Below the pieces are notes generated by a model, which saw only the letters and a list, made by a program, of their open reading frames with translations, did not search any database and had not been told where the DNA came from. From NCBI GenBank assembly GCA_026874595.1, contig CM049307.1, forward strand, positions 31,162,362-31,226,361: a stretch of 64,000 nt of DNA, given 5' to 3'. Both the position numbers and the translations under genes were made by a program. This stretch comes from Sipunculus nudus (lineage: Eukaryota > Annelida > Sipuncula > Golfingiida > Sipunculidae). Positions 1 through 64,000 of this stretch are shown piece by piece (the stretch's first letter is position 1; every line of letters begins with the position of its first letter).

Positions 1-1935
1 ATACCTTAAATTTTTTTATATACATAAGGATTTAATCTTTTAAAAATCTGAAATTTCAAAGAAATTAATTGGAAAGAATAGCTTTTATTCATGTTTTCAT
101 ACACCATGTCAAGTGTTGTTTACATCTAGCCCACCTAGTAGTACAGCCTTCACTTGCATTATGTAACCCACCCCAGGCAGCTTGCCTTAGGTCAGCCTGG
201 CCACTACAAGCAGGCTTCCCCTCTGCCCTGCACTCCCCCCCCCCCCCCCCAAGATGGTGCATAAACTAGATGAATGTTATTATTTTCTGTATTTGATTCA
301 TTCTTATTCTAGGCTATGCTACATTTTAGATTTTGTATTGTATCACCAGGGTTACAATGATTAAAGTGTACATTTAATTGTGTCCACAAAGTGGTGTATT
401 GCTATGAAAGTGTTGATGTTCATCAGATAAGTAATTCCTTACTTCAGAAGAGTAAAAACTTCACCAGGTGTGAAATTGACTATTAATTCCAGTAATAAAT
501 TAAAACTGGGATAGTAATTAGCACAACGATATTGTTTGTCCCTCATTCAACCAACAGTGTGTATACTTTATTTGAAAAGATGTTTTATTTTATCAAATTT
601 ACGGAATCTTTTATTTTTGTGAATAAAATTAAGCATGTACTGAAAACTCCAATGTGCAAAACTTTTTAATAGTGATTCAAGGAATATTCTTGTAGATGCC
701 ATGTTGTGGCATTATTTTCTTTTAAATTCAGTTTAAACATTTATGATTTAAAAATAATAAAATATATGTGTATGCATAATAAGACCCAATATGAGCTACA
801 CTCTGGATATATGATGATTGCAACTTTTGCAACAATTCTAATATTTTAACTTATAGTTTAAGTTTTTTACTCTGTATATATAATTATTGCAACTTTAGCA
901 ACAATTCTAATATTTTAACTTATATTTTCAGTTTTTTTATTAAAAATTTATAAAACCTGTAAATAAAAAAATGATTCAGATAAAAACTTCTTAATGGAAA
1001 AGGTGGATATGCTTAAAAAAATGGCTTATATATAAACTTAAATGCATTATTCCCTTGAAAGTGAAATAAAGGTATTAGTCCATTCTGTCCACTTGCCTAT
1101 CCATCTGTAAATTTTCATATGCATCACAGTATCTCAAAACTTTTACTGTTTTTCTTCATGACAGTCTTATCAGAGTATTAGTTTGCAATCATATATTTAG
1201 AACTTTACTATAACCAAGTGGGAGGGCCCCTTTCCTCTTAGCTTTTCATATTCTTATATAAATGAAAAATATTACAATAGAATATTTCTACATCCACTTT
1301 CGTGCTTTCCTCACTTTTCCCTTCTCCGAACCCCATCCCAAAGTCAGCCTCAGTAAGCAAGAACAAGATGAATCCGATATATTCATACTTTAATATTTTG
1401 TATAACTATACGTCCATAGGTACCTATGTACATGCCAGAAATTATGTCAATACTGTGTAATATGTAGACATAGTGGGCATCACAATAATGTACCTTGTCA
1501 AGACTAAAGAGATATTGTGTCATACAGTCAAAAATTCATAAATCACTTCATCAGCATAGTTAATCATAACATCATATCAGTCAAATTGAAAGCTTGCAGA
1601 CTACCATACACTTTAGATCCTTCAACAAATAGCCTTATCATCATTCTACTACTGCTTATTACTGCTGTCATTACATTCATATTTGCTCAAATATATCACA
1701 GTTTTCAACCCCTCCTAAATAAATAAAAAATAAACCACTATATTTGACTCTATTAATCCATCAGTCAGGTAATTTCATTTATCATTTTCTCACATATTAC
1801 ATTACATACCTTTATAATAGCCCAACATGTCCATGATATTCATAAGCTTTATCAACTCGATATAGTATCACAGTGGAGAAACATTTATAGTCCAATCACG
1901 ATCAGCTGAGCGCCGTGACCCATGGGTCCCTCGTT
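1..1935 (+). mobile_element. 3' portion of a Helentron/pearl-like non-autonomous element (old copy, cut by window start)
   Basis: The stretch aligns by eye with the right part of the 3.15-kb element found intact at 31688-34844: the same order of segments, from ACCTTAAATTT near position 3 to the terminal palindrome GACCCATGGGTC (about 1918-1929) followed by CCTCGTT. It differs at many sites from the array copies, which are nearly identical to each other, so this insertion is older or belongs to another subfamily. It carries a 16-base C run at 235-250 where the other copies have 9-11. It also has a tandem duplication of about 68 bp (near 817-950) that is single in the array copies. No coding capacity is visible. 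The element class is inferred from end structure and insertion into a T run. Confidence 0.75.
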
Positions 1936-2280
1936 TTTATTTCCAAAAATTTTAGGTCTTGCGCCTCTTCTTTATCCGCCTCTGGAAAGTAGACTACATT
2001 TGTCTCGCAAGCAGAATTAAATGGAAGATGAACTGAGTGGGGAACCGTGAAAGGTACTTGTTTGAACCGCTGGTGTAAGTTTCTCTATGGAACCTTCAAT
2101 GCAGTTTTATCTCTGAAAACTGTTTAGGATGTCATATCGTACGTTTAGGAGTTGTATCCTGTAAATATGATAATTCCTTCCAGTTGAAATGGAAACACGT
2201 TTTTTAAGGAAACGCATTTTTTATTTAGTTATAAATATAGTAATTAAATTCAAAACCATACATTCGATAATTATACTATA
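1936..2280 (+). repeat. Left arm of a long inverted repeat
   Basis: The arm starts TTTATTTCCAAAAATTTTAG and runs to TTATACTATA. Its reverse complement recurs at 5859-6204 with roughly 10% differences and small indels. Shared landmarks include TCTTGCGCCTCTTCTT, GTCTCGCAAGCAGAATTAAA, GGGGAACCGTGAAAGGTACT and GGATGTCATATCGTACGTTT. The outer end abuts the element that ends at 1935, so the arm may have been longer before that insertion. The arms could be the termini of a 4.3-kb DNA transposon or an inverted duplication. Indels between arms break the short open frames, so I do not call a gene here. Confidence 0.8.
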
Positions 2281-3740
2281 ATTTTCATAACCATGGATCA
2301 AAGTTTAACTGAAAACCGATGTTTGCATTTTTTTCTTCCGCTATCTTGGATTTATGGCGGCCGTATTTAAATCAGGGTTATATATCACCCGAAAATCGCC
2401 ATTCTAGACAGGGGTGACTCAAGAACAATTTGATAATCCTCAATAGAAAACTTTTCTTGGTCGATACTAGGGTAATTTTTCCTGTTTAATCGATTTCTGC
2501 TACGATAAAGGTTGTATTGTCCTTATTTAATTAGATGATTTGCATAAATATGCATATCTGAATGAATTTGAGGAATTAATGATAAAATAAATAAATCTAT
2601 TGATTATTTGGCTTTTTTATAGGAAGCGTAAAGTATTTCGGGTACAAAATATTCATATTTGATAAGATATAATGAATTTAATTATAAATTATAATTTTTT
2701 CATTTAAAAAATTATGTAAATAAATTATGCAAATTAGTCAAATTACTGATATTAAATGGTAGTGGTCTTTTCATTAGTACATCATACCGAAATATATATA
2801 GTTGCTAAATAATTTACTTGTTACCCGCTGCATTAATGTGTTTTTTTTTTTTTCATTTATAAGTTAATTTACATATTTGCTTCATTTATTATCTAATTTT
2901 CCATATATTATTCCATTTGCATGTATATTTCCGCTGGAAATAACAGATACTGATTGGATTTCTTTTTAATTGAATGTAATTTAGAAGCATATATGGAGGG
3001 TGATTAAATGTTTTGTCTGCTTAGGTAATTGATCTCCCCCTCTAGTTGTCCAGTGAATAGGCCTATACATAGAGCTAATTTGCATATGTAATGTGTAACG
3101 GGTCGAATCGTGATTGTCGTTTTTTTTTATGGTGCGTATAATATAATTGCATCCATTGGTTATTTATGTCAAGTTTACTTCCCTAGGTGCCGCATTTATA
3201 TTGGTCTTATCCTTCTGTAGTCAACTGAATATATAATTAGCTAATTAACATATGATGTGAGCGACGGGTGAAAAAATGATCATCATGATTTTGCTCGAAA
3301 TAAATGCGCAGCATATATATACATCCTTGGGTCTCTGATGTTAAGAAACTCATTTTGCATGATATAAGTAACGGTTAAATTGTGCTATTTAAAAAAAATC
3401 TTTGCATTATTTAAAGGTAAATAATGCTTATATTTTACCATAAATTGGCGGTTATGAGGTGCAGAGTTGTCATACTCATGTCATGTTCTTGTGATGTCTT
3501 TCTGAAAGAGAATGAATATTTTATCCCTTTCAGGTTTAAGGATTTTTTTTAGTAAATGACTTTGGTCATAGTCTTTTATTTTTCATTTCTTTTCTTCTCA
3601 GTGCAACCGATAGTCAGACCAAATATCAATTATTAATGGAATTGATTTTTTTAAAAACTATGGCTTATCATTTGTGTCTCTTGCATCGATTGATGATATA
3701 TCACGCTATGTTTCACGCCAGCACTTCACAAAGTGGCGTC
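2281..3740. other. AT-rich non-coding stretch inside the inverted repeat
   Basis: No supported gene. The sequence is strongly AT-rich. Two loosely similar segments about 190 bp apart (near 3075-3175 and 3240-3345) share an AGCTAATT, CATATG, ACGGGT word order and may be an old duplication. Confidence 0.5.
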
Positions 3741-3756
3741 AATTTTTCTTCCAGGG

Positions 3757-3777
3757 TGGGGGGGGGGGGGATGACAC

Positions 3778-3829
<52 letters not shown>

Positions 3830-3955
3830 TATATATACCTTTTCAGCATGCCTGAGTGACATATTCAATTATATATATATATATAATATATATATATATA
3901 ATAATATATATAATTATATATATAAATATATAAATAATAATATATAAATAAAATA
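3757..3955. repeat. Poly-G tract followed by AT/ATAC microsatellites
   Basis: A G run at about 3757-3770 is followed by alternating TA with AC interruptions (about 3782-3838) and a second TA-rich tract (about 3870-3955). Short open frames across it (YIYIYI-type peptides) come from the repeat itself. The following 3956-4238 holds nothing I recognise. Confidence 0.9.
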
Positions 3956-4238
3956 AAAGACTTTGGATCCATTTACTAAAAATGTTATATCTAAACCTTG
4001 TTTAGAATTCACAACATAACTTATTTTCCTGAACATTATAAATATTTTAAATATGATTAGGTATGTATATAAATTTAATAATTATATCCCCCCTTGCCAA
4101 AAAAACCCCATCCCCCCTATTTTGACGCCGCTGACTTCACATATAGATGTGCAGTATAATCATGTAAATTATGACACTTCTCTCTGTCAGAGTGTCATTT
4201 TTAAGGGTGCCCAATCACCTATCTGACCTTAGACTGGC

Positions 4239-4388
4239 CCAGTCCATGAAATAGTTATGACTTAATTGTTGCTTCTGACAGAGTAATCAAACGTTCCCGC
4301 GTATCGCACTAAGTATCGGTACTGCCATCTTGCGGCAACTCATATAACTAATTTACCACTATCTGTCACTCTTTATTTCATGGACTGG
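4239..4388. mobile_element. Small hairpin-forming, MITE-like inverted repeat
   Basis: CCAGTCCATGAAATA at 4239-4253 is the exact reverse complement of TATTTCATGGACTGG at 4374-4388, giving a 15-bp perfect inverted repeat around a 120-bp centre. A miniature inverted-repeat transposon would look like this. I see no clear target-site duplication, so the call is tentative. Confidence 0.4.
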
Positions 4389-5285
4389 TAATCTTGGCTG
4401 GTTCCCGGACAATTAGCGCCACACATCACCGCCTCCCTGAACTAAGGTCTTTTCCAGTGACGTCAGCAGTGGTCTTTCCGAGAATCTTTTTCAAAACCAA
4501 CATGGTTCATTCAGCCATTGCCTATTCCGGGCTTTCAACTGGCTACTAGTATTTTAATATCTAAATATTTTAGGCCGTCTTTTATGTTGATTTCGGCGAG
4601 ACTTTAAAACACTATAACCCTCAGCCTCAGTGGTAACGTTTATCGGACCACCACTCTTGACAAGTTGGCCTAACAAACTCTGGCTCAGCCAATCAGCGTG
4701 AGATATTCAGGTGCACATAAGACGAGCGCAGACAAAACGATTACGATTGACAGTTTATACACGGGTTCAGATAAATTCTGCCAGATGCTCTTGCAATCTC
4801 GGCAGAGGGAATTTTACTTGACCTGTCGGTACAAAATTGTACGATAGTGTCTACAATATGCACTTATATTTGGCCCATGGACCGTAATATTAGTTCAGCA
4901 GAGATATATCATAGGACACGAAGGTCCATGTGTGGAATACCTGATTACATGATTTCAGTGCGAATGTTACCAAGCGTGTCGTGCTGTGGGACCGCTGTTG
5001 GCGTTCTCATAGCAACGATGCCACTCACATGAGACGTGACGGCCTGATATGCAAATACGGGGGAATCGTCAGGTTCTCAAAGAGCCTTTTGATGCCTTAA
5101 TATGCAATTTTAATACCAGGGATTCACCGTACGGACTTTACAGGGCTTTAGTGATAACAGCTGGCACCGAGTTAAGACTATCGGTACAAGGAATCACGTT
5201 TTATTTTAAGAATTTTATTAGTAAACGCAAATACTAAAGCCCAGGCAGGGCTACTTATTACCCCTCTAAAGCATTTTCAGAAAAA
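4389..5285. other. Less AT-rich, apparently single-copy stretch without a supported gene
   Basis: Base composition is more balanced than the neighbours, with scattered CpG. There is a CCAAT-type word (GCCAATCAGCG, about 4687) and an octamer-like ATGCAAAT at 5049-5056. Two short open frames (4847-5032 and 5049-5237, plus strand) resemble no family I know and lack splice context. This could be a decayed exon or regulatory DNA. Confidence 0.35.
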
Positions 5286-5589
5286 CTGCTTATTTGATCT
5301 GACGAAATAACACCGTTCCAAAAAGAGACCCTGAGCGTGGGAGATGTTGCATGTTTTTTTTTTTCATTTTATTTATACATTTCTCATTCCAAGGAGTCTA
5401 TGGGGAACTGGATGTGATGATGCCAGATTAAACAGGCACTGAGCCACATGAAATAGAAATTTGTTTAAAACCCTATGAAAGAAAAAAAGAAAGACAGACA
5501 GAAACAAAGAAAGATAGAAAGAAAGAAGAAGGAAATATCCATGATAGAAATATCTAGATATTGGGAGAGACACAACGTGATTTGTAGCA
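5286..5589 (+). repeat. Stand-alone diverged fragment of the main array's B block
   Basis: Landmarks occur in the same order as in every array unit: a TCTGACnAAATAACACC segment, ATTCCAAAAAGAGAC-like text, GAGATGTTGCATG followed by a T run, TTCCAAGGnGTCTATG, GAACTGGnTG, TGAGCCAnATGAAAT, a GAAAGAAAGACAGA purine tract, and GATAGAAATnTCnAGAT. It is closer in several words to the degenerate first unit at 18.7-19.05 kb (GAGACCCTGAG, GAGCCACATGAAAT) than to the homogenised units. The B block thus contains a dispersed sequence that predates the array. Confidence 0.8.
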
Positions 5590-5591
5590 CT

Positions 5592-5774
5592 GATCTGGAT
5601 CACCCCGACAGTCTAATCGATTGTCCCTTGTGTCATTGCCGAAATATCCTGAAAATTTATTCAAAATCCGTTAATAACTGTTTGAGTTAGGTCTATGTAG
5701 CTAACAGACAGACGAACAAACAGACATACAACAAACCAACGCCGGCAAAACCATAACCTCCTTGGCAGGGGTAA
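5592..5774 (+). mobile_element. SINE/LINE 3'-tail-like interspersed repeat
   Basis: This contains the string CCGAAATATCCTGAAAATTT with AATCCGTTAATAACTGTTTG, then an ACAGACAGACGAACAAACAG tract, then CGCCGGCAAAACCATAACC and CTCCTTGGCAGGGGTAA. A tail of imperfect ACAGACAAAC repeats followed by CATAACCTCCTTGGCGGAGGTAA-like sequence is a widespread animal interspersed repeat end, recognised from memory. It directly follows the B-block-related fragment. Confidence 0.65.
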
Positions 5775-5858
5775 ATATGCAATGTTTCGATTCTCAAACC
5801 TTATTAAAGAATAAGAAATTCTTTGTTGTACGTCATATGTCCAATGTCGCCATCATGC

Positions 5859-6204
5859 TATAGTATAATTATCGGATGGATGGTTTTGAATTTAAGTACT
5901 ATATTTAAAACTAAATATTAAATGTGTTTTACCTTAAAAAACATGTTTCCTTTCAACTGGAAGGATTTATCATATTCACAGGATACAAGTCCCAAACGTA
6001 CGATATGACATCCTAGACTGTTTTCAGAGATAAAACTGCATTGAAGGTTCTATAGATAAACTTACCCCAGGGGTTCCACCAAGTACCTTTCACGGTTCCC
6101 CACTCAGTCCATATTCCATTTAATTCTGCTTGCGAGACAAATGTAAAGTCTACTTTCCAGATTAAGAAGAGGCGCAAGACCTAATATTTTGGGAAATAAA
6201 AAAA
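5859..6204 (-). repeat. Right arm of the long inverted repeat
   Basis: Reverse complement of the 1936-2280 arm. Read on the minus strand from 6204, it gives the same succession of landmarks and ends at TTATACTATA. On the minus strand a frame of about 57 codons is open (it includes TEWGTVKGTWWNPWG), but the left arm breaks it by a stop and a 2-base indel. I treat it as fortuitous or decayed. Confidence 0.8.
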
Positions 6205-6935
6205 ATTAACGCTTAAAACAGAAAAAAAGCAGCGCCGGTTGTTGCACCGTGCACTTTCTTTAATTTACCTCTTTATGCTATACAAATGTAAAGCATTCCC
6301 GGAACACTAGATACATGTCAGGGTGACTTTTCCTTTTCTACAAGGTCCTGCATCCGACCCTGCTTTCTATATTCCAGACACTAAGCATGTGTTAGTGCAA
6401 ATTACAGTATGAAACTTCAAAGTCTTTTTTAAAACATAAAATAGGGCATTTTTAAATTGTTTTATTATTTGCATATACCAGGCCGATAGTAAGGAAATCT
6501 ATTCCCGATACATTATTTCTGAATGATCACTACGAAATTGGATGCAGCCTATAGGCCAAGGGTAATGTTTCATGCATCCTACATTAATAGTTAAAATCAG
6601 GTGCGATAGGCAAAATTGAAATATTTCCATTCATTTTCAATATTATTGAATATTAAAATTTTAGGCCTAAACATGTCTGAAGAATATTTAAGTTCTGTTC
6701 TAGGGAGAATATCCGTGTGCAACAATTGCTCTCCGAGTAAGGTCCATGCCAAACCACCCTTCCCCGATCCTCGGCACTGCTCTGACGTCTAACCACATAC
6801 AAGTTTGACAAACCATGGTTGAGAAAACCAAAAGCTGAAACCGCTGAGTAGCAGATTGGATCGAAATTAAAGTCTTGAAACGTGACAAAACAGAACAATT
6901 GAGTCAATTGTACTGACTATTATGCACATTGAATT
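6205..6935. other. No supported gene
   Basis: Mixed-composition DNA just outside the inverted repeat. A short plus-strand frame near 6310-6412 and an 84-codon minus-strand frame (6653-6907) are open. Neither has start context, splice signals or recognisable residues. Confidence 0.4.
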
Positions 6936-6939
6936 ACGT

Positions 6940-7199
6940 GCATGGGCCCAATGCAATGAAAGGTTGTCGGGCGGGTGCTTTCGCGCGGAAAAACAATGGG
7001 TGGAGAATGTGACATGCGCACTGAGCAGTGCTGAGCACTCCCACATACCCAAGCAGGCGCAGGTTGGCGGGAAGTATACCTTGGAGAAAAAGTGGGAGAA
7101 TAAAGCCGGAAACAGCATCAAGGTTATACATTTTTGTACAGTTGACTTCATAAGCTCAATGATGTATGCTTAATAGATGAACTGTGAAAGAGAACCGAG
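6940..7199 (+). promoter_or_regulatory. Promoter-like CpG patch with two E2F-type sites and a downstream splice donor
   Basis: TTTCGCGCGGAAA at 6979-6991 and TTGGCGGGAA at 7064-7073 both match the E2F/DP consensus (TTTSSCGC and its GGCGGGAA form). They lie 73 bp apart in the most CpG-rich part of the first 10 kb. About 125 bp downstream, CCGAG|GTAAGA (donor at 7200) is a strong 5' splice site. This suits a 5' non-coding first exon of a plus-strand gene, often a cell-cycle or replication gene when E2F sites are paired. I did not find its coding exons. An acceptor-like TCTCTTTCAG ends at 7240, but the 41-base interval is shorter than usual animal introns. Confidence 0.4.
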
Positions 7200-7240
7200 G
7201 TAAGAAAACTTTTTAGTTCAATGACAAGCTTCTCTTTCAG

Positions 7241-7666
7241 GCCGTGGCTGACTTGATTGATTGAAGCAGTTCTCGGCTTGTCTTGAATTAATGAATGAAA
7301 TTTTCTTTCAGTTTCTCTGATTGATCCGTCATTACAGAAAACTCACAGCTGTAGAGTTTCAAGTGATTTTCGCCCTACTGTTTACTTTTTTTTCTTTGGG
7401 GGGGGGGGGGGGTGTAAAGGTAAACAATTATCAACAATATGACTATAAGTATTAGACAGTTAACTGGTTAAAACAATATTACTGACCTCCTGACCTGGAT
7501 AACAAAGCCCAGTTACCTGGGGTACTATATGTATGATATGTCTGTACTATTTTCTGTTTTCAACTGTACTTCATTGTCATAATAAAATTAGCTATTATGT
7601 GATGAGAGTTTAATGAAAAATTTAATGAACAATTAGTGAACCAGTGTTTGAGCAATACAAACAGTT
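7241..7666. other. No supported gene; G run
   Basis: Includes a run of about 13 G at about 7399-7412. Otherwise nothing I can assign. Confidence 0.5.
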
Positions 7667-7667
7667 G

Positions 7668-8885
7668 CACAGTGAAACATGAGGGAGCTGATGCACAGTG
7701 AAGATAGGGAGAGGTAGCTTGGGTACAGTGAAGATGGGGAGAGGGAGCTGGGGCACAGTGAAGTATAAGGGAGAGGTAGCTGGGGCATAGTGAAGATAGG
7801 GAGAGGGAGCTGATGCACCATGAAACATAGGGAGAGGGAGCTGATGCAGAGTGAAACATAGGGAGAGGGAGCTGATGCACCATGAAACATAGGGAGAGGG
7901 AGCTGATGCACAGTGAAGCATAGAGAGAGGGAGCTGATGCAGAGTGAAACATAGGGAGAGGGAGCTGATGCAGAGTGAAACATAGGGAGAGGGAGCTGAT
8001 GCAGAGTGAAACATAGGGAGAGGGAGCTGATGCAGAGTGAAACATAGGGAGAGGGAGCTGATGCACAGTGAAGCATAGGGAGAGGGAGCTGGGGCACAGT
8101 GAAACATAGGGAGAGGGAGCTGATGCACAGTGAAGCATAGAAAGAGGGAGCTGATGCAGAGTGAAACATAGGGAGAGGGAGCTGATGCACAGTGAAGCAT
8201 AGAGAGGGAGCTGATGCAGAATGAAACATAGGGAGAGGGAGCTGATGCAGAGTGAAACATAGGGAGAGGGAGCTGATGCACAGTGAAACATAGGGATAGG
8301 GAGCTGGGGCACAGTGAAACATAGGGAGAGGGAACTGGATGCACAGTGAAACATAGGGAGAGGGAACTGGATGCACAGTGAAACATAGGGAGAGGGAGCT
8401 CAGGCACAGTGAAACAAAGGGAGAGGGAACTTGGGCACAGTGAAACAAAGGGAGAGGGATCTGGGGCACAGTGAAACATGGGGAGAGGGAACTGGATGCA
8501 CAGTGAAACATAGGGAGAGGGAACTGGATGCACAGTGAAACATAGGGAGAGGGAGCTCAGGCACAGTGAAACAAAGGGAGAGGGAACTTGGGCACAGTGA
8601 AACAAAGGGAGAGGGATCTGGGGCACAGTGAAACATAGGGAGAAGGAGCTGGGGCATAGTGAAGCATTGGGAGAGGGAGCTAATGTGCAGTGAAAATAAG
8701 GAGAAAGGGCTGGGACAGTGAAGATAGGGAGAGGGAGCTGATGGACCGTGCAGATAGGGAGAGGGAGCTGATGCACAGTGCAAATAAGGATAAGGGGCAG
8801 GGGCACAGTGAAGTATTAGGGAGAGGTAGCTAGGGCACAGTGAAGCAAGAGTGAGTTGGGGGCTCAGTGAAGCATTGGGAGAGAG
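7668..8885. repeat. 31-bp minisatellite, about 40 copies
   Basis: The unit begins ACAGTGAAACATAGGGAGAG and continues GGAGCTGATGC (31 bases), with variants in the last third (CTGGGGC, CTGGATGC, CTCAGGC) and degenerate copies after about 8640. The unit has no stop codon on the minus strand, and 31 is not a multiple of 3. All three minus frames are therefore open for hundreds of codons, the longest 394 codons at 7622-8806, built from SLCFTLHQLPLPMFH-type repeats. These frames are a by-product of the repeat, not evidence of protein. Confidence 0.95.
8331..8643. repeat. 157-bp higher-order duplication within the minisatellite
   Basis: A block of five variant monomers starting GGAACTGGATGCACAGTGAA occurs at 8331 and again at 8488, a period of 157 bases. 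The same order of variants (two CTGGATGC, one CTCAGGC with AAACATAGG, two AAACAAAGG) appears in both, so a five-monomer block duplicated as a whole. Confidence 0.9.
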
Positions 8886-9842
8886 CACAGGAGCCAAGGC
8901 ACAGTGTACACTGCAAAAAAGGTTGTCTAAATGGTAGGAAATGTATTTTTTTCAAGGTACCATATCTGAAACACTTAGTTTTGAAAAATAAGCAACCTCT
9001 GAAAAAAATCACTGATGGGTTTTACAGCAAACATTTCAGTGGTGGAAAATGTACCCCCCCCCCATATTAAGCAATTAAAAGATTTCTTTGTTCAAACTGT
9101 CCAAACTATTCTGAAGGAAATTCTTCCAGTGAACAAACAGAATTTAATGTGACTCATTACAGCTACTGTTATCAAACACATTACCTTTGGAGGTTAGTAT
9201 GGAATGCAAGGGAATATCCAAGGAACCTGGTTAAATTTAAAAATACTACAAATCATTAAAAATATTTTTTTCTTTGTTCAGAATACAGCATTGTAATAGT
9301 TATTAAGATTCATAGACCTTGTTAAAATATGAATATCATTCATTAACAGCCCAGAGTGTTGAAATTGCAATTGTGTTGGCAACAGTTCTGAAGAACTGGC
9401 TAGGCTGGTTTTAATAATATTTTTAATGGTGACACAGATATATGTACACATGATGCACAACTTTCTCTCTATTTTGGTTGATTAAAGAATTTTGTTTTGC
9501 AGCCTGAAGCACTAACCCAAGTCTGATTTGATAATATAGAATATAGGTCACAGTTATCTACTTTATATATGTGATTTACCAAGGACCTGGATGTTACATA
9601 GGAAAATTCTAGGTCAAATGGTAATGATTTGTGTCCTTAGCAAAAAACTGACTTAAGATTTCCCATTTCAATTCATGATAAAAATATCTTACAGATAAGC
9701 ATCTATCATCGAGGTCTTACGTTAAAATTTTAACCACAGAAGAACTGAAATTAGTGGAATCCATCAAGAAGTGTATATTTCAGCACTGTATCTTTAATTG
9801 TAGGAGTTGAGGGGGTAAAAGGGGATATATGTGTGTGCTTAC
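8886..9842. other. No confident gene; possible 24-nt micro-exon on the minus strand
   Basis: A run of 10 C lies at about 9054-9063. On the minus strand, ACTAATTTCAG precedes TTCTTCTGTGG at about 9763, and AAC|GTAAGAC follows 24 nt later. That would continue the phase of the 9843-9919 candidate exon, but it is too short to support alone. An open stretch at about 9278-9460 (minus) has no recognisable features. Confidence 0.3.
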
Positions 9843-9919
9843 CAGCTTAGCTTAGCTGGACAGGTCTCACCATTTAGCTTGCCTGCCTCAATCCGGTAGA
9901 ATTTTTTAGGGGGAGGCAT
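9843..9919 (-). CDS. Candidate first coding exon, unknown protein
   Basis: Read on the minus strand from 9919, ATG opens 25 codons, MPPPKKFYRIEAGKLNGETC then PAKLS, ending TG|GTAAGC with a good donor (intron from 9842 downward, phase 2). An in-frame TGA lies four codons upstream of the ATG, so the start is plausible as a true initiator. No family is recognised. The next exon is uncertain: an acceptor-like ATTTCAG and a 24-nt open piece at about 9740-9763 would keep the frame. It lies downstream, on the same strand, of the exons at 10.1 and 11.1-13.6 kb, so it is either a separate gene or a spurious exon. Confidence rests only on donor quality, a clean start and protein-like composition. Confidence 0.35.
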
Positions 9920-10121
9920 TGTTGCAGTAAAGGATCAAGTAAACATTAAGCTATGTTTTCCTACAAAAGTTTTAAAGTTCAATATCAGTAAAAGCCAATG
10001 ACAGACAAAATATCATCATTATAGATCAAATGACAATTGGCTAAAAAGGCTGTACATTATTAAATGCTGGCATTTCTATTTTAAGGAACTGGAATGAAGC
10101 TTGGATGGGACCCAATTCTCC

Positions 10122-10230
10122 TTAGTATGCCATGCTACTGATGAGGCTATAGACTGCTCCCTTGATCATTTTTCTGCTGAATATAATAGCATCCGGATAT
10201 GCCTTGGCATCAACAATTATCAGGTTGTCT
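10122..10230 (-). CDS. Candidate terminal coding exon, unknown protein
   Basis: On the minus strand a 36-codon frame reads DNLIIVDAKAYPDAIIFSRK followed by MIKGAVYSLISSMAY and a TAA stop at 10122-10124. Composition is clearly protein-like and the other two frames are closed. A possible acceptor is AATCTAG at about 10231-10237, though the tract before it is A/T-rich rather than pyrimidine-rich. It lies downstream of the 11.1-13.6 kb exons on the same strand and could be their alternative 3' end. I could not find a donor in the 11148-11370 exon whose phase matches this acceptor. It may equally be a fragment of a mobile-element gene. Confidence 0.35.
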
Positions 10231-10320
10231 CTAGATTTATGAATTTTTTAATTTAAAAAATTTGTTGGAGGTAACTGCTTCTTTTTTTTATGCTCTCTTA
10301 CCTAATTCTTATTCTAAGTA

Positions 10321-10450
10321 CAGTAGAATGTCAAATATCCGAACACCATTTATCCGAAAAATCGTTCATCCAAAATAAAAAAATGGAGAACTGATATTTT
10401 GGTCATTTATCCAAAATCTGAACAATGACAAAAAAAATCCAGAATTAAAA
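10321..10450 (+). mobile_element. pogo/Tigger-like terminal remnant
   Basis: After a TA dinucleotide (10319-10320) the sequence runs CAGTAGAATGTCAAATATCC, then GAACACCATTTATCCGAAAA, ATCGTTCATCCAAAATAA and a third TTTATCCAAAATCTGAAC. Terminal CAGTAGAAnnTC...ATCCGAAC repeats after TA are typical of pogo/Tigger-type Tc1-mariner ends. I did not find the matching inverted end, so only one terminus is claimed. Confidence 0.4.
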
Positions 10451-10569
10451 TGGTATAAAAGATTGTCTGATTCAAAACAAAGGTAGCCACATCAGCGGTG
10501 ATATACATTGCTGACTGATTACAAAATGTGACAAATGTAACAAAATGTTACAACAAACCATAACTGACC

Positions 10570-10925
10570 CTTACCGAAATTATTTATAAGTGCCATATAT
10601 GTGAACGTTATATGTCACATATAAGGCACATATATGTGCCATATATGTCCCTTATATCCAACCTTATAACTCCCATATATGTCACATATATGTCTGGTAT
10701 ATGGATTTTATATGCAAATTAGGTAGGAGCCTTATATGTCACATATATGGGCCTTATATGTCACTTATAAGACTTCCACATATAGGTCCCCTATAACTCC
10801 CATATATGTCCCATATATGTGCCTTATAACTCCCATATATGTCCCATATATGTGACATATATGGGACTTATAAGTGCCATATATGTCCCTTATAAGTGAC
10901 ATATAACTCGCATATAAGTCCAGTG
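10570..10925 (+). repeat. Array of ~10-bp palindromic words (ATATATG / CTTATAAG family), arm 1
   Basis: About 30 tandem words of 10-11 bases such as CCATATATGT, CCTTATAACT, CTTATATGTC and CTTATAAGTG, many of them palindromes (ACATATATGT, CTTATAAG). The TATA step recurs about once per helical turn. A matching block in opposite orientation lies at 14345-14660. Both blocks begin at their outer edge with a CTTACnGAAAAT-like header (here CCCTTACCGAAAT at about 10567). Confidence 0.85.
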
Positions 10926-11147
10926 TATGCACCTTCAGTGCTGTTAGTCAATAGCTCAATTACTTTAATTTCTGTTGTATGTTCTGTTTTGAAACGTGTT
11001 TACTCTTTTCCTTATTTCACAAAGATTTACTGTTGATGTTAGAAATTAAGGTTTGTGTGTGTGTGTGTTTGTGTGGTGAACTTCCTGCATTGTGCATCAA
11101 ATCAAAGCTGGCCTGCAGTCGCACTGGGGGTCATCAACTTCATACAG

Positions 11148-11370
11148 TCATATGGACTCAAACACATGAAACATAAAAGTATGAAAACACAGTATCCAAA
11201 ATAAATGTTTATTTACACATTTGTAAACTGAAAATAATATTTTCTTAAGATTTTTAAAACTCCCTGGTTCAGTCAGATTTGAGAGTCTTGTCATTTTAGG
11301 GAATGAAGGCTGGAAGGAAATATACACCTTTGCCACACTCTGAATCCTTTTCCGTCTGTTCCTGTTTGAC
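11148..11370 (-). CDS. Candidate 3' exon of a spliced minus-strand gene, unknown protein
   Basis: On the minus strand, TTTGTTTTTACAG is a strong acceptor directly before position 11370. The first base G completes a codon begun by the 11962-12034 exon (TG|G, Trp). The frame then reads SNRNRRKRIQSVAKVYISFQ, PSFPKMTRLSNLTEPGS and on to a TGA at 11148-11150. The basic stretch RNRRKR could be a nuclear localisation or nucleic-acid contact, which is inference only. An AATAAA (minus strand) lies at 11209-11214 inside this frame, upstream of the stop. So either the signal is not used, or the real coding end lies earlier, for example by splicing at the weak donor AAG|GTGTAT about 60 bases into the exon. 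The exon boundary is well supported; the C-terminal part is not. Confidence 0.5.
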
Positions 11371-11961
11371 CTGTAAAAACAAATGTTACCAGTCTTAGTA
11401 TACACATATAGTCATTATTGCTCACATTTATTATTTAATTAAATAAGCTTAAAGATAATCTTTTCACATTGATGCTTAGTATTGCTTTTCTTAACATTAA
11501 CATTAGTTTACCTTATCTGGAGGCAACACACAAAAAAGAAAAGAATTTATTTCACTGAAAGTACATCTGCTCTCTATCTATAGGGGTTTTAAATGTTCTG
11601 TAAATATGCCTGTATAACATTTAGGATTATAAGTAAATAGAGTTGGACTTCTCAATTACTAAAACAGGAAGAGTTTTCCAGTTTATATACAGAATATGTA
11701 CAAACAATACAGATTATCAAATATACTGGTCACAGGACAGACACTGTGGCCTAAAGATGCTCGTAGGTTCAGAAAGTAGGTTACTCAGTTGAAACAATTT
11801 TAACATTTAAGCAGTCATAATAAATAAATGTTAACCATCAAATTTTTACTTCAAATGTTGTATGCTCCAGCTATTTGATAAAAAAAACGTACAAATCATA
11901 ACATTGCCCATTTGCTAAAAGATTTAAATGTTACTTTATATAATAAACTGAATATGCTTAC
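11371..11961 (-). other. Predicted intron (591 bp)
   Basis: Bounded on the minus strand by CTG|GTAAGC (11961) and TTTTTACAG (11371). It is AT-rich and holds no other feature I can support. Confidence 0.55.
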
Positions 11962-12034
11962 CAGACAATTCTTGCAAGGGCTGGAGATATGTAGGCTATT
12001 CTTATACTTTCACCACCATTTCTTCGTACTGGTT
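11962..12034 (-). CDS. Internal exon of the spliced minus-strand gene, unknown protein
   Basis: A 73-nt exon with excellent flanks on the minus strand: acceptor TTTGGTTTCTTTACTTTTCTTAG and donor CTG|GTAAGC. Only one of three frames is open across it: PVRRN followed by GGESIRIAYISPALARIV. It enters in phase 1 (AA completes GAA with the G that ends the 13440 exon) and leaves in phase 2 (TG, completed to TGG by the next exon). Agreement of three independent things, namely splice consensus at both ends, a single open frame and matched phases with both neighbours, makes this the best-supported coding exon in the window. No family is recognised from the residues. Confidence 0.62.
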
Positions 12035-13439
12035 CTAAGAAAAGTAAAGAAACCAAATCATAGAAACAAAGGTTGTTGGAAATAAATCATTAAGAACATG
12101 GAGTCTTGCATATTTTTGACATTTAAGTAGACAAATGGACTAAAAAAGGGCCTCACATCAAATCACAGAACTAAAACAGTACATCAATGATATATTGGTT
12201 GTAAGTAATGTTAAAAATGACATCTTGACCTTTAATGGTGAAATGGCACTAAGAAATCATTCAAGGTGGACCAAAAAAATCAACTTTTGATTGACCTGTA
12301 AATTTAACCAGATTTGATTTCTCTTTGGGAATCAAAAGAGTACCTAATGAAATCATCCTTAGTGAAACAAATTCCCAAATTATCATGCTTTTCCTTTTGT
12401 AATGCAAGTGTAGGGTCTGATGAAACCTTAAATGAAAAATAGTCAAGGAACCAAGTCCAATAAAGATATGCTCATATAATTAAACCTATGCATGAGTGTC
12501 CTTGACCTTCTGATGTCACATTCTGAGTAAATTCATACAAATGAATGATTTCATGGATTGTTGTGAAACATATTGTGTTTATGAGTCAGGGTCAATGTTT
12601 AATTCAGTGGTGTTTATGACACACAAAAATGACAGATAGAAGGGCATATTACAAAAATAAAGCTTAATTTATGGGCATTTGTGTGATTGACTCCAAAAGT
12701 AAAAATTACATGACTAGTTGAAATGTTTGGACAAGGTACAGCAAACCTCTCTTCACTTCAGTCACAATTACATGAATTGTTATTTGTGGGTGTTATTCTG
12801 GCCTAAAACATGTTAAAACTGCCAATTTATACTGATCCAACTAATGCCTTCTGAAGCAACAAACTTGGTGGATTCTCTGTTTACATCTCATTTGACCTTG
12901 TTTTGGGCCAAATATCAGCCACAAATAATGATTCATGTGGCTGTGCTTCAATTTTATCCAAAAATGGCTGTGTTTTAAAGCATCCACCAAAATTGATAGA
13001 TTGTATAACACCAGCAATGAGCAACAGTGTTTAAAAAATGTTAACTTTTTTTGAGGAAAAAAAACTTTTGAGCATGTTTAATGAACAATTCTTAACCACT
13101 TTATGACTTTTGAGCACTCTAGCACTTAAGCTTTATGTGATCATGTCACAGGGACATTCAGAAATTACATCAACATGTACACCCACTACAAATAGCATAA
13201 CTAAAAAGGGCATGTTCTTAGCTTTATATTGATGTATAGAACATGCACATTGTCACTAAATAGAGGCAACAGCTTTAGCTTTTGACAGGAGCTGGTATTT
13301 TGTAAATATGGACCACCTAATAGAGAATGAAACACATAATTGTGTATTTTCAGGGCAAAACAAGATGAGTGAAAGTCATGTTAATACTATCACTGATTTA
13401 AACATGCAAAATGAACTGACATAATGCAAGAGTACTCAC
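12035..13439 (-). other. Predicted intron (1405 bp)
   Basis: Bounded on the minus strand by the donor ATTG|GTGAGT (13439 downward) and the pyrimidine-rich acceptor ending at 12035. A 61-codon minus frame at 12261-12446 lies inside it and is not supported. Confidence 0.55.
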
Positions 13440-13579
13440 CAATGAGACATTTTTCAGCTATAAATTCCCCTTCTGGTTGACAAACCCAGCTTGTTCCAAA
13501 TATGATCCCAACGGTTACCGGATGTTGTCATTCACACAGGAATGCAATCTCTTTGTCGCAGGGAACACAGCAAGTAGAG
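13440..13579 (-). pseudogene. Upstream exon of the spliced gene, with an in-frame TGA
   Basis: On the minus strand the exon ends CTCATTG|GTGAGT, a perfect donor. The frame that matches the next exon's phase reads HPVTVGIIF then GTSWVCQPEGEFIAEKCLI. Extending upstream in the same frame gives STCCVPCDKEIAFLCE, separated by one TGA at 13528-13530. With the acceptor CTGTCTCAG at 13580 the exon would be 140 nt and phase-consistent at its 3' end. Either one nonsense change has disabled an otherwise intact exon, or the true exon begins downstream of the TGA at a weak acceptor I cannot fix. The two CxxC-like pairs (CCVPC) and the W/C-rich text hint at a folded, possibly disulphide or metal-binding domain, which is inference. 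Confidence 0.5.
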
Positions 13580-14344
13580 CTGAGACAGCTAGCTAGACCT
13601 TGGCCTTATCAGTAACAGTCATGGGGGGGGGGGGTGTTGGGGTGTTACATATATCTGTGAATACGGTATTACTACTCATTACGGAGTCTGTAGAATTCTG
13701 GTTATTGTCACTATAAGGCTGCAGACATTTGTTTTTGTAAAATAACAATGCTTTGATAAATATTGTTGATTTTGTATGGCAATATTTTACAGCTGGGAGG
13801 CAGGTGTGTTTTAGCTGTTAGAACAATATAATTATAAATCCAATGAAATATAATTAGGATAATGTTTAGGGTTTACCATAATTAGTCAGTAGCATACCAC
13901 ATCAATACTCCATGTTCTGTATTTATGAAGTAGTTATCAGTGGTAATGGGATTCTGAAGTACTTGTATATAAACTACATTCCAAAAGAAATAATGTTTCT
14001 TATAATATATCAATACCACAAAATATAAGCAATATGTATTTTTATATTGTGTTTTGATTAAATGATCTTTTTCTGCATGAATTCTAGTGTTAAATGTTTA
14101 TATCACTTAAGGAATAAATCTGATAAAAAAGTATCAGAATATAATTCCTAATTATTAGTATCATTTTTTAATATACCTAAAATTCTGAGGAAGCTGGTTA
14201 TTTTGACCCCCATATTACCATACTTCTTCATTATTAATTCAGTTTAATTCATTTTGTTTGAAAAACATAAAGAGTTGGGACTTAGAAGTTTCTGCAGCAT
14301 TTTTGTTCCCTTCGAAAATTTCTAAGTCCTTTCTTGTAGCACAA
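13580..14344. other. No supported gene; G run
   Basis: A G run at about 13623-13634 is followed by AT-rich DNA with no gene signal. The first exon and promoter of the minus-strand gene, if it lies here, could not be identified. Confidence 0.4.
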
Positions 14345-14660
14345 TAAGCCTCAAAGTATATAAACATTTAACTGACTTATAACTGACATATACAGAGCTC
14401 CTTCATGTGCATGCTACCTTACATCTCCCATACAAGTCACATATAACTGAAATATAGAGAATAGCTTTAAGTGTGACTCCCTTATAGCTGACATATAACA
14501 AACATACAACTCCCTTATAACTCACATATAACAATGGCTGTCTAAACATATAGCTGCAATATAAATATAACTCACATACACAGCACTTATATGGGAAATA
14601 TAAGGAACATATAAGGCCCTTATATGGGACATATAAGGCACATATATGTGAGTACTTTTC
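14345..14660 (-). repeat. Array of ~10-bp palindromic words, arm 2 (opposite orientation)
   Basis: Same word family as 10570-10925: CTTATATGGGACATATAAGG, CACATATATGTGAG, CTTATAACTCACATATAAC. Read on the minus strand it starts with CCCCTTACGAAAATG at about 14670, like arm 1's CCCTTACCGAAAT, so the two arrays point toward each other. Copies toward 14345-14560 are more degenerate. A 117-codon minus frame through it (14403-14756) is repeat-derived. Confidence 0.75.
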
Positions 14661-15471
14661 ATTTTCGTAAGGGGAGTAGCCGACCACAGGTTGTAGGTGT
14701 GATAGACTGAGCCTCCCCAATCTATGTAGTTCTTTATTAGAATACATATATGTCATAATAATAATCTATTTTAAATAAATGACTTATCCTACACTAATTG
14801 TATCCTCAATCCATGCCTCCAATGTGTACTCAATACTAAATCAGTGTGTACTCATAACTAATATTGTGTTTCTTGAAAATAAAATGTAACTGTCATTCCA
14901 ATTTTATAGAATACATAATTCACTTTTTCTCAGTAGTGGGTTGGAATTTCATCCTGAATGAGACTACTGGCAACAGCTGCAATCACTTCTTGGTAGAATA
15001 CATTCATGCATTTATCTCAGGGTAGGTTAAATGTGTCAGCCTGAAATTTCATGTTCACAAATTTTGGTTTCTCCATTTTGTACCCAAGGCTATTGGTGCC
15101 ACCTGCATTTGTTTTCACATTGCGTAGATCCATCATAGACCAGACAGTTGGCGCCACCTACCTTTTCTTTGCCTTTTATTACCTTTTTTTCAAGAGTGGT
15201 TCAATGTATTCACCTGAAAATTTGAGTGTCCAAAGATCTTGAAATGGTTGATCTTGTAAACAAGACTGCTTTGGCCAGCTACAATCAATTTTATCTTGTA
15301 TCCTTCTGTTTTTGGTGAAAATTCCACATATATGAAGTGATAAATCAGCATTCCTGATGCCACAAATTCAGGTCATGTCAGGGACATTTGATTCCTTACT
15401 TTACAGGTCTTATGCCCCTGTGATTTGGTGGAGTCAGATTACATGTAGTCGCTTGTCAACTCTCCATTTTT
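14661..15471. other. No supported gene; flank of nested elements
   Basis: From about 15050 the text contains GGTGCCACCTGCATTTG (15093) and GCGCCACCTACC (about 15152), words that recur at 15826, 16174, 16783 and 16931. The stretch is therefore probably part of the host element into which the 15472 copy inserted. Confidence 0.45.
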
Positions 15472-16669
15472 AGCTCAGCTGACTGTAAGTCATCTGAGCT
15501 TTAGCAATCACTCTTTGTCCTTCATCCGTCAGTCTGTCTAGCTGTCCGTCTGTCCATCCTTCAGTTAACCTGGCACAAATCATAACCGCTGGACCTGGAA
15601 TCTTCTTATTTTACATCCAGAGAGGTTCATGAAAAATCTCCTTGGAAACCTGGAATTAGGTCTCTGTTACCCATATTCTTCAAGCTATGGGGCTCTGAAG
15701 TACCCCTCAGAATAATGAAAAATTTGATACAAAAGCTCAAGTATCTGAACAACTAATGCATTAATCACCATGATTCTTTACATAGATATTTTTCATGGAA
15801 TGTTTCATCAGTTTCTGCAGACTGATGGCGCCACCTGTATTTTACTTATTTTTAACTATTTTTTTCTCTGTTTTTGAGACCTTTAAAGATGTGGTCATCT
15901 GTTAACAGGGCACAAATCGTAACCGCTGGACCTGGAATCTTCTAAAAATACATCCAGAGAGGTCAATGAAAAGTCTCAATGGAAACCTGGAATTAGGTCT
16001 CTGTTACCCATATTCTTTAAGCTATGGGGCTCTGAATTACACTCCCCCCCCCCCCCCCGAATAATGAAAAATTTGATACAAAAGCTCAAGTATCTTAACA
16101 ACTAATGCATTGATCACCATGATTCTTTGCATGGATATTTATCATGGAATGTTTCATTAGTTTCTGCAGACTGATGGTGCCACCTGTATTTTTTTCTTAC
16201 TATTTTATTCTCTGTTTTTGAGCCAAAGCAGGGCACAAATCATAACCATTGGACATTGAATCTTCTTACTTTAAATCCAGGGAGGTCCATGAGTAGTCTC
16301 CTTGGAAACGTGAAATTAGGTCTCTGTTACCCATATTTTTTTAGCTATGGTGCTTCTTAACACCCCTCAGAATGATTGAAAATTTGATACCAAAGTAGAG
16401 CACAAATCATAACCATTTGGCCCAGAAATTTCTTACTTGACATCCTGAGAGTTCCTCAAAAGTTCTCCCCAGAAACTGAAATTCGGTCCCTTTGACCTAT
16501 ATTGCCAGAGTTTTGGGGTATGTTTTAGTACCCATAAAATAATGCAAAATACACACAAATTGCTGGATTACTCAGGAAAGGCTGGACATATTCTTAATTA
16601 TTTGCCTGTGCAAGGACATATTGTCAACATGTCAGTCGGCTGAGCATCATGACCCATGGGTCACTTGTT
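15472..16669 (+). mobile_element. Complete short Helentron/pearl-like element (1.2 kb)
   Basis: The 5' end, AGCTCAGCTGACTGTAAGTC after ATTTTT, is followed within 60 bases by a degenerate GTCTGTCTAGCTGTCCGTCT tract. The 3' end is CTGAGCATCATGACCCATGG then GTCACTTGTT, before a T. It shares both ends with the 3.15-kb array elements but has a different, shorter middle. The flanks resemble the inside of a related element (GTGCCACCTG words), so it looks nested. No coding capacity is seen. Confidence 0.75.
15565..16450 (+). repeat. Internal ~330-bp tandem repeats of the element
   Basis: GGCACAAATCATAACCGCTG occurs near 15570, a one-base variant near 15909, and decayed forms near 16233 and 16398. 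Between them the order CTGGAATCTTCT, CATCCAGAGAGGT, TTGGAAACCTGGAATTAGG, CTATGGGGCTCTGAA, ATGAAAAATTTGATAC repeats. There are two good copies, then truncated ones. A run of 15 C lies in the second copy (about 16043-16058). Confidence 0.85.
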
Positions 16670-16948
16670 TAGTTACATATTTGATACATAACCTCCAGTT
16701 TCTTTATAATTAATGCATAGATTGCCATGATTTTTGACTTGAATATTGACCATGACTAGTTTTGTCAGTTGTTGAAGACTGGTAGTGCCACCTGTATTCT
16801 TTCTAATTTTTACCATTTTTTTCTGTTTTTGAGGCCATCCAAAAACAACAATCATGTCAGTTTTGCAGCTGTGGTTTCATCTACTGTGTTTATTCTTTAT
16901 GAATGGTTTCATTAGTTCTTGAAGACTTCTTGTGCCACCTGAAATTTT

Positions 16949-17960
16949 AGCTCAGCTGACTGAATGGCGTGTGGGAATGGCGCATCGTCTAGTCAGCCAT
17001 TAGCAAGGCACAAGTTGTACCTGCAGACCCTAGAAGCTTCCAAGTTAACATCCATGGAGGTCCATTAAAATTTTCCTTGGAAACCTGAAATAAGGTCACT
17101 GTGAGCTATAGCATATGAGCTATGGGGATGGTAAGTACCCCAAAGAATAATTAACAATTTTATACAAAACCTCCAATATTTTGATAATTAATGTATGGAT
17201 TGTCTTGTGTCTGGAAACCTAGTGTTTATTGATCATAAATGGGTGCTCAACAGTAATCACCCTTTACATGTCTGTTAATTTCAGCATCTATCTGTCCACC
17301 CACAAATTAGTTTTCAGATGATAACACCAGTTTAGATTGACATATGAATTGAAAACTTTCCTTATATATGGCCCATCAATGGAGCAAGAAACCTGTAGAT
17401 TTTTGTGTCTTTAGGTGAAAGCTTAAGGTCATACGACCAACTTATTTAAAAAGATTGTGAGTACAATTTGAGCCAAATATTTCATTCCAAACCTTCCATC
17501 TTGCACTTATATCGGACCTGCCCATAGGGAGAGAACCTTATAGATTTTGAGGTCAACAATCAAGGTCACATAACTCAAATAACTGTGGATGATAGTTTGG
17601 ATTGACATATTAGTTTCAAACTTTTCACCAATACATTTCGTCACAGCCCTAGTTATGTAAAGAATGGATGGATTGTCATGAAAATCTGGATGGTGTAAGT
17701 TCCAAGATAGCAAGTTCTCAGATTTTAGGGGTCAATGTCAAAGGTTAAGGTCACAAGACCCACATTTTGAAAAAGCTCAATTTCAGACCAATCTAACATC
17801 CATCATGGCCCAGAGGCTGCCATTTGGAGGAACTGGCAATCACAGGGCCCTAATGAAAGACCTTTAGGCTTCCAAACCTCTATTTATATTAAGTCTAAAA
17901 ATGTCATTTCCTGACTATGAGTCAGTTTGCTGTCAATTGTTCTTGGGTCATTCATTATCA
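16949..17960 (+). mobile_element. Further (GTCC-family) element 5' end and related repeat remnants
   Basis: AGCTCAGCTGACTGAATGGC at 16949 follows ATTTT, as in the other copies. It is followed by GGCACAAGTTGTACC (about 17000) and the CCTTGGAAACCTGAAAT word of the 15.5-kb repeat. No GACCCATGGGTC end is found downstream. From 17411 to 17760, three segments each carry an AAGGTCA word in similar surroundings (about 17425, 17563, 17745), a decayed tandem typical of such element interiors. Confidence 0.6.
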
Positions 17961-18204
17961 GATAGACAGTAGGTAGTTACACTGCCATCTCACTGAGATT
18001 GTCTTCAGTTTTGCTGTTACTGGTGAAAATGATTAAGAAACCCAGAGTTGTACCTTTATATGTCCAATGGTTTGTTGTTTAGGAGTGGTAGGGGTCCTAT
18101 TATTTAAATTCTGCCTGTAATTTTAATAGATTTCTAATAACCATAACTAAAAATTATCCAAGACATTCTCATCAAATTTCATGATTTTTAAAATGTAAGA
18201 GTAA

Positions 18205-18655
18205 CTAATATGGTCCTGCAGTGGTGAGGTGCATAGCACAGGGCTTAGTATAGTGTCTAGTGCTGTTGTGTAGCGCAGTTTTCTTAGTCTTCTCGCTTTC
18301 AGCTGCAGCCACCATCTAGGTCAACTGACCTAAAAGAAGGCTGAGTGCCTTCCTGGTGGTACATAGCTTCTGCTAAGTCAAGACTCTTACAGTTCCTCCC
18401 TGTGGCTTACCACGGAAACTGGGTACCCATTGGACCCAGGCTAAACTGTGAGGGATCTCGGAGCAGGTTGAGCCCCAGAGGTGCATAGTCAGGCCCACTC
18501 GCATGTGGATACACATGGCACTCACTAGTCAACCCCCCACTGCCTTGTGGGGAAAGCCTTTTTTTTGGCAAAGGCTGGGGGTGAGGTAAACCCCACAGAA
18601 ACCTTGAGTGCTCAAGATGGAAATGTTAGGCCACAGACTAATAAACCAGGGTGCC
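18205..18655. mobile_element. GC-richer interspersed repeat (SINE-like or DNA element), tentative
   Basis: The composition changes abruptly from AT-rich to balanced between about 18205 and 18655. It contains GGTACCCATTGGACCCAGGC and GAGCAGGTTGAGCCCCAGAG, phrases like those of dispersed mollusc repeats. No tRNA-type A/B boxes that I can defend and no open frame. It ends just before the array. Confidence 0.4.
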
Positions 18656-18660
18656 AGGCA

Positions 18661-19944
18661 TATCAGACATAATTGGAATAAGACCAAAGAATTCTTGGTC
18701 AAAATTTGACCAAGAGTTTTGAAATTTAAAATATTCTCATGATTACTCTTTTCTCATGTTTTAATGAGATTCTCATTCCAAGTGACTAACTGCCAATTTG
18801 ATCAGACAAAATAACACCATTCCAAAAGAGACCCTGAGATGGGAGATATTGTATGCTTATTTTTTCAAACATTTCTCATTCTAAGGTGTCTATGAGGAAC
18901 TGGATGGAAAGATGCCAAATTACATTGGCAGTGAGCCACATGAAATGGAAAAAAGGAAAGAAAGTAAGATAGAAAGAAAGAAGTAGGAAATATTCATGAT
19001 AGAAATGTCTAGATGCTGGAAGAGCCTCAGCATGATTTGAAGCCCTGCAAAATTTAAAATGTGCCTACACAATCAAGGCCATTTATTATTAGTTTATCAT
19101 TCCCTGGTCCTTTCCTTGTTTGAAACTGAATATTCATGAACACAACCCAACCAAAATCTTGATGTTCAGGATAGAGAACATGTTTGCTACACACATTATC
19201 TGTGGAATACTTTTAATTTGAATAAGTTTTGGAATCATTTTCTTGAACAGATATTAACTGTCTTATAAAAGGAATAGCTTCTGGGAAAAATTTAAGGGGG
19301 AATGCTGGAAGTCAAACAGATTATTAGTGTCTTGGTTTTGTCTGGACTGACAGTGACAACTTTGGTTTAGTGCTTGAAAGACCAGCAGAGAGTTAAAAAA
19401 TATGGTTACAGTCAACAACGCATCTCTGAGACCTGTAAACATGGGCATCTGAAGTAAATAGAAACATCTTAATAGTTCATGCTGTTATACTAGATATAAT
19501 ATTGTTTGTTAGGAAATTACCTCAAATATAATTAGAGGTTTACTTTTATCTAAAACCAGATATCAGTAGCCACAGGATAACCAAAATAGTTCAGTACAGC
19601 CCAAATTGGGTTACTGTAACATGAGTAAAATAATATGTTACATAAGAAAGGTATGCTGTTATTGAGTGAAGGAAAAATTAGCTTGATGAACAGACAAACA
19701 GATTTTGAAGGTTTCTTTGCTAAGAGCAGTCAGATATTTGTGGAGTCAGCCGGATGGATCTGATGAGCACTATTGTTAAGAATTATGGTAGGAAGATACA
19801 GTATGAAAATGTAAGTGGTTAGATATGATTCTCTGAGAAGTCATGTAAGGGTTGACAAAAATAAAAAGGAACTGTATATTGGATGATATATATCTAGTGT
19901 GACAATTTCTTTTGAATGTTTAGACATTGAATCTGTTTTACTGA
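18661..19944 (+). repeat. U0: degenerate first unit at the array edge
   Basis: The unit enters midway through B with many differences from all other units (GAGACCCTGAGATGGGAG, GAGCCACATGAAATGG), as expected for an array edge that escapes homogenisation. It then has a single A-type block (19311-19944) that is A-like at its start and A'-like at its end (AGGAACTGTATATTGGATGA), that is, an A/A' fusion. Confidence 0.85.
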
Positions 19945-22900
19945 CAGCTGTGTATTTTGTGGTCCCTGTTTGTGATGGGGTGGGTCTTAAAATCTGTTGA
20001 TTTGGTGATCAAATGGTTGATATGACATATGACTGTTGTGAGAAAAAATTGACCCCAATATTGGATCAAACTGAAAGAAAGATTTCTGGTTTTATGGAAA
20101 CAGATATGCTGGCCTTTCTTGGAAACAGTTATATTTTGTGGCATCTGTATATGTTGCCTTATGCCATCATACAGCCAACAAGGAGAGGACCTAGAATTAT
20201 TTCCTTTCATGTACAGTCAAGATTTAATTTGTGAGCTACAACTGACTTTTAAAGCCTGTCCTGACATATTTTTCCTTTGGTCATAATGTGATCAGAGTAT
20301 CAGGGTTAGACTTGTTTCCTGGTCATCAACAAAATATATCCAAATCAGCTGGACAATGTATTGAACAATCAGATTAAGAAGTGAGAAGTTTCACTATAAT
20401 AGGAACATTTTCAGTGAAAAGCCCCATTGCATTTCTAAGCAATTCATGCCAAAATTTGCTGTTTTCATATTGATATGGAACCAGACCGCTGACTCCACAA
20501 GCAATACCTTCTTGTTTTACAAATTTAATTGTTATTTTCAGATTGACACGTCATGTCAAAGTAACAGAAAGCAGCAGCCATAAATTTGACTGTCAGTTTA
20601 AAAAAAAAAGAATGACCTTGAACTATTCCTACACTCATGTAGTCCTGCATAGTTTTATCAAAATTGGACCAAAGAATTGTTAACCAAAATCTGACAGAGT
20701 TTTGAAATTTCACATATTCTCATGATAACTCTTTTTCATGTTTTTATGAGATTTTCATTCCAAGTGTCTAACTGCCTATTTGGTCTGACAAAATAACACC
20801 ATTCCAAAAAGAGACGCTGAGGATGTGGGATGTTGCATGCTTTTTTATTTTTTTTTTACATTTCTGATTCCAAGGTGTCTATGAGGAACTGGTTGTAATG
20901 TTACCTGATTTTATGGGCAGTGAGCCAGATGAAAGGGAAATTGTAAAAAAATCCAATAAGATTGTTCTCTAGAAAGTGAGAAAGAAAGACAGAAACAAAG
21001 AAAGATAGAGAGAAAGAAGTAGGAAATATTCAGGATAGAAATGTCGAGATGTTGGGAGAGCCACAGTTTGATTTGAAGCACTGCAAAATTTAAAATGTGC
21101 CTACACAATCAAGGCCATTTATTATTAGTTTATCATTCCCTGGTCCTTTCCTTGTTTGAAACTGAATATTCACGAACACAACCCAACCAAAATCTTGATG
21201 TTCATGATAGAGAACATGTTTGCTACACACATTATCTGTGGAATACTTTTAATTTGAATAAGTTTTGGAATCATTTTCTTGAACAGTTATTAACTGTCAA
21301 ATAAAAGGAATGGCTTCTGGGAAAAATTTAAGGGGGAATGCTGGAAGTCAAACAGATTATAAGTGTCTTGGTTTTGTCTGGACTGACAGCTACAACTTTG
21401 GTTTAGGGCTTGAAAGACCAGCAGAGAGATAAAAGTATGGTTACAGTCAACAACGCATCTCTGAGACCTGTAAACATGGGCATCTGAAGTAAATAGAAAC
21501 ATCTAAATAGTTCATGCTGTTATACTAGACATAATATTGTTTTGTTAGGAAATTACCTCAAATATAATTAGAGGTTTACTTTTACCTAAAACCAGATATC
21601 AGTAGCCACAGGGTAACCAAAATAGTTCAGTTCAGCCCGAATTGGGTTACTGTAACATGAGTAAAATAATATGTTACATAAGAAAGGTATGCTGTTATGG
21701 AGTGAAGGAAAAATTAGCTTGATGAACAGACAAACAGATTCTGAAGGTTTCTTTGCCAAGAGCAGTCAGATATTTGTGGAGTCAGCCAGATGGATCTGAT
21801 GAGCACTATTGTTAAGGATTATGGTAGGCAGATACAGTATGAAAATGTAAGTGGTTAAATATGATTCTCTGAGAAGTCATGTGAGGGTTGACAAGAATAA
21901 TAGGAACAGTATATTGGCTGATAAATCTAGTTTGACAATTTTTTAAAACTTTTTAGACATTGATTTTTTATTTATGCTAATAACTTGAAAATTTGCAAAA
22001 TTCAGATCTAATTTTGGGTTAACAATTGAATCTTGATTAAATAAAGTTATATTCCTGAAAAAAGGTCTCTAGGTTCAGCAATTCTCATGTGAGTAAATAT
22101 ATTTCCTGATTTTTTAAAAAATTGCATTATGTTTTGGCCCATAACTTCAAAATAATACCCAATACTGACCTAATTTTTGGTATGTTCATAAAAAATGGTA
22201 TAAAAGAATGTGAATACTAAATACAATCAAAAACAGATCAGTGGTTTTGAGGCAGCCTTGAAGTGTAACAATGGCTTTTTTTATGGAAAACAGTTTTTTT
22301 CCTTAATATCCCGAAGGAACGAAGTCCTAATGACCCAATTTTCGGTATGGTAGGAGATTTTGGGGACATCTAAAATTATGTCAACACCCTGGGGAGCATA
22401 GAGATGTGCACTGAATGACCTACAGTCATCAAAGTGGACTGCTTGACAATGTAAGGGAATATAACAAGAGCCTCCAAAAAAATTCAATAACTAGCCTAAT
22501 TTTGCAGCTTTTATTTTCAAATTTCAGATTTTAACAGATTAAATCATTATGTATACATGGTGTGAAAATTAAATCCACAGTACTTACAGGAAAAAAACGT
22601 GCCATGGCCAAAGTTGGGAAAATTTAAGGTACCAATTTTATATTTTTGCCAATATTTAAAAAAATTTAACAAATTTTGATCTAATCTTTTGTATACAATT
22701 AAATTTTGATTAATTAAAGTTGTATTACTGGAAAAAAGTCCCTACTTTTAACACTTTTGGTCTTAAGTGACCAAATATCTTCCTGATTTTTTTACAAAGT
22801 CCATTATGTTTGGGCCCATAACTTTTTTAATTTATATAATACTGACTTAATATCTGGCATGTACATAGGAACTATATAGAGGAATATTTATGGTAAATAT

Positions 22901-23304
22901 GAAGAAAACCAGATGAGTGGTTTTGATATTAGGCAGTCCTGAAGTGTGAAAATAGATTTCTAATAAAAAATTGAGGTTTTTCCTTAATATCTCAAAGGAA
23001 CGAAGTCCTATTGACCCAATTTTTGGCATGGTAGGAGATTATGGGGACATCTAACTATATGCTGAAATTCAGATTCGTAGGTCCAACGGTGTCGAAACGT
23101 GCCAGTCTTACGGACGGACATCCAGACGGACAGACGGACGGACGGACGGACAGACAGACGGACGGACGACGGACAATGGACCATGACTATAGCTCAGATG
23201 ACTTATTGTCAGCTGAGCTAAAAATGAACCTGTAATTATATTTGAGGTAATTTCCTAACAAAACCTTATGACATCCAGTATAACCACTGAATCTGTTTTA
23301 CTGA
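19945..23304 (+). repeat. U1: variant unit (3.36 kb) with an inverted segment
   Basis: B contains about 40 bases absent from every other unit (after GGAGAGGACCT, near 20191-20231), and a 2-base loss in the ATTGACACC segment. A (about 21310-21957) is normal. A' is missing and replaced by an inverted piece, 21963-23288, that carries the element's 5' part plus its A' flank. Confidence 0.9.
21963..23219 (-). mobile_element. Inverted, truncated copy of the array's element (5' ~1.26 kb)
   Basis: The reverse complement matches the first ~1.26 kb of the 31688-34844 element, including the (GTCC)n head (here GGAC repeats at about 23113-23170) and AGCTCAGCTGAC next to 23219. The adjoining 23220-23288 is the reverse complement of the A' sequence that flanks the element in U4, U6 and U9. 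The segment therefore inverted after insertion. The left junction shares ATTGA between the A block and the element. Confidence 0.9.
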
Positions 23305-26300
23305 CAGCTGTGTATTTTGTGGTCCCTGTTTGTGATGGGGTGGGTCTTAAAATCTGTTGATTTGGTGATCAAATGGTTGATATGACACATATGAGTGTTG
23401 TGAGAAAAAATTGACCCCAATATTGGATCAAACTGAAAGAAAGATTTCTGGTTTTATGGAAACAGATATGCTGGCCTTTCTTGGAAACAGTTATATTTTG
23501 TGGCATCTGTATATGTTGCCTTATGCCATCATACACCCAAAATGGAGAGGACCTGAGCTACAACTGACTTTTAAAGCCTGTCCTGACATATATTTCTTTT
23601 GGTCATAATGTGATCAGAGTATCAGAGTTAGACCTGTTTCCTGGTCATGAAACAAAATATATCCAAATCAGCTGGACAATGTATTGAACAATCAGATTAA
23701 GAAGTGAGAAGTTTCACTATAATAGGAACATTTTCAGTGAAAAGCCCCATTGGATTTCTAAGCGATTCATGCCAAAATTTGCTGTTTTCATATTGATATG
23801 GAACCAAACCAGTGACTCCACAAGCAATACCTTCTTGTTTTACAAATTTATTTGTTATTTTCAGATTGACACCTATCATGTCAAAGTAACAGAAAGCAGC
23901 AGCCATAAATTTGACTGTCAGTTTAAAAAAAAGAAGAATGACCTTGAACTATTCCTACACTCATGTAGTCCTGCATAGTTTTATCAAAATTGGACAAAAG
24001 AATTGTTAACCAAAATCTGACAAAGAGTTTTGAAATTTCACATATTCTCATGATTACTCTTTTTCATGTTTTTATGAGATTTTCATTCCAAGTGTCTAAC
24101 TGCCTATTTGGTCTGACAAAATAACACCATTCCAAAAAGAGAAACTAAGTTTGTGAGATGTTGCATGCTTTTTAAATTTTTTTTTACATTTCTGATTCCA
24201 AGGTGTCTATGAGGAACTGGTTGTAATGATGCCAGGTTTTATGGGCAGTGAGCCAGATGAAATGAAAATTGTAAAAAAATCCCATAAGATTGTTCCCTAG
24301 AAAAGAAGAAAGAAAGACAGAAACAAAGAAAGATTGAAAGAAAGAAGTAGGAAATATTCAGGATAGAAATGTCGAGATGTTGGGAGAGCCACAGTTTGAT
24401 TTGAAGCACTGCAAAATTTAAAATGTGCCTACACAATCAAGGCCATTTATTATTAGTTTATCATTCCCTGGTGCTTTTCTTGTTTGAAACTGAATATTCA
24501 CGAACACAACCCAACCAAAATCTTGATGTTCAGGATAGAGAACATGTTTGCTACACACATTATCTGTGGAATACTTTTAATTTGAATAAGTTTTGGAATC
24601 ATTTTCTTGAACAGATATTAACTGTCCAATAAAAGGAATGGCTTCTGGGGAAAATTTAAGGGGGAATGCTGGAAGTCAAACAGATTATTAGTGTCTTGGT
24701 TTTGTCTGGACTGACAGTGACAACTTTGGTTTAGGGCTTGAAAGACCAGCAGAGAGATAAAAATATGGTTACAGTCAACAACACATCTCTGAGACCTGTA
24801 AACATGGGCATCTGAAGTAAATAGAAACATCTAAATAGTTCATGCTGTTATACTAGACATTATATTGTTTTGTTAGGAAATTATCTCAAATATAATTAGA
24901 GGTTTACTTTACCTAAAACCAGATATCAGTAGCCACAGGATAACCAAAATAGTTCAGTTCAGCCCGAATTGGGTTACTGTAACACTTTTAATTTGAATAA
25001 GTTTTGGAATCATTTTCTTGAACAGATATTAACTGTCCAATAAAAGGAATGGCTTCTGGGGAAAATTTAAGGGGGAATGCTGGAAGTCAAACAGATTATT
25101 AGTGTCTTGGTTTTGTCTGGACTGACAGCGACAACTTTGGTTTAGGGCTTGAAAGACCAGCAGAGAGATAAAAATATGGTTACAGTCAACAACGCATCTC
25201 TGAGACCTGTAAACATGGGAATCTGAAGTAAATAGAAACATCTAAATAGTTCATGCTGTTATACTAGACATAATATTGTTTTGTTAGGAAATTACCTCAA
25301 ATATAATTAGAGGTTTACTTTTACCTAAAACCAGATATCAGTAGCCACAGGGTAACCAAAATAGTTCAGTTCAGTCTGGATTGGGATACTGTAATATGAG
25401 TAAAATAATATGTTGCATAAGAAAGGTATGCTGTTATGGAGTGAAGGAAAAATTAGCTTGATGAACAGACAAACAGATACTGAAGGTTTCTTTGCCAAGA
25501 GCAGTCAGATATTTGTGGAGTCAGCCAGATGGATCTGATGAGCACTATCGTTAAGGATTATGGTAGCCAGATACAGTATGAAAATGTAAGTGGTTAAATA
25601 TGATTCTCTGAGAAGTCATGTGAGGGTTGACAAGAATAATACGAACAGTATATTGGCTGATAAATCTAGTTTGACAATTTTTAAAAACTTTTTAGACATT
25701 GAATCTGTTTTACTGACACAATGCTGGGAATGGTTGAAGTCAAACAGATAATAAGTGTGTCTTGGTATTGTCTGGAGTGAAAGTGACAACTTTGGTTTAG
25801 CACCTGGAAAGACCAGCAGAGAGATAGAAATATGGTTACAGTCAACAACGCATCTCTGAGACTTTTACCTGTAAACATGGGCATCTGGTGCAACTAGAAA
25901 CATTAAATATGCTCATGTGGTTATACTGGATGTCATAAGGTTTTGTGAGGAAATTACCTCAAATATAATTACAGGCTCATTTTTACCTAAAACCAGGTAT
26001 CAGTAGCCACAGGGTAACCAAAATAGTTCAGTTCAACCTGCATTGGGTCACAGTAAAATTGGTAAAATAATACATGTTACATAAGAAAGTTATGCTTTTA
26101 TGGAGTGAACAGACAAACATATTCTGAAGGTTTGTTTGCCAAGAGCAATCAGATATGTGTGGTGTAAGCCGGATAGCTCTGATGAGCAATATTGTGTAGG
26201 ATTATGGTAGGCACATACAGCATGAAAATGTAAGTGGTTAGATATTATTCTCTGAGAAGTCATGTAAGGGTTGACAACAATAAAAAGGAACTGTATATTG

Positions 26301-26363
26301 GATGATATATATCTAGTGTGACAATTTCTTTTGAATGTTTAGACATTGAATCTGTTTTACTGA
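23305..26363 (+). repeat. U2: D-type unit (3.06 kb)
   Basis: B-A-A' with the 411-bp duplication at 24573-24983 / 24984-25394. The A' begins at about 25722. Confidence 0.95.
24573..25394 (+). repeat. 411-bp tandem duplication defining D-type units
   Basis: ACTTTTAATTTGAATAAGTT at 24573 recurs at 24984, directly after GGGTTACTGTAAC. The duplicated stretch spans the B/A boundary and the first part of A. The identical junction occurs in U3 (27632/28041), U5 (36490/36901), U7 (44681/45092) and U8 (47738/48149), so it arose once and spread with the units. The two halves share a two-base AC at the junction. Confidence 0.95.
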
Positions 26364-29300
26364 CAGCTGTGTATTTTGTGGTCCCTGTTTGTGATGGGGT
26401 GGGTCTTAAAATCTGTTGATTTGGTGATCAAATGGTTGATATGACACATATGAGTGTTGTGAGAAAAAATTGACCCCAATATTGGATCAAACTGAAAGAA
26501 AGATTTCTGGTTTTATGGAAACAGATATGCTGGCCTTTCTTGGAAACAGTTATATTTTGTGGCATCTGTATATGTTGCCTTATGCCATCATACACCCAAA
26601 ATGGAGAGGACCTGAGCTACAACTGACTTTTAAAGCCTGTCCTGACATATATTTCTTTTGGTCATAATGTGATCAGAGTATCAGAGTTAGACCTGTTTCC
26701 TGGTCATGAAACAAAATATATCCAAATCAGCTGGACAATGTATTGAACAATCAGATTAAGAAGTGAGAAGTTTCACTATAATAGGAACATTTTCAGTGAA
26801 AAGCCCCATTGGATTTCTAAGCGATTCATGCCAAAATTTGCCGTTTTCATATTGATATGGAACCAAACCGGTGACTCCACAAGCAATACCTTCTTGTTTT
26901 ACAAATTTATTTGTTATTTTCAGATTGACACCTATCATGTCAAAGTAACAGAAAGCAGCAGCCATAAATTTGACTGTCAGTTTAAAAAAAAGAAGAATGA
27001 CCTTGAACTATTCCTACACTCATGTAGTCCTGCATAGTTTTATCAAAATTGGACAAAAGAATTGTTAACCAAAATCTGACAAAGAGTTTTGAAATTTCAC
27101 ATATTCTCATGATTACTCTTTTTCATGTTTTTATGAGATTTTCATTCCAAGTGTCTAACTGCCTATTTGGTCTGACAAAATAACACCATTCCAAAAAGAG
27201 AAACTAAGTTTGTGAGATGTTGCATGCTTTTTAAATTTTTTTTTACATTTCTGATTCCAAGGTGTCTATGAGGAACTGGTTGTAATGATGCCAGGTTTTA
27301 TGGGCAGTGAGCCAGATGAAATGAAAATTGTAAAAAAATCCCATAAGATTGTTCCCTAGAAAAGAAGAAAGAAAGACAGAAACAAAGAAAGATTGAAAGA
27401 AAGAAGTAGGAAATATTCAGGATAGAAATGTCGAGATGTTGGGAGAGCCACAGTTTGATTTGAAGCACTGCAAAATTTAAAATGTGCCTACACAATCAAG
27501 GCCATTTATTATTAGTTTATCATTCCCTGGTCCTTTCCTTGTTTGAAACTAAATATTCACGAACACAACCCAACCAAAATCTTGATGTTCAGGATAGAGA
27601 ACATGTTTGCTACACACATTATCTGTGGAATACTTTTAATTTGAATAAGTTTTGGAATCATTTTCTTGAACAGATATTAACTGTCCAATAAAAGGAATGG
27701 CTTCTGGGGAAAATTTAGGGGGAATGCTGGAAGTCAAACAGATTATTAGTGTCTTGGTTTTGTCTGGACTGACAGTGACAACTTTGGTTAAGGCTTGAAA
27801 GACCAGCAGAGAGATAAAAATATGGTTACAGTCAACAACACATCTCTGAGACCTGTAAACATGGGCATCTGAAGTAAATAGAAACATCTAAATAGTTCAT
27901 GCTGTTATACTAGACATTATATTGTTTTGTTAGGAAATTATCTCAAATATAATTAGAGGTTTACTTTACCTAAAACCAGATATCAGTAGCCACAGGATAA
28001 CCAAAATAGTTCAGTTCAGCCCGAATTGGGTTACTGTAACACTTTTAATTTGAATAAGTTTTGGAATCATTTTCTTGAACAGATATTAACTGTCCAATAA
28101 AAGGAATGGCTTCTGGGGAAAATTTAAGGGGGAATGCTGGAAGTCAAACAGATTATTAGTGTCTTGGTTTTGTCTGGACTGACAGCGACAACTTTGGTTT
28201 AGGGCTTGAAAGACCAGCAGAGAGATAAAAATATGGTTACAGTCAACAACGCATCTCTGAGACCTGTAAACATGGGAATCTGAAGTAAATAGAAACATCT
28301 AAATAGTTCATGCTGTTATACTAGACATAATATTGTTTTGTTAGGAAATTACCTCAAATATAATTAGAGGTTTACTTTTACCTAAAACCAGATATCAGTA
28401 GCCACAGGGTAACCAAAATAGTTCAGTTCAGTCTGGATTGGGATACTGTAATATGAGTAAAATAATATGTTGCATAAGAAAGGTATGCTGTTATGGAGTG
28501 AAGGAAAAATTAGCTTGATGAACAGACAAACAGATACTGAAGGTTTCTTTGCCAAGAGCAGTCAGATATTTGTGGAGTCAGCCAGATGGATCTGATGAGC
28601 ACTGTTGTTATGAATTATGGTAGCCAGATACAGTATGAAAATGTAAGTGGTTAAATATGATTCTCTGAGAAGTCATGTGAGGGTTGACAAGAATAATAGG
28701 AACAGTATATTGGCTGATAAATCTAGTTTGACAATTTTTTAAAACTTTTTAGACATTGAATCTGTTTTACTGACACAATGCTGGGAATGGTTGAAGTCAA
28801 ACAGATAATAAGAGTGTCTTGGTATTGTCTGGAGTGAAAGTGACAACTTTGGTTTAGAACTTGGACAGACCAGCAGAGAGATAGAAATATGGTTACAGTC
28901 AACAACGCATCTCTGAGACTTTTACCTGTAAACATGGGCATCTGAAGCAACTAGAAACATTAAATATGTTCATGTGGTTATACTGGATGTCATAAGGTTT
29001 TGTGAGGAAATTACCTCAAATATAATTACAGGTTCATTTTTACCTAAAACCAGGTATCAGTAGCCACAGGGTAACCAAAATAGGTCAGTTCAACCTGAAT
29101 TGGGTTACAGTAAAATTGGTAAAATAATACATGTTACATAAGAGAGTTATGCTTTTATGGAGTGAACAGACAAACATATTCTGAAGGTTTGTTTGCCAAG
29201 AGCAATCAGATATGTGTGGTGTAAGCCGGATAGCTCTGATGAGCAATATTGTGTAGGATTATGGTAGGCACATACAGCATGAAAATGTAAGTGGTAAGAT

Positions 29301-29420
29301 ATTATTCTCTGAGAAGTCATGTAAAGGTTGACAAAAATAAAAAGGAACTGTATATTGGATGATATATATCTAGTGTGACAATTTCTTTTGAATGTTTAGA
29401 CATTGAATCTATTTTACTGA
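26364..29420 (+). repeat. U3: D-type unit (3.06 kb)
   Basis: Nearly identical to U2. Small losses in the first duplicated half shorten its period to 409 (AAATTTAGGGGGAATG, TTTGGTTAAGGC). Confidence 0.95.
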
Positions 29421-31687
29421 CAGCTGTGTATTTTGTGGTCCCTGTTTGTGATGGGGTGGGTCTTAAAATCTGTTGATTTGGTGATCAAATGGTTGATATG
29501 ACACATATGAGTGTTGTGAGAAAAAATTGACCCCAATATTGGATCAAACTGAAAGAAAGATTTCTGGTTTTATGGAAACAGATATGCTGGCCTTTCTTGG
29601 AAACAGTTATATTTTGTGGCATCTGTATATGTTGCCTTATGCCATCATACACCCAAAAAGGAGAGGACCTGAGCTACAACTGACTTTTAAAGCCTGTCCT
29701 GACATATATTTCTTTTGGTCATAATGTGATCAGAGTATCAGAGTTAGACCTGTTTCCTGGTCATGAAACAAAATATATCCAAATCAGCTGGACAATATAT
29801 TGAACAATCAGATTAAGAAGTGAGAAGTTTCACTATAATAGGAACATTTTCAGTGAAAAGCCCCATTGGATTTCTAAGCGATTCATGCCAAAATTTGCTG
29901 TTTTCATATTGATATGGAACCAAACCGGTGACTCCACAAGCAATACCTTCTTGTTTTACAAATTTAATTGTTATTTTCAGATTGACACCTATCATGTTAA
30001 AGTAACAGAAAGCAGCAGCCATAAATTTGACTGTCAGTTTAAAAAAAAGAAGAATGACCTTGAACTATTCCTACACTCATGTAGTCCTGCATAGTTTTAT
30101 CAAAATTGGACAAAAGAATTGTTAACCAAAATCTGACAAAGAGTTTTGAAATTTCACATATTCTCATGATTACTCTTTTTCATGTTTTTATGAGATTTTC
30201 ATTCCAAGTGTCTAACTGCCTATTTGGTCTGACAAAATAACACCATTCCAAAAAGAGACACTAAGTTTGTGAGATGTTGCATGCTTTTTAAATTTTTTTT
30301 ACATTTCTGATTCCAAGGTGTCTATGAGGAACTGGTTGTAATGATGCCAGGTTTTATGGGCAGTGAGCCAGATGAAATGAAAATTGTAAAAAAATCCCAT
30401 AAGATTGTTCTCTAGAAAAGAAGAAAGTAAGACAGAAACAAAGAAAGATTGAAAGAAAGAAGTAGGAAATATTCAGGATAGAAATGTCGAGATGTTGGGA
30501 GAGTTACAGTTTGATTTGAAGCACTGCAAAATTTAAAATGTGCCTACACAATCAAGGCCATTTATTATTAGTTTATCATTCCCTGGTCCTTTCCTTGTTT
30601 GAAACTGAATATTCACGAACACAACCCAACCAAAATCTTGATGTTCAGGATAAAGAACATGTTTGCTACACACATTATCTGTGGAATACTTTTAATTTGA
30701 ATAAGTTTTGGAATCATTTTCTTGAACAGATATTAACTGTCAAATAAAAGGAATGGCTTCTGGGAAAAATTTAAGGGGGAATGCTGGAAGTCAAACAGAT
30801 TATTAGTGTCTTGGTTTTGTGTGGACTGACAGCGACAACTGTGGTTTAGGGCTTGAAAGACCAGCAGAGAGAAAAAAGTATGGTTACAGTCAACAACGCA
30901 TCTCTGAGACCTGTAAACATGGGCATCTGAAGTAAATAGAAACATCTAAATAGTTCATGCTGTTATACTAGACATAATATTGTTTTGTTAGGAAATTACC
31001 TCAAATATAATTAGAGGTTTACTTTTACCTAAAACCAGATATCAGTAGCCACAGGGTAACCAAAATAGTTCAGTTCAGCCCGAATTGGGTTACTGTAACA
31101 TGAGTAAAATAATATTTACATAAGAAAGGTATGCTGTTATGGAGTGAAGGAGAAATTAGCTTGATGAACAGACAAACAGATTCTGAAGGTTTCTTTGCCA
31201 AGAGCAGTCAGATATTTGTGGAGTCAGCCAGATGGATCTGATGAGCACTATTGTTAAGGATTATGGTAGGCAGATACAGTATGAAAATGTAAGTGGTTAA
31301 ATATGATTCTCTGAGAAGTCATGTGAGGGTTGACAAGAATAATAGGAACAGTATATTGGCTGATAAATCTAGTTTGACAATTTTTTAAAACTTTTTAGAC
31401 ATTGAATCTGTTTTACTGACACAATGCTGGGAATGGTTGAAGTCAAACAGATAATAAGTGTGTCTTGGTATTGTCTGGAGTGAAAGTGACAACTTTGGTT
31501 TAGTACTTGGAAAGACCAGCAGAGAGATAGAAATATGGTTACAGTCAACAACGCATCTCTGAGACTTTTACCTGTAAACATGGGCATCTGAAGCAACTAG
31601 AACCATTAAATATGCTCATGTGGTTATATTGGATGTCATAAGGTTTTGTGAGGTAATTACCTCAAATATAATTACAGGTTCATTTTT

Positions 31688-34600
31688 AGCTCAGCTGACT
31701 ATAATTCATATGAGCTATAGTCATGGTCCATTGTCCGTCGTCCGTCTGTCTGTCCGTCCGTCCGTCCGTCCGTCCATCTGTCCATCTGGATGTCCGTCCG
31801 TAAGACTGGCACGTTTCGACACCGTTGGACCTACGAATCTGAATTTCGGCATATAGTTAATGTCCCCATAATCTCCTACCATGCCAAAAATTGGGTCAAT
31901 AGGACTTCGTTCCTTTGAGATGTTAAGGAAAAACCTCAATTTTTTATTAGAAATCTATTTTCACACTTCAGGACTGCCTAATATCAAAAACCACTCATCT
32001 GATTTTCTTCATATTTACCATAAATATTCCTCTATATAGTTCCTATGTACATGCCAGATATTAAGTCAGTATTATATAAATTAAAAAAGTTATGGGCCAA
32101 AACATAATGGACTTTGTAAAAAAATCAGGAAGATATTTGGTCACTTAAGACCAAAAGTGTTAAAAGTAGGGACTATTTTCAGCAATACAACTTTAATTAA
32201 TCAAAATTTAATTGTATACCAAAGATTAGATCAAAATTTGTTAAATTTTTTTAAATATTGGCAAAAATATAAAATTGGTACCTTAAATTTTGCCCAACTT
32301 TGGCCATGGCACGTTTTTTTCCTGTAAGTACTGTGGATTTAATTTTCACACCATGTATACATAAGGATTTAATCTGTTAAAATCTGAAATTTGAAAATAA
32401 AAGCTGCAAAATTAGGCTAGTTATTGAATTTTTTTGGAGGCTCTTGTTGTATTCCCTTACATTGTCAAGCAGTCCACTTTGATGACTGTAGGTCATTCAG
32501 TGCACATCTCTATGCTCCCCAGGCTGTTGACATAATTTTAGATATCCCCAAAATCTCCTACCATACCGAAAATTGGGTCATTAGGACTTCGTTCCTTCGG
32601 GATATTAAGGAAAAAAACTGTTTTCTATAAAAAAGCCATTGTTACACTTCAAGGCTGCCTAATATCAAAACCACTGATCTGTTTTTGATTGTATTTAGTA
32701 TTCACATTCTTTTATACATTTTCTATGAACATACCAAAAATTAGGTCAGTATTGGGTATTATTTTGAAGTAATGGGCCAAAACATAATGCAATTTTTTAA
32801 AAAAGCAGGAAATATATTTACTCACATGAGAATTGCTGAACCTAGAGACCTTTTTTCAGGAATATAACTTTATTTAATCAAGATTCAATTGTTAACCCAA
32901 AATTAGATCTGAATTTTGCAAATTTTCAAGTTATTAGCATAAATAAAAAATCAATACCTTAAATTTTGTCCAACTTTGGCACTGTTGATTTAATTTTCCC
33001 AGCATATATGCATAAGGATTTAATCTTTTAAAATCTGAACTTTCAAAAGAAATTGATTGGAATGAATAGCTTTTATTCATGTTTTCATACACCATGTCAA
33101 GTGTTGTTTACATCTAGCCCACCTAGTAGTACAGCCTTCACTTGCATTATGTAACCCACCCCAGGCAGCTTACCTTGGCCCAGCTTGGCCACTACTAGCA
33201 GGCTTCCCCTCGCCCTGCACTCATCCCCCCCCCCCAGCTGGTGCATAAACTAGATGAATGTTATAATTTTTCTGTATTTTATTTTATTCTTGGACATGCT
33301 ACATTTTAGATTTTGTATTGAACCACCAGGGTTACAATGATTAAAGTGTACATTTAATTGTGTCCACAAAGTGGTGTATTGCTGTGAAAGTGTGGATGTT
33401 CATGAGACAAGTAATTCCTTACTTAAGAAGAGTAAAAACTTCACCAGGTGTGAAATTGACTATTAATTCCAGTAATTAATTAAAACTGGGATAGTAATTA
33501 GCACAATGATATTGTTTGTCCCTCATCTAACCAACAGTGTGTATACTTTATTTGAAAAGATGTTTTATTTTATCAAATTCACTTTTATTTTATTTTGTTG
33601 AATAAAATTAAGCATGTCCTGAAAACTCCAATATGCAACACTTTTTAATAGTGATTCAAGGAATACTCTTGTAGATGCCATGTTGTGGCATTATTTTCTT
33701 TTAAAATCAGTTTAAACATTTATGATTTAAAAATAATAAAATATATGTGTATGTATAATATGACCCAATGTTTTTTACTCTGTATATATAATGATTGCAA
33801 CTTTTGCAACAATTCTAATATTTTAACTTATATTTTCAGGTTTTTTAATTAAAAATTTATAAACCTCTAAATAAAAAAATGATTCAGATAAAAACTTCTT
33901 AATGGAAAAAGTGGATCTGCTTAAAAAAATAGGATTATATATAAACTTAAATGCATTATTCTCTTGAAAGTGAAATAAAGGTATTAGTCCATTCTGTCCA
34001 CTTACCTGTCCATCTGTAAATTTCCGTATGCAACACAGTATCTCAAAACTTTTACTGCTTTTCTTCATGACAGTCTTGTCTGAGTATTAGTTTGCAATCA
34101 TATATTTAGAACTTTACTATAACCAAGTAGGAGGGCCCCTTTCCTCTTAGCTTTTCATATTATTATATAAATGAAAAACATTACAATAGAATATTTCTAC
34201 ATCCACCTTCGTGCTGCCCTCACTTTTCCCTTCTCCGAACCCCATCCCAAAGTCAGCCTCAGTAAGCAAGAACAAGATGAATCAGATATATTCATACTTT
34301 AATATTTTGTATAACTATTCGTCCATAGGTACCTATGTACATGCCAGAAATTATGTCAATATTGTGTAATATGTAGGCATAGTGGGCATCACAATAATGT
34401 ACCTTGTCAGGACTAAAGAGATATTGTGTCATACAGTCACATATTGATAAATCACTTCATCAGCATAGTTAATCATAACATCATATCTGTCAAATTGAAC
34501 GCTTGCAGACTACCATACACTTTAGATCCTTGAACAAATAGCCTTATCATCATTCTACTACTGCTTATTACTGCTGTCATTGTATTCATATTTGCTCAAA

Positions 34601-34844
34601 TATATCACAATTTTCAACCCCTCCTAAATAAATAAAAAATAAACCACTTTATTTGACTCTATTAATCCATCAGTCAGGTAATTTCATTTATCATTTACTC
34701 ACATATTACATTACATTCCTTTATAATAGCCCAACATGTACATGATATTCATAAGCTTTATCGACTCGATATAGTATAACAGTGGAGAAACATTTATAGT
34801 CAAATCACGATCAGCTGAGCGCTGTGATCCATGGGTCCCTTGTT
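31688..34844 (+). mobile_element. Full-length Helentron/pearl-like element, array copy 1 (3.16 kb)
   Basis: The 5' end is AGCTCAGCTGACTATAATTC after TTTTT; the (GTCC)n head is at about 31735-31803. The 3' end is CAGCTGAGCGCTGTGATCCA then TGGGTCCCTTGTT, before ACCTAAAACC. Empty units read CATTTTTACCTAAAACC, so boundaries are known to within the shared T's and there is no target duplication longer than TT/TTA. CTCAGCTGA near the 5' end recurs inverted as TCAGCTGAG near the 3' end. A 682-bp internal repeat is present. Small frames, such as an 81-codon minus frame at 33823-34068, are conserved only because copies are nearly identical. It is non-autonomous. Confidence 0.85.
31870..33060 (+). repeat. 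~682-bp diverged tandem duplication inside the element
   Basis: AATCTCCTACCATgCC at 31870 recurs as AATCTCCTACCATACC at 32552. Both are followed by AATTGGGTCA, TAGGACTTCGTTCCTT, CTGCCTAATATCAAAA, GGGCCAAAACATAATG, CCTTAAATTTTG and CATAAGGATTTAATCT in the same order. The same pair occurs in the U6 and U9 copies. Confidence 0.9.
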
Positions 34845-35218
34845 ACCTAAAACCAGGTATCAGTAGCCACAGGGTAACCAAAATAGTTCAGTTCAACCTG
34901 CTTTGGGTTACAGTAAAATTGGTAAAATAATACATGTTACATAAGAACGGTATGCTTTTATGGAGTGAACAGACAAACATATTCTGAAGGTTTGTTTGCC
35001 AAGAGCAATCAGATGTGTGGTGTAAGCCGGATAGCTCTGATGAGCAATATTGTGTAGGATTATGGTAGGCACATTCAGCATGAAAATGTAAGTGGTTAGA
35101 TATGATTCTCTGAGAAGTCATGTAAGGGTTGACAAAATAAAAAGGATCTGTATATTGGATGATATATCTAGTGTGACAATTTCTTTTGAATGTTTAGACA
35201 TTGAATATGTTTTACTGA

Positions 35219-37618
35219 CAGCTGTGTATTTTGTGGTCCCTGTTTGTGATGGGGTGGGTCTTAAAATCTGTTGATTTGGTGATCAAATGGTTGATATGAC
35301 ACATATGAGTGTTGTAAGAAAAAAATTGACCCCAATATTGGATCAAACTGAAAGAAAGGTTTCTGGTTTTATGGAAACAGATATGCTGGCCTTTCTTGGA
35401 AACAGTTATATTTTGTGGCATCTGTATATGTTGCCTTATGCCATCATACACCCAACAAGGAGAGGACCTGAGCTACAACTGACTTTTAAAGCCTGTCCTG
35501 ACATATTTTTCTTTTGGTCATAATGTGATCAGAGTATCAGAGTTAGACCTGTTTCCTGGTCATGAAACAAAATATATCCAAATCAGCTGGACAATGTATT
35601 GAACAATCAGATTAAGAAGTGAGAAGTTTCACTATAATAGGAACATTTTCAGTGAAAAGCCCCATTGGATTTCTAAGCGATTCATGCCAAAATTTGCTGT
35701 TTTCATATTGATATGGAACCAAACCGGTGACTCCACAAGCAATACCTTCTTGTTTTACAAATTTAATTGTTATTTTCAGATTGACACCTATCATGTCAAA
35801 GTAACAGAAAGCAGCAGCCATAAATTTGACTGTCAGTTTAAAAAAAAGAAGAATGACCTTGAACTATTCCTACACTCATGTAGTCCTGCATAGTTTTATC
35901 AAAATTGGACAAAAGAATTGTTAACCAAAATCTGACAAAGAGTTTTGAAATTTCACATATTCTCATGATAACTCTTTTTCATGTTTTTATGAGATTTTCA
36001 TTCCAAGTGTCTAACTGCCTATTTGGTCTGACAAAATAACACCATTCCAAAAAGAGACACTAAGTTTGTGAGATGTTGCATGCTTTTTATTTTTTTTTTA
36101 CATTTCTGATTCCAAGGTGTCTATGAGGAACTGGTTGTAATGATGCCAGATTTTATGGGCAGTGAGCCAGATGAAATGAAAATTGTAAAAAAATCCCATA
36201 AGATTGTTCTCTAGAAAAGAAGAAAGAAAGACAGAAACAAAGAAAGATAGAAAGAAAGAAGTAGGAAATATTCAGGATAGAAATGTCGAGATGTTGGGAG
36301 AGCCACAGTTTGATTTGAAGCACTGCAAAATTTAAAATGTGCCTACACAATCAAGGCCATTTATTATTATTAGTTTATCATTCCCTGGTCCTTTCCTTGT
36401 TTGAAACTGAATATTCATGAACACAACCCAACCAAAATCTTGATGTTCAGGATAGAGAACATGTTTGCTACACACATTATCTGTGGAATACTTTTAATTT
36501 GAATAAGTTTTGGAATCATTTTCTTGAACAGATATTAACTGTCCAATAAAAGGAATGGCTTCTGGGGAAAATTTAAGGGGGAATGCTGGAAGTCAAACAG
36601 ATTATTAGTGTCTTGGTTTTGTCTGGACTGACAGTGACAACTTTGGTTTAGGGCTTGAAAGACCAGCAGAGAGATAAAAATATTGTTACAGTCAACAACA
36701 CATCTCTGAGACCTGTAAACATGGGCATCTGAAGTAAATAGAAACATCTAAATAGTTCATGCTGTTATACTAGACATTATATTGTTTTGTTAGGAAATTA
36801 TCTCAAATATAATTAGAGGTTTACTTTACCTAAAACCAGATATCAGTAGCCACAGGATAACCAAAATAGTTCAGTTCAGCCCGAATTGGGTTACTGTAAC
36901 ACTTTTAATTTGAATAAGTTTTGGAATCATTTTCTTGAACAGATATTAACTGTCCAATAAAAGGAATGGCTTCTGGGGAAAATTTAAGGGGGAATGCTGG
37001 AAGTCAAACAGATTATTAGTGTCTTGGTTTTGTCTGGACTGACAGCGACAACTTTGGTTTAGGGCTTGAAAGACCAGCAGAGAGATAAAAATATGGTTAC
37101 AGTCAACAACGCATCTCTGAGACCTGTAAACATGGGAATCTGAAGTAAATAGAAACATCTAAATAGTTCATGCTGTTATACTAGACATAATATTGTTTTG
37201 TTAGGTAATTACCTCAAATATAATTACAGGTTCATTTTTACCTAAAACCAGGTATCAGTAGCCACAGGGTAACCAAAATAGGTCAGTTCAACCTGCATTG
37301 GGTTACAGTAAAATTGGTAAAATAATACATGTTACATAAGAGAGTTATGCTTTTATGGAGTGAACAGACAAACATATTCTGAAGGTTTGTTTGCCAAGAG
37401 CAATCAGATATGTGTGGTGTAAGCCGGATAGCTCTGATGAGCAATATTGTGTAGGATTATGGTAGGCACATACAGCATGAAAATGTAAGTGGTAAGATAT
37501 TATTCTCTGAGAAGTCATGTAAGGGTTGACAAAAATAAAAAGGAACTGTATATTGGATGATATATATCTAGTGTGACAATTTCTTTTGAATGTTTAGACA
37601 TTGAATCTATTTTACTGA
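35219..37618 (+). repeat. U5: deletion variant (2.40 kb) of a D-type unit
   Basis: It has the 411-bp duplication (36490/36901) but jumps from the second A copy to A' within TTAGGTAATTACCTCAAATA (about 37200-37220), removing about 660 bp, close to one A length. This fits unequal recombination between A and A', which share ATTACCTCAAATATAATTA. Confidence 0.93.
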
Positions 37619-40600
37619 CAGCTGTGTATTTTGTGGTCCCTGTTTGTGATGGGGTGGGTCTTAAAATCTGTTGATTTGGTGATCAAATGGTTGATATGAC
37701 ACATATGAGTGTTGTGAGAAAAAATTGACCCCAATATTGGATCAAACTGAAAGAAAGATTTCTGGTTTTATGGAAACAGATATGCTGGCCTTTCTTGGAA
37801 ACAGTTATATTTTGTGGCATCTGTATATGTTGCCTTATGCCATCATACACCCAAAAAGGAGAGGACCTGAGCTACAACTGACTTTTAAAGCCTGTCCTGA
37901 CATATATTTCTTTTGGTCATAATGTGATCAGAGTATCAGAGTTAGACCTGTTTCCTGGTCATGAAACAAAATATATCCAAATCAGCTGGACAATATATTG
38001 AACAATCAGATTAAGAAGTGAGAAGTTTCACTATAATAGGAACATTTTCAGTGAAAAGCCCCATTGGATTTCTAAGCGATTCATGCCAAAATTTGCTGTT
38101 TTCATATTGATATGGAACCAAACCGGTGACTCCACAAGCAATACCTTCTTGTTTTACAAATTTAATTGTTATTTTCAGATTGACACCTATCATGTTAAAG
38201 TAACAGAAAGCAGCAGCCATAAATTTGACTGTCAGTTTAAAAAAAAGAAGAATGACCTTGAACTATTCCTACACTCATGTAGTCCTGCATAGTTTTATCA
38301 AAATTGGACAAAAGAATTGTTAACCAAAATCTGACAAAGAGTTTTGAAATTTCACATATTCTCATGATTACTCTTTTTCATGTTTTTATGAGATTTTCAT
38401 TCCAAGTGTCTAACTGCCTATTTGGTCTGACAAAATAACACCATTCCAAAAAGAGACACTAAGTTTGTGAGATGTTGCATGCTTTTAAAATTTTTTTTAC
38501 ATTTCTGATTCCAAGGTGTCTATGAGGAACTGGTTGTAATGATGCCAGGTTTTATGGGCAGTGAGCCAGATGAAATGAAAATTGTAAAAAAATCCCATAA
38601 GATTGTTCTCTAGAAAAGAAGAAAGTAAGACAGAAACAAAGAAAGATTGAAAGAAAGAAGTAGGAAATATTCAGGATAGAAATGTCGAGATGTTGGGAGA
38701 GTTACAGTTTGATTTGAAGCACTGCAAAATTTAAAATGTGCCTACACAATCAAGGCCATTTATTATTAGTTTATCATTCCCTGGTCCTTTCCTTGTTTGA
38801 AACTTATTATTCACGAACACAACCCAACCAAAATCTTGATGTTCAGGATAAAGAACATGTTTGCTACACACATTATCTGTGGAATACTTTTAATTTGAAT
38901 AAGTTTTGGAATCATTTTCTTGAACAGATATTAACTGTCAAATAAAAGGAATGGCTTCTGGGAAAAATTTAAGGGGGAATGCTGGAAGTCAAACAGATTA
39001 TTAGTGTCTTGGTTTTGTGTGGACTGACAGCGACAACTGTGGTTTAGGGCTTGAAAGACCAGCAGAGAGAAAAAAGTATGGTTACAGTCAACAACGCATC
39101 TCTGAGACCTGTAAACATGGGCATCTGAAGTAAATAGAAACATCTAAATAGTTCATGCTGTTATACTAGACATAATATTGTTTTGTTAGGAAATTACCTC
39201 AAATATAATTAGAGGTTTACTTTTACCTAAAACCAGATATCAGTAGCCACAGGGTAACCAAAATAGTTCAGTTCAGCCCGAATTGGGTTACTGTAACATG
39301 AGTAAAATAATATTTACATAAGAAAGGTATGCTGTTATGGAGTGAAGGAGAAATTAGCTTGATGAACAGACAAACAGATTCTGAAGGTTTCTTTGCCAAG
39401 AGCAGTCAGATATTTGTGGAGTCAGCCAGATGGATCTGATGAGCACTATTGTTAAGGATTATGGTAGGCAGATACAGTATGAAAATGTAAGTGGTTAAAT
39501 ATGATTCTCTGAGAAGTCATGTGAGGGTTGACAAGAATAATAGGAACAGTATATTGGCTGATAAATCTAGTTTGACAATTTTTTAAAACTTTTTAGACAT
39601 TGAATCTGTTTTACTGACACAATGCTGGGAATGGTTGAAGTCAAACAGATAATAAGTGTGTCTTGGTATTGTCTGGAGTGAAAGTGACAACTTTGGTTTA
39701 GTACTTGGAAAGACCAGCAGAGAGATAGAAATATGGTTACAGTCAACAACGCATCTCTGAGACTTTTACCTGTAAACATGGGCATCTGAAGCAACTAGAA
39801 CCATTAAATATGCTCATGTGGTTATATTGGATGTCATAAGGTTTTGTGAGGTAATTACCTCAAATATAATTACAGGTTCATTTTTAGCTCAGCTGACTAT
39901 AATTCATATGAGCTATAGTCATGGTCCATTGTCCGTCGTCCGTCTGTCTGTCCGTCCGTCCGTCCGTCCGTCCATCTGTCCATCTGGATGTCCGTCCGTA
40001 AGACTGGCACGTTTCGACACCGTTGGACCTACGAATCTGAATTTCGGCATATAGTTAATGTCCCCATAATCTCCTACCATGCCAAAAATTGGGTCAATAG
40101 GACTTCGTTCCTTTGAGATGTTAAGGAAAAACCTCAATTTTTTATTAGAAATCTATTTTCACACTTCAGGACTGCCTAATATCAAAACCACTCATCTGAT
40201 TTTCTTCATATTTACCATAAATATTCCTCTATATAGTTCCTATGTACATGCCAGATATTAAGTCAGTATTATATAAATTAAAAAAGTTATGGGCCAAAAC
40301 ATAATGGACTTTGTAAAAAAATCAGGAAGATATTTGGTCACTTAAGACCAAAAGTGTTAAAAGTAGGGACTATTTTCAGTAATACAACTTTAATTAATCA
40401 AAATTTAATTGTATACCAAAGATTAGATCAAAATTTGTTAAATTTTTTTAAATATTGGCAAAAATATAAAATTGGTACCTTAAATTTTGCCCAACTTTGG
40501 CCATGGCACGTTTTTTTCCTGTAAGTACTGTGGATTTAATTTTCACACCATGTATACATAAGGATTTAATCTGTTAAAATCTGAAATTTGAAAATAAAAG

Positions 40601-43413
40601 CTGCAAAATTAGGCTAGTTATTGAATTTTTTTGGAGGCTCTTGTTGTATTCCCTTACATTGTCAAGCAGTCCACTTTGATGACTGTAGGTCATTCAGTGC
40701 ACATCTCTATGCTCCCCAGGCTGTTGACATAATTTTAGATATCCCCAAAATCTCCTACCATACCGAAAATTGGGTCATTAGGACTTCGTTCCTTCGGGAT
40801 ATTAAGGAAAAAAACTGTTTTCTATAAAAAAGCCATTGTTACACTTCAAGGCTGCCTAATATCAAAACCACTGATCTGTTTTTGATTGTATTTAGTATTC
40901 ACATTCTTTTATACATTTTCTATGAACATACCAAAAATTAGGTCAGTATTGGGTATTATTTTGAAGTTATGGGCCAAAACATAATGCAATTTTTTAAAAA
41001 ATCAGGAAATATATTTACTCACATGAGAATTGCTGAACCTAGAGACCTTTTTTCAGGAATATAACTTTATTTAATCAAGATTCAATTGTTAACCCAAAAT
41101 TAGATCTGAATTTTGCAAATTTTCAAGTTATTAGCATAAATAAAAAATCAATACCTTAAATTTTGTCCAACTTTGGCACTGTTGATTTAATTTTCCCAGC
41201 ATATATGCATAAGGATTTAATCTTTTAAAATCTGAACTTTCAAAAGAAATTGATTGGAATGAATAGCTTTTATTCATGTTTTCATACACCATGTCAAGTG
41301 TTGTTTACATCTAGCCCACCTAGTAGTACAGCCTTCACTTGCATTATGTAACCCACCCCAGGCAGCTTACCTTGGCCCAGCTTGGCCACTACTAGCAGGC
41401 TTCCCCTCGCCCTGCACTCATCCCCCCCCCAGCTGGTGCATAAACTAGATGAATGTTATAATTTTTCTGTATTTTATTTTATTCTTGGACATGCTACATT
41501 TTAGATTTTGTATTGAACCACCAGGGTTACAATGATTAAAGTGTACATTTAATTGTGTCCACAAAGTGGTGTATTGCTGTGAAAGTGTGGATGTTCATGA
41601 GACAAGTAATTCCTTACTTAAGAAGAGTAAAAACTTCACCAGGTGTGAAATTGACTATTAATTCCAGTAATTAATTAAAACTGGGATAGTAATTAGCACA
41701 ATGATATTGTTTGTCCCTCATCTAACCAACAGTGTGTATACTTTATTTGAAAAGATGTTTTATTTTATCAAATTCACTTTTATTTTATTTTGTTGAATAA
41801 AATTAAGCATGTCCTGAAAACTCCAATATGCAACACTTTTTAATAGTGATTCAAGGAATACTCTTGTAGATGCCATGTTGTGGCATTATTTTCTTTTAAA
41901 ATCAGTTTAAACATTTATGATTTAAAAATAATAAAATATATGTGTATGTATAATATGACCCAATGTTTTTTACTCTGTATATATAATGATTGCAACTTTT
42001 GCAACAATTCTAATATTTTAACTTATATTTTCAGGTTTTTTAATTAAAAATTTATAAACCTCTAAATAAAAAAATGATTCAGATAAAAACTTCTTAATGG
42101 AAAAAGTGGATCTGCTTAAAAAAATAGGATTATATATAAACTTAAATGCATTATTCTCTTGAAAGTGAAATAAAGGTATTAGTCCATTCTGTCCACTTAC
42201 CTGTCCATCTGTAAATTTCCGTATGCAACACAGTATCTCAAAACTTTTACTGCTTTTCTTCATGACAGTCTTGTCTGAGTATTAGTTTGCAATCATATAT
42301 TTAGAACTTTACTATAACCAAGTAGGAGGGCCCCTTTCCTCTTAGCTTTTCATATTCTTATATAAATGAAAAACATTACAATAGAATATTTCTACATCCA
42401 CCTTCGTGCTGCCCTCACTTTTCCCTTCTCCGAACCCCATCCCAAAGTCAGCCTCAGTAAGCAAGAACAAGATGAATCAGATATATTCATACTTTAATAT
42501 TTTGTATAACTATTCGTCCATAGGTACCTATGTACATGCCAGAAATTATGTCAATATTGTGTAATATGTAGGCATAGTGGGCATCACAATAATGTACCTT
42601 GTCAGGACTAAAGAGATATTGTGTCATACAGTCACATATTGATAAATCACTTCATCAGCATAGTTAATCATAACATCATATCTGTCAAATTGAACGCTTG
42701 CAGACTACCATACACTTTAGATCCTTGAACAAATAGCCTTATCATCATTCTACTACTGCTTATTACTGCTGTCATTGTATTCATATTTGCTCAAATATAT
42801 CACAATTTTCAACCCCTCCTAAATAAATAAAAAATAAACCACTTTATTTGACTCTATTAATCCATCAGTCAGGTAATTTCATTTATCATTTACTCACATA
42901 TTACATTACATTCCTTTATAATAGCCCAACATGTACATGATATTCATAAGCTTTATCGACTCGATATAGTATAACAGTGGAGAAACATTTATAGTCAAAT
43001 CACAATCAGCTGAGCGCTGTGACCCATGGGTCCCTTGTTACCTAAAACCAGGTATCAGTAGCCACAGGGTAACCAAAATAGTTCAGTTCAACCTGCATTG
43101 GGTTACAGTAAAATTGGTAAAATAATACATGTTACATAAGAACGGTATGCTTTTATGGAGTGAACAGACAAACATATTCTGAAGGTTTGTTTGCCAAGAG
43201 CAATCAGATGTGTGGTGTAAGCCGGATAGCTCTGATGAGCAATATTGTGTAGGATTATGGTAGGCACATTCAGCATGAAAATGTAAGTGGTTAGATATGA
43301 TTCTCTGAGAAGTCATGTAAGGGTTGACAAAATAAAAAGGATCTGTATATTGGATGATATATCTAGTGTGACAATTTCTTTTGAATGTTTAGACATTGAA
43401 TATGTTTTACTGA
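37619..43413 (+). repeat. U6: E-type unit (5.80 kb)
   Basis: Same organisation as U4 and almost identical to it, including the GAGGTAATTACCTC flank and the insertion point. Confidence 0.95.
39886..43039 (+). mobile_element. Full-length element, array copy 2 (3.15 kb)
   Basis: Only a handful of single-base and homopolymer differences from copy 1 were seen by eye: 9 C instead of 11 at about 41423, GACCCATGGG instead of GATCCATGGG, TTTTCAGTAATAC instead of TTTTCAGCAATAC. Same insertion point, so it was duplicated with its unit rather than inserted anew. Confidence 0.88.
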
Positions 43414-46400
43414 CAGCTGTGTATTTTGTGGTCCCTGTTTGTGATGGGGTGGGTCTTAAAATCTGTTGATTTGGTGATCAAATGGTTGATATGACACATA
43501 TGAGTGTTGTAAGAAAAAAATTGACCCCAATATTGGATCAAACTGAAAGAAAGATTTCTGGTTTTATGGAAACAGATATGCTGGCCTTTCTTGGAAACAG
43601 TTATATTTTGTGGCATCTGTATATGTTGCCTTATGCCATCATACACCCAACAAGGAGAGGACCTGAGCTACAACTGACTTTTAAAGCCTGTCCTGACATA
43701 TTTTTCTTTTGGTCATAATGTGATCAGAGTATCAGAGTTAGACCTGTTTCCTGGTCATGAAACAAAATATATCCAAATCAGCTGGACAATGTATTGAACA
43801 ATCAGATTAAGAAGTGAGAAGTTTCACTATAATAGGAACATTTTCAGTGAAAAGCCCCATTGGATTTCTAAGCGATTCATGCCAAAATTTGCTGTTTTCA
43901 TATTGATATTGAACCAAACCGGTGACTCCACAAGCAATACCTTCTTGTTTTACAAATTTAATTGTTATTTTCAGATTGACACCTATCATGTCAAAGTAAC
44001 AGAAAGCAGCAGCCATAAATTTGACTGTCAGTTTAAAAAAAAGAAGAATGACCTTGAACTATTCCTACACTCATGTAGTCCTGCATAGTTTTATCAAAAT
44101 TGGACAAAAGAATTGTTAACCAAAATCTGACAAAGAGTTTTGAAATTTCACATATTCTCATGATAACTCTTTTTCATGTTTTTATGAGATTTTCATTCCA
44201 AGTGTCTAACTGCCTATTTGGTCTGACAAAATAACACCATTCCAAAAAGAGACACTAAGTTTGTGAGATGTTGCATGCTTTTTATTTTTTTTTTACATTT
44301 CTGATTCCAAGGTGTCTATGAGGAACTGGTTGTAATGATGCCAGATTTTATGGGCAGTGAGCCAGATGAAATGAAAATTGTAAAAAATCCCATAAGATTG
44401 TTCTCTAGAAAAGAAGAAAGAAAGACAGAAACAAAGAAAGATAGAAAGAAAGAAGTAGGAAATATTCAGGATAGAAATGTCGAGCTGTTGGGAGAGCCAC
44501 AGTTTGATTTGAAGCACTGCAAAATTTAAAATGTGCCTACACAATCAAGGCCATTTATTATTAGTTTATCATTCCCTGGTCCTTTCCTTGTTTGAAACTG
44601 AATATTCATGAACACAACCCAACCAAAATCTTGATGTTCAGGATAGAGAACATGTTTGCTACACACATTATCTGTGGAATACTTTTAATTTGAATAAGTT
44701 TTGGAATCATTTTCTTGAACAGATATTAACTGTCCAATAAAAGGAATGCCTTCTGGGGAAAATTTAAGGGGGAATGCTGGAAGTCAAACAGATTATTAGT
44801 GTCTTGGTTTTGTCTGGACTGACAGTGACAACTTTGGTTTAGGGCTTGAAAGACCAGCAGAGAGATAAAAATATGGTTACAGTCAACAACACATCTCTGA
44901 GACCTGTAAACATGGGCATCTGAAGTAAATAGAAACATCTAAATAGTTCATGCTGTTATACTAGACATTATATTGTTTTGTTAGGAAATTATCTCAAATA
45001 TAATTAGAGGTTTACTTTACCTAAAACCAGATATCAGTAGCCACAGGATAACCAAAATAGTTCAGTTCAGCCCGAATTGGGTTACTGTAACACTTTTAAT
45101 TTGAATAAGTTTTGGAATCATTTTCTTGAACAGATATTAACTGTCCAATAAAAGGAATGGCTTCTGGGGAAAATTTAAGGGGGAATGCTGGAAGTCAAAC
45201 AGATTATTAGTGTCTTGGTTTTGTCTGGACTGACAGCGACAACTTTGGTTTAGGGCTTGAAAGACCAGCAGAGAGATAAAAATATGGTTACAGTCAACAA
45301 CGCATCTCTGAGACCTGTAAACATGGGAATCTGAAGTAAATAGAAACATCTAAATAGTTCATGCTGTTATACTAGACATAATATTGTTTTGTTAGGTAAT
45401 TACCTCAAATATAATTAGAGGTTTACTTTTACCTAAAACCAGATATCAGTAGCCACATGGTAACCAAAATAGTTCAGTTCAGCCCGAATTGGGATACTGT
45501 AATATGAGTAAAATAATATGTTGCATAAGAAAGGTATGCTGTTATGGAGTGAAGGAAAAATTAGCTTGATGAACAGACAAACAGATACTGAAGGTTTCTT
45601 TGCCAAGAGCAGTCAGATATTTGTGGAGTCAGCCAGATGGATCTGATGAGCACTGTTGTTATGAATTATGGTAGCCAGATACAGTATGAAAATGTAAGTG
45701 GTTAAATATGATTCTCTGAGAAGTCATGTGAGGGTTGACAAGAATAATAGGAACAGTATATTGGCTGATAAATCTAGTTTGACAATTTTTTAAACTTTTT
45801 AGACATTGAATCTGTTTTACTGACACAATGCTGGGAATGGTTGAAGTCAAACAGATAATAAGAGTGTCTTGGTATTGTCTGGAGTGAAAGTGACAACTTT
45901 GGTTTAGTACTTGGAAAGACCAGCAGAGAGATAGAAATATGGTTACAGTCAACAATGCATCTCTGAGACTTTTACCTGTAAACATGGGCATCTGAAGCAA
46001 CTAGAAATATTAAATATGCTCATGTGGTTATACATGATGTCATAAGGTTTTGTGAGGAAATTACCTCAAATATAATTACAGGTTCATTTTTACCTAAAAC
46101 CAGGTATCAGTAGCCACAGGGTAACCAAAATAGTTCAGTTCAACCTGCATTGGGTCACAGTAAAATTGGTAAAATAATACATGTTACATAAGAAAGTTAT
46201 GCTTTTATGGAGTGAACAGACAAACATATTCTGAAGGTTCGTTTGCCAAGAGCAATCAGATATGTGTGGTGTAAGCCGGATAGCTCTGATGAGCAATATT
46301 GTGTAGGATTATGGTAGGCACATACAGCATGAAAATGTAAGTGGTTAGTTATTATTCTCTGAGAAGTCATGTAAGGGTTGACAACAATAAAAAGAAACTG

Positions 46401-46470
46401 TATATTGGATGATATATATCTAGTGTGACAATTTCTTTTGAATGTTTAGACATTGAATCTGTTTTACTGA
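43414..46470 (+). repeat. U7: D-type unit (3.06 kb)
   Basis: D organisation (duplication 44681/45092). It is the only unit with six rather than seven or eight A's in TTGTAAAAAATCCC (about 44380), which keeps a 75-codon frame open at 44305-44529. Its second A copy carries the TTAGGTAATTACC variant also seen in U5. Confidence 0.94.
44305..44529 (+). other. Possible ancient exon in block B (open only in U7)
   Basis: After a T-rich tract and TTCCAAG, the frame reads GVYEELVVMMPDFMGSEPDE, then a lysine/glutamate-rich stretch from the purine tract, and closes at TAA 44527-44529. Other units carry an extra one or two A's and hit a stop about 32 codons in. Two diverged relatives, near 5390 and 18891, keep the same start of frame (VYxELD, then MP, then SEPHEM or TEPHEI). 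That may be a trace of coding origin or simply purine-rich sequence lacking stops. Confidence 0.2.
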
Positions 46471-49400
46471 CAGCTGTGTATTTTGTGGTCCCTGTTTGTG
46501 ATGGGGTGGGTCTTAAAATCTGTTGATTTGGTGATCAAATGGTTGATATGACACATATGAGTGTTGTGAGAAAAAGTTGACCCCAATATTGGATCAAACT
46601 GAAAGAAAGATTTCTGGTTTTATGGAAACAGATATGCTGGCCTTTCTTGGAAACAGTTATATTTTGTGGCATCTGTATATGTTGCCTTATGCCATCATAC
46701 ACCCAAAAAGGAGAGGACCTGAGCTACAACTGACTTTTAAAGCCTGTCCTGACATATATTTCTTTTGGTCATAATGTGATCAGAGTATCAGAGTTAGACC
46801 TGTTTCCTGGTCATGAAACAAAATATATCCAAATCAGCTGGACAATGTATTGAACAATCAGATTAGTAAGTGAGAAGTTTCACTATAATAGGAACATTTT
46901 CAGTGAAAAGCCCCATTGGATTTCTAAGTGATTCATGCCAAAATTTGCTATTTCATATTGATATGGAACCAGACCGGTGTCTCCACAAGCAATACCTTCT
47001 TGTTTTACAAATTTATTTGTTATTTTCAGATTGACACCTATCATGTCAAAGTAACAGAAAGCAGCAGCCATAAATTTGACTGTCAGTTTTAAAAAAAGAA
47101 GAATGACCTTGAACTATTCCTACACTCATGTAGTCCTGCATAGTTTTATCAAAATTGGACAAAAGAATTGTTAACCAAAATCTGACAAAGAGTTTTGAAA
47201 TTTCACATATTCTCATGATTACTCTTTTTCATGTTTTTATGAGATTTTCATTCCAAGTGTCTAACTGCCTATTTGGTCTGACAAAATAACACCATTCCAA
47301 AAAGAGACACTAAGTTTGTGAGATGTTGCATGCTTTTTAAATTTTTTTTACATTTCTGATTCCAAGGTGTCTATGAGGAACTGGTTGTAATGATGCCAGG
47401 TTTTATGGTCAGTGAGCCAGATGAAATGAAAATTGTAAAAAAAATCCCATAAGATTGTTCCCTAGAAAAGAAGAAAGAAAGACAGAAACAAAGAAAGATT
47501 GAAAGAAAGAAGTAGGAAATATTCAGGATAGAAATGTCGAGCTGTTGGGAGAGCCACAGTTTGATTTGAAGCACTGCAAAATTTAAAATGTGCCTACACA
47601 ATCAAGGCCATTTATTATTAGTTTATCATTCCCTGGTCCTTTCCTTGTTTGAAACTGAATATTCACAAACACAACCCAACCAAAATCTTGATGTTCAGGA
47701 TAGAGAACATGTTTGCTACACACATTATCTGTGGAATACTTTTAATTTGAATAAGTTTTGGAATCATTTTCTTGAACAGATATTAACTGTCCAATAAAAG
47801 GAATGGCTTCTGGGGAAAATTTGAGGGGGAATGCTGGAAGTCAAACAGATTATTAGTGTCTTGGTTTTGTCTGGACTGACAGTGACAACTTTGGTTTAGG
47901 GCTTGAAAGACCAGCAGAGAGATAAAAATATGGTTACAGTCAACAACACATCTCTGAGACCTGTAAACATGGGCATCTGAAGTAAATAGAAACATCTAAA
48001 TAGTTCATGCTGTTATACTAGACATAATATTGTTTTGTTAGGAAATTATCTCAAATAAAATTAGAGGTTTACTTTACCTAAAACCAGATATCAGTAGCCA
48101 CGGGATAACCAAAATAGTTCAGTTCAGCCCGAATTGGGTTACTGTAACACTTTTAATTTGAATAAGTTTTGGAATCATTTTCTTGAACAGATATTAACTG
48201 TCCAATAAAAGGAATGGCTTCTGGGGAAAATTTAAGGGGGAATGCTGGAAGTCAAACAGATTATTAGTGTCTTGGTTTTGTGTGGACTGACAGTGACAAC
48301 TTTGGTTTAGGGCTTGAAAGACCAGTAGAGAGATAAAAATATGGTTACAGTCAACAACGCATCTCTGAGACCTGTAAACATGGGAATCTGAAGTAAATAG
48401 AAACATCTAGATAGTTCATGCTGTTATACTAGACATAATATTGTTTTGTTAGGAAATTACCTCAAATATAATTGGAGGTTTACTTTACCTAAAACCAGAT
48501 ATCAGTAGCCACAGGATAACCAAAATAGTTCAGTTCAGCCTGAATTGGGTTACTGTAACATGAGTAAAATAATGTTACATAAGAAAGGTATGCTGTTATG
48601 GAGTGAAGGGAAAATTAGCTTAATGAACAGACAAACAGATTCTGAAGGTTTCTTTGCCAAGAGCAGTCAGATATTTGTGGAGTCAGCCAGATGGATCTGA
48701 TGAGCACTATCGTTATGAATTATGGTAGCCAGATACAGTATGAAAATGTAAGTGGTTAAATATGATTCTCTGAGAAGTCATGTGAGGGTTGACAAGAATA
48801 ATAGGAACAGTATATTGGCTGATAAATCTAGTTTGACAATTTTTTAAAACTTTTTAGACATTGAATCTGTTTTACTGACACAATGCTGGGAATGGTTGAA
48901 GTCAAACAGATAATAAGAGTGTCTTGGTATTGTCTGGAGTGAAAGTGACAACTTTGGTTTAGTACTTGGACAGACCAGCAGAGAGATAGAAATATGGTTA
49001 CAGTCAACAACGCATCTCTGAGACTTTTACCTGTAAACATGGGCATCTGAAGCAACTAGAAACATTAAATATGTTCATGTGGTTATACTGGATGTCATAA
49101 GGTTTTGTGAGGAAATTACCTCAAATATAATTACAGGTTCATTTTTACCTAAAACCAGGTATCAGTAGCCACAGGGTAACCAAAATAGGTCAGTTCAACC
49201 TGCATTGGGTTACAGTAAAATTGGTAAAATAATACATGTTACATAAGAGAGTTATGCTTTTATGGAGTGAACAGACAAATATATTCTGAAGGTTTGTTTG
49301 CCAAGAGCAATCAGATATGTGTGGTGCAAGCCGGATAGCTCTGATGAGCAATATTGTGTAGGATTATGGTAGGCACATACAGCATGAAAATGTAAGTGGT

Positions 49401-49525
49401 AAGATATTATTCTCTGAGAAGTCATGTAAGGGTTGACAAAAATAAAAAGGAACTGTATATTGGATGATATATATCTAGTGTGACAATTTCTTTTGAATAT
49501 TTAGACATTGAATCTATTTTACTGA
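46471..49525 (+). repeat. U8: D-type unit (3.06 kb)
   Basis: D organisation (47738/48149). It has eight A's at the TTGTA(n)TCCC site and a TTTTAAAAAAAG variant at about 47088. Confidence 0.94.
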
Positions 49526-52500
49526 CAGCTGTGTATTTTGTGGTCCCTGTTTGTGATGGGGTGGGTCTTAAAATCTGTTGATTTGGTGATCAAATGGTTG
49601 ATATGACACATATGAGTGTTGTGAGAAAAAATTGACCCCAATATTGGATCAAACTGAAAGAAAGATTTCTGGTTTTATGGAAACAGATATGCTGGCCTTT
49701 CTTGGAAACAGTTATATTTTGTGGCATCTGTATATGTTGCCTTATGCCATCATACACCCAAAAAGGAGAGGACCTGAGCTACAACTGACTTTTAAAGCCT
49801 GTCCTGACATATATTTCTTTTGGTCATAATGTGATCAGAGTATCAGAGTTAGACCTGTTTCCTGGTCATGAAACAAAATATATCCAAATCAGCTGGACAA
49901 TGTATTGAACAATCAGATTAAGAAGTGAGAAGTTTCACTATAATAGGAACATTTTCAGTGAAAAGCCCCATTGGATTTCTAAGCGATTCATGCCAAAATT
50001 TGCTGTTTTCATATTGATATGGAACCAAACCGGTGACTCCACAAGCAATACCTTCTTGTTTTACAAATTTAATTGTTATTTTCAGATTGACACCTATCAT
50101 GTCAAAGTAACAGAAAGCAGCAGCCATAAATTTGACTGTCAGTTTAAAAAAAAGAAGAATGACCTTGAACTATTCCTACACTCATGTAGTCCTGCATAGT
50201 TTTATCAAAATTGGACAAAAGAATTGTTAACCAAAATCTGACAAAGAGTTTTGAAATTTCACATATTCTCATGATTACTCTTTTTCATGTTTTTATGAGA
50301 TTTTCATTCCAAGTGTCTAACTGCCTATTTGGTCTGACAAAATAACACCATTCCAAAAAGAGACACTAAGTTTGTGAGATGTTGCATGCTTTTAAAATTT
50401 TTTTACATTTCTGATTCCAAGGTGTCTATGAGGAACTGGTTGTAATGATGCCAGGTTTTATGGGCAGTGAGCCAGATGAAATGAAAATTGTAAAAAAATC
50501 CCATAAGATTGTTCTCTAGAAAAGAAGAAAGTAAGACAGAAACAAAGAAAGATTGAAAGAAAGAAGTAGGAAATATTCAGGATAGAAATGTCGAGATGTT
50601 GGGAGAGTTACAGTTTGATTTGAAGCACTGCAAAATTTAAAATGTGCCTACACAATCAAGGCCATTTATTATTAGTTTATCATTCCCTGGTCCTTTCCTT
50701 GTTTGAAACTGAATATTCACGAACACAACCCAACCAAAATCTTGATGTTCAGGATAAAGAACATGTTTGCTACACACATTATCTGTGGAATACTTTTAAT
50801 TTGAATAAGTTTTGGAATCATTTTCTTGAACAGATATTAACTGTCAAATAAAAGGAATGGCTTCTGGGAAAAATTTAAGGGGGAATGCTGGAAGTCAAAC
50901 AGATTATTAGTGTCTTGGTTTTGTGTGGACTGACAGCGACAACTTTGGTTTAGGGCTTGAAAGACCAGCAGAGAGAAAAAAGTATGGTTACAGTCAACAA
51001 CGCATCTCTGAGACCTGTAAACATGGGCATCTGAAGTAAATAGAAACATCTAAATAGTTCATGCTGTTATACTAGACATAATATTGTTTTGTTAGGAAAT
51101 TACCTCAAATATAATTAGAGGTTTACTTTTACCTAAAACCAGATATCAGTAGCCACAGGGTAACCAAAATAGTTCAGTTCAGCCCGAATTGGGTTACTGT
51201 AACATGAGTAAAATAATATGTTACATAAGAAAGGTATGCTGTTATGGAGTGAAGGAGAAATTAGCTTGATGAACAGACAAACAGATTCTGAAGGTTTCTT
51301 TGCCAAGAGCAGTCAGATATTTGTGGAGTCAGCCAGATGGATCTGATGAGCACTATTGTTAAGGATTATGGTAGGCAGATACAGTATGAAAATGTAAGTG
51401 GTTAAATATGATTCTCTGAGAAGTCATGTGAGGGTTGACAAGAATAATAGGAACAGTATATTGGCTGATAAATCTAGTTTGACAATTTTTTAAAACTTTT
51501 TAGACATTGAATCTGTTTTACTGACACAATGCTGGGAATGGTTGAAGTCAAACAGATAATAAGTGTGTCTTGGTATTGTCTGGAGTGAAAGTGACAACTT
51601 TGGTTTAGTACTTGGAAAGACCAGCAGAGAGATAGAAATATGGTTACAGTCAACAACGTATCTCTGAGACTTTTACCTGTAATTATGGGCATCTGAAGCA
51701 ACTAGAACCATTAAATATGCTCATGTGGTTATATTGGATGTCATAAGGTTTTGTGAGGTAATTACCTCAAATATAATTACAGGTTCATTTTTAGCTTAGC
51801 TGACTATAATTCATATTAGCTATAGTCATGGTCCATTGTCCGTCGTCCGTCCGTCTGTCCGTCCGTCCGTCCGTCCGTCCGTCCGTCCATCTGTCCATCT
51901 GGATGTCCGTCCGTAAGACTGGCACGTTTCGACACCGTTGGACCTACGAATCTGAATTTCGGCATATAGTTAATGTCCCCATAATCTCCTACCATGCCAA
52001 AAATTGGGTCAATAGGACTTCGTTCCTTTGAGATGTTAAGGAAAAACCTCAATTTTTTATTAGAAATCTATTTTCACACTTCAGGACTGCCTAATATCAA
52101 AACCACTCATCTGATTTTCTTCATATTTACCATAAATATTCCTCTATATAGTTCCTATGTACATGCCAGATATTAAGTCAGTATTATATAAATTAAAAAA
52201 GTTATGGGCCCAAACATAATGGACTTTGTAAAAAAATCAGGAAGATATTTGGTCACTTAAGACCAAAAGTGTTAAAAGTAGGGACTATTTTCAGTAATAC
52301 AACTTTAATTAATCAAAATTTAATTGTATACCAAAGATTAGATCAAAATTTGTTAAATTTTTTTAAATATTGGCAAAAATATAAAATTGGTACCTTAAAT
52401 TTTGCCCAACTTTGGCCATGGCACGTTTTTTTCCTGTAAGTACTGTGGATTTAATTTTCACACCATGTATACATAAGGATTTAATCTGTTAAAATCTGAA

Positions 52501-55330
52501 ATTTGAAAATAAAAGCTGCAAAATTAGGCTAGTTATTGAATTTTTTTGGAGGCTCTTGTTGTATTCCCTTACATTGTCAAGCAGTCCACTTTGATGACTG
52601 TAGGTCATTCAGTGCACATCTCTATGCTCCCCAGGCTGTTGACATAATTTTAGATATCCCCAAAATCTCCTACCATACCGAAAATTGGGTCATTAGGACT
52701 TCGTTCCTTCGGGATATTAAGGAAAAAAACTGTTTTCTATAAAAAAGCCATTGTTACACTTCAAGGCTGCCTAATATCAAAACCACTGATCTGTTTTTGA
52801 TTGTATTTAGTATTCACATTCTTTTATACATTTTCTATGAACATACCAAAAATTAGGTCAGTATTGGGTATTATTTTGAAGTTATGGGCCAAAACATAAT
52901 GCAATTTTTTAAAAAATCAGGAAATATATTTACTCACATGAGAATTGCTGAACCTAGAGACCTTTTTTCAGGAATATAACTTTATTTAATCAAGATTCAA
53001 TTGTTAACCCAAAATTAGATCTGAATTTTGCAAATTTTCAAGTTATTAGCATAAATAAAAAATCAATACCTTAAATTTTGTCCAACTTTGGCACTGTTGA
53101 TTTAATTTTCCCAGCATATATGCATAAGGATTTAATCTTTTAAAATCTGAACTTTCAAAAGAAATTGATTGGAATGAATAGCTTTTATTCATGTTTTCAT
53201 ACACCATGTCAAGTGTTGTTTACATCTAGCCCACCTAGTAGTACAGCCTTCACTTGCATTATGTAACCCACCCCAGGCAGCTTACCTTGGCCCAGCTTGG
53301 TCACTACTAGCAGGCTTCCCCTCGCCCTGCACTCATCCCCCCCCCCCAGCTGGTGCATAAACTAGATGAATGTTATAATTTTTCTGTATTTTATTTTATT
53401 CTTGGACATGCTACATTTTAGATTTTGTATTGAACCACCAGGGTTACAATGATTAAAGTGTACATTTAATTGTGTCCACAAAGTGGTGTATTGCTGTGAA
53501 AGTGTGGATGTTCATGAGACAAGTAATTCCTTACTTCAGAAGAGTAAAAACTTCACCAGGTGTGAAATTGACTATTAATTCCAGTAATTAATTAAAACTG
53601 GGATAGTAATTAGCACAATGATATTGTTTGTCCCTCATCTAACCAACAGTGTGTATACTTTATTTGAAAAGATGTTTTATTTTATCAAATTCACTTTTAT
53701 TTTATTTTGTTGAATAAAATTAAGCATGTCCTGAAAACTCCAATATGCAACACTTTTTAATAGTGATTCAAGGAATACTCTTGTAGATGCCATGTTGTGG
53801 CATTATTTTCTTTTAAAATCAGTTTAAACATTTATGATTTAAAAATAATAAAATATATGTGTATGTATAATATGACCCAATGTTTTTTACTCTGTATATA
53901 TAATGATTGCAACTTTTGCAACAATTCTAATATTTTAACTTATATTTTCAGGTTTTTTAATTAAAAATTTATAAACCTCTAAATAAAAAAATGATTCAGA
54001 TAAAAACTTCTTAATGGAAAAAGTGGATCTGCTTAAAAAAATAGGATTATATATAAACTTAAATGCATTATTCTCTTGAAAGTGAAATAAAGGTATTAGT
54101 CCATTCTGTCCACTTACCTGTCCATCTGTAAATTTCCGTATGCAACACAGTATCTCAAAACTTTTACTGCTTTTCTTCATGACAGTCTTGTCTGAGTATT
54201 AGTTTGCAATCATATATTTAGAACTTTACTATAACCAAGTAGGAGGGCCCCTTTCCTCTTAGCTTTTCATATTCTTATATAAATGAAAAACATTACAATA
54301 GAATATTTCTACATCCACCTTCGTGCTGCCCTCACTTTTCCCTTCTCCGAACCCCATCCCAAAGTCAGCCTCAGTAAGCAAGAACAAGATGAATCAGATA
54401 TATTCATACTTTAATATTTTGTATAACTATTCGTCCATAGGTACCTATGTACATGCCAGAAATTATGTCAATATTGTGTAATATGTAGGCATAGTGGGCA
54501 TCACAATAATGTACCTTGTCAGGACTAAAGAGATATTGTGTCATACAGTCACATATTGATAAATCACTTCATCAGCATAGTTAATCATAACATCATATCT
54601 GTCAAATTGAACGCTTGCAGACTACCATACACTTTAGATCCTTGAACAAATAGCCTTATCATCATTCTACTACTGCTTATTACTGCTGTCATTGTATTCA
54701 TATTTGCTCAAATATATCACAATTTTCAACCCCTCCTAAATAAATAAAAAATAAACCACTTTATTTGACTCTATTAATCCATCAGTCAGGTAATTTCATT
54801 TATCATTTACTCACATATTACATTACATTCCTTTATAATAGCCCAACATGTACATGATATTCATAAGCTTTATCGACTCGATATAGTATAACAGTGGAGA
54901 AACATTTATAGTCAAATCACGATCAGCTGAGCGCTGTGACCCATGGGTCCCTTGTTACCTAAAACCAGGTATCAGTAGCCACAGGGTAACCAAAATAGTT
55001 CAGTTTAACCTGCATTGGGTTACAGTAAAATTGGTAAAATAATACATGTTACATAAGAACGGTATGCTTTTATGGAGTGAACAGACAAACATATTCTGAA
55101 GGTTTGTTTGCCAAGAGCAATCAGATGTGTGGTGTAAGCCGGATAGCTCTGATGAGCAATATTGTGTAGGATTATGGTAGGCACATTCAGCATGAAAATG
55201 TAAGTGGTTAGATATGATTCTCTGAGAAGTCATGTAAAGGTTGACAAAATAAAAAGGATCTGTATATTGGATGATATATCTAGTGTGACAATTTCTTTTG
55301 AATGTTTAGACATTGAATCTGTTTTACTGA
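49526..55330 (+). repeat. U9: E-type unit (5.81 kb)
   Basis: As U4 and U6, with the longest (GTCC)n head of the three (about 51840-51890). Confidence 0.95.
51793..54956 (+). mobile_element. Full-length element, array copy 3 (3.16 kb)
   Basis: Starts AGCTTAGCTGAC (one change from AGCTCAGCTGAC) after TTTTT and ends GACCCATGGGTCCCTTGTT before ACCTAAAACC. The extra length compared with copy 2 is mainly in the (GTCC)n head and the C run (11). Confidence 0.88.
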
Positions 55331-57979
55331 CAGCTGTGTATTTTGTGGTCCCTGTTTGTGATGGGGTGGGTCTTAAAATCTGTTGATTTGGTGATCAAAT
55401 GGTTGATATGACACATATGAGTGTTGTGAGAAAAAATTGACCCCAATATTGGATCAAACTGAAAGAAAGATTTCTGGTTTTATGGAAACAGATATGCTGG
55501 CCTTTCTTGGAAACAGTTATATTTTGTGGCATCTGTATATGTTGCCTTATGCCATCATACACCCAAAAAGGAGAGGACCTGAGCTACAACTGACTTTTAA
55601 AGCCTGTCCTGACATATATTTCTTTTGGTCATAATGTGATCAGAGTATCAGAGTTAGACTTGTTTCCTGGTCATGAAACAAAATATATCCAAATCAGCTG
55701 GACAATGTATTGAACAATCAGATTAAGAAGTGAGAAGTTTCACTATAATAGGAACATTTTCAGTGAAAAGCCCCATTGGATTTCTAAGTGATTCATGCCA
55801 AAATTTGCTGTTTTCATATTGATATGGAACCAAACCGGTGACTCCACAAGCAATACCTTCTTGTTTTACAAATTTAATTGTTATTTTCAGATTGACACCT
55901 ATCATGTCAAAGTAACAGAAAGCAGCAGCCATAAATTTGACTGTCAGTTTAAAAAAAAGAAGAATGACCTTGAACTATTCCTACACTCATGTAGTCCTGC
56001 ATAGTTTTATCAAAATTGGACAAAAGAATTGTTAACCAAAATCTGACAAAGAGTTTTGAAATTTCACATATTCTCATGATTACTCTTTTTCATGTTTTTA
56101 TGAGATTTTCATTCCAAGTGTCTAACTGCCTATTTAGTCTGACAAAATAACACCATTCCAAAAAGAGACACTAAGTTTGTGAGATGTTGCATGCTTTTAA
56201 AATTTTTTTTTACATTTCTGATTCCAAGGTGTCTATGAGGAACTGGTTGTAATGATGCCAGGTTTTATGGGCAGTGAGCCAGATGAAATGAAAATTGTAA
56301 AAAAATCCCATAAGATTGTTCTCTAGAAAAGAAGAAAGAAAGACAGAAACAAAGAAAGATTGAAAGAAAGAAGTAGGAAATATTCAGGATAGAAATGTCG
56401 AGATGTTGGGAGAGCCACAGTTTGATTTGAAGCACTGCAAAATTTAAAATGTGCCTACACAATCAAGGCCATTTATTATTAGTTTATCATTCCCTGGTCC
56501 TTTCCTTGTTTGAAACTGAATATTCACAAACACAACCCAACCAAAATCTTGATGTTCAGGATAGAGAACATGTTTGCTACACACATTATCTGTGGAATAC
56601 TTTTAATTTGAATAAGTTTTGGAATCATTTTCTTGAACAGATATTAACTGTCCAATAAAAGGAATGGCTTCTGGGAAAAATTTAAGGGGGAATGCTGGAA
56701 GTCAAACAGATTATTAGTGTCTTGGTTTTGTGTGGACTGACAGTGACAACTTTGGTTTAGGGCTTGAAAGACCAGCAGAGAGATAAAAATATGGTTACAG
56801 TCAACAACGCATCTCTGAGACCTGTAAACATGGGCATCTGAAGTAAATAGAAAGATCTAAATAGTTCATGCTGTTATACTAGACATAATATTGTTTTGTT
56901 AGGAAATTATCTCAAATATAATTAGAGGTTTACTTTCACCTAAAACCAGATATCAGTAGCCACAGGGAAACCAAAATAGTTCAGTTCATCCCGAATTGGG
57001 ATACTGGAATATGAGTAAAATAATATGTTGCATAAGAAAGGTATGCTGTTATGGAGTGAAGGAAAAATTAGCTTGATGAACAGACAAACAGATTCTGAAG
57101 GTTTCTTTGCATAGAGCAGTCAGATATTTGTGGAGTCAGCCAGATGGATCTGATGAGCACTATTGTTAAGAATTATGGTAGCCAGATACAGTATGAAAAT
57201 GTAAGTGGTTAAATATGATTCTCTGAGAAGTCATGTGAGGGTTGACAAGAATAATAGGAACAGTATATTGGCTGATAAATCTAGTTTTGACAATTTTTTA
57301 AAACTTTTTAGACATTGAATCTTTTTTACTGACACAATGCTGGGAATGGTTGAAGTTAAACAGATAATAAGTGCGTCTTGGTATTGTCTGGAGTGAAAGT
57401 GACAACTTTGGTTTAGTACTTGGAAAGACCAGCAGAGGGATAGAAATATGGTTACAGTCAACAACGCATCTCTGAGACTTTTACATGTAAACATGGGCAT
57501 CTGAAGCAACTAGAAACATTAAATATGCTCATGTGGTTATACTGGATGTCATAAGGTTTTGTGAGGAAATTACCTCAAATATAATTACAGGTTCATTTTT
57601 ACCTAAAACCAGGTATCAGTAGCCACAGGGTAACCAAAATAGGTCAGTTCAACCTGCATTGGGTTACAGTAAAATTGGTAAAAAAATACATGTTACATAA
57701 GAAAGTTATGCTTTTATGGAGTGAACAGACAAACATATTCTGAAGGTTTGTTTGCCAAGAGCAATCAGATATGTGTGGTGTAAGCCGGATAGCTCTGATG
57801 AGCAATATTGTGTAGGATTATGGTAGGCACATACAGCATGAAAATGTAAGTGGTTAGATATTATTCTCTGAGAAGTCATGTAAGGGTTGACAAAAATAAA
57901 AAGGAACTGTATATTGGATGATATAGATCTAGTGTGACAATTTCTTTTGAATGTTTAGACATTGAATCTGTTTTACTGA
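55331..57979 (+). repeat. U10: S-type (basic) unit, 2.65 kb
   Basis: B-A-A' with neither the 411-bp duplication nor the element. It is the first of three basic units after the last E unit. Confidence 0.95.
55891..56004 (+). other. Exon-like segment in block B (representative copy)
   Basis: TTGTTATTTTCAG is a good acceptor sequence, directly followed by 37 open codons, IDTYHVKVTESSSHKFDCQF then KKKKNDLELFLHSCSPA, and TAG. The frame is intact in most units, but broken by a 2-base loss in U1, by TTTTAA in U8 and U13, and altered C to W in U11. Near-identity of units explains most of the conservation. It may be a relic of a terminal exon carried into the repeat. Confidence 0.22.
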
Positions 57980-60626
57980 CAGCTGTGTATTTTGTGGTCC
58001 CTGTTTGTGATGGGGTGGGTCTTAAAATCTGTTGATTTGGTGATCAAATGGTTGATATGACACATATGAGTGTTGTGAGAAAAAATTGACCCCAATATTG
58101 GATCAAGCTGAAAGAAAGATTTCTGGTTTTATGGAAACAGATATGCTGGCCTTTCTTGGAAACAGTTATATTTTGTGGCATCTGTATATGTTGCCTTATG
58201 CCATCATACACCCAACAAGGAGAGGACCTGAGCTACAACTGACTTTTAAAGCCTGTCCTGACATATTTTTCTTTTGGTCATAATGTGATCAGAGTATCAG
58301 AGTTAGACCTGTTTCCTGGTCATGAAACAAAATATATCCAAATCAGCTGGACAATGTATTGAACAATCAGATTAAGAAGTGAGAAGTTTCACTATAATAG
58401 GAACATTTTCAGTGAAAAGCCCCATTGGATTTCTACGTGGTTCATGCCAAAATTTGCTATTTTCATATTGATATGTAACCAAACCGGTGACTCCACAAGC
58501 AATACCTTCTTGTTTTACAAATTTAATTGTTATTTTCAGATTGACACCTATCATGTCAAAGTAACAGAAAGCAGCAGCCATAAATTTGACTGGCAGTTTA
58601 AAAAAAAGAAGAATGACCTTGAACTATTCCTACACTCATGTAGTCCTGCATAGTTTTATCAAAATTGGACAAAAGAATTGTTAACCAAAATCTGACAAAG
58701 AGTTTTGAAATTTCACATATTCTCATGATTACTCTTTTTCATGTTTTTATGAGATTTTCATTCCAAGTGTCTATTTGCCTATTTGGTCTGACAAAATAAC
58801 ACCATTCCAAAAAGAGACACTAAGTTTGTGAGATGTTGCATGCTTTTTAAATTTTTTTTTACATTTCTGATTCCAAGGTGTCTATGAGGAACTGGTTGTA
58901 ATGATGCCAGGTTTTATGGGCAGTGAGCCAGATGAAATGAAAATTGTAAAAAAATCCCATAAGATTGTTCCCTAGAAAAGAAAAAAGAAAGACAGAAACA
59001 AAGAAAGATAGAAAGAAAGAAGTAGGAAATATTCAGGATAGAAATGTCGAGATGTTGGGAGAGCCACAGTTTGATTTGAAGCACTGCAAAATTTAAAATG
59101 TGTCTACACAATCAAGGCCATTTATTATTAGTTTATCATTCCCTGCTCCTTTCCTTGTTTGAAACTGAATATTCACGAACACAACCCAACCAAAATCTTG
59201 ATGTTCAGGATAGAGAACATGTTTGCTACACACATTATCTGTGGAATACTTTTAATTTGAATAAGTTTTGGAATCATTTTCTTGAACAGATATTAACTGT
59301 CCAATAAAAGGAATAGCTTCTGGGAAAAATTTAAGGGGGAATGCTGGAAGTCAAACAGATTATTAGTGTCTTGGTTTTGTCTGGACTGACAGTGTCAACT
59401 TTGGTTTAGGGCTTGAAAGACCAGCAGAGAGATAAAAATATGGTTACAGTCAACAACGCATCTCTGAGACCTGTAAACATGGGCATCTGAAGTAAAATAG
59501 AAACATCTAAATAGTTCATGCTGTTATACTAGACATAATATTGTTTTGTTAGGAAATTACCTCAAATATAATTAGAGGTTTACTTTTACCTAAAACCAGA
59601 TATCAGTAGCCACAGGGTAACCAAAATAGTTCAGTTCAGCCCGAATTGGGATACTGTAATATGAGTAAAATAATATGTTGCATAAGAAAGGTATGCTGTT
59701 ATGGAGTGAAGGAAAAATTAGCTTGATGAACAGACAAACAGATTCTGAAGGTTTCTTTGCGTAGAGCAGTCAGATATTTGTGGAGTCAGCCAGATGGATC
59801 TGATGAGCACTATTGTTAAGAATTATGGTAGCCAGATACAGTATGAAAATGTAAGTGGTTAAATATGATTCTCTGAGAAGTCATGTGAGGGTTGACAAGA
59901 ATAATAGGAACAGTATATTGGCTGATAAATCTAGTTTGACAAATTTTTAAAACTTTTTAGACATTGAATCTGTTTAACTGACACAATGCTGGGAATGGTT
60001 GAAGTCAAACAGATAATAAGTGTGTCTTGGTATTGTCTGGAGTGAAAGTGACAACTTTGGTTTAGTACTTGGAAAGACCAGCAGAGGGATAGAAATATGG
60101 TTACAGTCAACAACGCATCTCTGAGACTTTTACCTGTAAACATGGGCATCTGAAGCAACTAGAAACATTAAATATGCTCATGTGGTTATACTGGATATCA
60201 TAAGGTTTTGTGAGGAAATTACCTCAAATATAATTACAGGTTCATTTTTACCTAAAACCAGGTATCAGTAGCCTCAGGGTAACCAAAATTGTTCAGTTCA
60301 ACCTGCATTGGGTCACAGTAAAATTGGTAAAATAATACATGTTACATAAGAAAGTTATGCTTTTATGGAGTGAACAGACAAACATATTCTGAAGGTTTGT
60401 TTGCCAAGAGCAATCAGATATGTGTGGTGTAAGCCGGATAGCTCTGATGAGCAATATTGTGTAGGATTATGGTAGGTACATACAGCATGAAAATGTTAGT
60501 GGTTAGATATGATTCTCTGAGAAGTCATGTAAGTTTTGACAAAAATAAAAAGGAACTGTAGATTGGATGATATATCTAGTGTGACAATTTCTTTTGAATG
60601 TTTAGACATTGAATCTGTTTTACTGA
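57980..60626 (+). repeat. U11: S-type unit, 2.65 kb
   Basis: Basic organisation. It has its own substitutions (for example TCTACGTGGTTCATG at about 58433 and TGACTGGCAG at about 58590). Confidence 0.95.
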
Positions 60627-61976
60627 CAGCTGTGTATTTTGTGGTCCCTGTTTGTGATGGGGTGGGTCTTAAAATCTGTTGATTTGGTGATCAAAAGGTT
60701 GATATGACACATATGAGTGTTGTGAGAAAAAATTGACCCCAATATTGGATCAAAGAAAGATTTCTGGTTTTATGGAAACAGATATGCTGGCCTTCCTTGG
60801 AAACAGATATATTTTGTGGCATCTGTATATGTTGCCTTATGCCATCATACACCCAAAAAGGAGAGGACCTGAGCTACAACTGACTTTTAAAGCCTGTCCT
60901 GACATATTTTTCTTTTGGTCATAATGTGATCAGAGTATCAGAGTTAGACTTGTTTCCTGGTCATGAAACAAAATATATCCAAATCAGCTGGACAATGTAT
61001 TGAACAATCAGATTAAGAAGTGAGAAGTTTCACTATAATAGGAACATTTTCAGTGAAAAGCCCCATTGGATTTCTAAGCGATTCATGCCAAAATTTGCTT
61101 TTTTCATATTGATATGTAACCAAACCGGTGACTCCAAAAGCAATACCTTCTTGTTTTACAAATTTAATTGTTATTTTCAGATTGACACCTATCATGTCAA
61201 AGTAACAGAAAGCAGCAGCCATAAATTTGACTGTCAGTTTAAAAAAAAGAAGAATGACCTTGAACTATTCCTACACTCATGTAGTCCTGCATAGTTTTAT
61301 CAAAATTGGACAAAAGAATTGTTAACCAAAATCTGACAAAGAGTTTTGAAATTTCACATATTCTCATGATTACTCTTTTTCATGTTTTTATGAGATTTTC
61401 ATTCCAAGTGTCTAACTGCCTATTTGGTCTGACAAAATAACACCATTCCAAAAAGAGACACTAAGTTTGTGAGATGTTGCATGCTTTTTAAATTTTTTTT
61501 TACATTTCTGATTCCAAGGTGTCTATGAGGAACTGGTTGTAATGATGCCAGGTTTTATGGGCAGTGAGCCAGATGAAATGAAAATTGTAAAAAAATCCCA
61601 TAAGATTGTTCTCTAGAAAAGAAGAAAGAAAGACAGAAACAAAGAAAGATAGAAAGAAAGAAGTAGGAAATATTCAGGATAGAAATGTCGAGATGTTGGG
61701 AGAGCCACAGTTTGATTTGAAGCACTGCAAAATTTAAAATGTGCCTACACAATCAAGGCCATTTATTATTAGTTTATCATTCCCTGGTCCTTTCCTTGTT
61801 TGAAACTGAATATTCACGAACACAACCCAACCAAAATCTTGATGTTCAGGATAGAGAACATGTTTGCTACACACATTATCTGTGGAATACTTTTAATTTG
61901 AATAAGTTTTGGAATCATTTTCTTGAACAGATATTAACTGTCCAATAAAAGGAATAGCTTCTGGGAAAAATTTAAG

Positions 61977-62622
61977 GGGGAATGCTGGAAGTCAAACAGA
62001 TTATTAGTGTCTTGGTTTTGTCTGGACTGACAGCGACAACTTTGGTTTAGGGCTTGGAAGACCAGCAGAGAGATAAAAATATGGTTACAGTCAACAACGC
62101 ATCTCTGAGACCTGTAAACATGGGCATCTGAAGTAAATAGAAAGATCTAAATAGTTCATGCTGTTATACTAGACATAATATTGTTTTGTTAGGAAATTAC
62201 CTCAAATATAATTAGAGGTTTACTTTTACCTAAAACCAGATATCAGTAGCCACAGGGTAACCAAAATAGTTCAGTTCAGCCCGAATTGGGATACTGTAAT
62301 ATGAGTAAAATAATATGTTGCATAAGAAAGGTATGCTGTTATGGAGTGAAGGAAAAATTAGCTTGATGAACAGACAAACAGATTCTGAAGGTTTCTTTGC
62401 CAAGAGCAGTCAGATATTTGTGGAGTCAGCCAGATGGATCTGATGAGCACTATTGTTAAGAATTATGGTAGCCAGATACAGTATGAAAATGTAAGTGGTT
62501 AAATATGATTCTCTGAGAAGTCATGTGAGGGTTGACAAGAATAATAGGAACAGTATATTGGCTGATAAATCTAGTTTGACAAATTTTTAAAACTTTTTAG
62601 ACATTGAATCTGTTTTACTGAC
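61977..62622 (+). repeat. Sub-block A (representative)
   Basis: About 645 bp from GGGGGAATGCTGGAAGTCAA to GACATTGAATCTGTTTTACT. It is a tandem paralogue of A' and lacks the element insertion in every unit. Confidence 0.9.
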
Positions 62623-63266
62623 ACAATGCTGGGAATGGTTGAAGTCAAACAGATAATAAGTGTGTCTTGGTATTGTCTGGAGTGAAAGTGACAACTTTGG
62701 TTTAGTACTTGGAAAGACCAGCAGAGGGATAGAAATATGGTTACAGTCAACAACGCATCTCTGAGACTTTTACCTGTAAACATGGGCATCTGAAGCAACT
62801 AGAAACATTAAATATGCTCATGTGGTTATACTGGATGTCATAAGGTTTTGTGAGGAAATTACCTCAAATATAATTACAGGTTCATTTTTACCTAAAACCA
62901 GGTATCAGTAGCCACAGGGTAACCAAAATAGTTCAGTTCAACCTGCATTGGGTCACAGTAAAATTGGTAAAATAATACATGTTACATAAGAAAGTTATGC
63001 TTTTATGGAGTGAACAGACAAACATATTCTGAAGGTTTGTTTGCCAAGAGCAATCAGATATGTGTGGTGTAAGCCGGATAACTCTGATAAGCAATATCGT
63101 GTAGGATTATGGTAGGCACATACAGCATGAAAATGTTAGTGGTTAGATATGATTCTCTGAGAAGTCATGTAAGGGTTGACAAAAATAAAAAGGAACTGTA
63201 TATTGGATGATATATCTAGTGTGACAATTTCTTTTGAATGTTTAGACATTGAATCTGTTTTACTGA
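62623..63266 (+). repeat. Sub-block A' (representative)
   Basis: About 645 bp from ACAATGCTGGGAATGGTTGA to the same GACATTGAATCTGTTTTACT end. It aligns along its whole length with A but has many fixed differences (AATACATGTTACATAAG against AATATGTTGCATAAG; AACAGACAAACATATTC against AACAGACAAACAGATTC). The A/A' duplication is therefore older than the spread of the units. Confidence 0.9.
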
Positions 63267-64000
63267 CAGCTGTGTATTTTGTGGTCCCTGTTTGTGATGG
63301 GGTGGGTCTTAAAATCTGTTGATTTGGTGATCAAATGGTTGATATGACACATATGAGTGTTGTGAGAAAAAATTGACCCCAATATTGGATCAAACTGAAA
63401 GAAAGATTTCTGGTTTTAAGGAAACAGATATGCTGGCCTTTCTTGGAAACAGATATATTTTGTGGCATCTGTATATGTTGCCTTATGCTATCATACACCC
63501 AACAAGGAGAGGACCTGAGCTACAACTGACTTTTAAAGCCTGTCCTGACATATTTTTCTTTTGGTCATAATGTGATCAGAGTATCAGAGTTAGACCTGTT
63601 TCCTGGTCATGAAACAAAATATATCCAAATCAGCTGGACAATGTATTGAACAATCAGATTAAGAAGTGAGAAGTTTCACTATAATAGGAACATTTTCAGT
63701 GAAAAGCCCCATTAGATTTCTAAGCGATTCATGCCAAAATTTGCTGTTTTCATATTGATATGGAACCAAACCGGTGACTCCACAAGCAATACCTTCTTGT
63801 TTTACAAATTTAATTGTTATTTTCAGATTGACTCCTATCATGTCAAAGTAACAGAAAGCAGCAGCCATAAATTTGACTGTCAGTTTTAAAAAAAGAAGAA
63901 TGACCTTGAACTATTCCTACACTCATGTAGTCCTGCATAGTTTTATCAAAATTGGACAAAAGAATTGTTAACCAAAATCTGACAAAGAGTTTTGAAATTT
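63267..64000 (+). repeat. U13: partial unit cut by the window end
   Basis: The first ~730 bp of block B; the array continues beyond the window. It has the same TTTTAAAAAAAG change as U8 (about 63883). Confidence 0.95.

Follow-up and report, generated by a model that had tools for sequence, protein, structure and literature searches.

The window, a stretch of 64,000 nucleotides of Sipunculus nudus DNA, carries kilobase-long tandem units of several types in a multi-unit order, and the locus raises the question of what kind of repeat this is, how its typed variants arose, and whether its unit serves a function. The reading we favour, with a probability of roughly 0.85, is an apparently non-coding macrosatellite, i.e., a satellite with long units, at a single locus, whose units are exchanged and homogenised in place.

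Extent and units of the array

Units were mapped by self-BLAST and a unit map (Table 1). The preliminary description of this DNA had claimed at least 13 same-strand units in the order inv-D-D-E-D'-E-D-D-E-S-S-S; 13 unit starts are found in the window, and the order agrees exactly. The array is present in the span of 18661-64000 proposed there, but its left edge lies at 18682 and position 64000 is merely the end of the window. The unit consists of a 1.4-kb part followed by two diverged 650-bp sub-repeats. Its variants are ordinary: D carries a 411-bp partial duplication of unit positions 1283-1700, D' is a D unit minus one internal sub-repeat, E is interrupted by 3.15 kb of inserted DNA that has HINE (non-autonomous Helentron) features, and “inv” is a piece of an E unit in inverted orientation.

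Table 1. Features mapped in the window (positions count from its first letter)
Feature	Coordinates	Strand	Length (bp)	Remark
Independent HINE-type copy, off-array	1..1931	+		begins 1237 bp left of the window
Detached unit relic, outside the array	5284..5592	+		unit positions 814-1127; 81%
Degenerate partial unit, left edge	18682..19924	+		unit positions 709-2002; 89.2% to interior consensus, 1299 columns
U0, first unit start	19925..21950	+	3360 (with inv)	continues into inverted piece; 95.6% gapped, 97.9% ungapped columns
inv, E-unit fragment	21951..23284	-		HINE end + 72 bp of unit, identical insertion junction
D unit	23285..26343	+	3059	411-bp duplication
D unit	26344..29400	+	3057	
E unit	29401..35198	+	5798	HINE insertion
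HINE-type insertion E1	31692..34842	+		
D' unit	35199..37598	+	2400	
E unit	37599..43393	+	5795	
HINE-type insertion E2	39890..43037	+		99.7% to E1
D unit	43394..46450	+	3057	
D unit	46451..49505	+	3055	
E unit	49506..55310	+	5805	
HINE-type insertion E3	51797..54954	+		99.4% to E1
S unit	55311..57959	+	2649	
S unit, reference copy	57960..60606	+	2647	sub-repeats 59337-59983, 59991-60606
S unit	60607..63246	+	2640	
S unit, truncated by window end	63247..64000	+		true end 65891 (window numbering)

The window holds only the left 45 kb of the array, which continues for ~310 kb to the right, up to C2:31,536,031. Altogether, 128 same-strand units extend across 355 kb at 31.2-31.5 Mb of the 98.5-Mb contig; 93 of these lie in sequence that was read and 35 were placed by a unit 24-mer. 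Most of the units measure 2646 bp, and 102 of the 127 spacings fall at 2630-2660 bp. Searching the whole genome (1.43 Gb, at most two mismatches) with the 24-mer returned 128 forward and 0 reverse matches, with 0 for the backward control; the single array accounts for all of them and none lies elsewhere. Chance is excluded because identities of 97-99% extend over kilobases and the 24-mer counts stand against that control. When the unit itself was searched, the relic in the left flank was the sole off-array match among the 40 scored of 2505 first-look candidates, the other 39 being in the array.

The view that the unit contains no gene holds as far as frames, Rfam, tRNA and, on one unit, Pfam searches reach. 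No frame exceeds 113 aa (stop-to-stop), Rfam gave no match over the window at the gathering score, nor for a single unit with E values of up to 1 allowed, the tRNA search gave no match, and a six-frame Pfam search of one unit returned nothing over the cut-off; a sub-threshold match to Peripla_BP_3 (16.1 bits vs 26.5) was set aside. A kelch-like gene is situated 28 kb from the array. Location of the array within an intron of this gene is unsupported: on the + strand, ~28 kb to the left of the array, the last kelch match runs into an in-frame stop. Elsewhere in the flanks, the pieces scanned (within the window, positions up to 18682 outside 7299-9000, plus one array unit) gave no Pfam match over the cut-off, two left-flank matches of 14.6 and 13.2 bits against a cut-off of ~27 having been set aside. 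In the same genome, a search for the haemocyanin beta-sandwich domain returned no match, as was also the case in the control genomes, and the COX1 matches that were read proved bacterial, judged by their neighbours or by sequence.

Two transposon insertions within the units

E is a transposon insertion that has been copied with its unit and not a separate satellite type. Its subterminal inverted repeats measure 10 bp in three of four copies and 9 bp in E3, lengths reached by 1 to 12 of 1000 shuffles. The palindrome at the 3' end is a perfect 12 bp in three of the four copies and carries a substitution in E1, and tetranucleotide (GTCC) microsatellite tracts are located in the left part of the insertions, at 31733, 39931 and 51838. 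The element is also dispersed in the genome: 23 near-full-length off-array copies, at 94-98% identity, are present among the 40 scored of 7188 candidates. The target is T-rich and shows no clear target-site duplication, its letters being compatible with insertion into TT without duplication or with a 3-bp TTA duplication. A 15-bp target-site duplication suggested by BLAST overlap was rejected on reading the junction letters.

These features resemble those of Cg_HINE of the Pacific oyster, a HINE or non-autonomous Helentron (PMC7492417): subterminal inverted repeats together with a complementary inverted repeat, a left microsatellite of the GTCC type, a 3'-end palindrome, and a T-rich target. 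In contrast to Cg_HINE, E is 3.15 kb long and its centre holds a diverged ~0.5-kb repeat pair (75%) rather than a satellite-like array.

Farther to the right, ten units of 3.33 kb bear one solo LTR at a single shared site. This 683-bp insert is like an LTR retrotransposon in its TG...CA ends and in its paired copies elsewhere in the genome; among the scored matches, seven same-strand off-array pairs lie 3.46-3.66 kb apart, the sequence thus flanking both ends of elements there. It is unlike a typical LTR retrotransposon insertion in that no clean target-site duplication was found at the junctions read.

Probable exchange among units and the competing readings

Of the 93 units read, U46, truncated by the end of the sequence read, was omitted before alignment and U0 before identity counts; U92, at the right edge, was left out of the interior mean. 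Diversity values come from a realignment, the first alignment having been distorted at positions 2300-2647 by insertion-bearing units. Mean identity among 90 interior units is 97.9%, whereas the edges show 89.2% and 95.6% on the left and 96.1% and 86.2% on the right. U0, earlier called degenerate, does reach only 95.6% with gaps counted, but its divergence is milder than this suggests: identity rises to 97.9% on ungapped columns, so that the divergence is mostly due to indels. Edge divergence is more evident in the partial unit on the left and in the fragment on the right. The expectation that unequal exchange or conversion leaves diverged edges, a homogenised interior and multi-unit order is supported at the left end and the right end alike. 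Units of one to several kilobases in tandem, the single locus indicated by the 24-mer counts, and the concerted evolution evident in interior, edges and block copies place the array among macrosatellites.

Identity declines with the distance between units (Spearman -0.53; 0 of 500 permutations as extreme), and adjacent units are barely more similar than average (0.985 vs 0.983; 0.988 vs 0.981). Near-identical pairs are collinear in 13 of 42 and 11 of 37 cases in two segments, against shuffled means of 1.9 and 1.5, and 0 of 500 shuffles match this. A 23.2-kb block recurs 11.95 kb away at 99.8% identity. Mixed haplotypes are seen in the LTR units U48 and U67, which for a large part of their length differ from U61, another LTR unit (down to 0.985 and 0.975), and yet are identical to it (1.0) at 2401-2647. 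The sequence itself shows the structure of the array, near-identical block copies, mixed-haplotype units, insertions shared at one site and diverged edges.

Such an array would grow and homogenise in place through out-of-register recombination, in which unequal exchange would duplicate multi-unit blocks and shorter exchange or conversion tracts would transfer sequence among units. Transposons landing in a unit (a HINE-type element in the left part, and in the right part an LTR element of which a solo LTR is left) would be copied along and give rise to the typed variants, and edge units, exchanging less often, would diverge. The process is probably meiotic or sister-chromatid exchange with gene conversion, acting on a unit that presumably has no selected product; we infer the copy number, the exchange and the absence of function from the assembled letters.

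Alternatively, the array could be expressed or have a regulatory role, as human DXZ4 or D4Z4 do, being either a non-coding array that is germline-transcribed and methylated or a chromatin boundary, with its unit under selection. We consider this improbable, and equally so the specific proposal of a DXZ4-like element with a chromatin role, independently arisen in an invertebrate, of which CpG depletion, strand skew, uneven variation and the single locus would be traces. The unit has a CpG O/E of 0.09, whereas 18 sampled stretches have a median of 0.68, as expected after long germline methylation; however, strong CpG depletion is common to the unit and most of the left flank, where 23 of 29 one-kb windows have O/E of 0.02-0.43, and four of the 18 sampled stretches lie below 0.33. 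Throughout the S region, each 1-kb window has more G than C on the + strand, and A-to-G changes exceed T-to-C among 42 representative units (57 of 898 vs 33 of 829 sites, p 0.03), but this is one of six strand comparisons, of which the other five are not significant. A CTCF-like core with one mismatch occurs in 67 of 92 units; the excess over the window (43 vs 16.9 expected) is put down to repetition, which multiplies one or two weak sites and is lost in the shuffles. Variable sites are unevenly distributed along the unit (variance 11.6 vs 6.9 in shuffles, p 0.0005), which is not predicted by simple neutrality and would suit a functional reading. Nevertheless, no conserved run in the unit is significant, the longest invariant one being 40 bp (p 0.25); an apparently significant run from the distorted first alignment (39 bp, p 0.0015) was superseded on realignment. 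We also note that, in the right flank, five of seven one-kb windows lie outside the low CpG O/E range given above for the left flank.

It is similarly doubtful that unit number and order are partly an assembly product. Long-unit arrays are frequently collapsed or broken in assemblies, and some units and blocks here match fully or almost fully over 2.6-23 kb, open to miscopying or collapse by the assembler. Against this, unit haplotypes are mostly 1-3% apart, the mixed units fit with the insertions and deletions into one coherent series, both edges continue into other DNA, and no N occurs in the stretches checked. A role as centromeric satellite of its chromosome is least likely for the array: although it is long, homogeneous and block-wise ordered at its position in the contig, its 24-mer is restricted to one array while centromeric satellites are usually common to several chromosomes, and the kelch-like gene is close by.

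Comparison with known macrosatellites

As a well-resolved and clean case, the array illustrates a known kind of repeat and familiar principles, with no new principle to be claimed. A single contig spans the two edges and the 128 units, together with the block copies and both trapped transposon insertions; the sequence therefore allows block copying to be weighed against short tract exchange, with the transposon-marked units as natural tracers of exchange. The literature search, which covered titles and the openings of abstracts, found no title describing this array, although an earlier description may exist.

The unit had been thought too long for a typical satellite. Its length is indeed unusual for a classical satellite, but it is usual for macrosatellites (PMC8122249), among which D4Z4 has a unit of 3.3 kb and DXZ4 a unit of 3 kb in 12-100 copies. 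The Sipunculus array shares with D4Z4 and DXZ4 its kilobase units, their head-to-tail arrangement and the restriction to one or few loci. In contrast to DXZ4, which is described as CpG-rich (PMC8122249), its unit is CpG-poor.

Extent and anatomy of the array

Self-comparison and the unit map place a head-to-tail array of units on the + strand, and the unit order given in the preliminary description, inv-D-D-E-D'-E-D-D-E-S-S-S, matches the sequence exactly. In the reference S (plain) unit of 2647 bp, a part of ~1.38 kb precedes two ~650-bp sub-repeats that are mutually 82-83% alike. The array is real and far larger than the window shows: it covers 355.0 kb, counting from the partial unit at its left edge through the last unit. 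In a search of the whole genome (1.43 Gb in 153 contigs), a unit 24-mer allowing at most two mismatches has 128 forward and no reverse matches, and the backward word used as control has 0 occurrences. The 24-mer is present in 93/93 units seen in the fetched sequence, and, among the first 100 places listed, 35 more fall within the array stretch that was not fetched; since 93 and 35 make 128, all matches fall in the array and none remains elsewhere. The spacing is 2630-2660 bp in 102 of 127 unit intervals, with a median of 2646 bp in that class. A sub-repeat 24-mer (at most three mismatches) gives 256 forward and 0 reverse matches, of which the first 100 places listed are all in the array. A stretch matching unit positions 814-1127 at 81% identity stands apart from the array, 13 kb to its left, as a detached relic.

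In line with the earlier remark that no gene is seen in the unit, searches with Rfam and for tRNA found nothing, Pfam gave nothing over the cut-off, and the only stop-to-stop frame in the array to reach 110 aa is 113 aa long. Among 42 representative units, variable sites are distributed unevenly along the unit (p 0.0005), but the longest run of invariant positions falls short of significance (p 0.25).

Coordinates of the array, its unit variants and other features (the window is C2:31,162,362-31,226,361; plain numbers are window positions; C2 is contig CM049307.1 and other C-numbers are other contigs of GCA_026874595.1)
Feature	Location	Description
Array	18682 to window end, and on to C2:31,536,031	+ strand
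D unit	unit positions 1283-1700	stretch repeated
D' unit		2400 bp; D duplication present, one sub-repeat missing
2003-bp units		S minus one sub-repeat
1967-bp units		121-bp partial repeat combined with larger deletion
E unit		3.15-kb insertion
Diverged copy of E element	-1237 to 1931	
HINE-type pieces	C9:52,496,412-52,502,679	several side by side, both orientations, within ~6 kb
Kelch-like gene	C2:31,144,807-31,152,595	+ strand; left of window
Minisatellite	7681-8844	31 bp, ~38 copies; + strand strongly G- and A-rich, GC skew up to 0.51
11-bp words	10584-10921 and 14563-14648	TATATGTCCCA-like and complement; related imperfect repeats 4 kb apart
CpG mosaic	C2:31,152,362-31,181,000 and 31,536,000-31,543,000	long stretches at O/E 0.02-0.43, interrupted by short ones near 0.8-1.1
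COX1-family matches	C60, C61, C62, C66, C72, C74, C75, C89 (two places)	

Inserted elements

The E insertion is a dispersed element; among 40 scored of 7188 first-look candidates, 23 near-full-length copies (94-98%), spread over 13 contigs, are found beyond the array. It contains subterminal inverted repeats (10 bp in three of four copies, 9 bp in the remaining one), a complementary inverted repeat, a GTCC-type microsatellite, and a 3' palindrome that is perfect in three of four copies. The target site is T-rich, the letters at the junction fit a target-site duplication of 0 or 3 bp, and the empty site is visible in the S unit. The element shares the hallmarks of the non-autonomous Helentrons (HINEs) of oyster, as described in PMC7492417. 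A HINE bearing a GTCC microsatellite would fit a bivalve, although this feature is not enough to prove such a host. The inv piece is an inverted E-unit fragment with an insertion junction identical to that of E; its HINE part is 96.9-97.5% identical to the three E copies in the window, which are 99.4-99.7% identical among themselves. The HINE-type cluster on C9 is an apparent nest.

Toward the right of the array, 10 units of 3.33 kb hold a 683-bp insert at one common site. Outside the array, the same sequence forms seven same-strand pairs 3.46-3.66 kb apart (among 40 scored of 870 first-look candidates). Because of these pairs and its TG...CA ends, we read the insert as a putative solo LTR. 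Its junctions show no clean target-site duplication.

Exchange between units and CpG depletion

The array gives unusually legible traces of exchange. Mean pairwise identity over 90 interior units is 97.9% and both edges are diverged (left 89.2% and 95.6%, right 96.1% and 86.2%), in agreement with the homogenised interior proposed in the preliminary description. The degeneracy it ascribed to U0, the first unit at left, shows in the gapped identity of 95.6% but is milder on ungapped columns (97.9%), and part of the divergence is therefore due to indels. Identity declines with distance (Spearman -0.53, 0/500 permutations as extreme). Near-identical pairs (identity 0.997 or more) are collinear in both fetched segments far above chance (13/42 and 11/37, against shuffled means of 1.9 and 1.5; 0/500 shuffles reach the observed values). 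Adjacent units barely exceed the average (0.985 versus 0.983 in one segment, 0.988 versus 0.981 in the other), a slight excess that is expected if a copied block spans several units; the largest such block is 23.2 kb, 99.8% identical and shifted by 11.95 kb. The LTR-bearing units U48 and U67 diverge from U61, also LTR-bearing, across much of the unit, while their identity to U61 is 1.0 at unit positions 2401-2647, adjoining the insert; this pattern points to exchange within the unit, as judged from sequence.

CpG is strongly depleted in the unit (O/E 0.09), compared with a median of 0.68 over 18 sampled 1500-bp stretches, 4 of which are below 0.33. O/E of 0.02-0.43 is found in 23/29 one-kb windows of the left flank and in only 2/7 of the right. 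Therefore, on the left side the depletion is not particular to the array; it stops near the right edge. The short, less depleted stretches of the flanking mosaic are possibly younger insertions.

Surroundings and comparison with macrosatellites

The nearest gene seen is kelch-like. It gives six + strand kelch matches, and an in-frame stop comes after the final one, ~28 kb before the array begins on that side; its named solved relatives include KLHL17, KLHL3, KLHL20 and KLHL2. Elsewhere in the assembly, nine COX1-family matches (418.8-420.4 bits, frames of 577-578 aa) have nearly equal scores and are located on eight contigs, none of them among the large chromosome-size ones. The match on C60, which was the one read, has further oxidase-like frames beside it, and its identity to the named bacterial genomes among the matches listed does not exceed 58%. 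This pattern suggests a divergent bacterium within the assembly, perhaps several strains of a symbiont. C123 bears another bacterial-looking oxidase.

Human macrosatellites are notable for copy-number variation and a chromatin role. Its unit size, its copy number and its confinement to a single locus make the array a macrosatellite, and it adds another member to a known kind of repeat. In part of PMC13130569, the term is applied to any unit >100 bp. The array is like the macrosatellites covered in part of PMC8122249 in all three of these respects.
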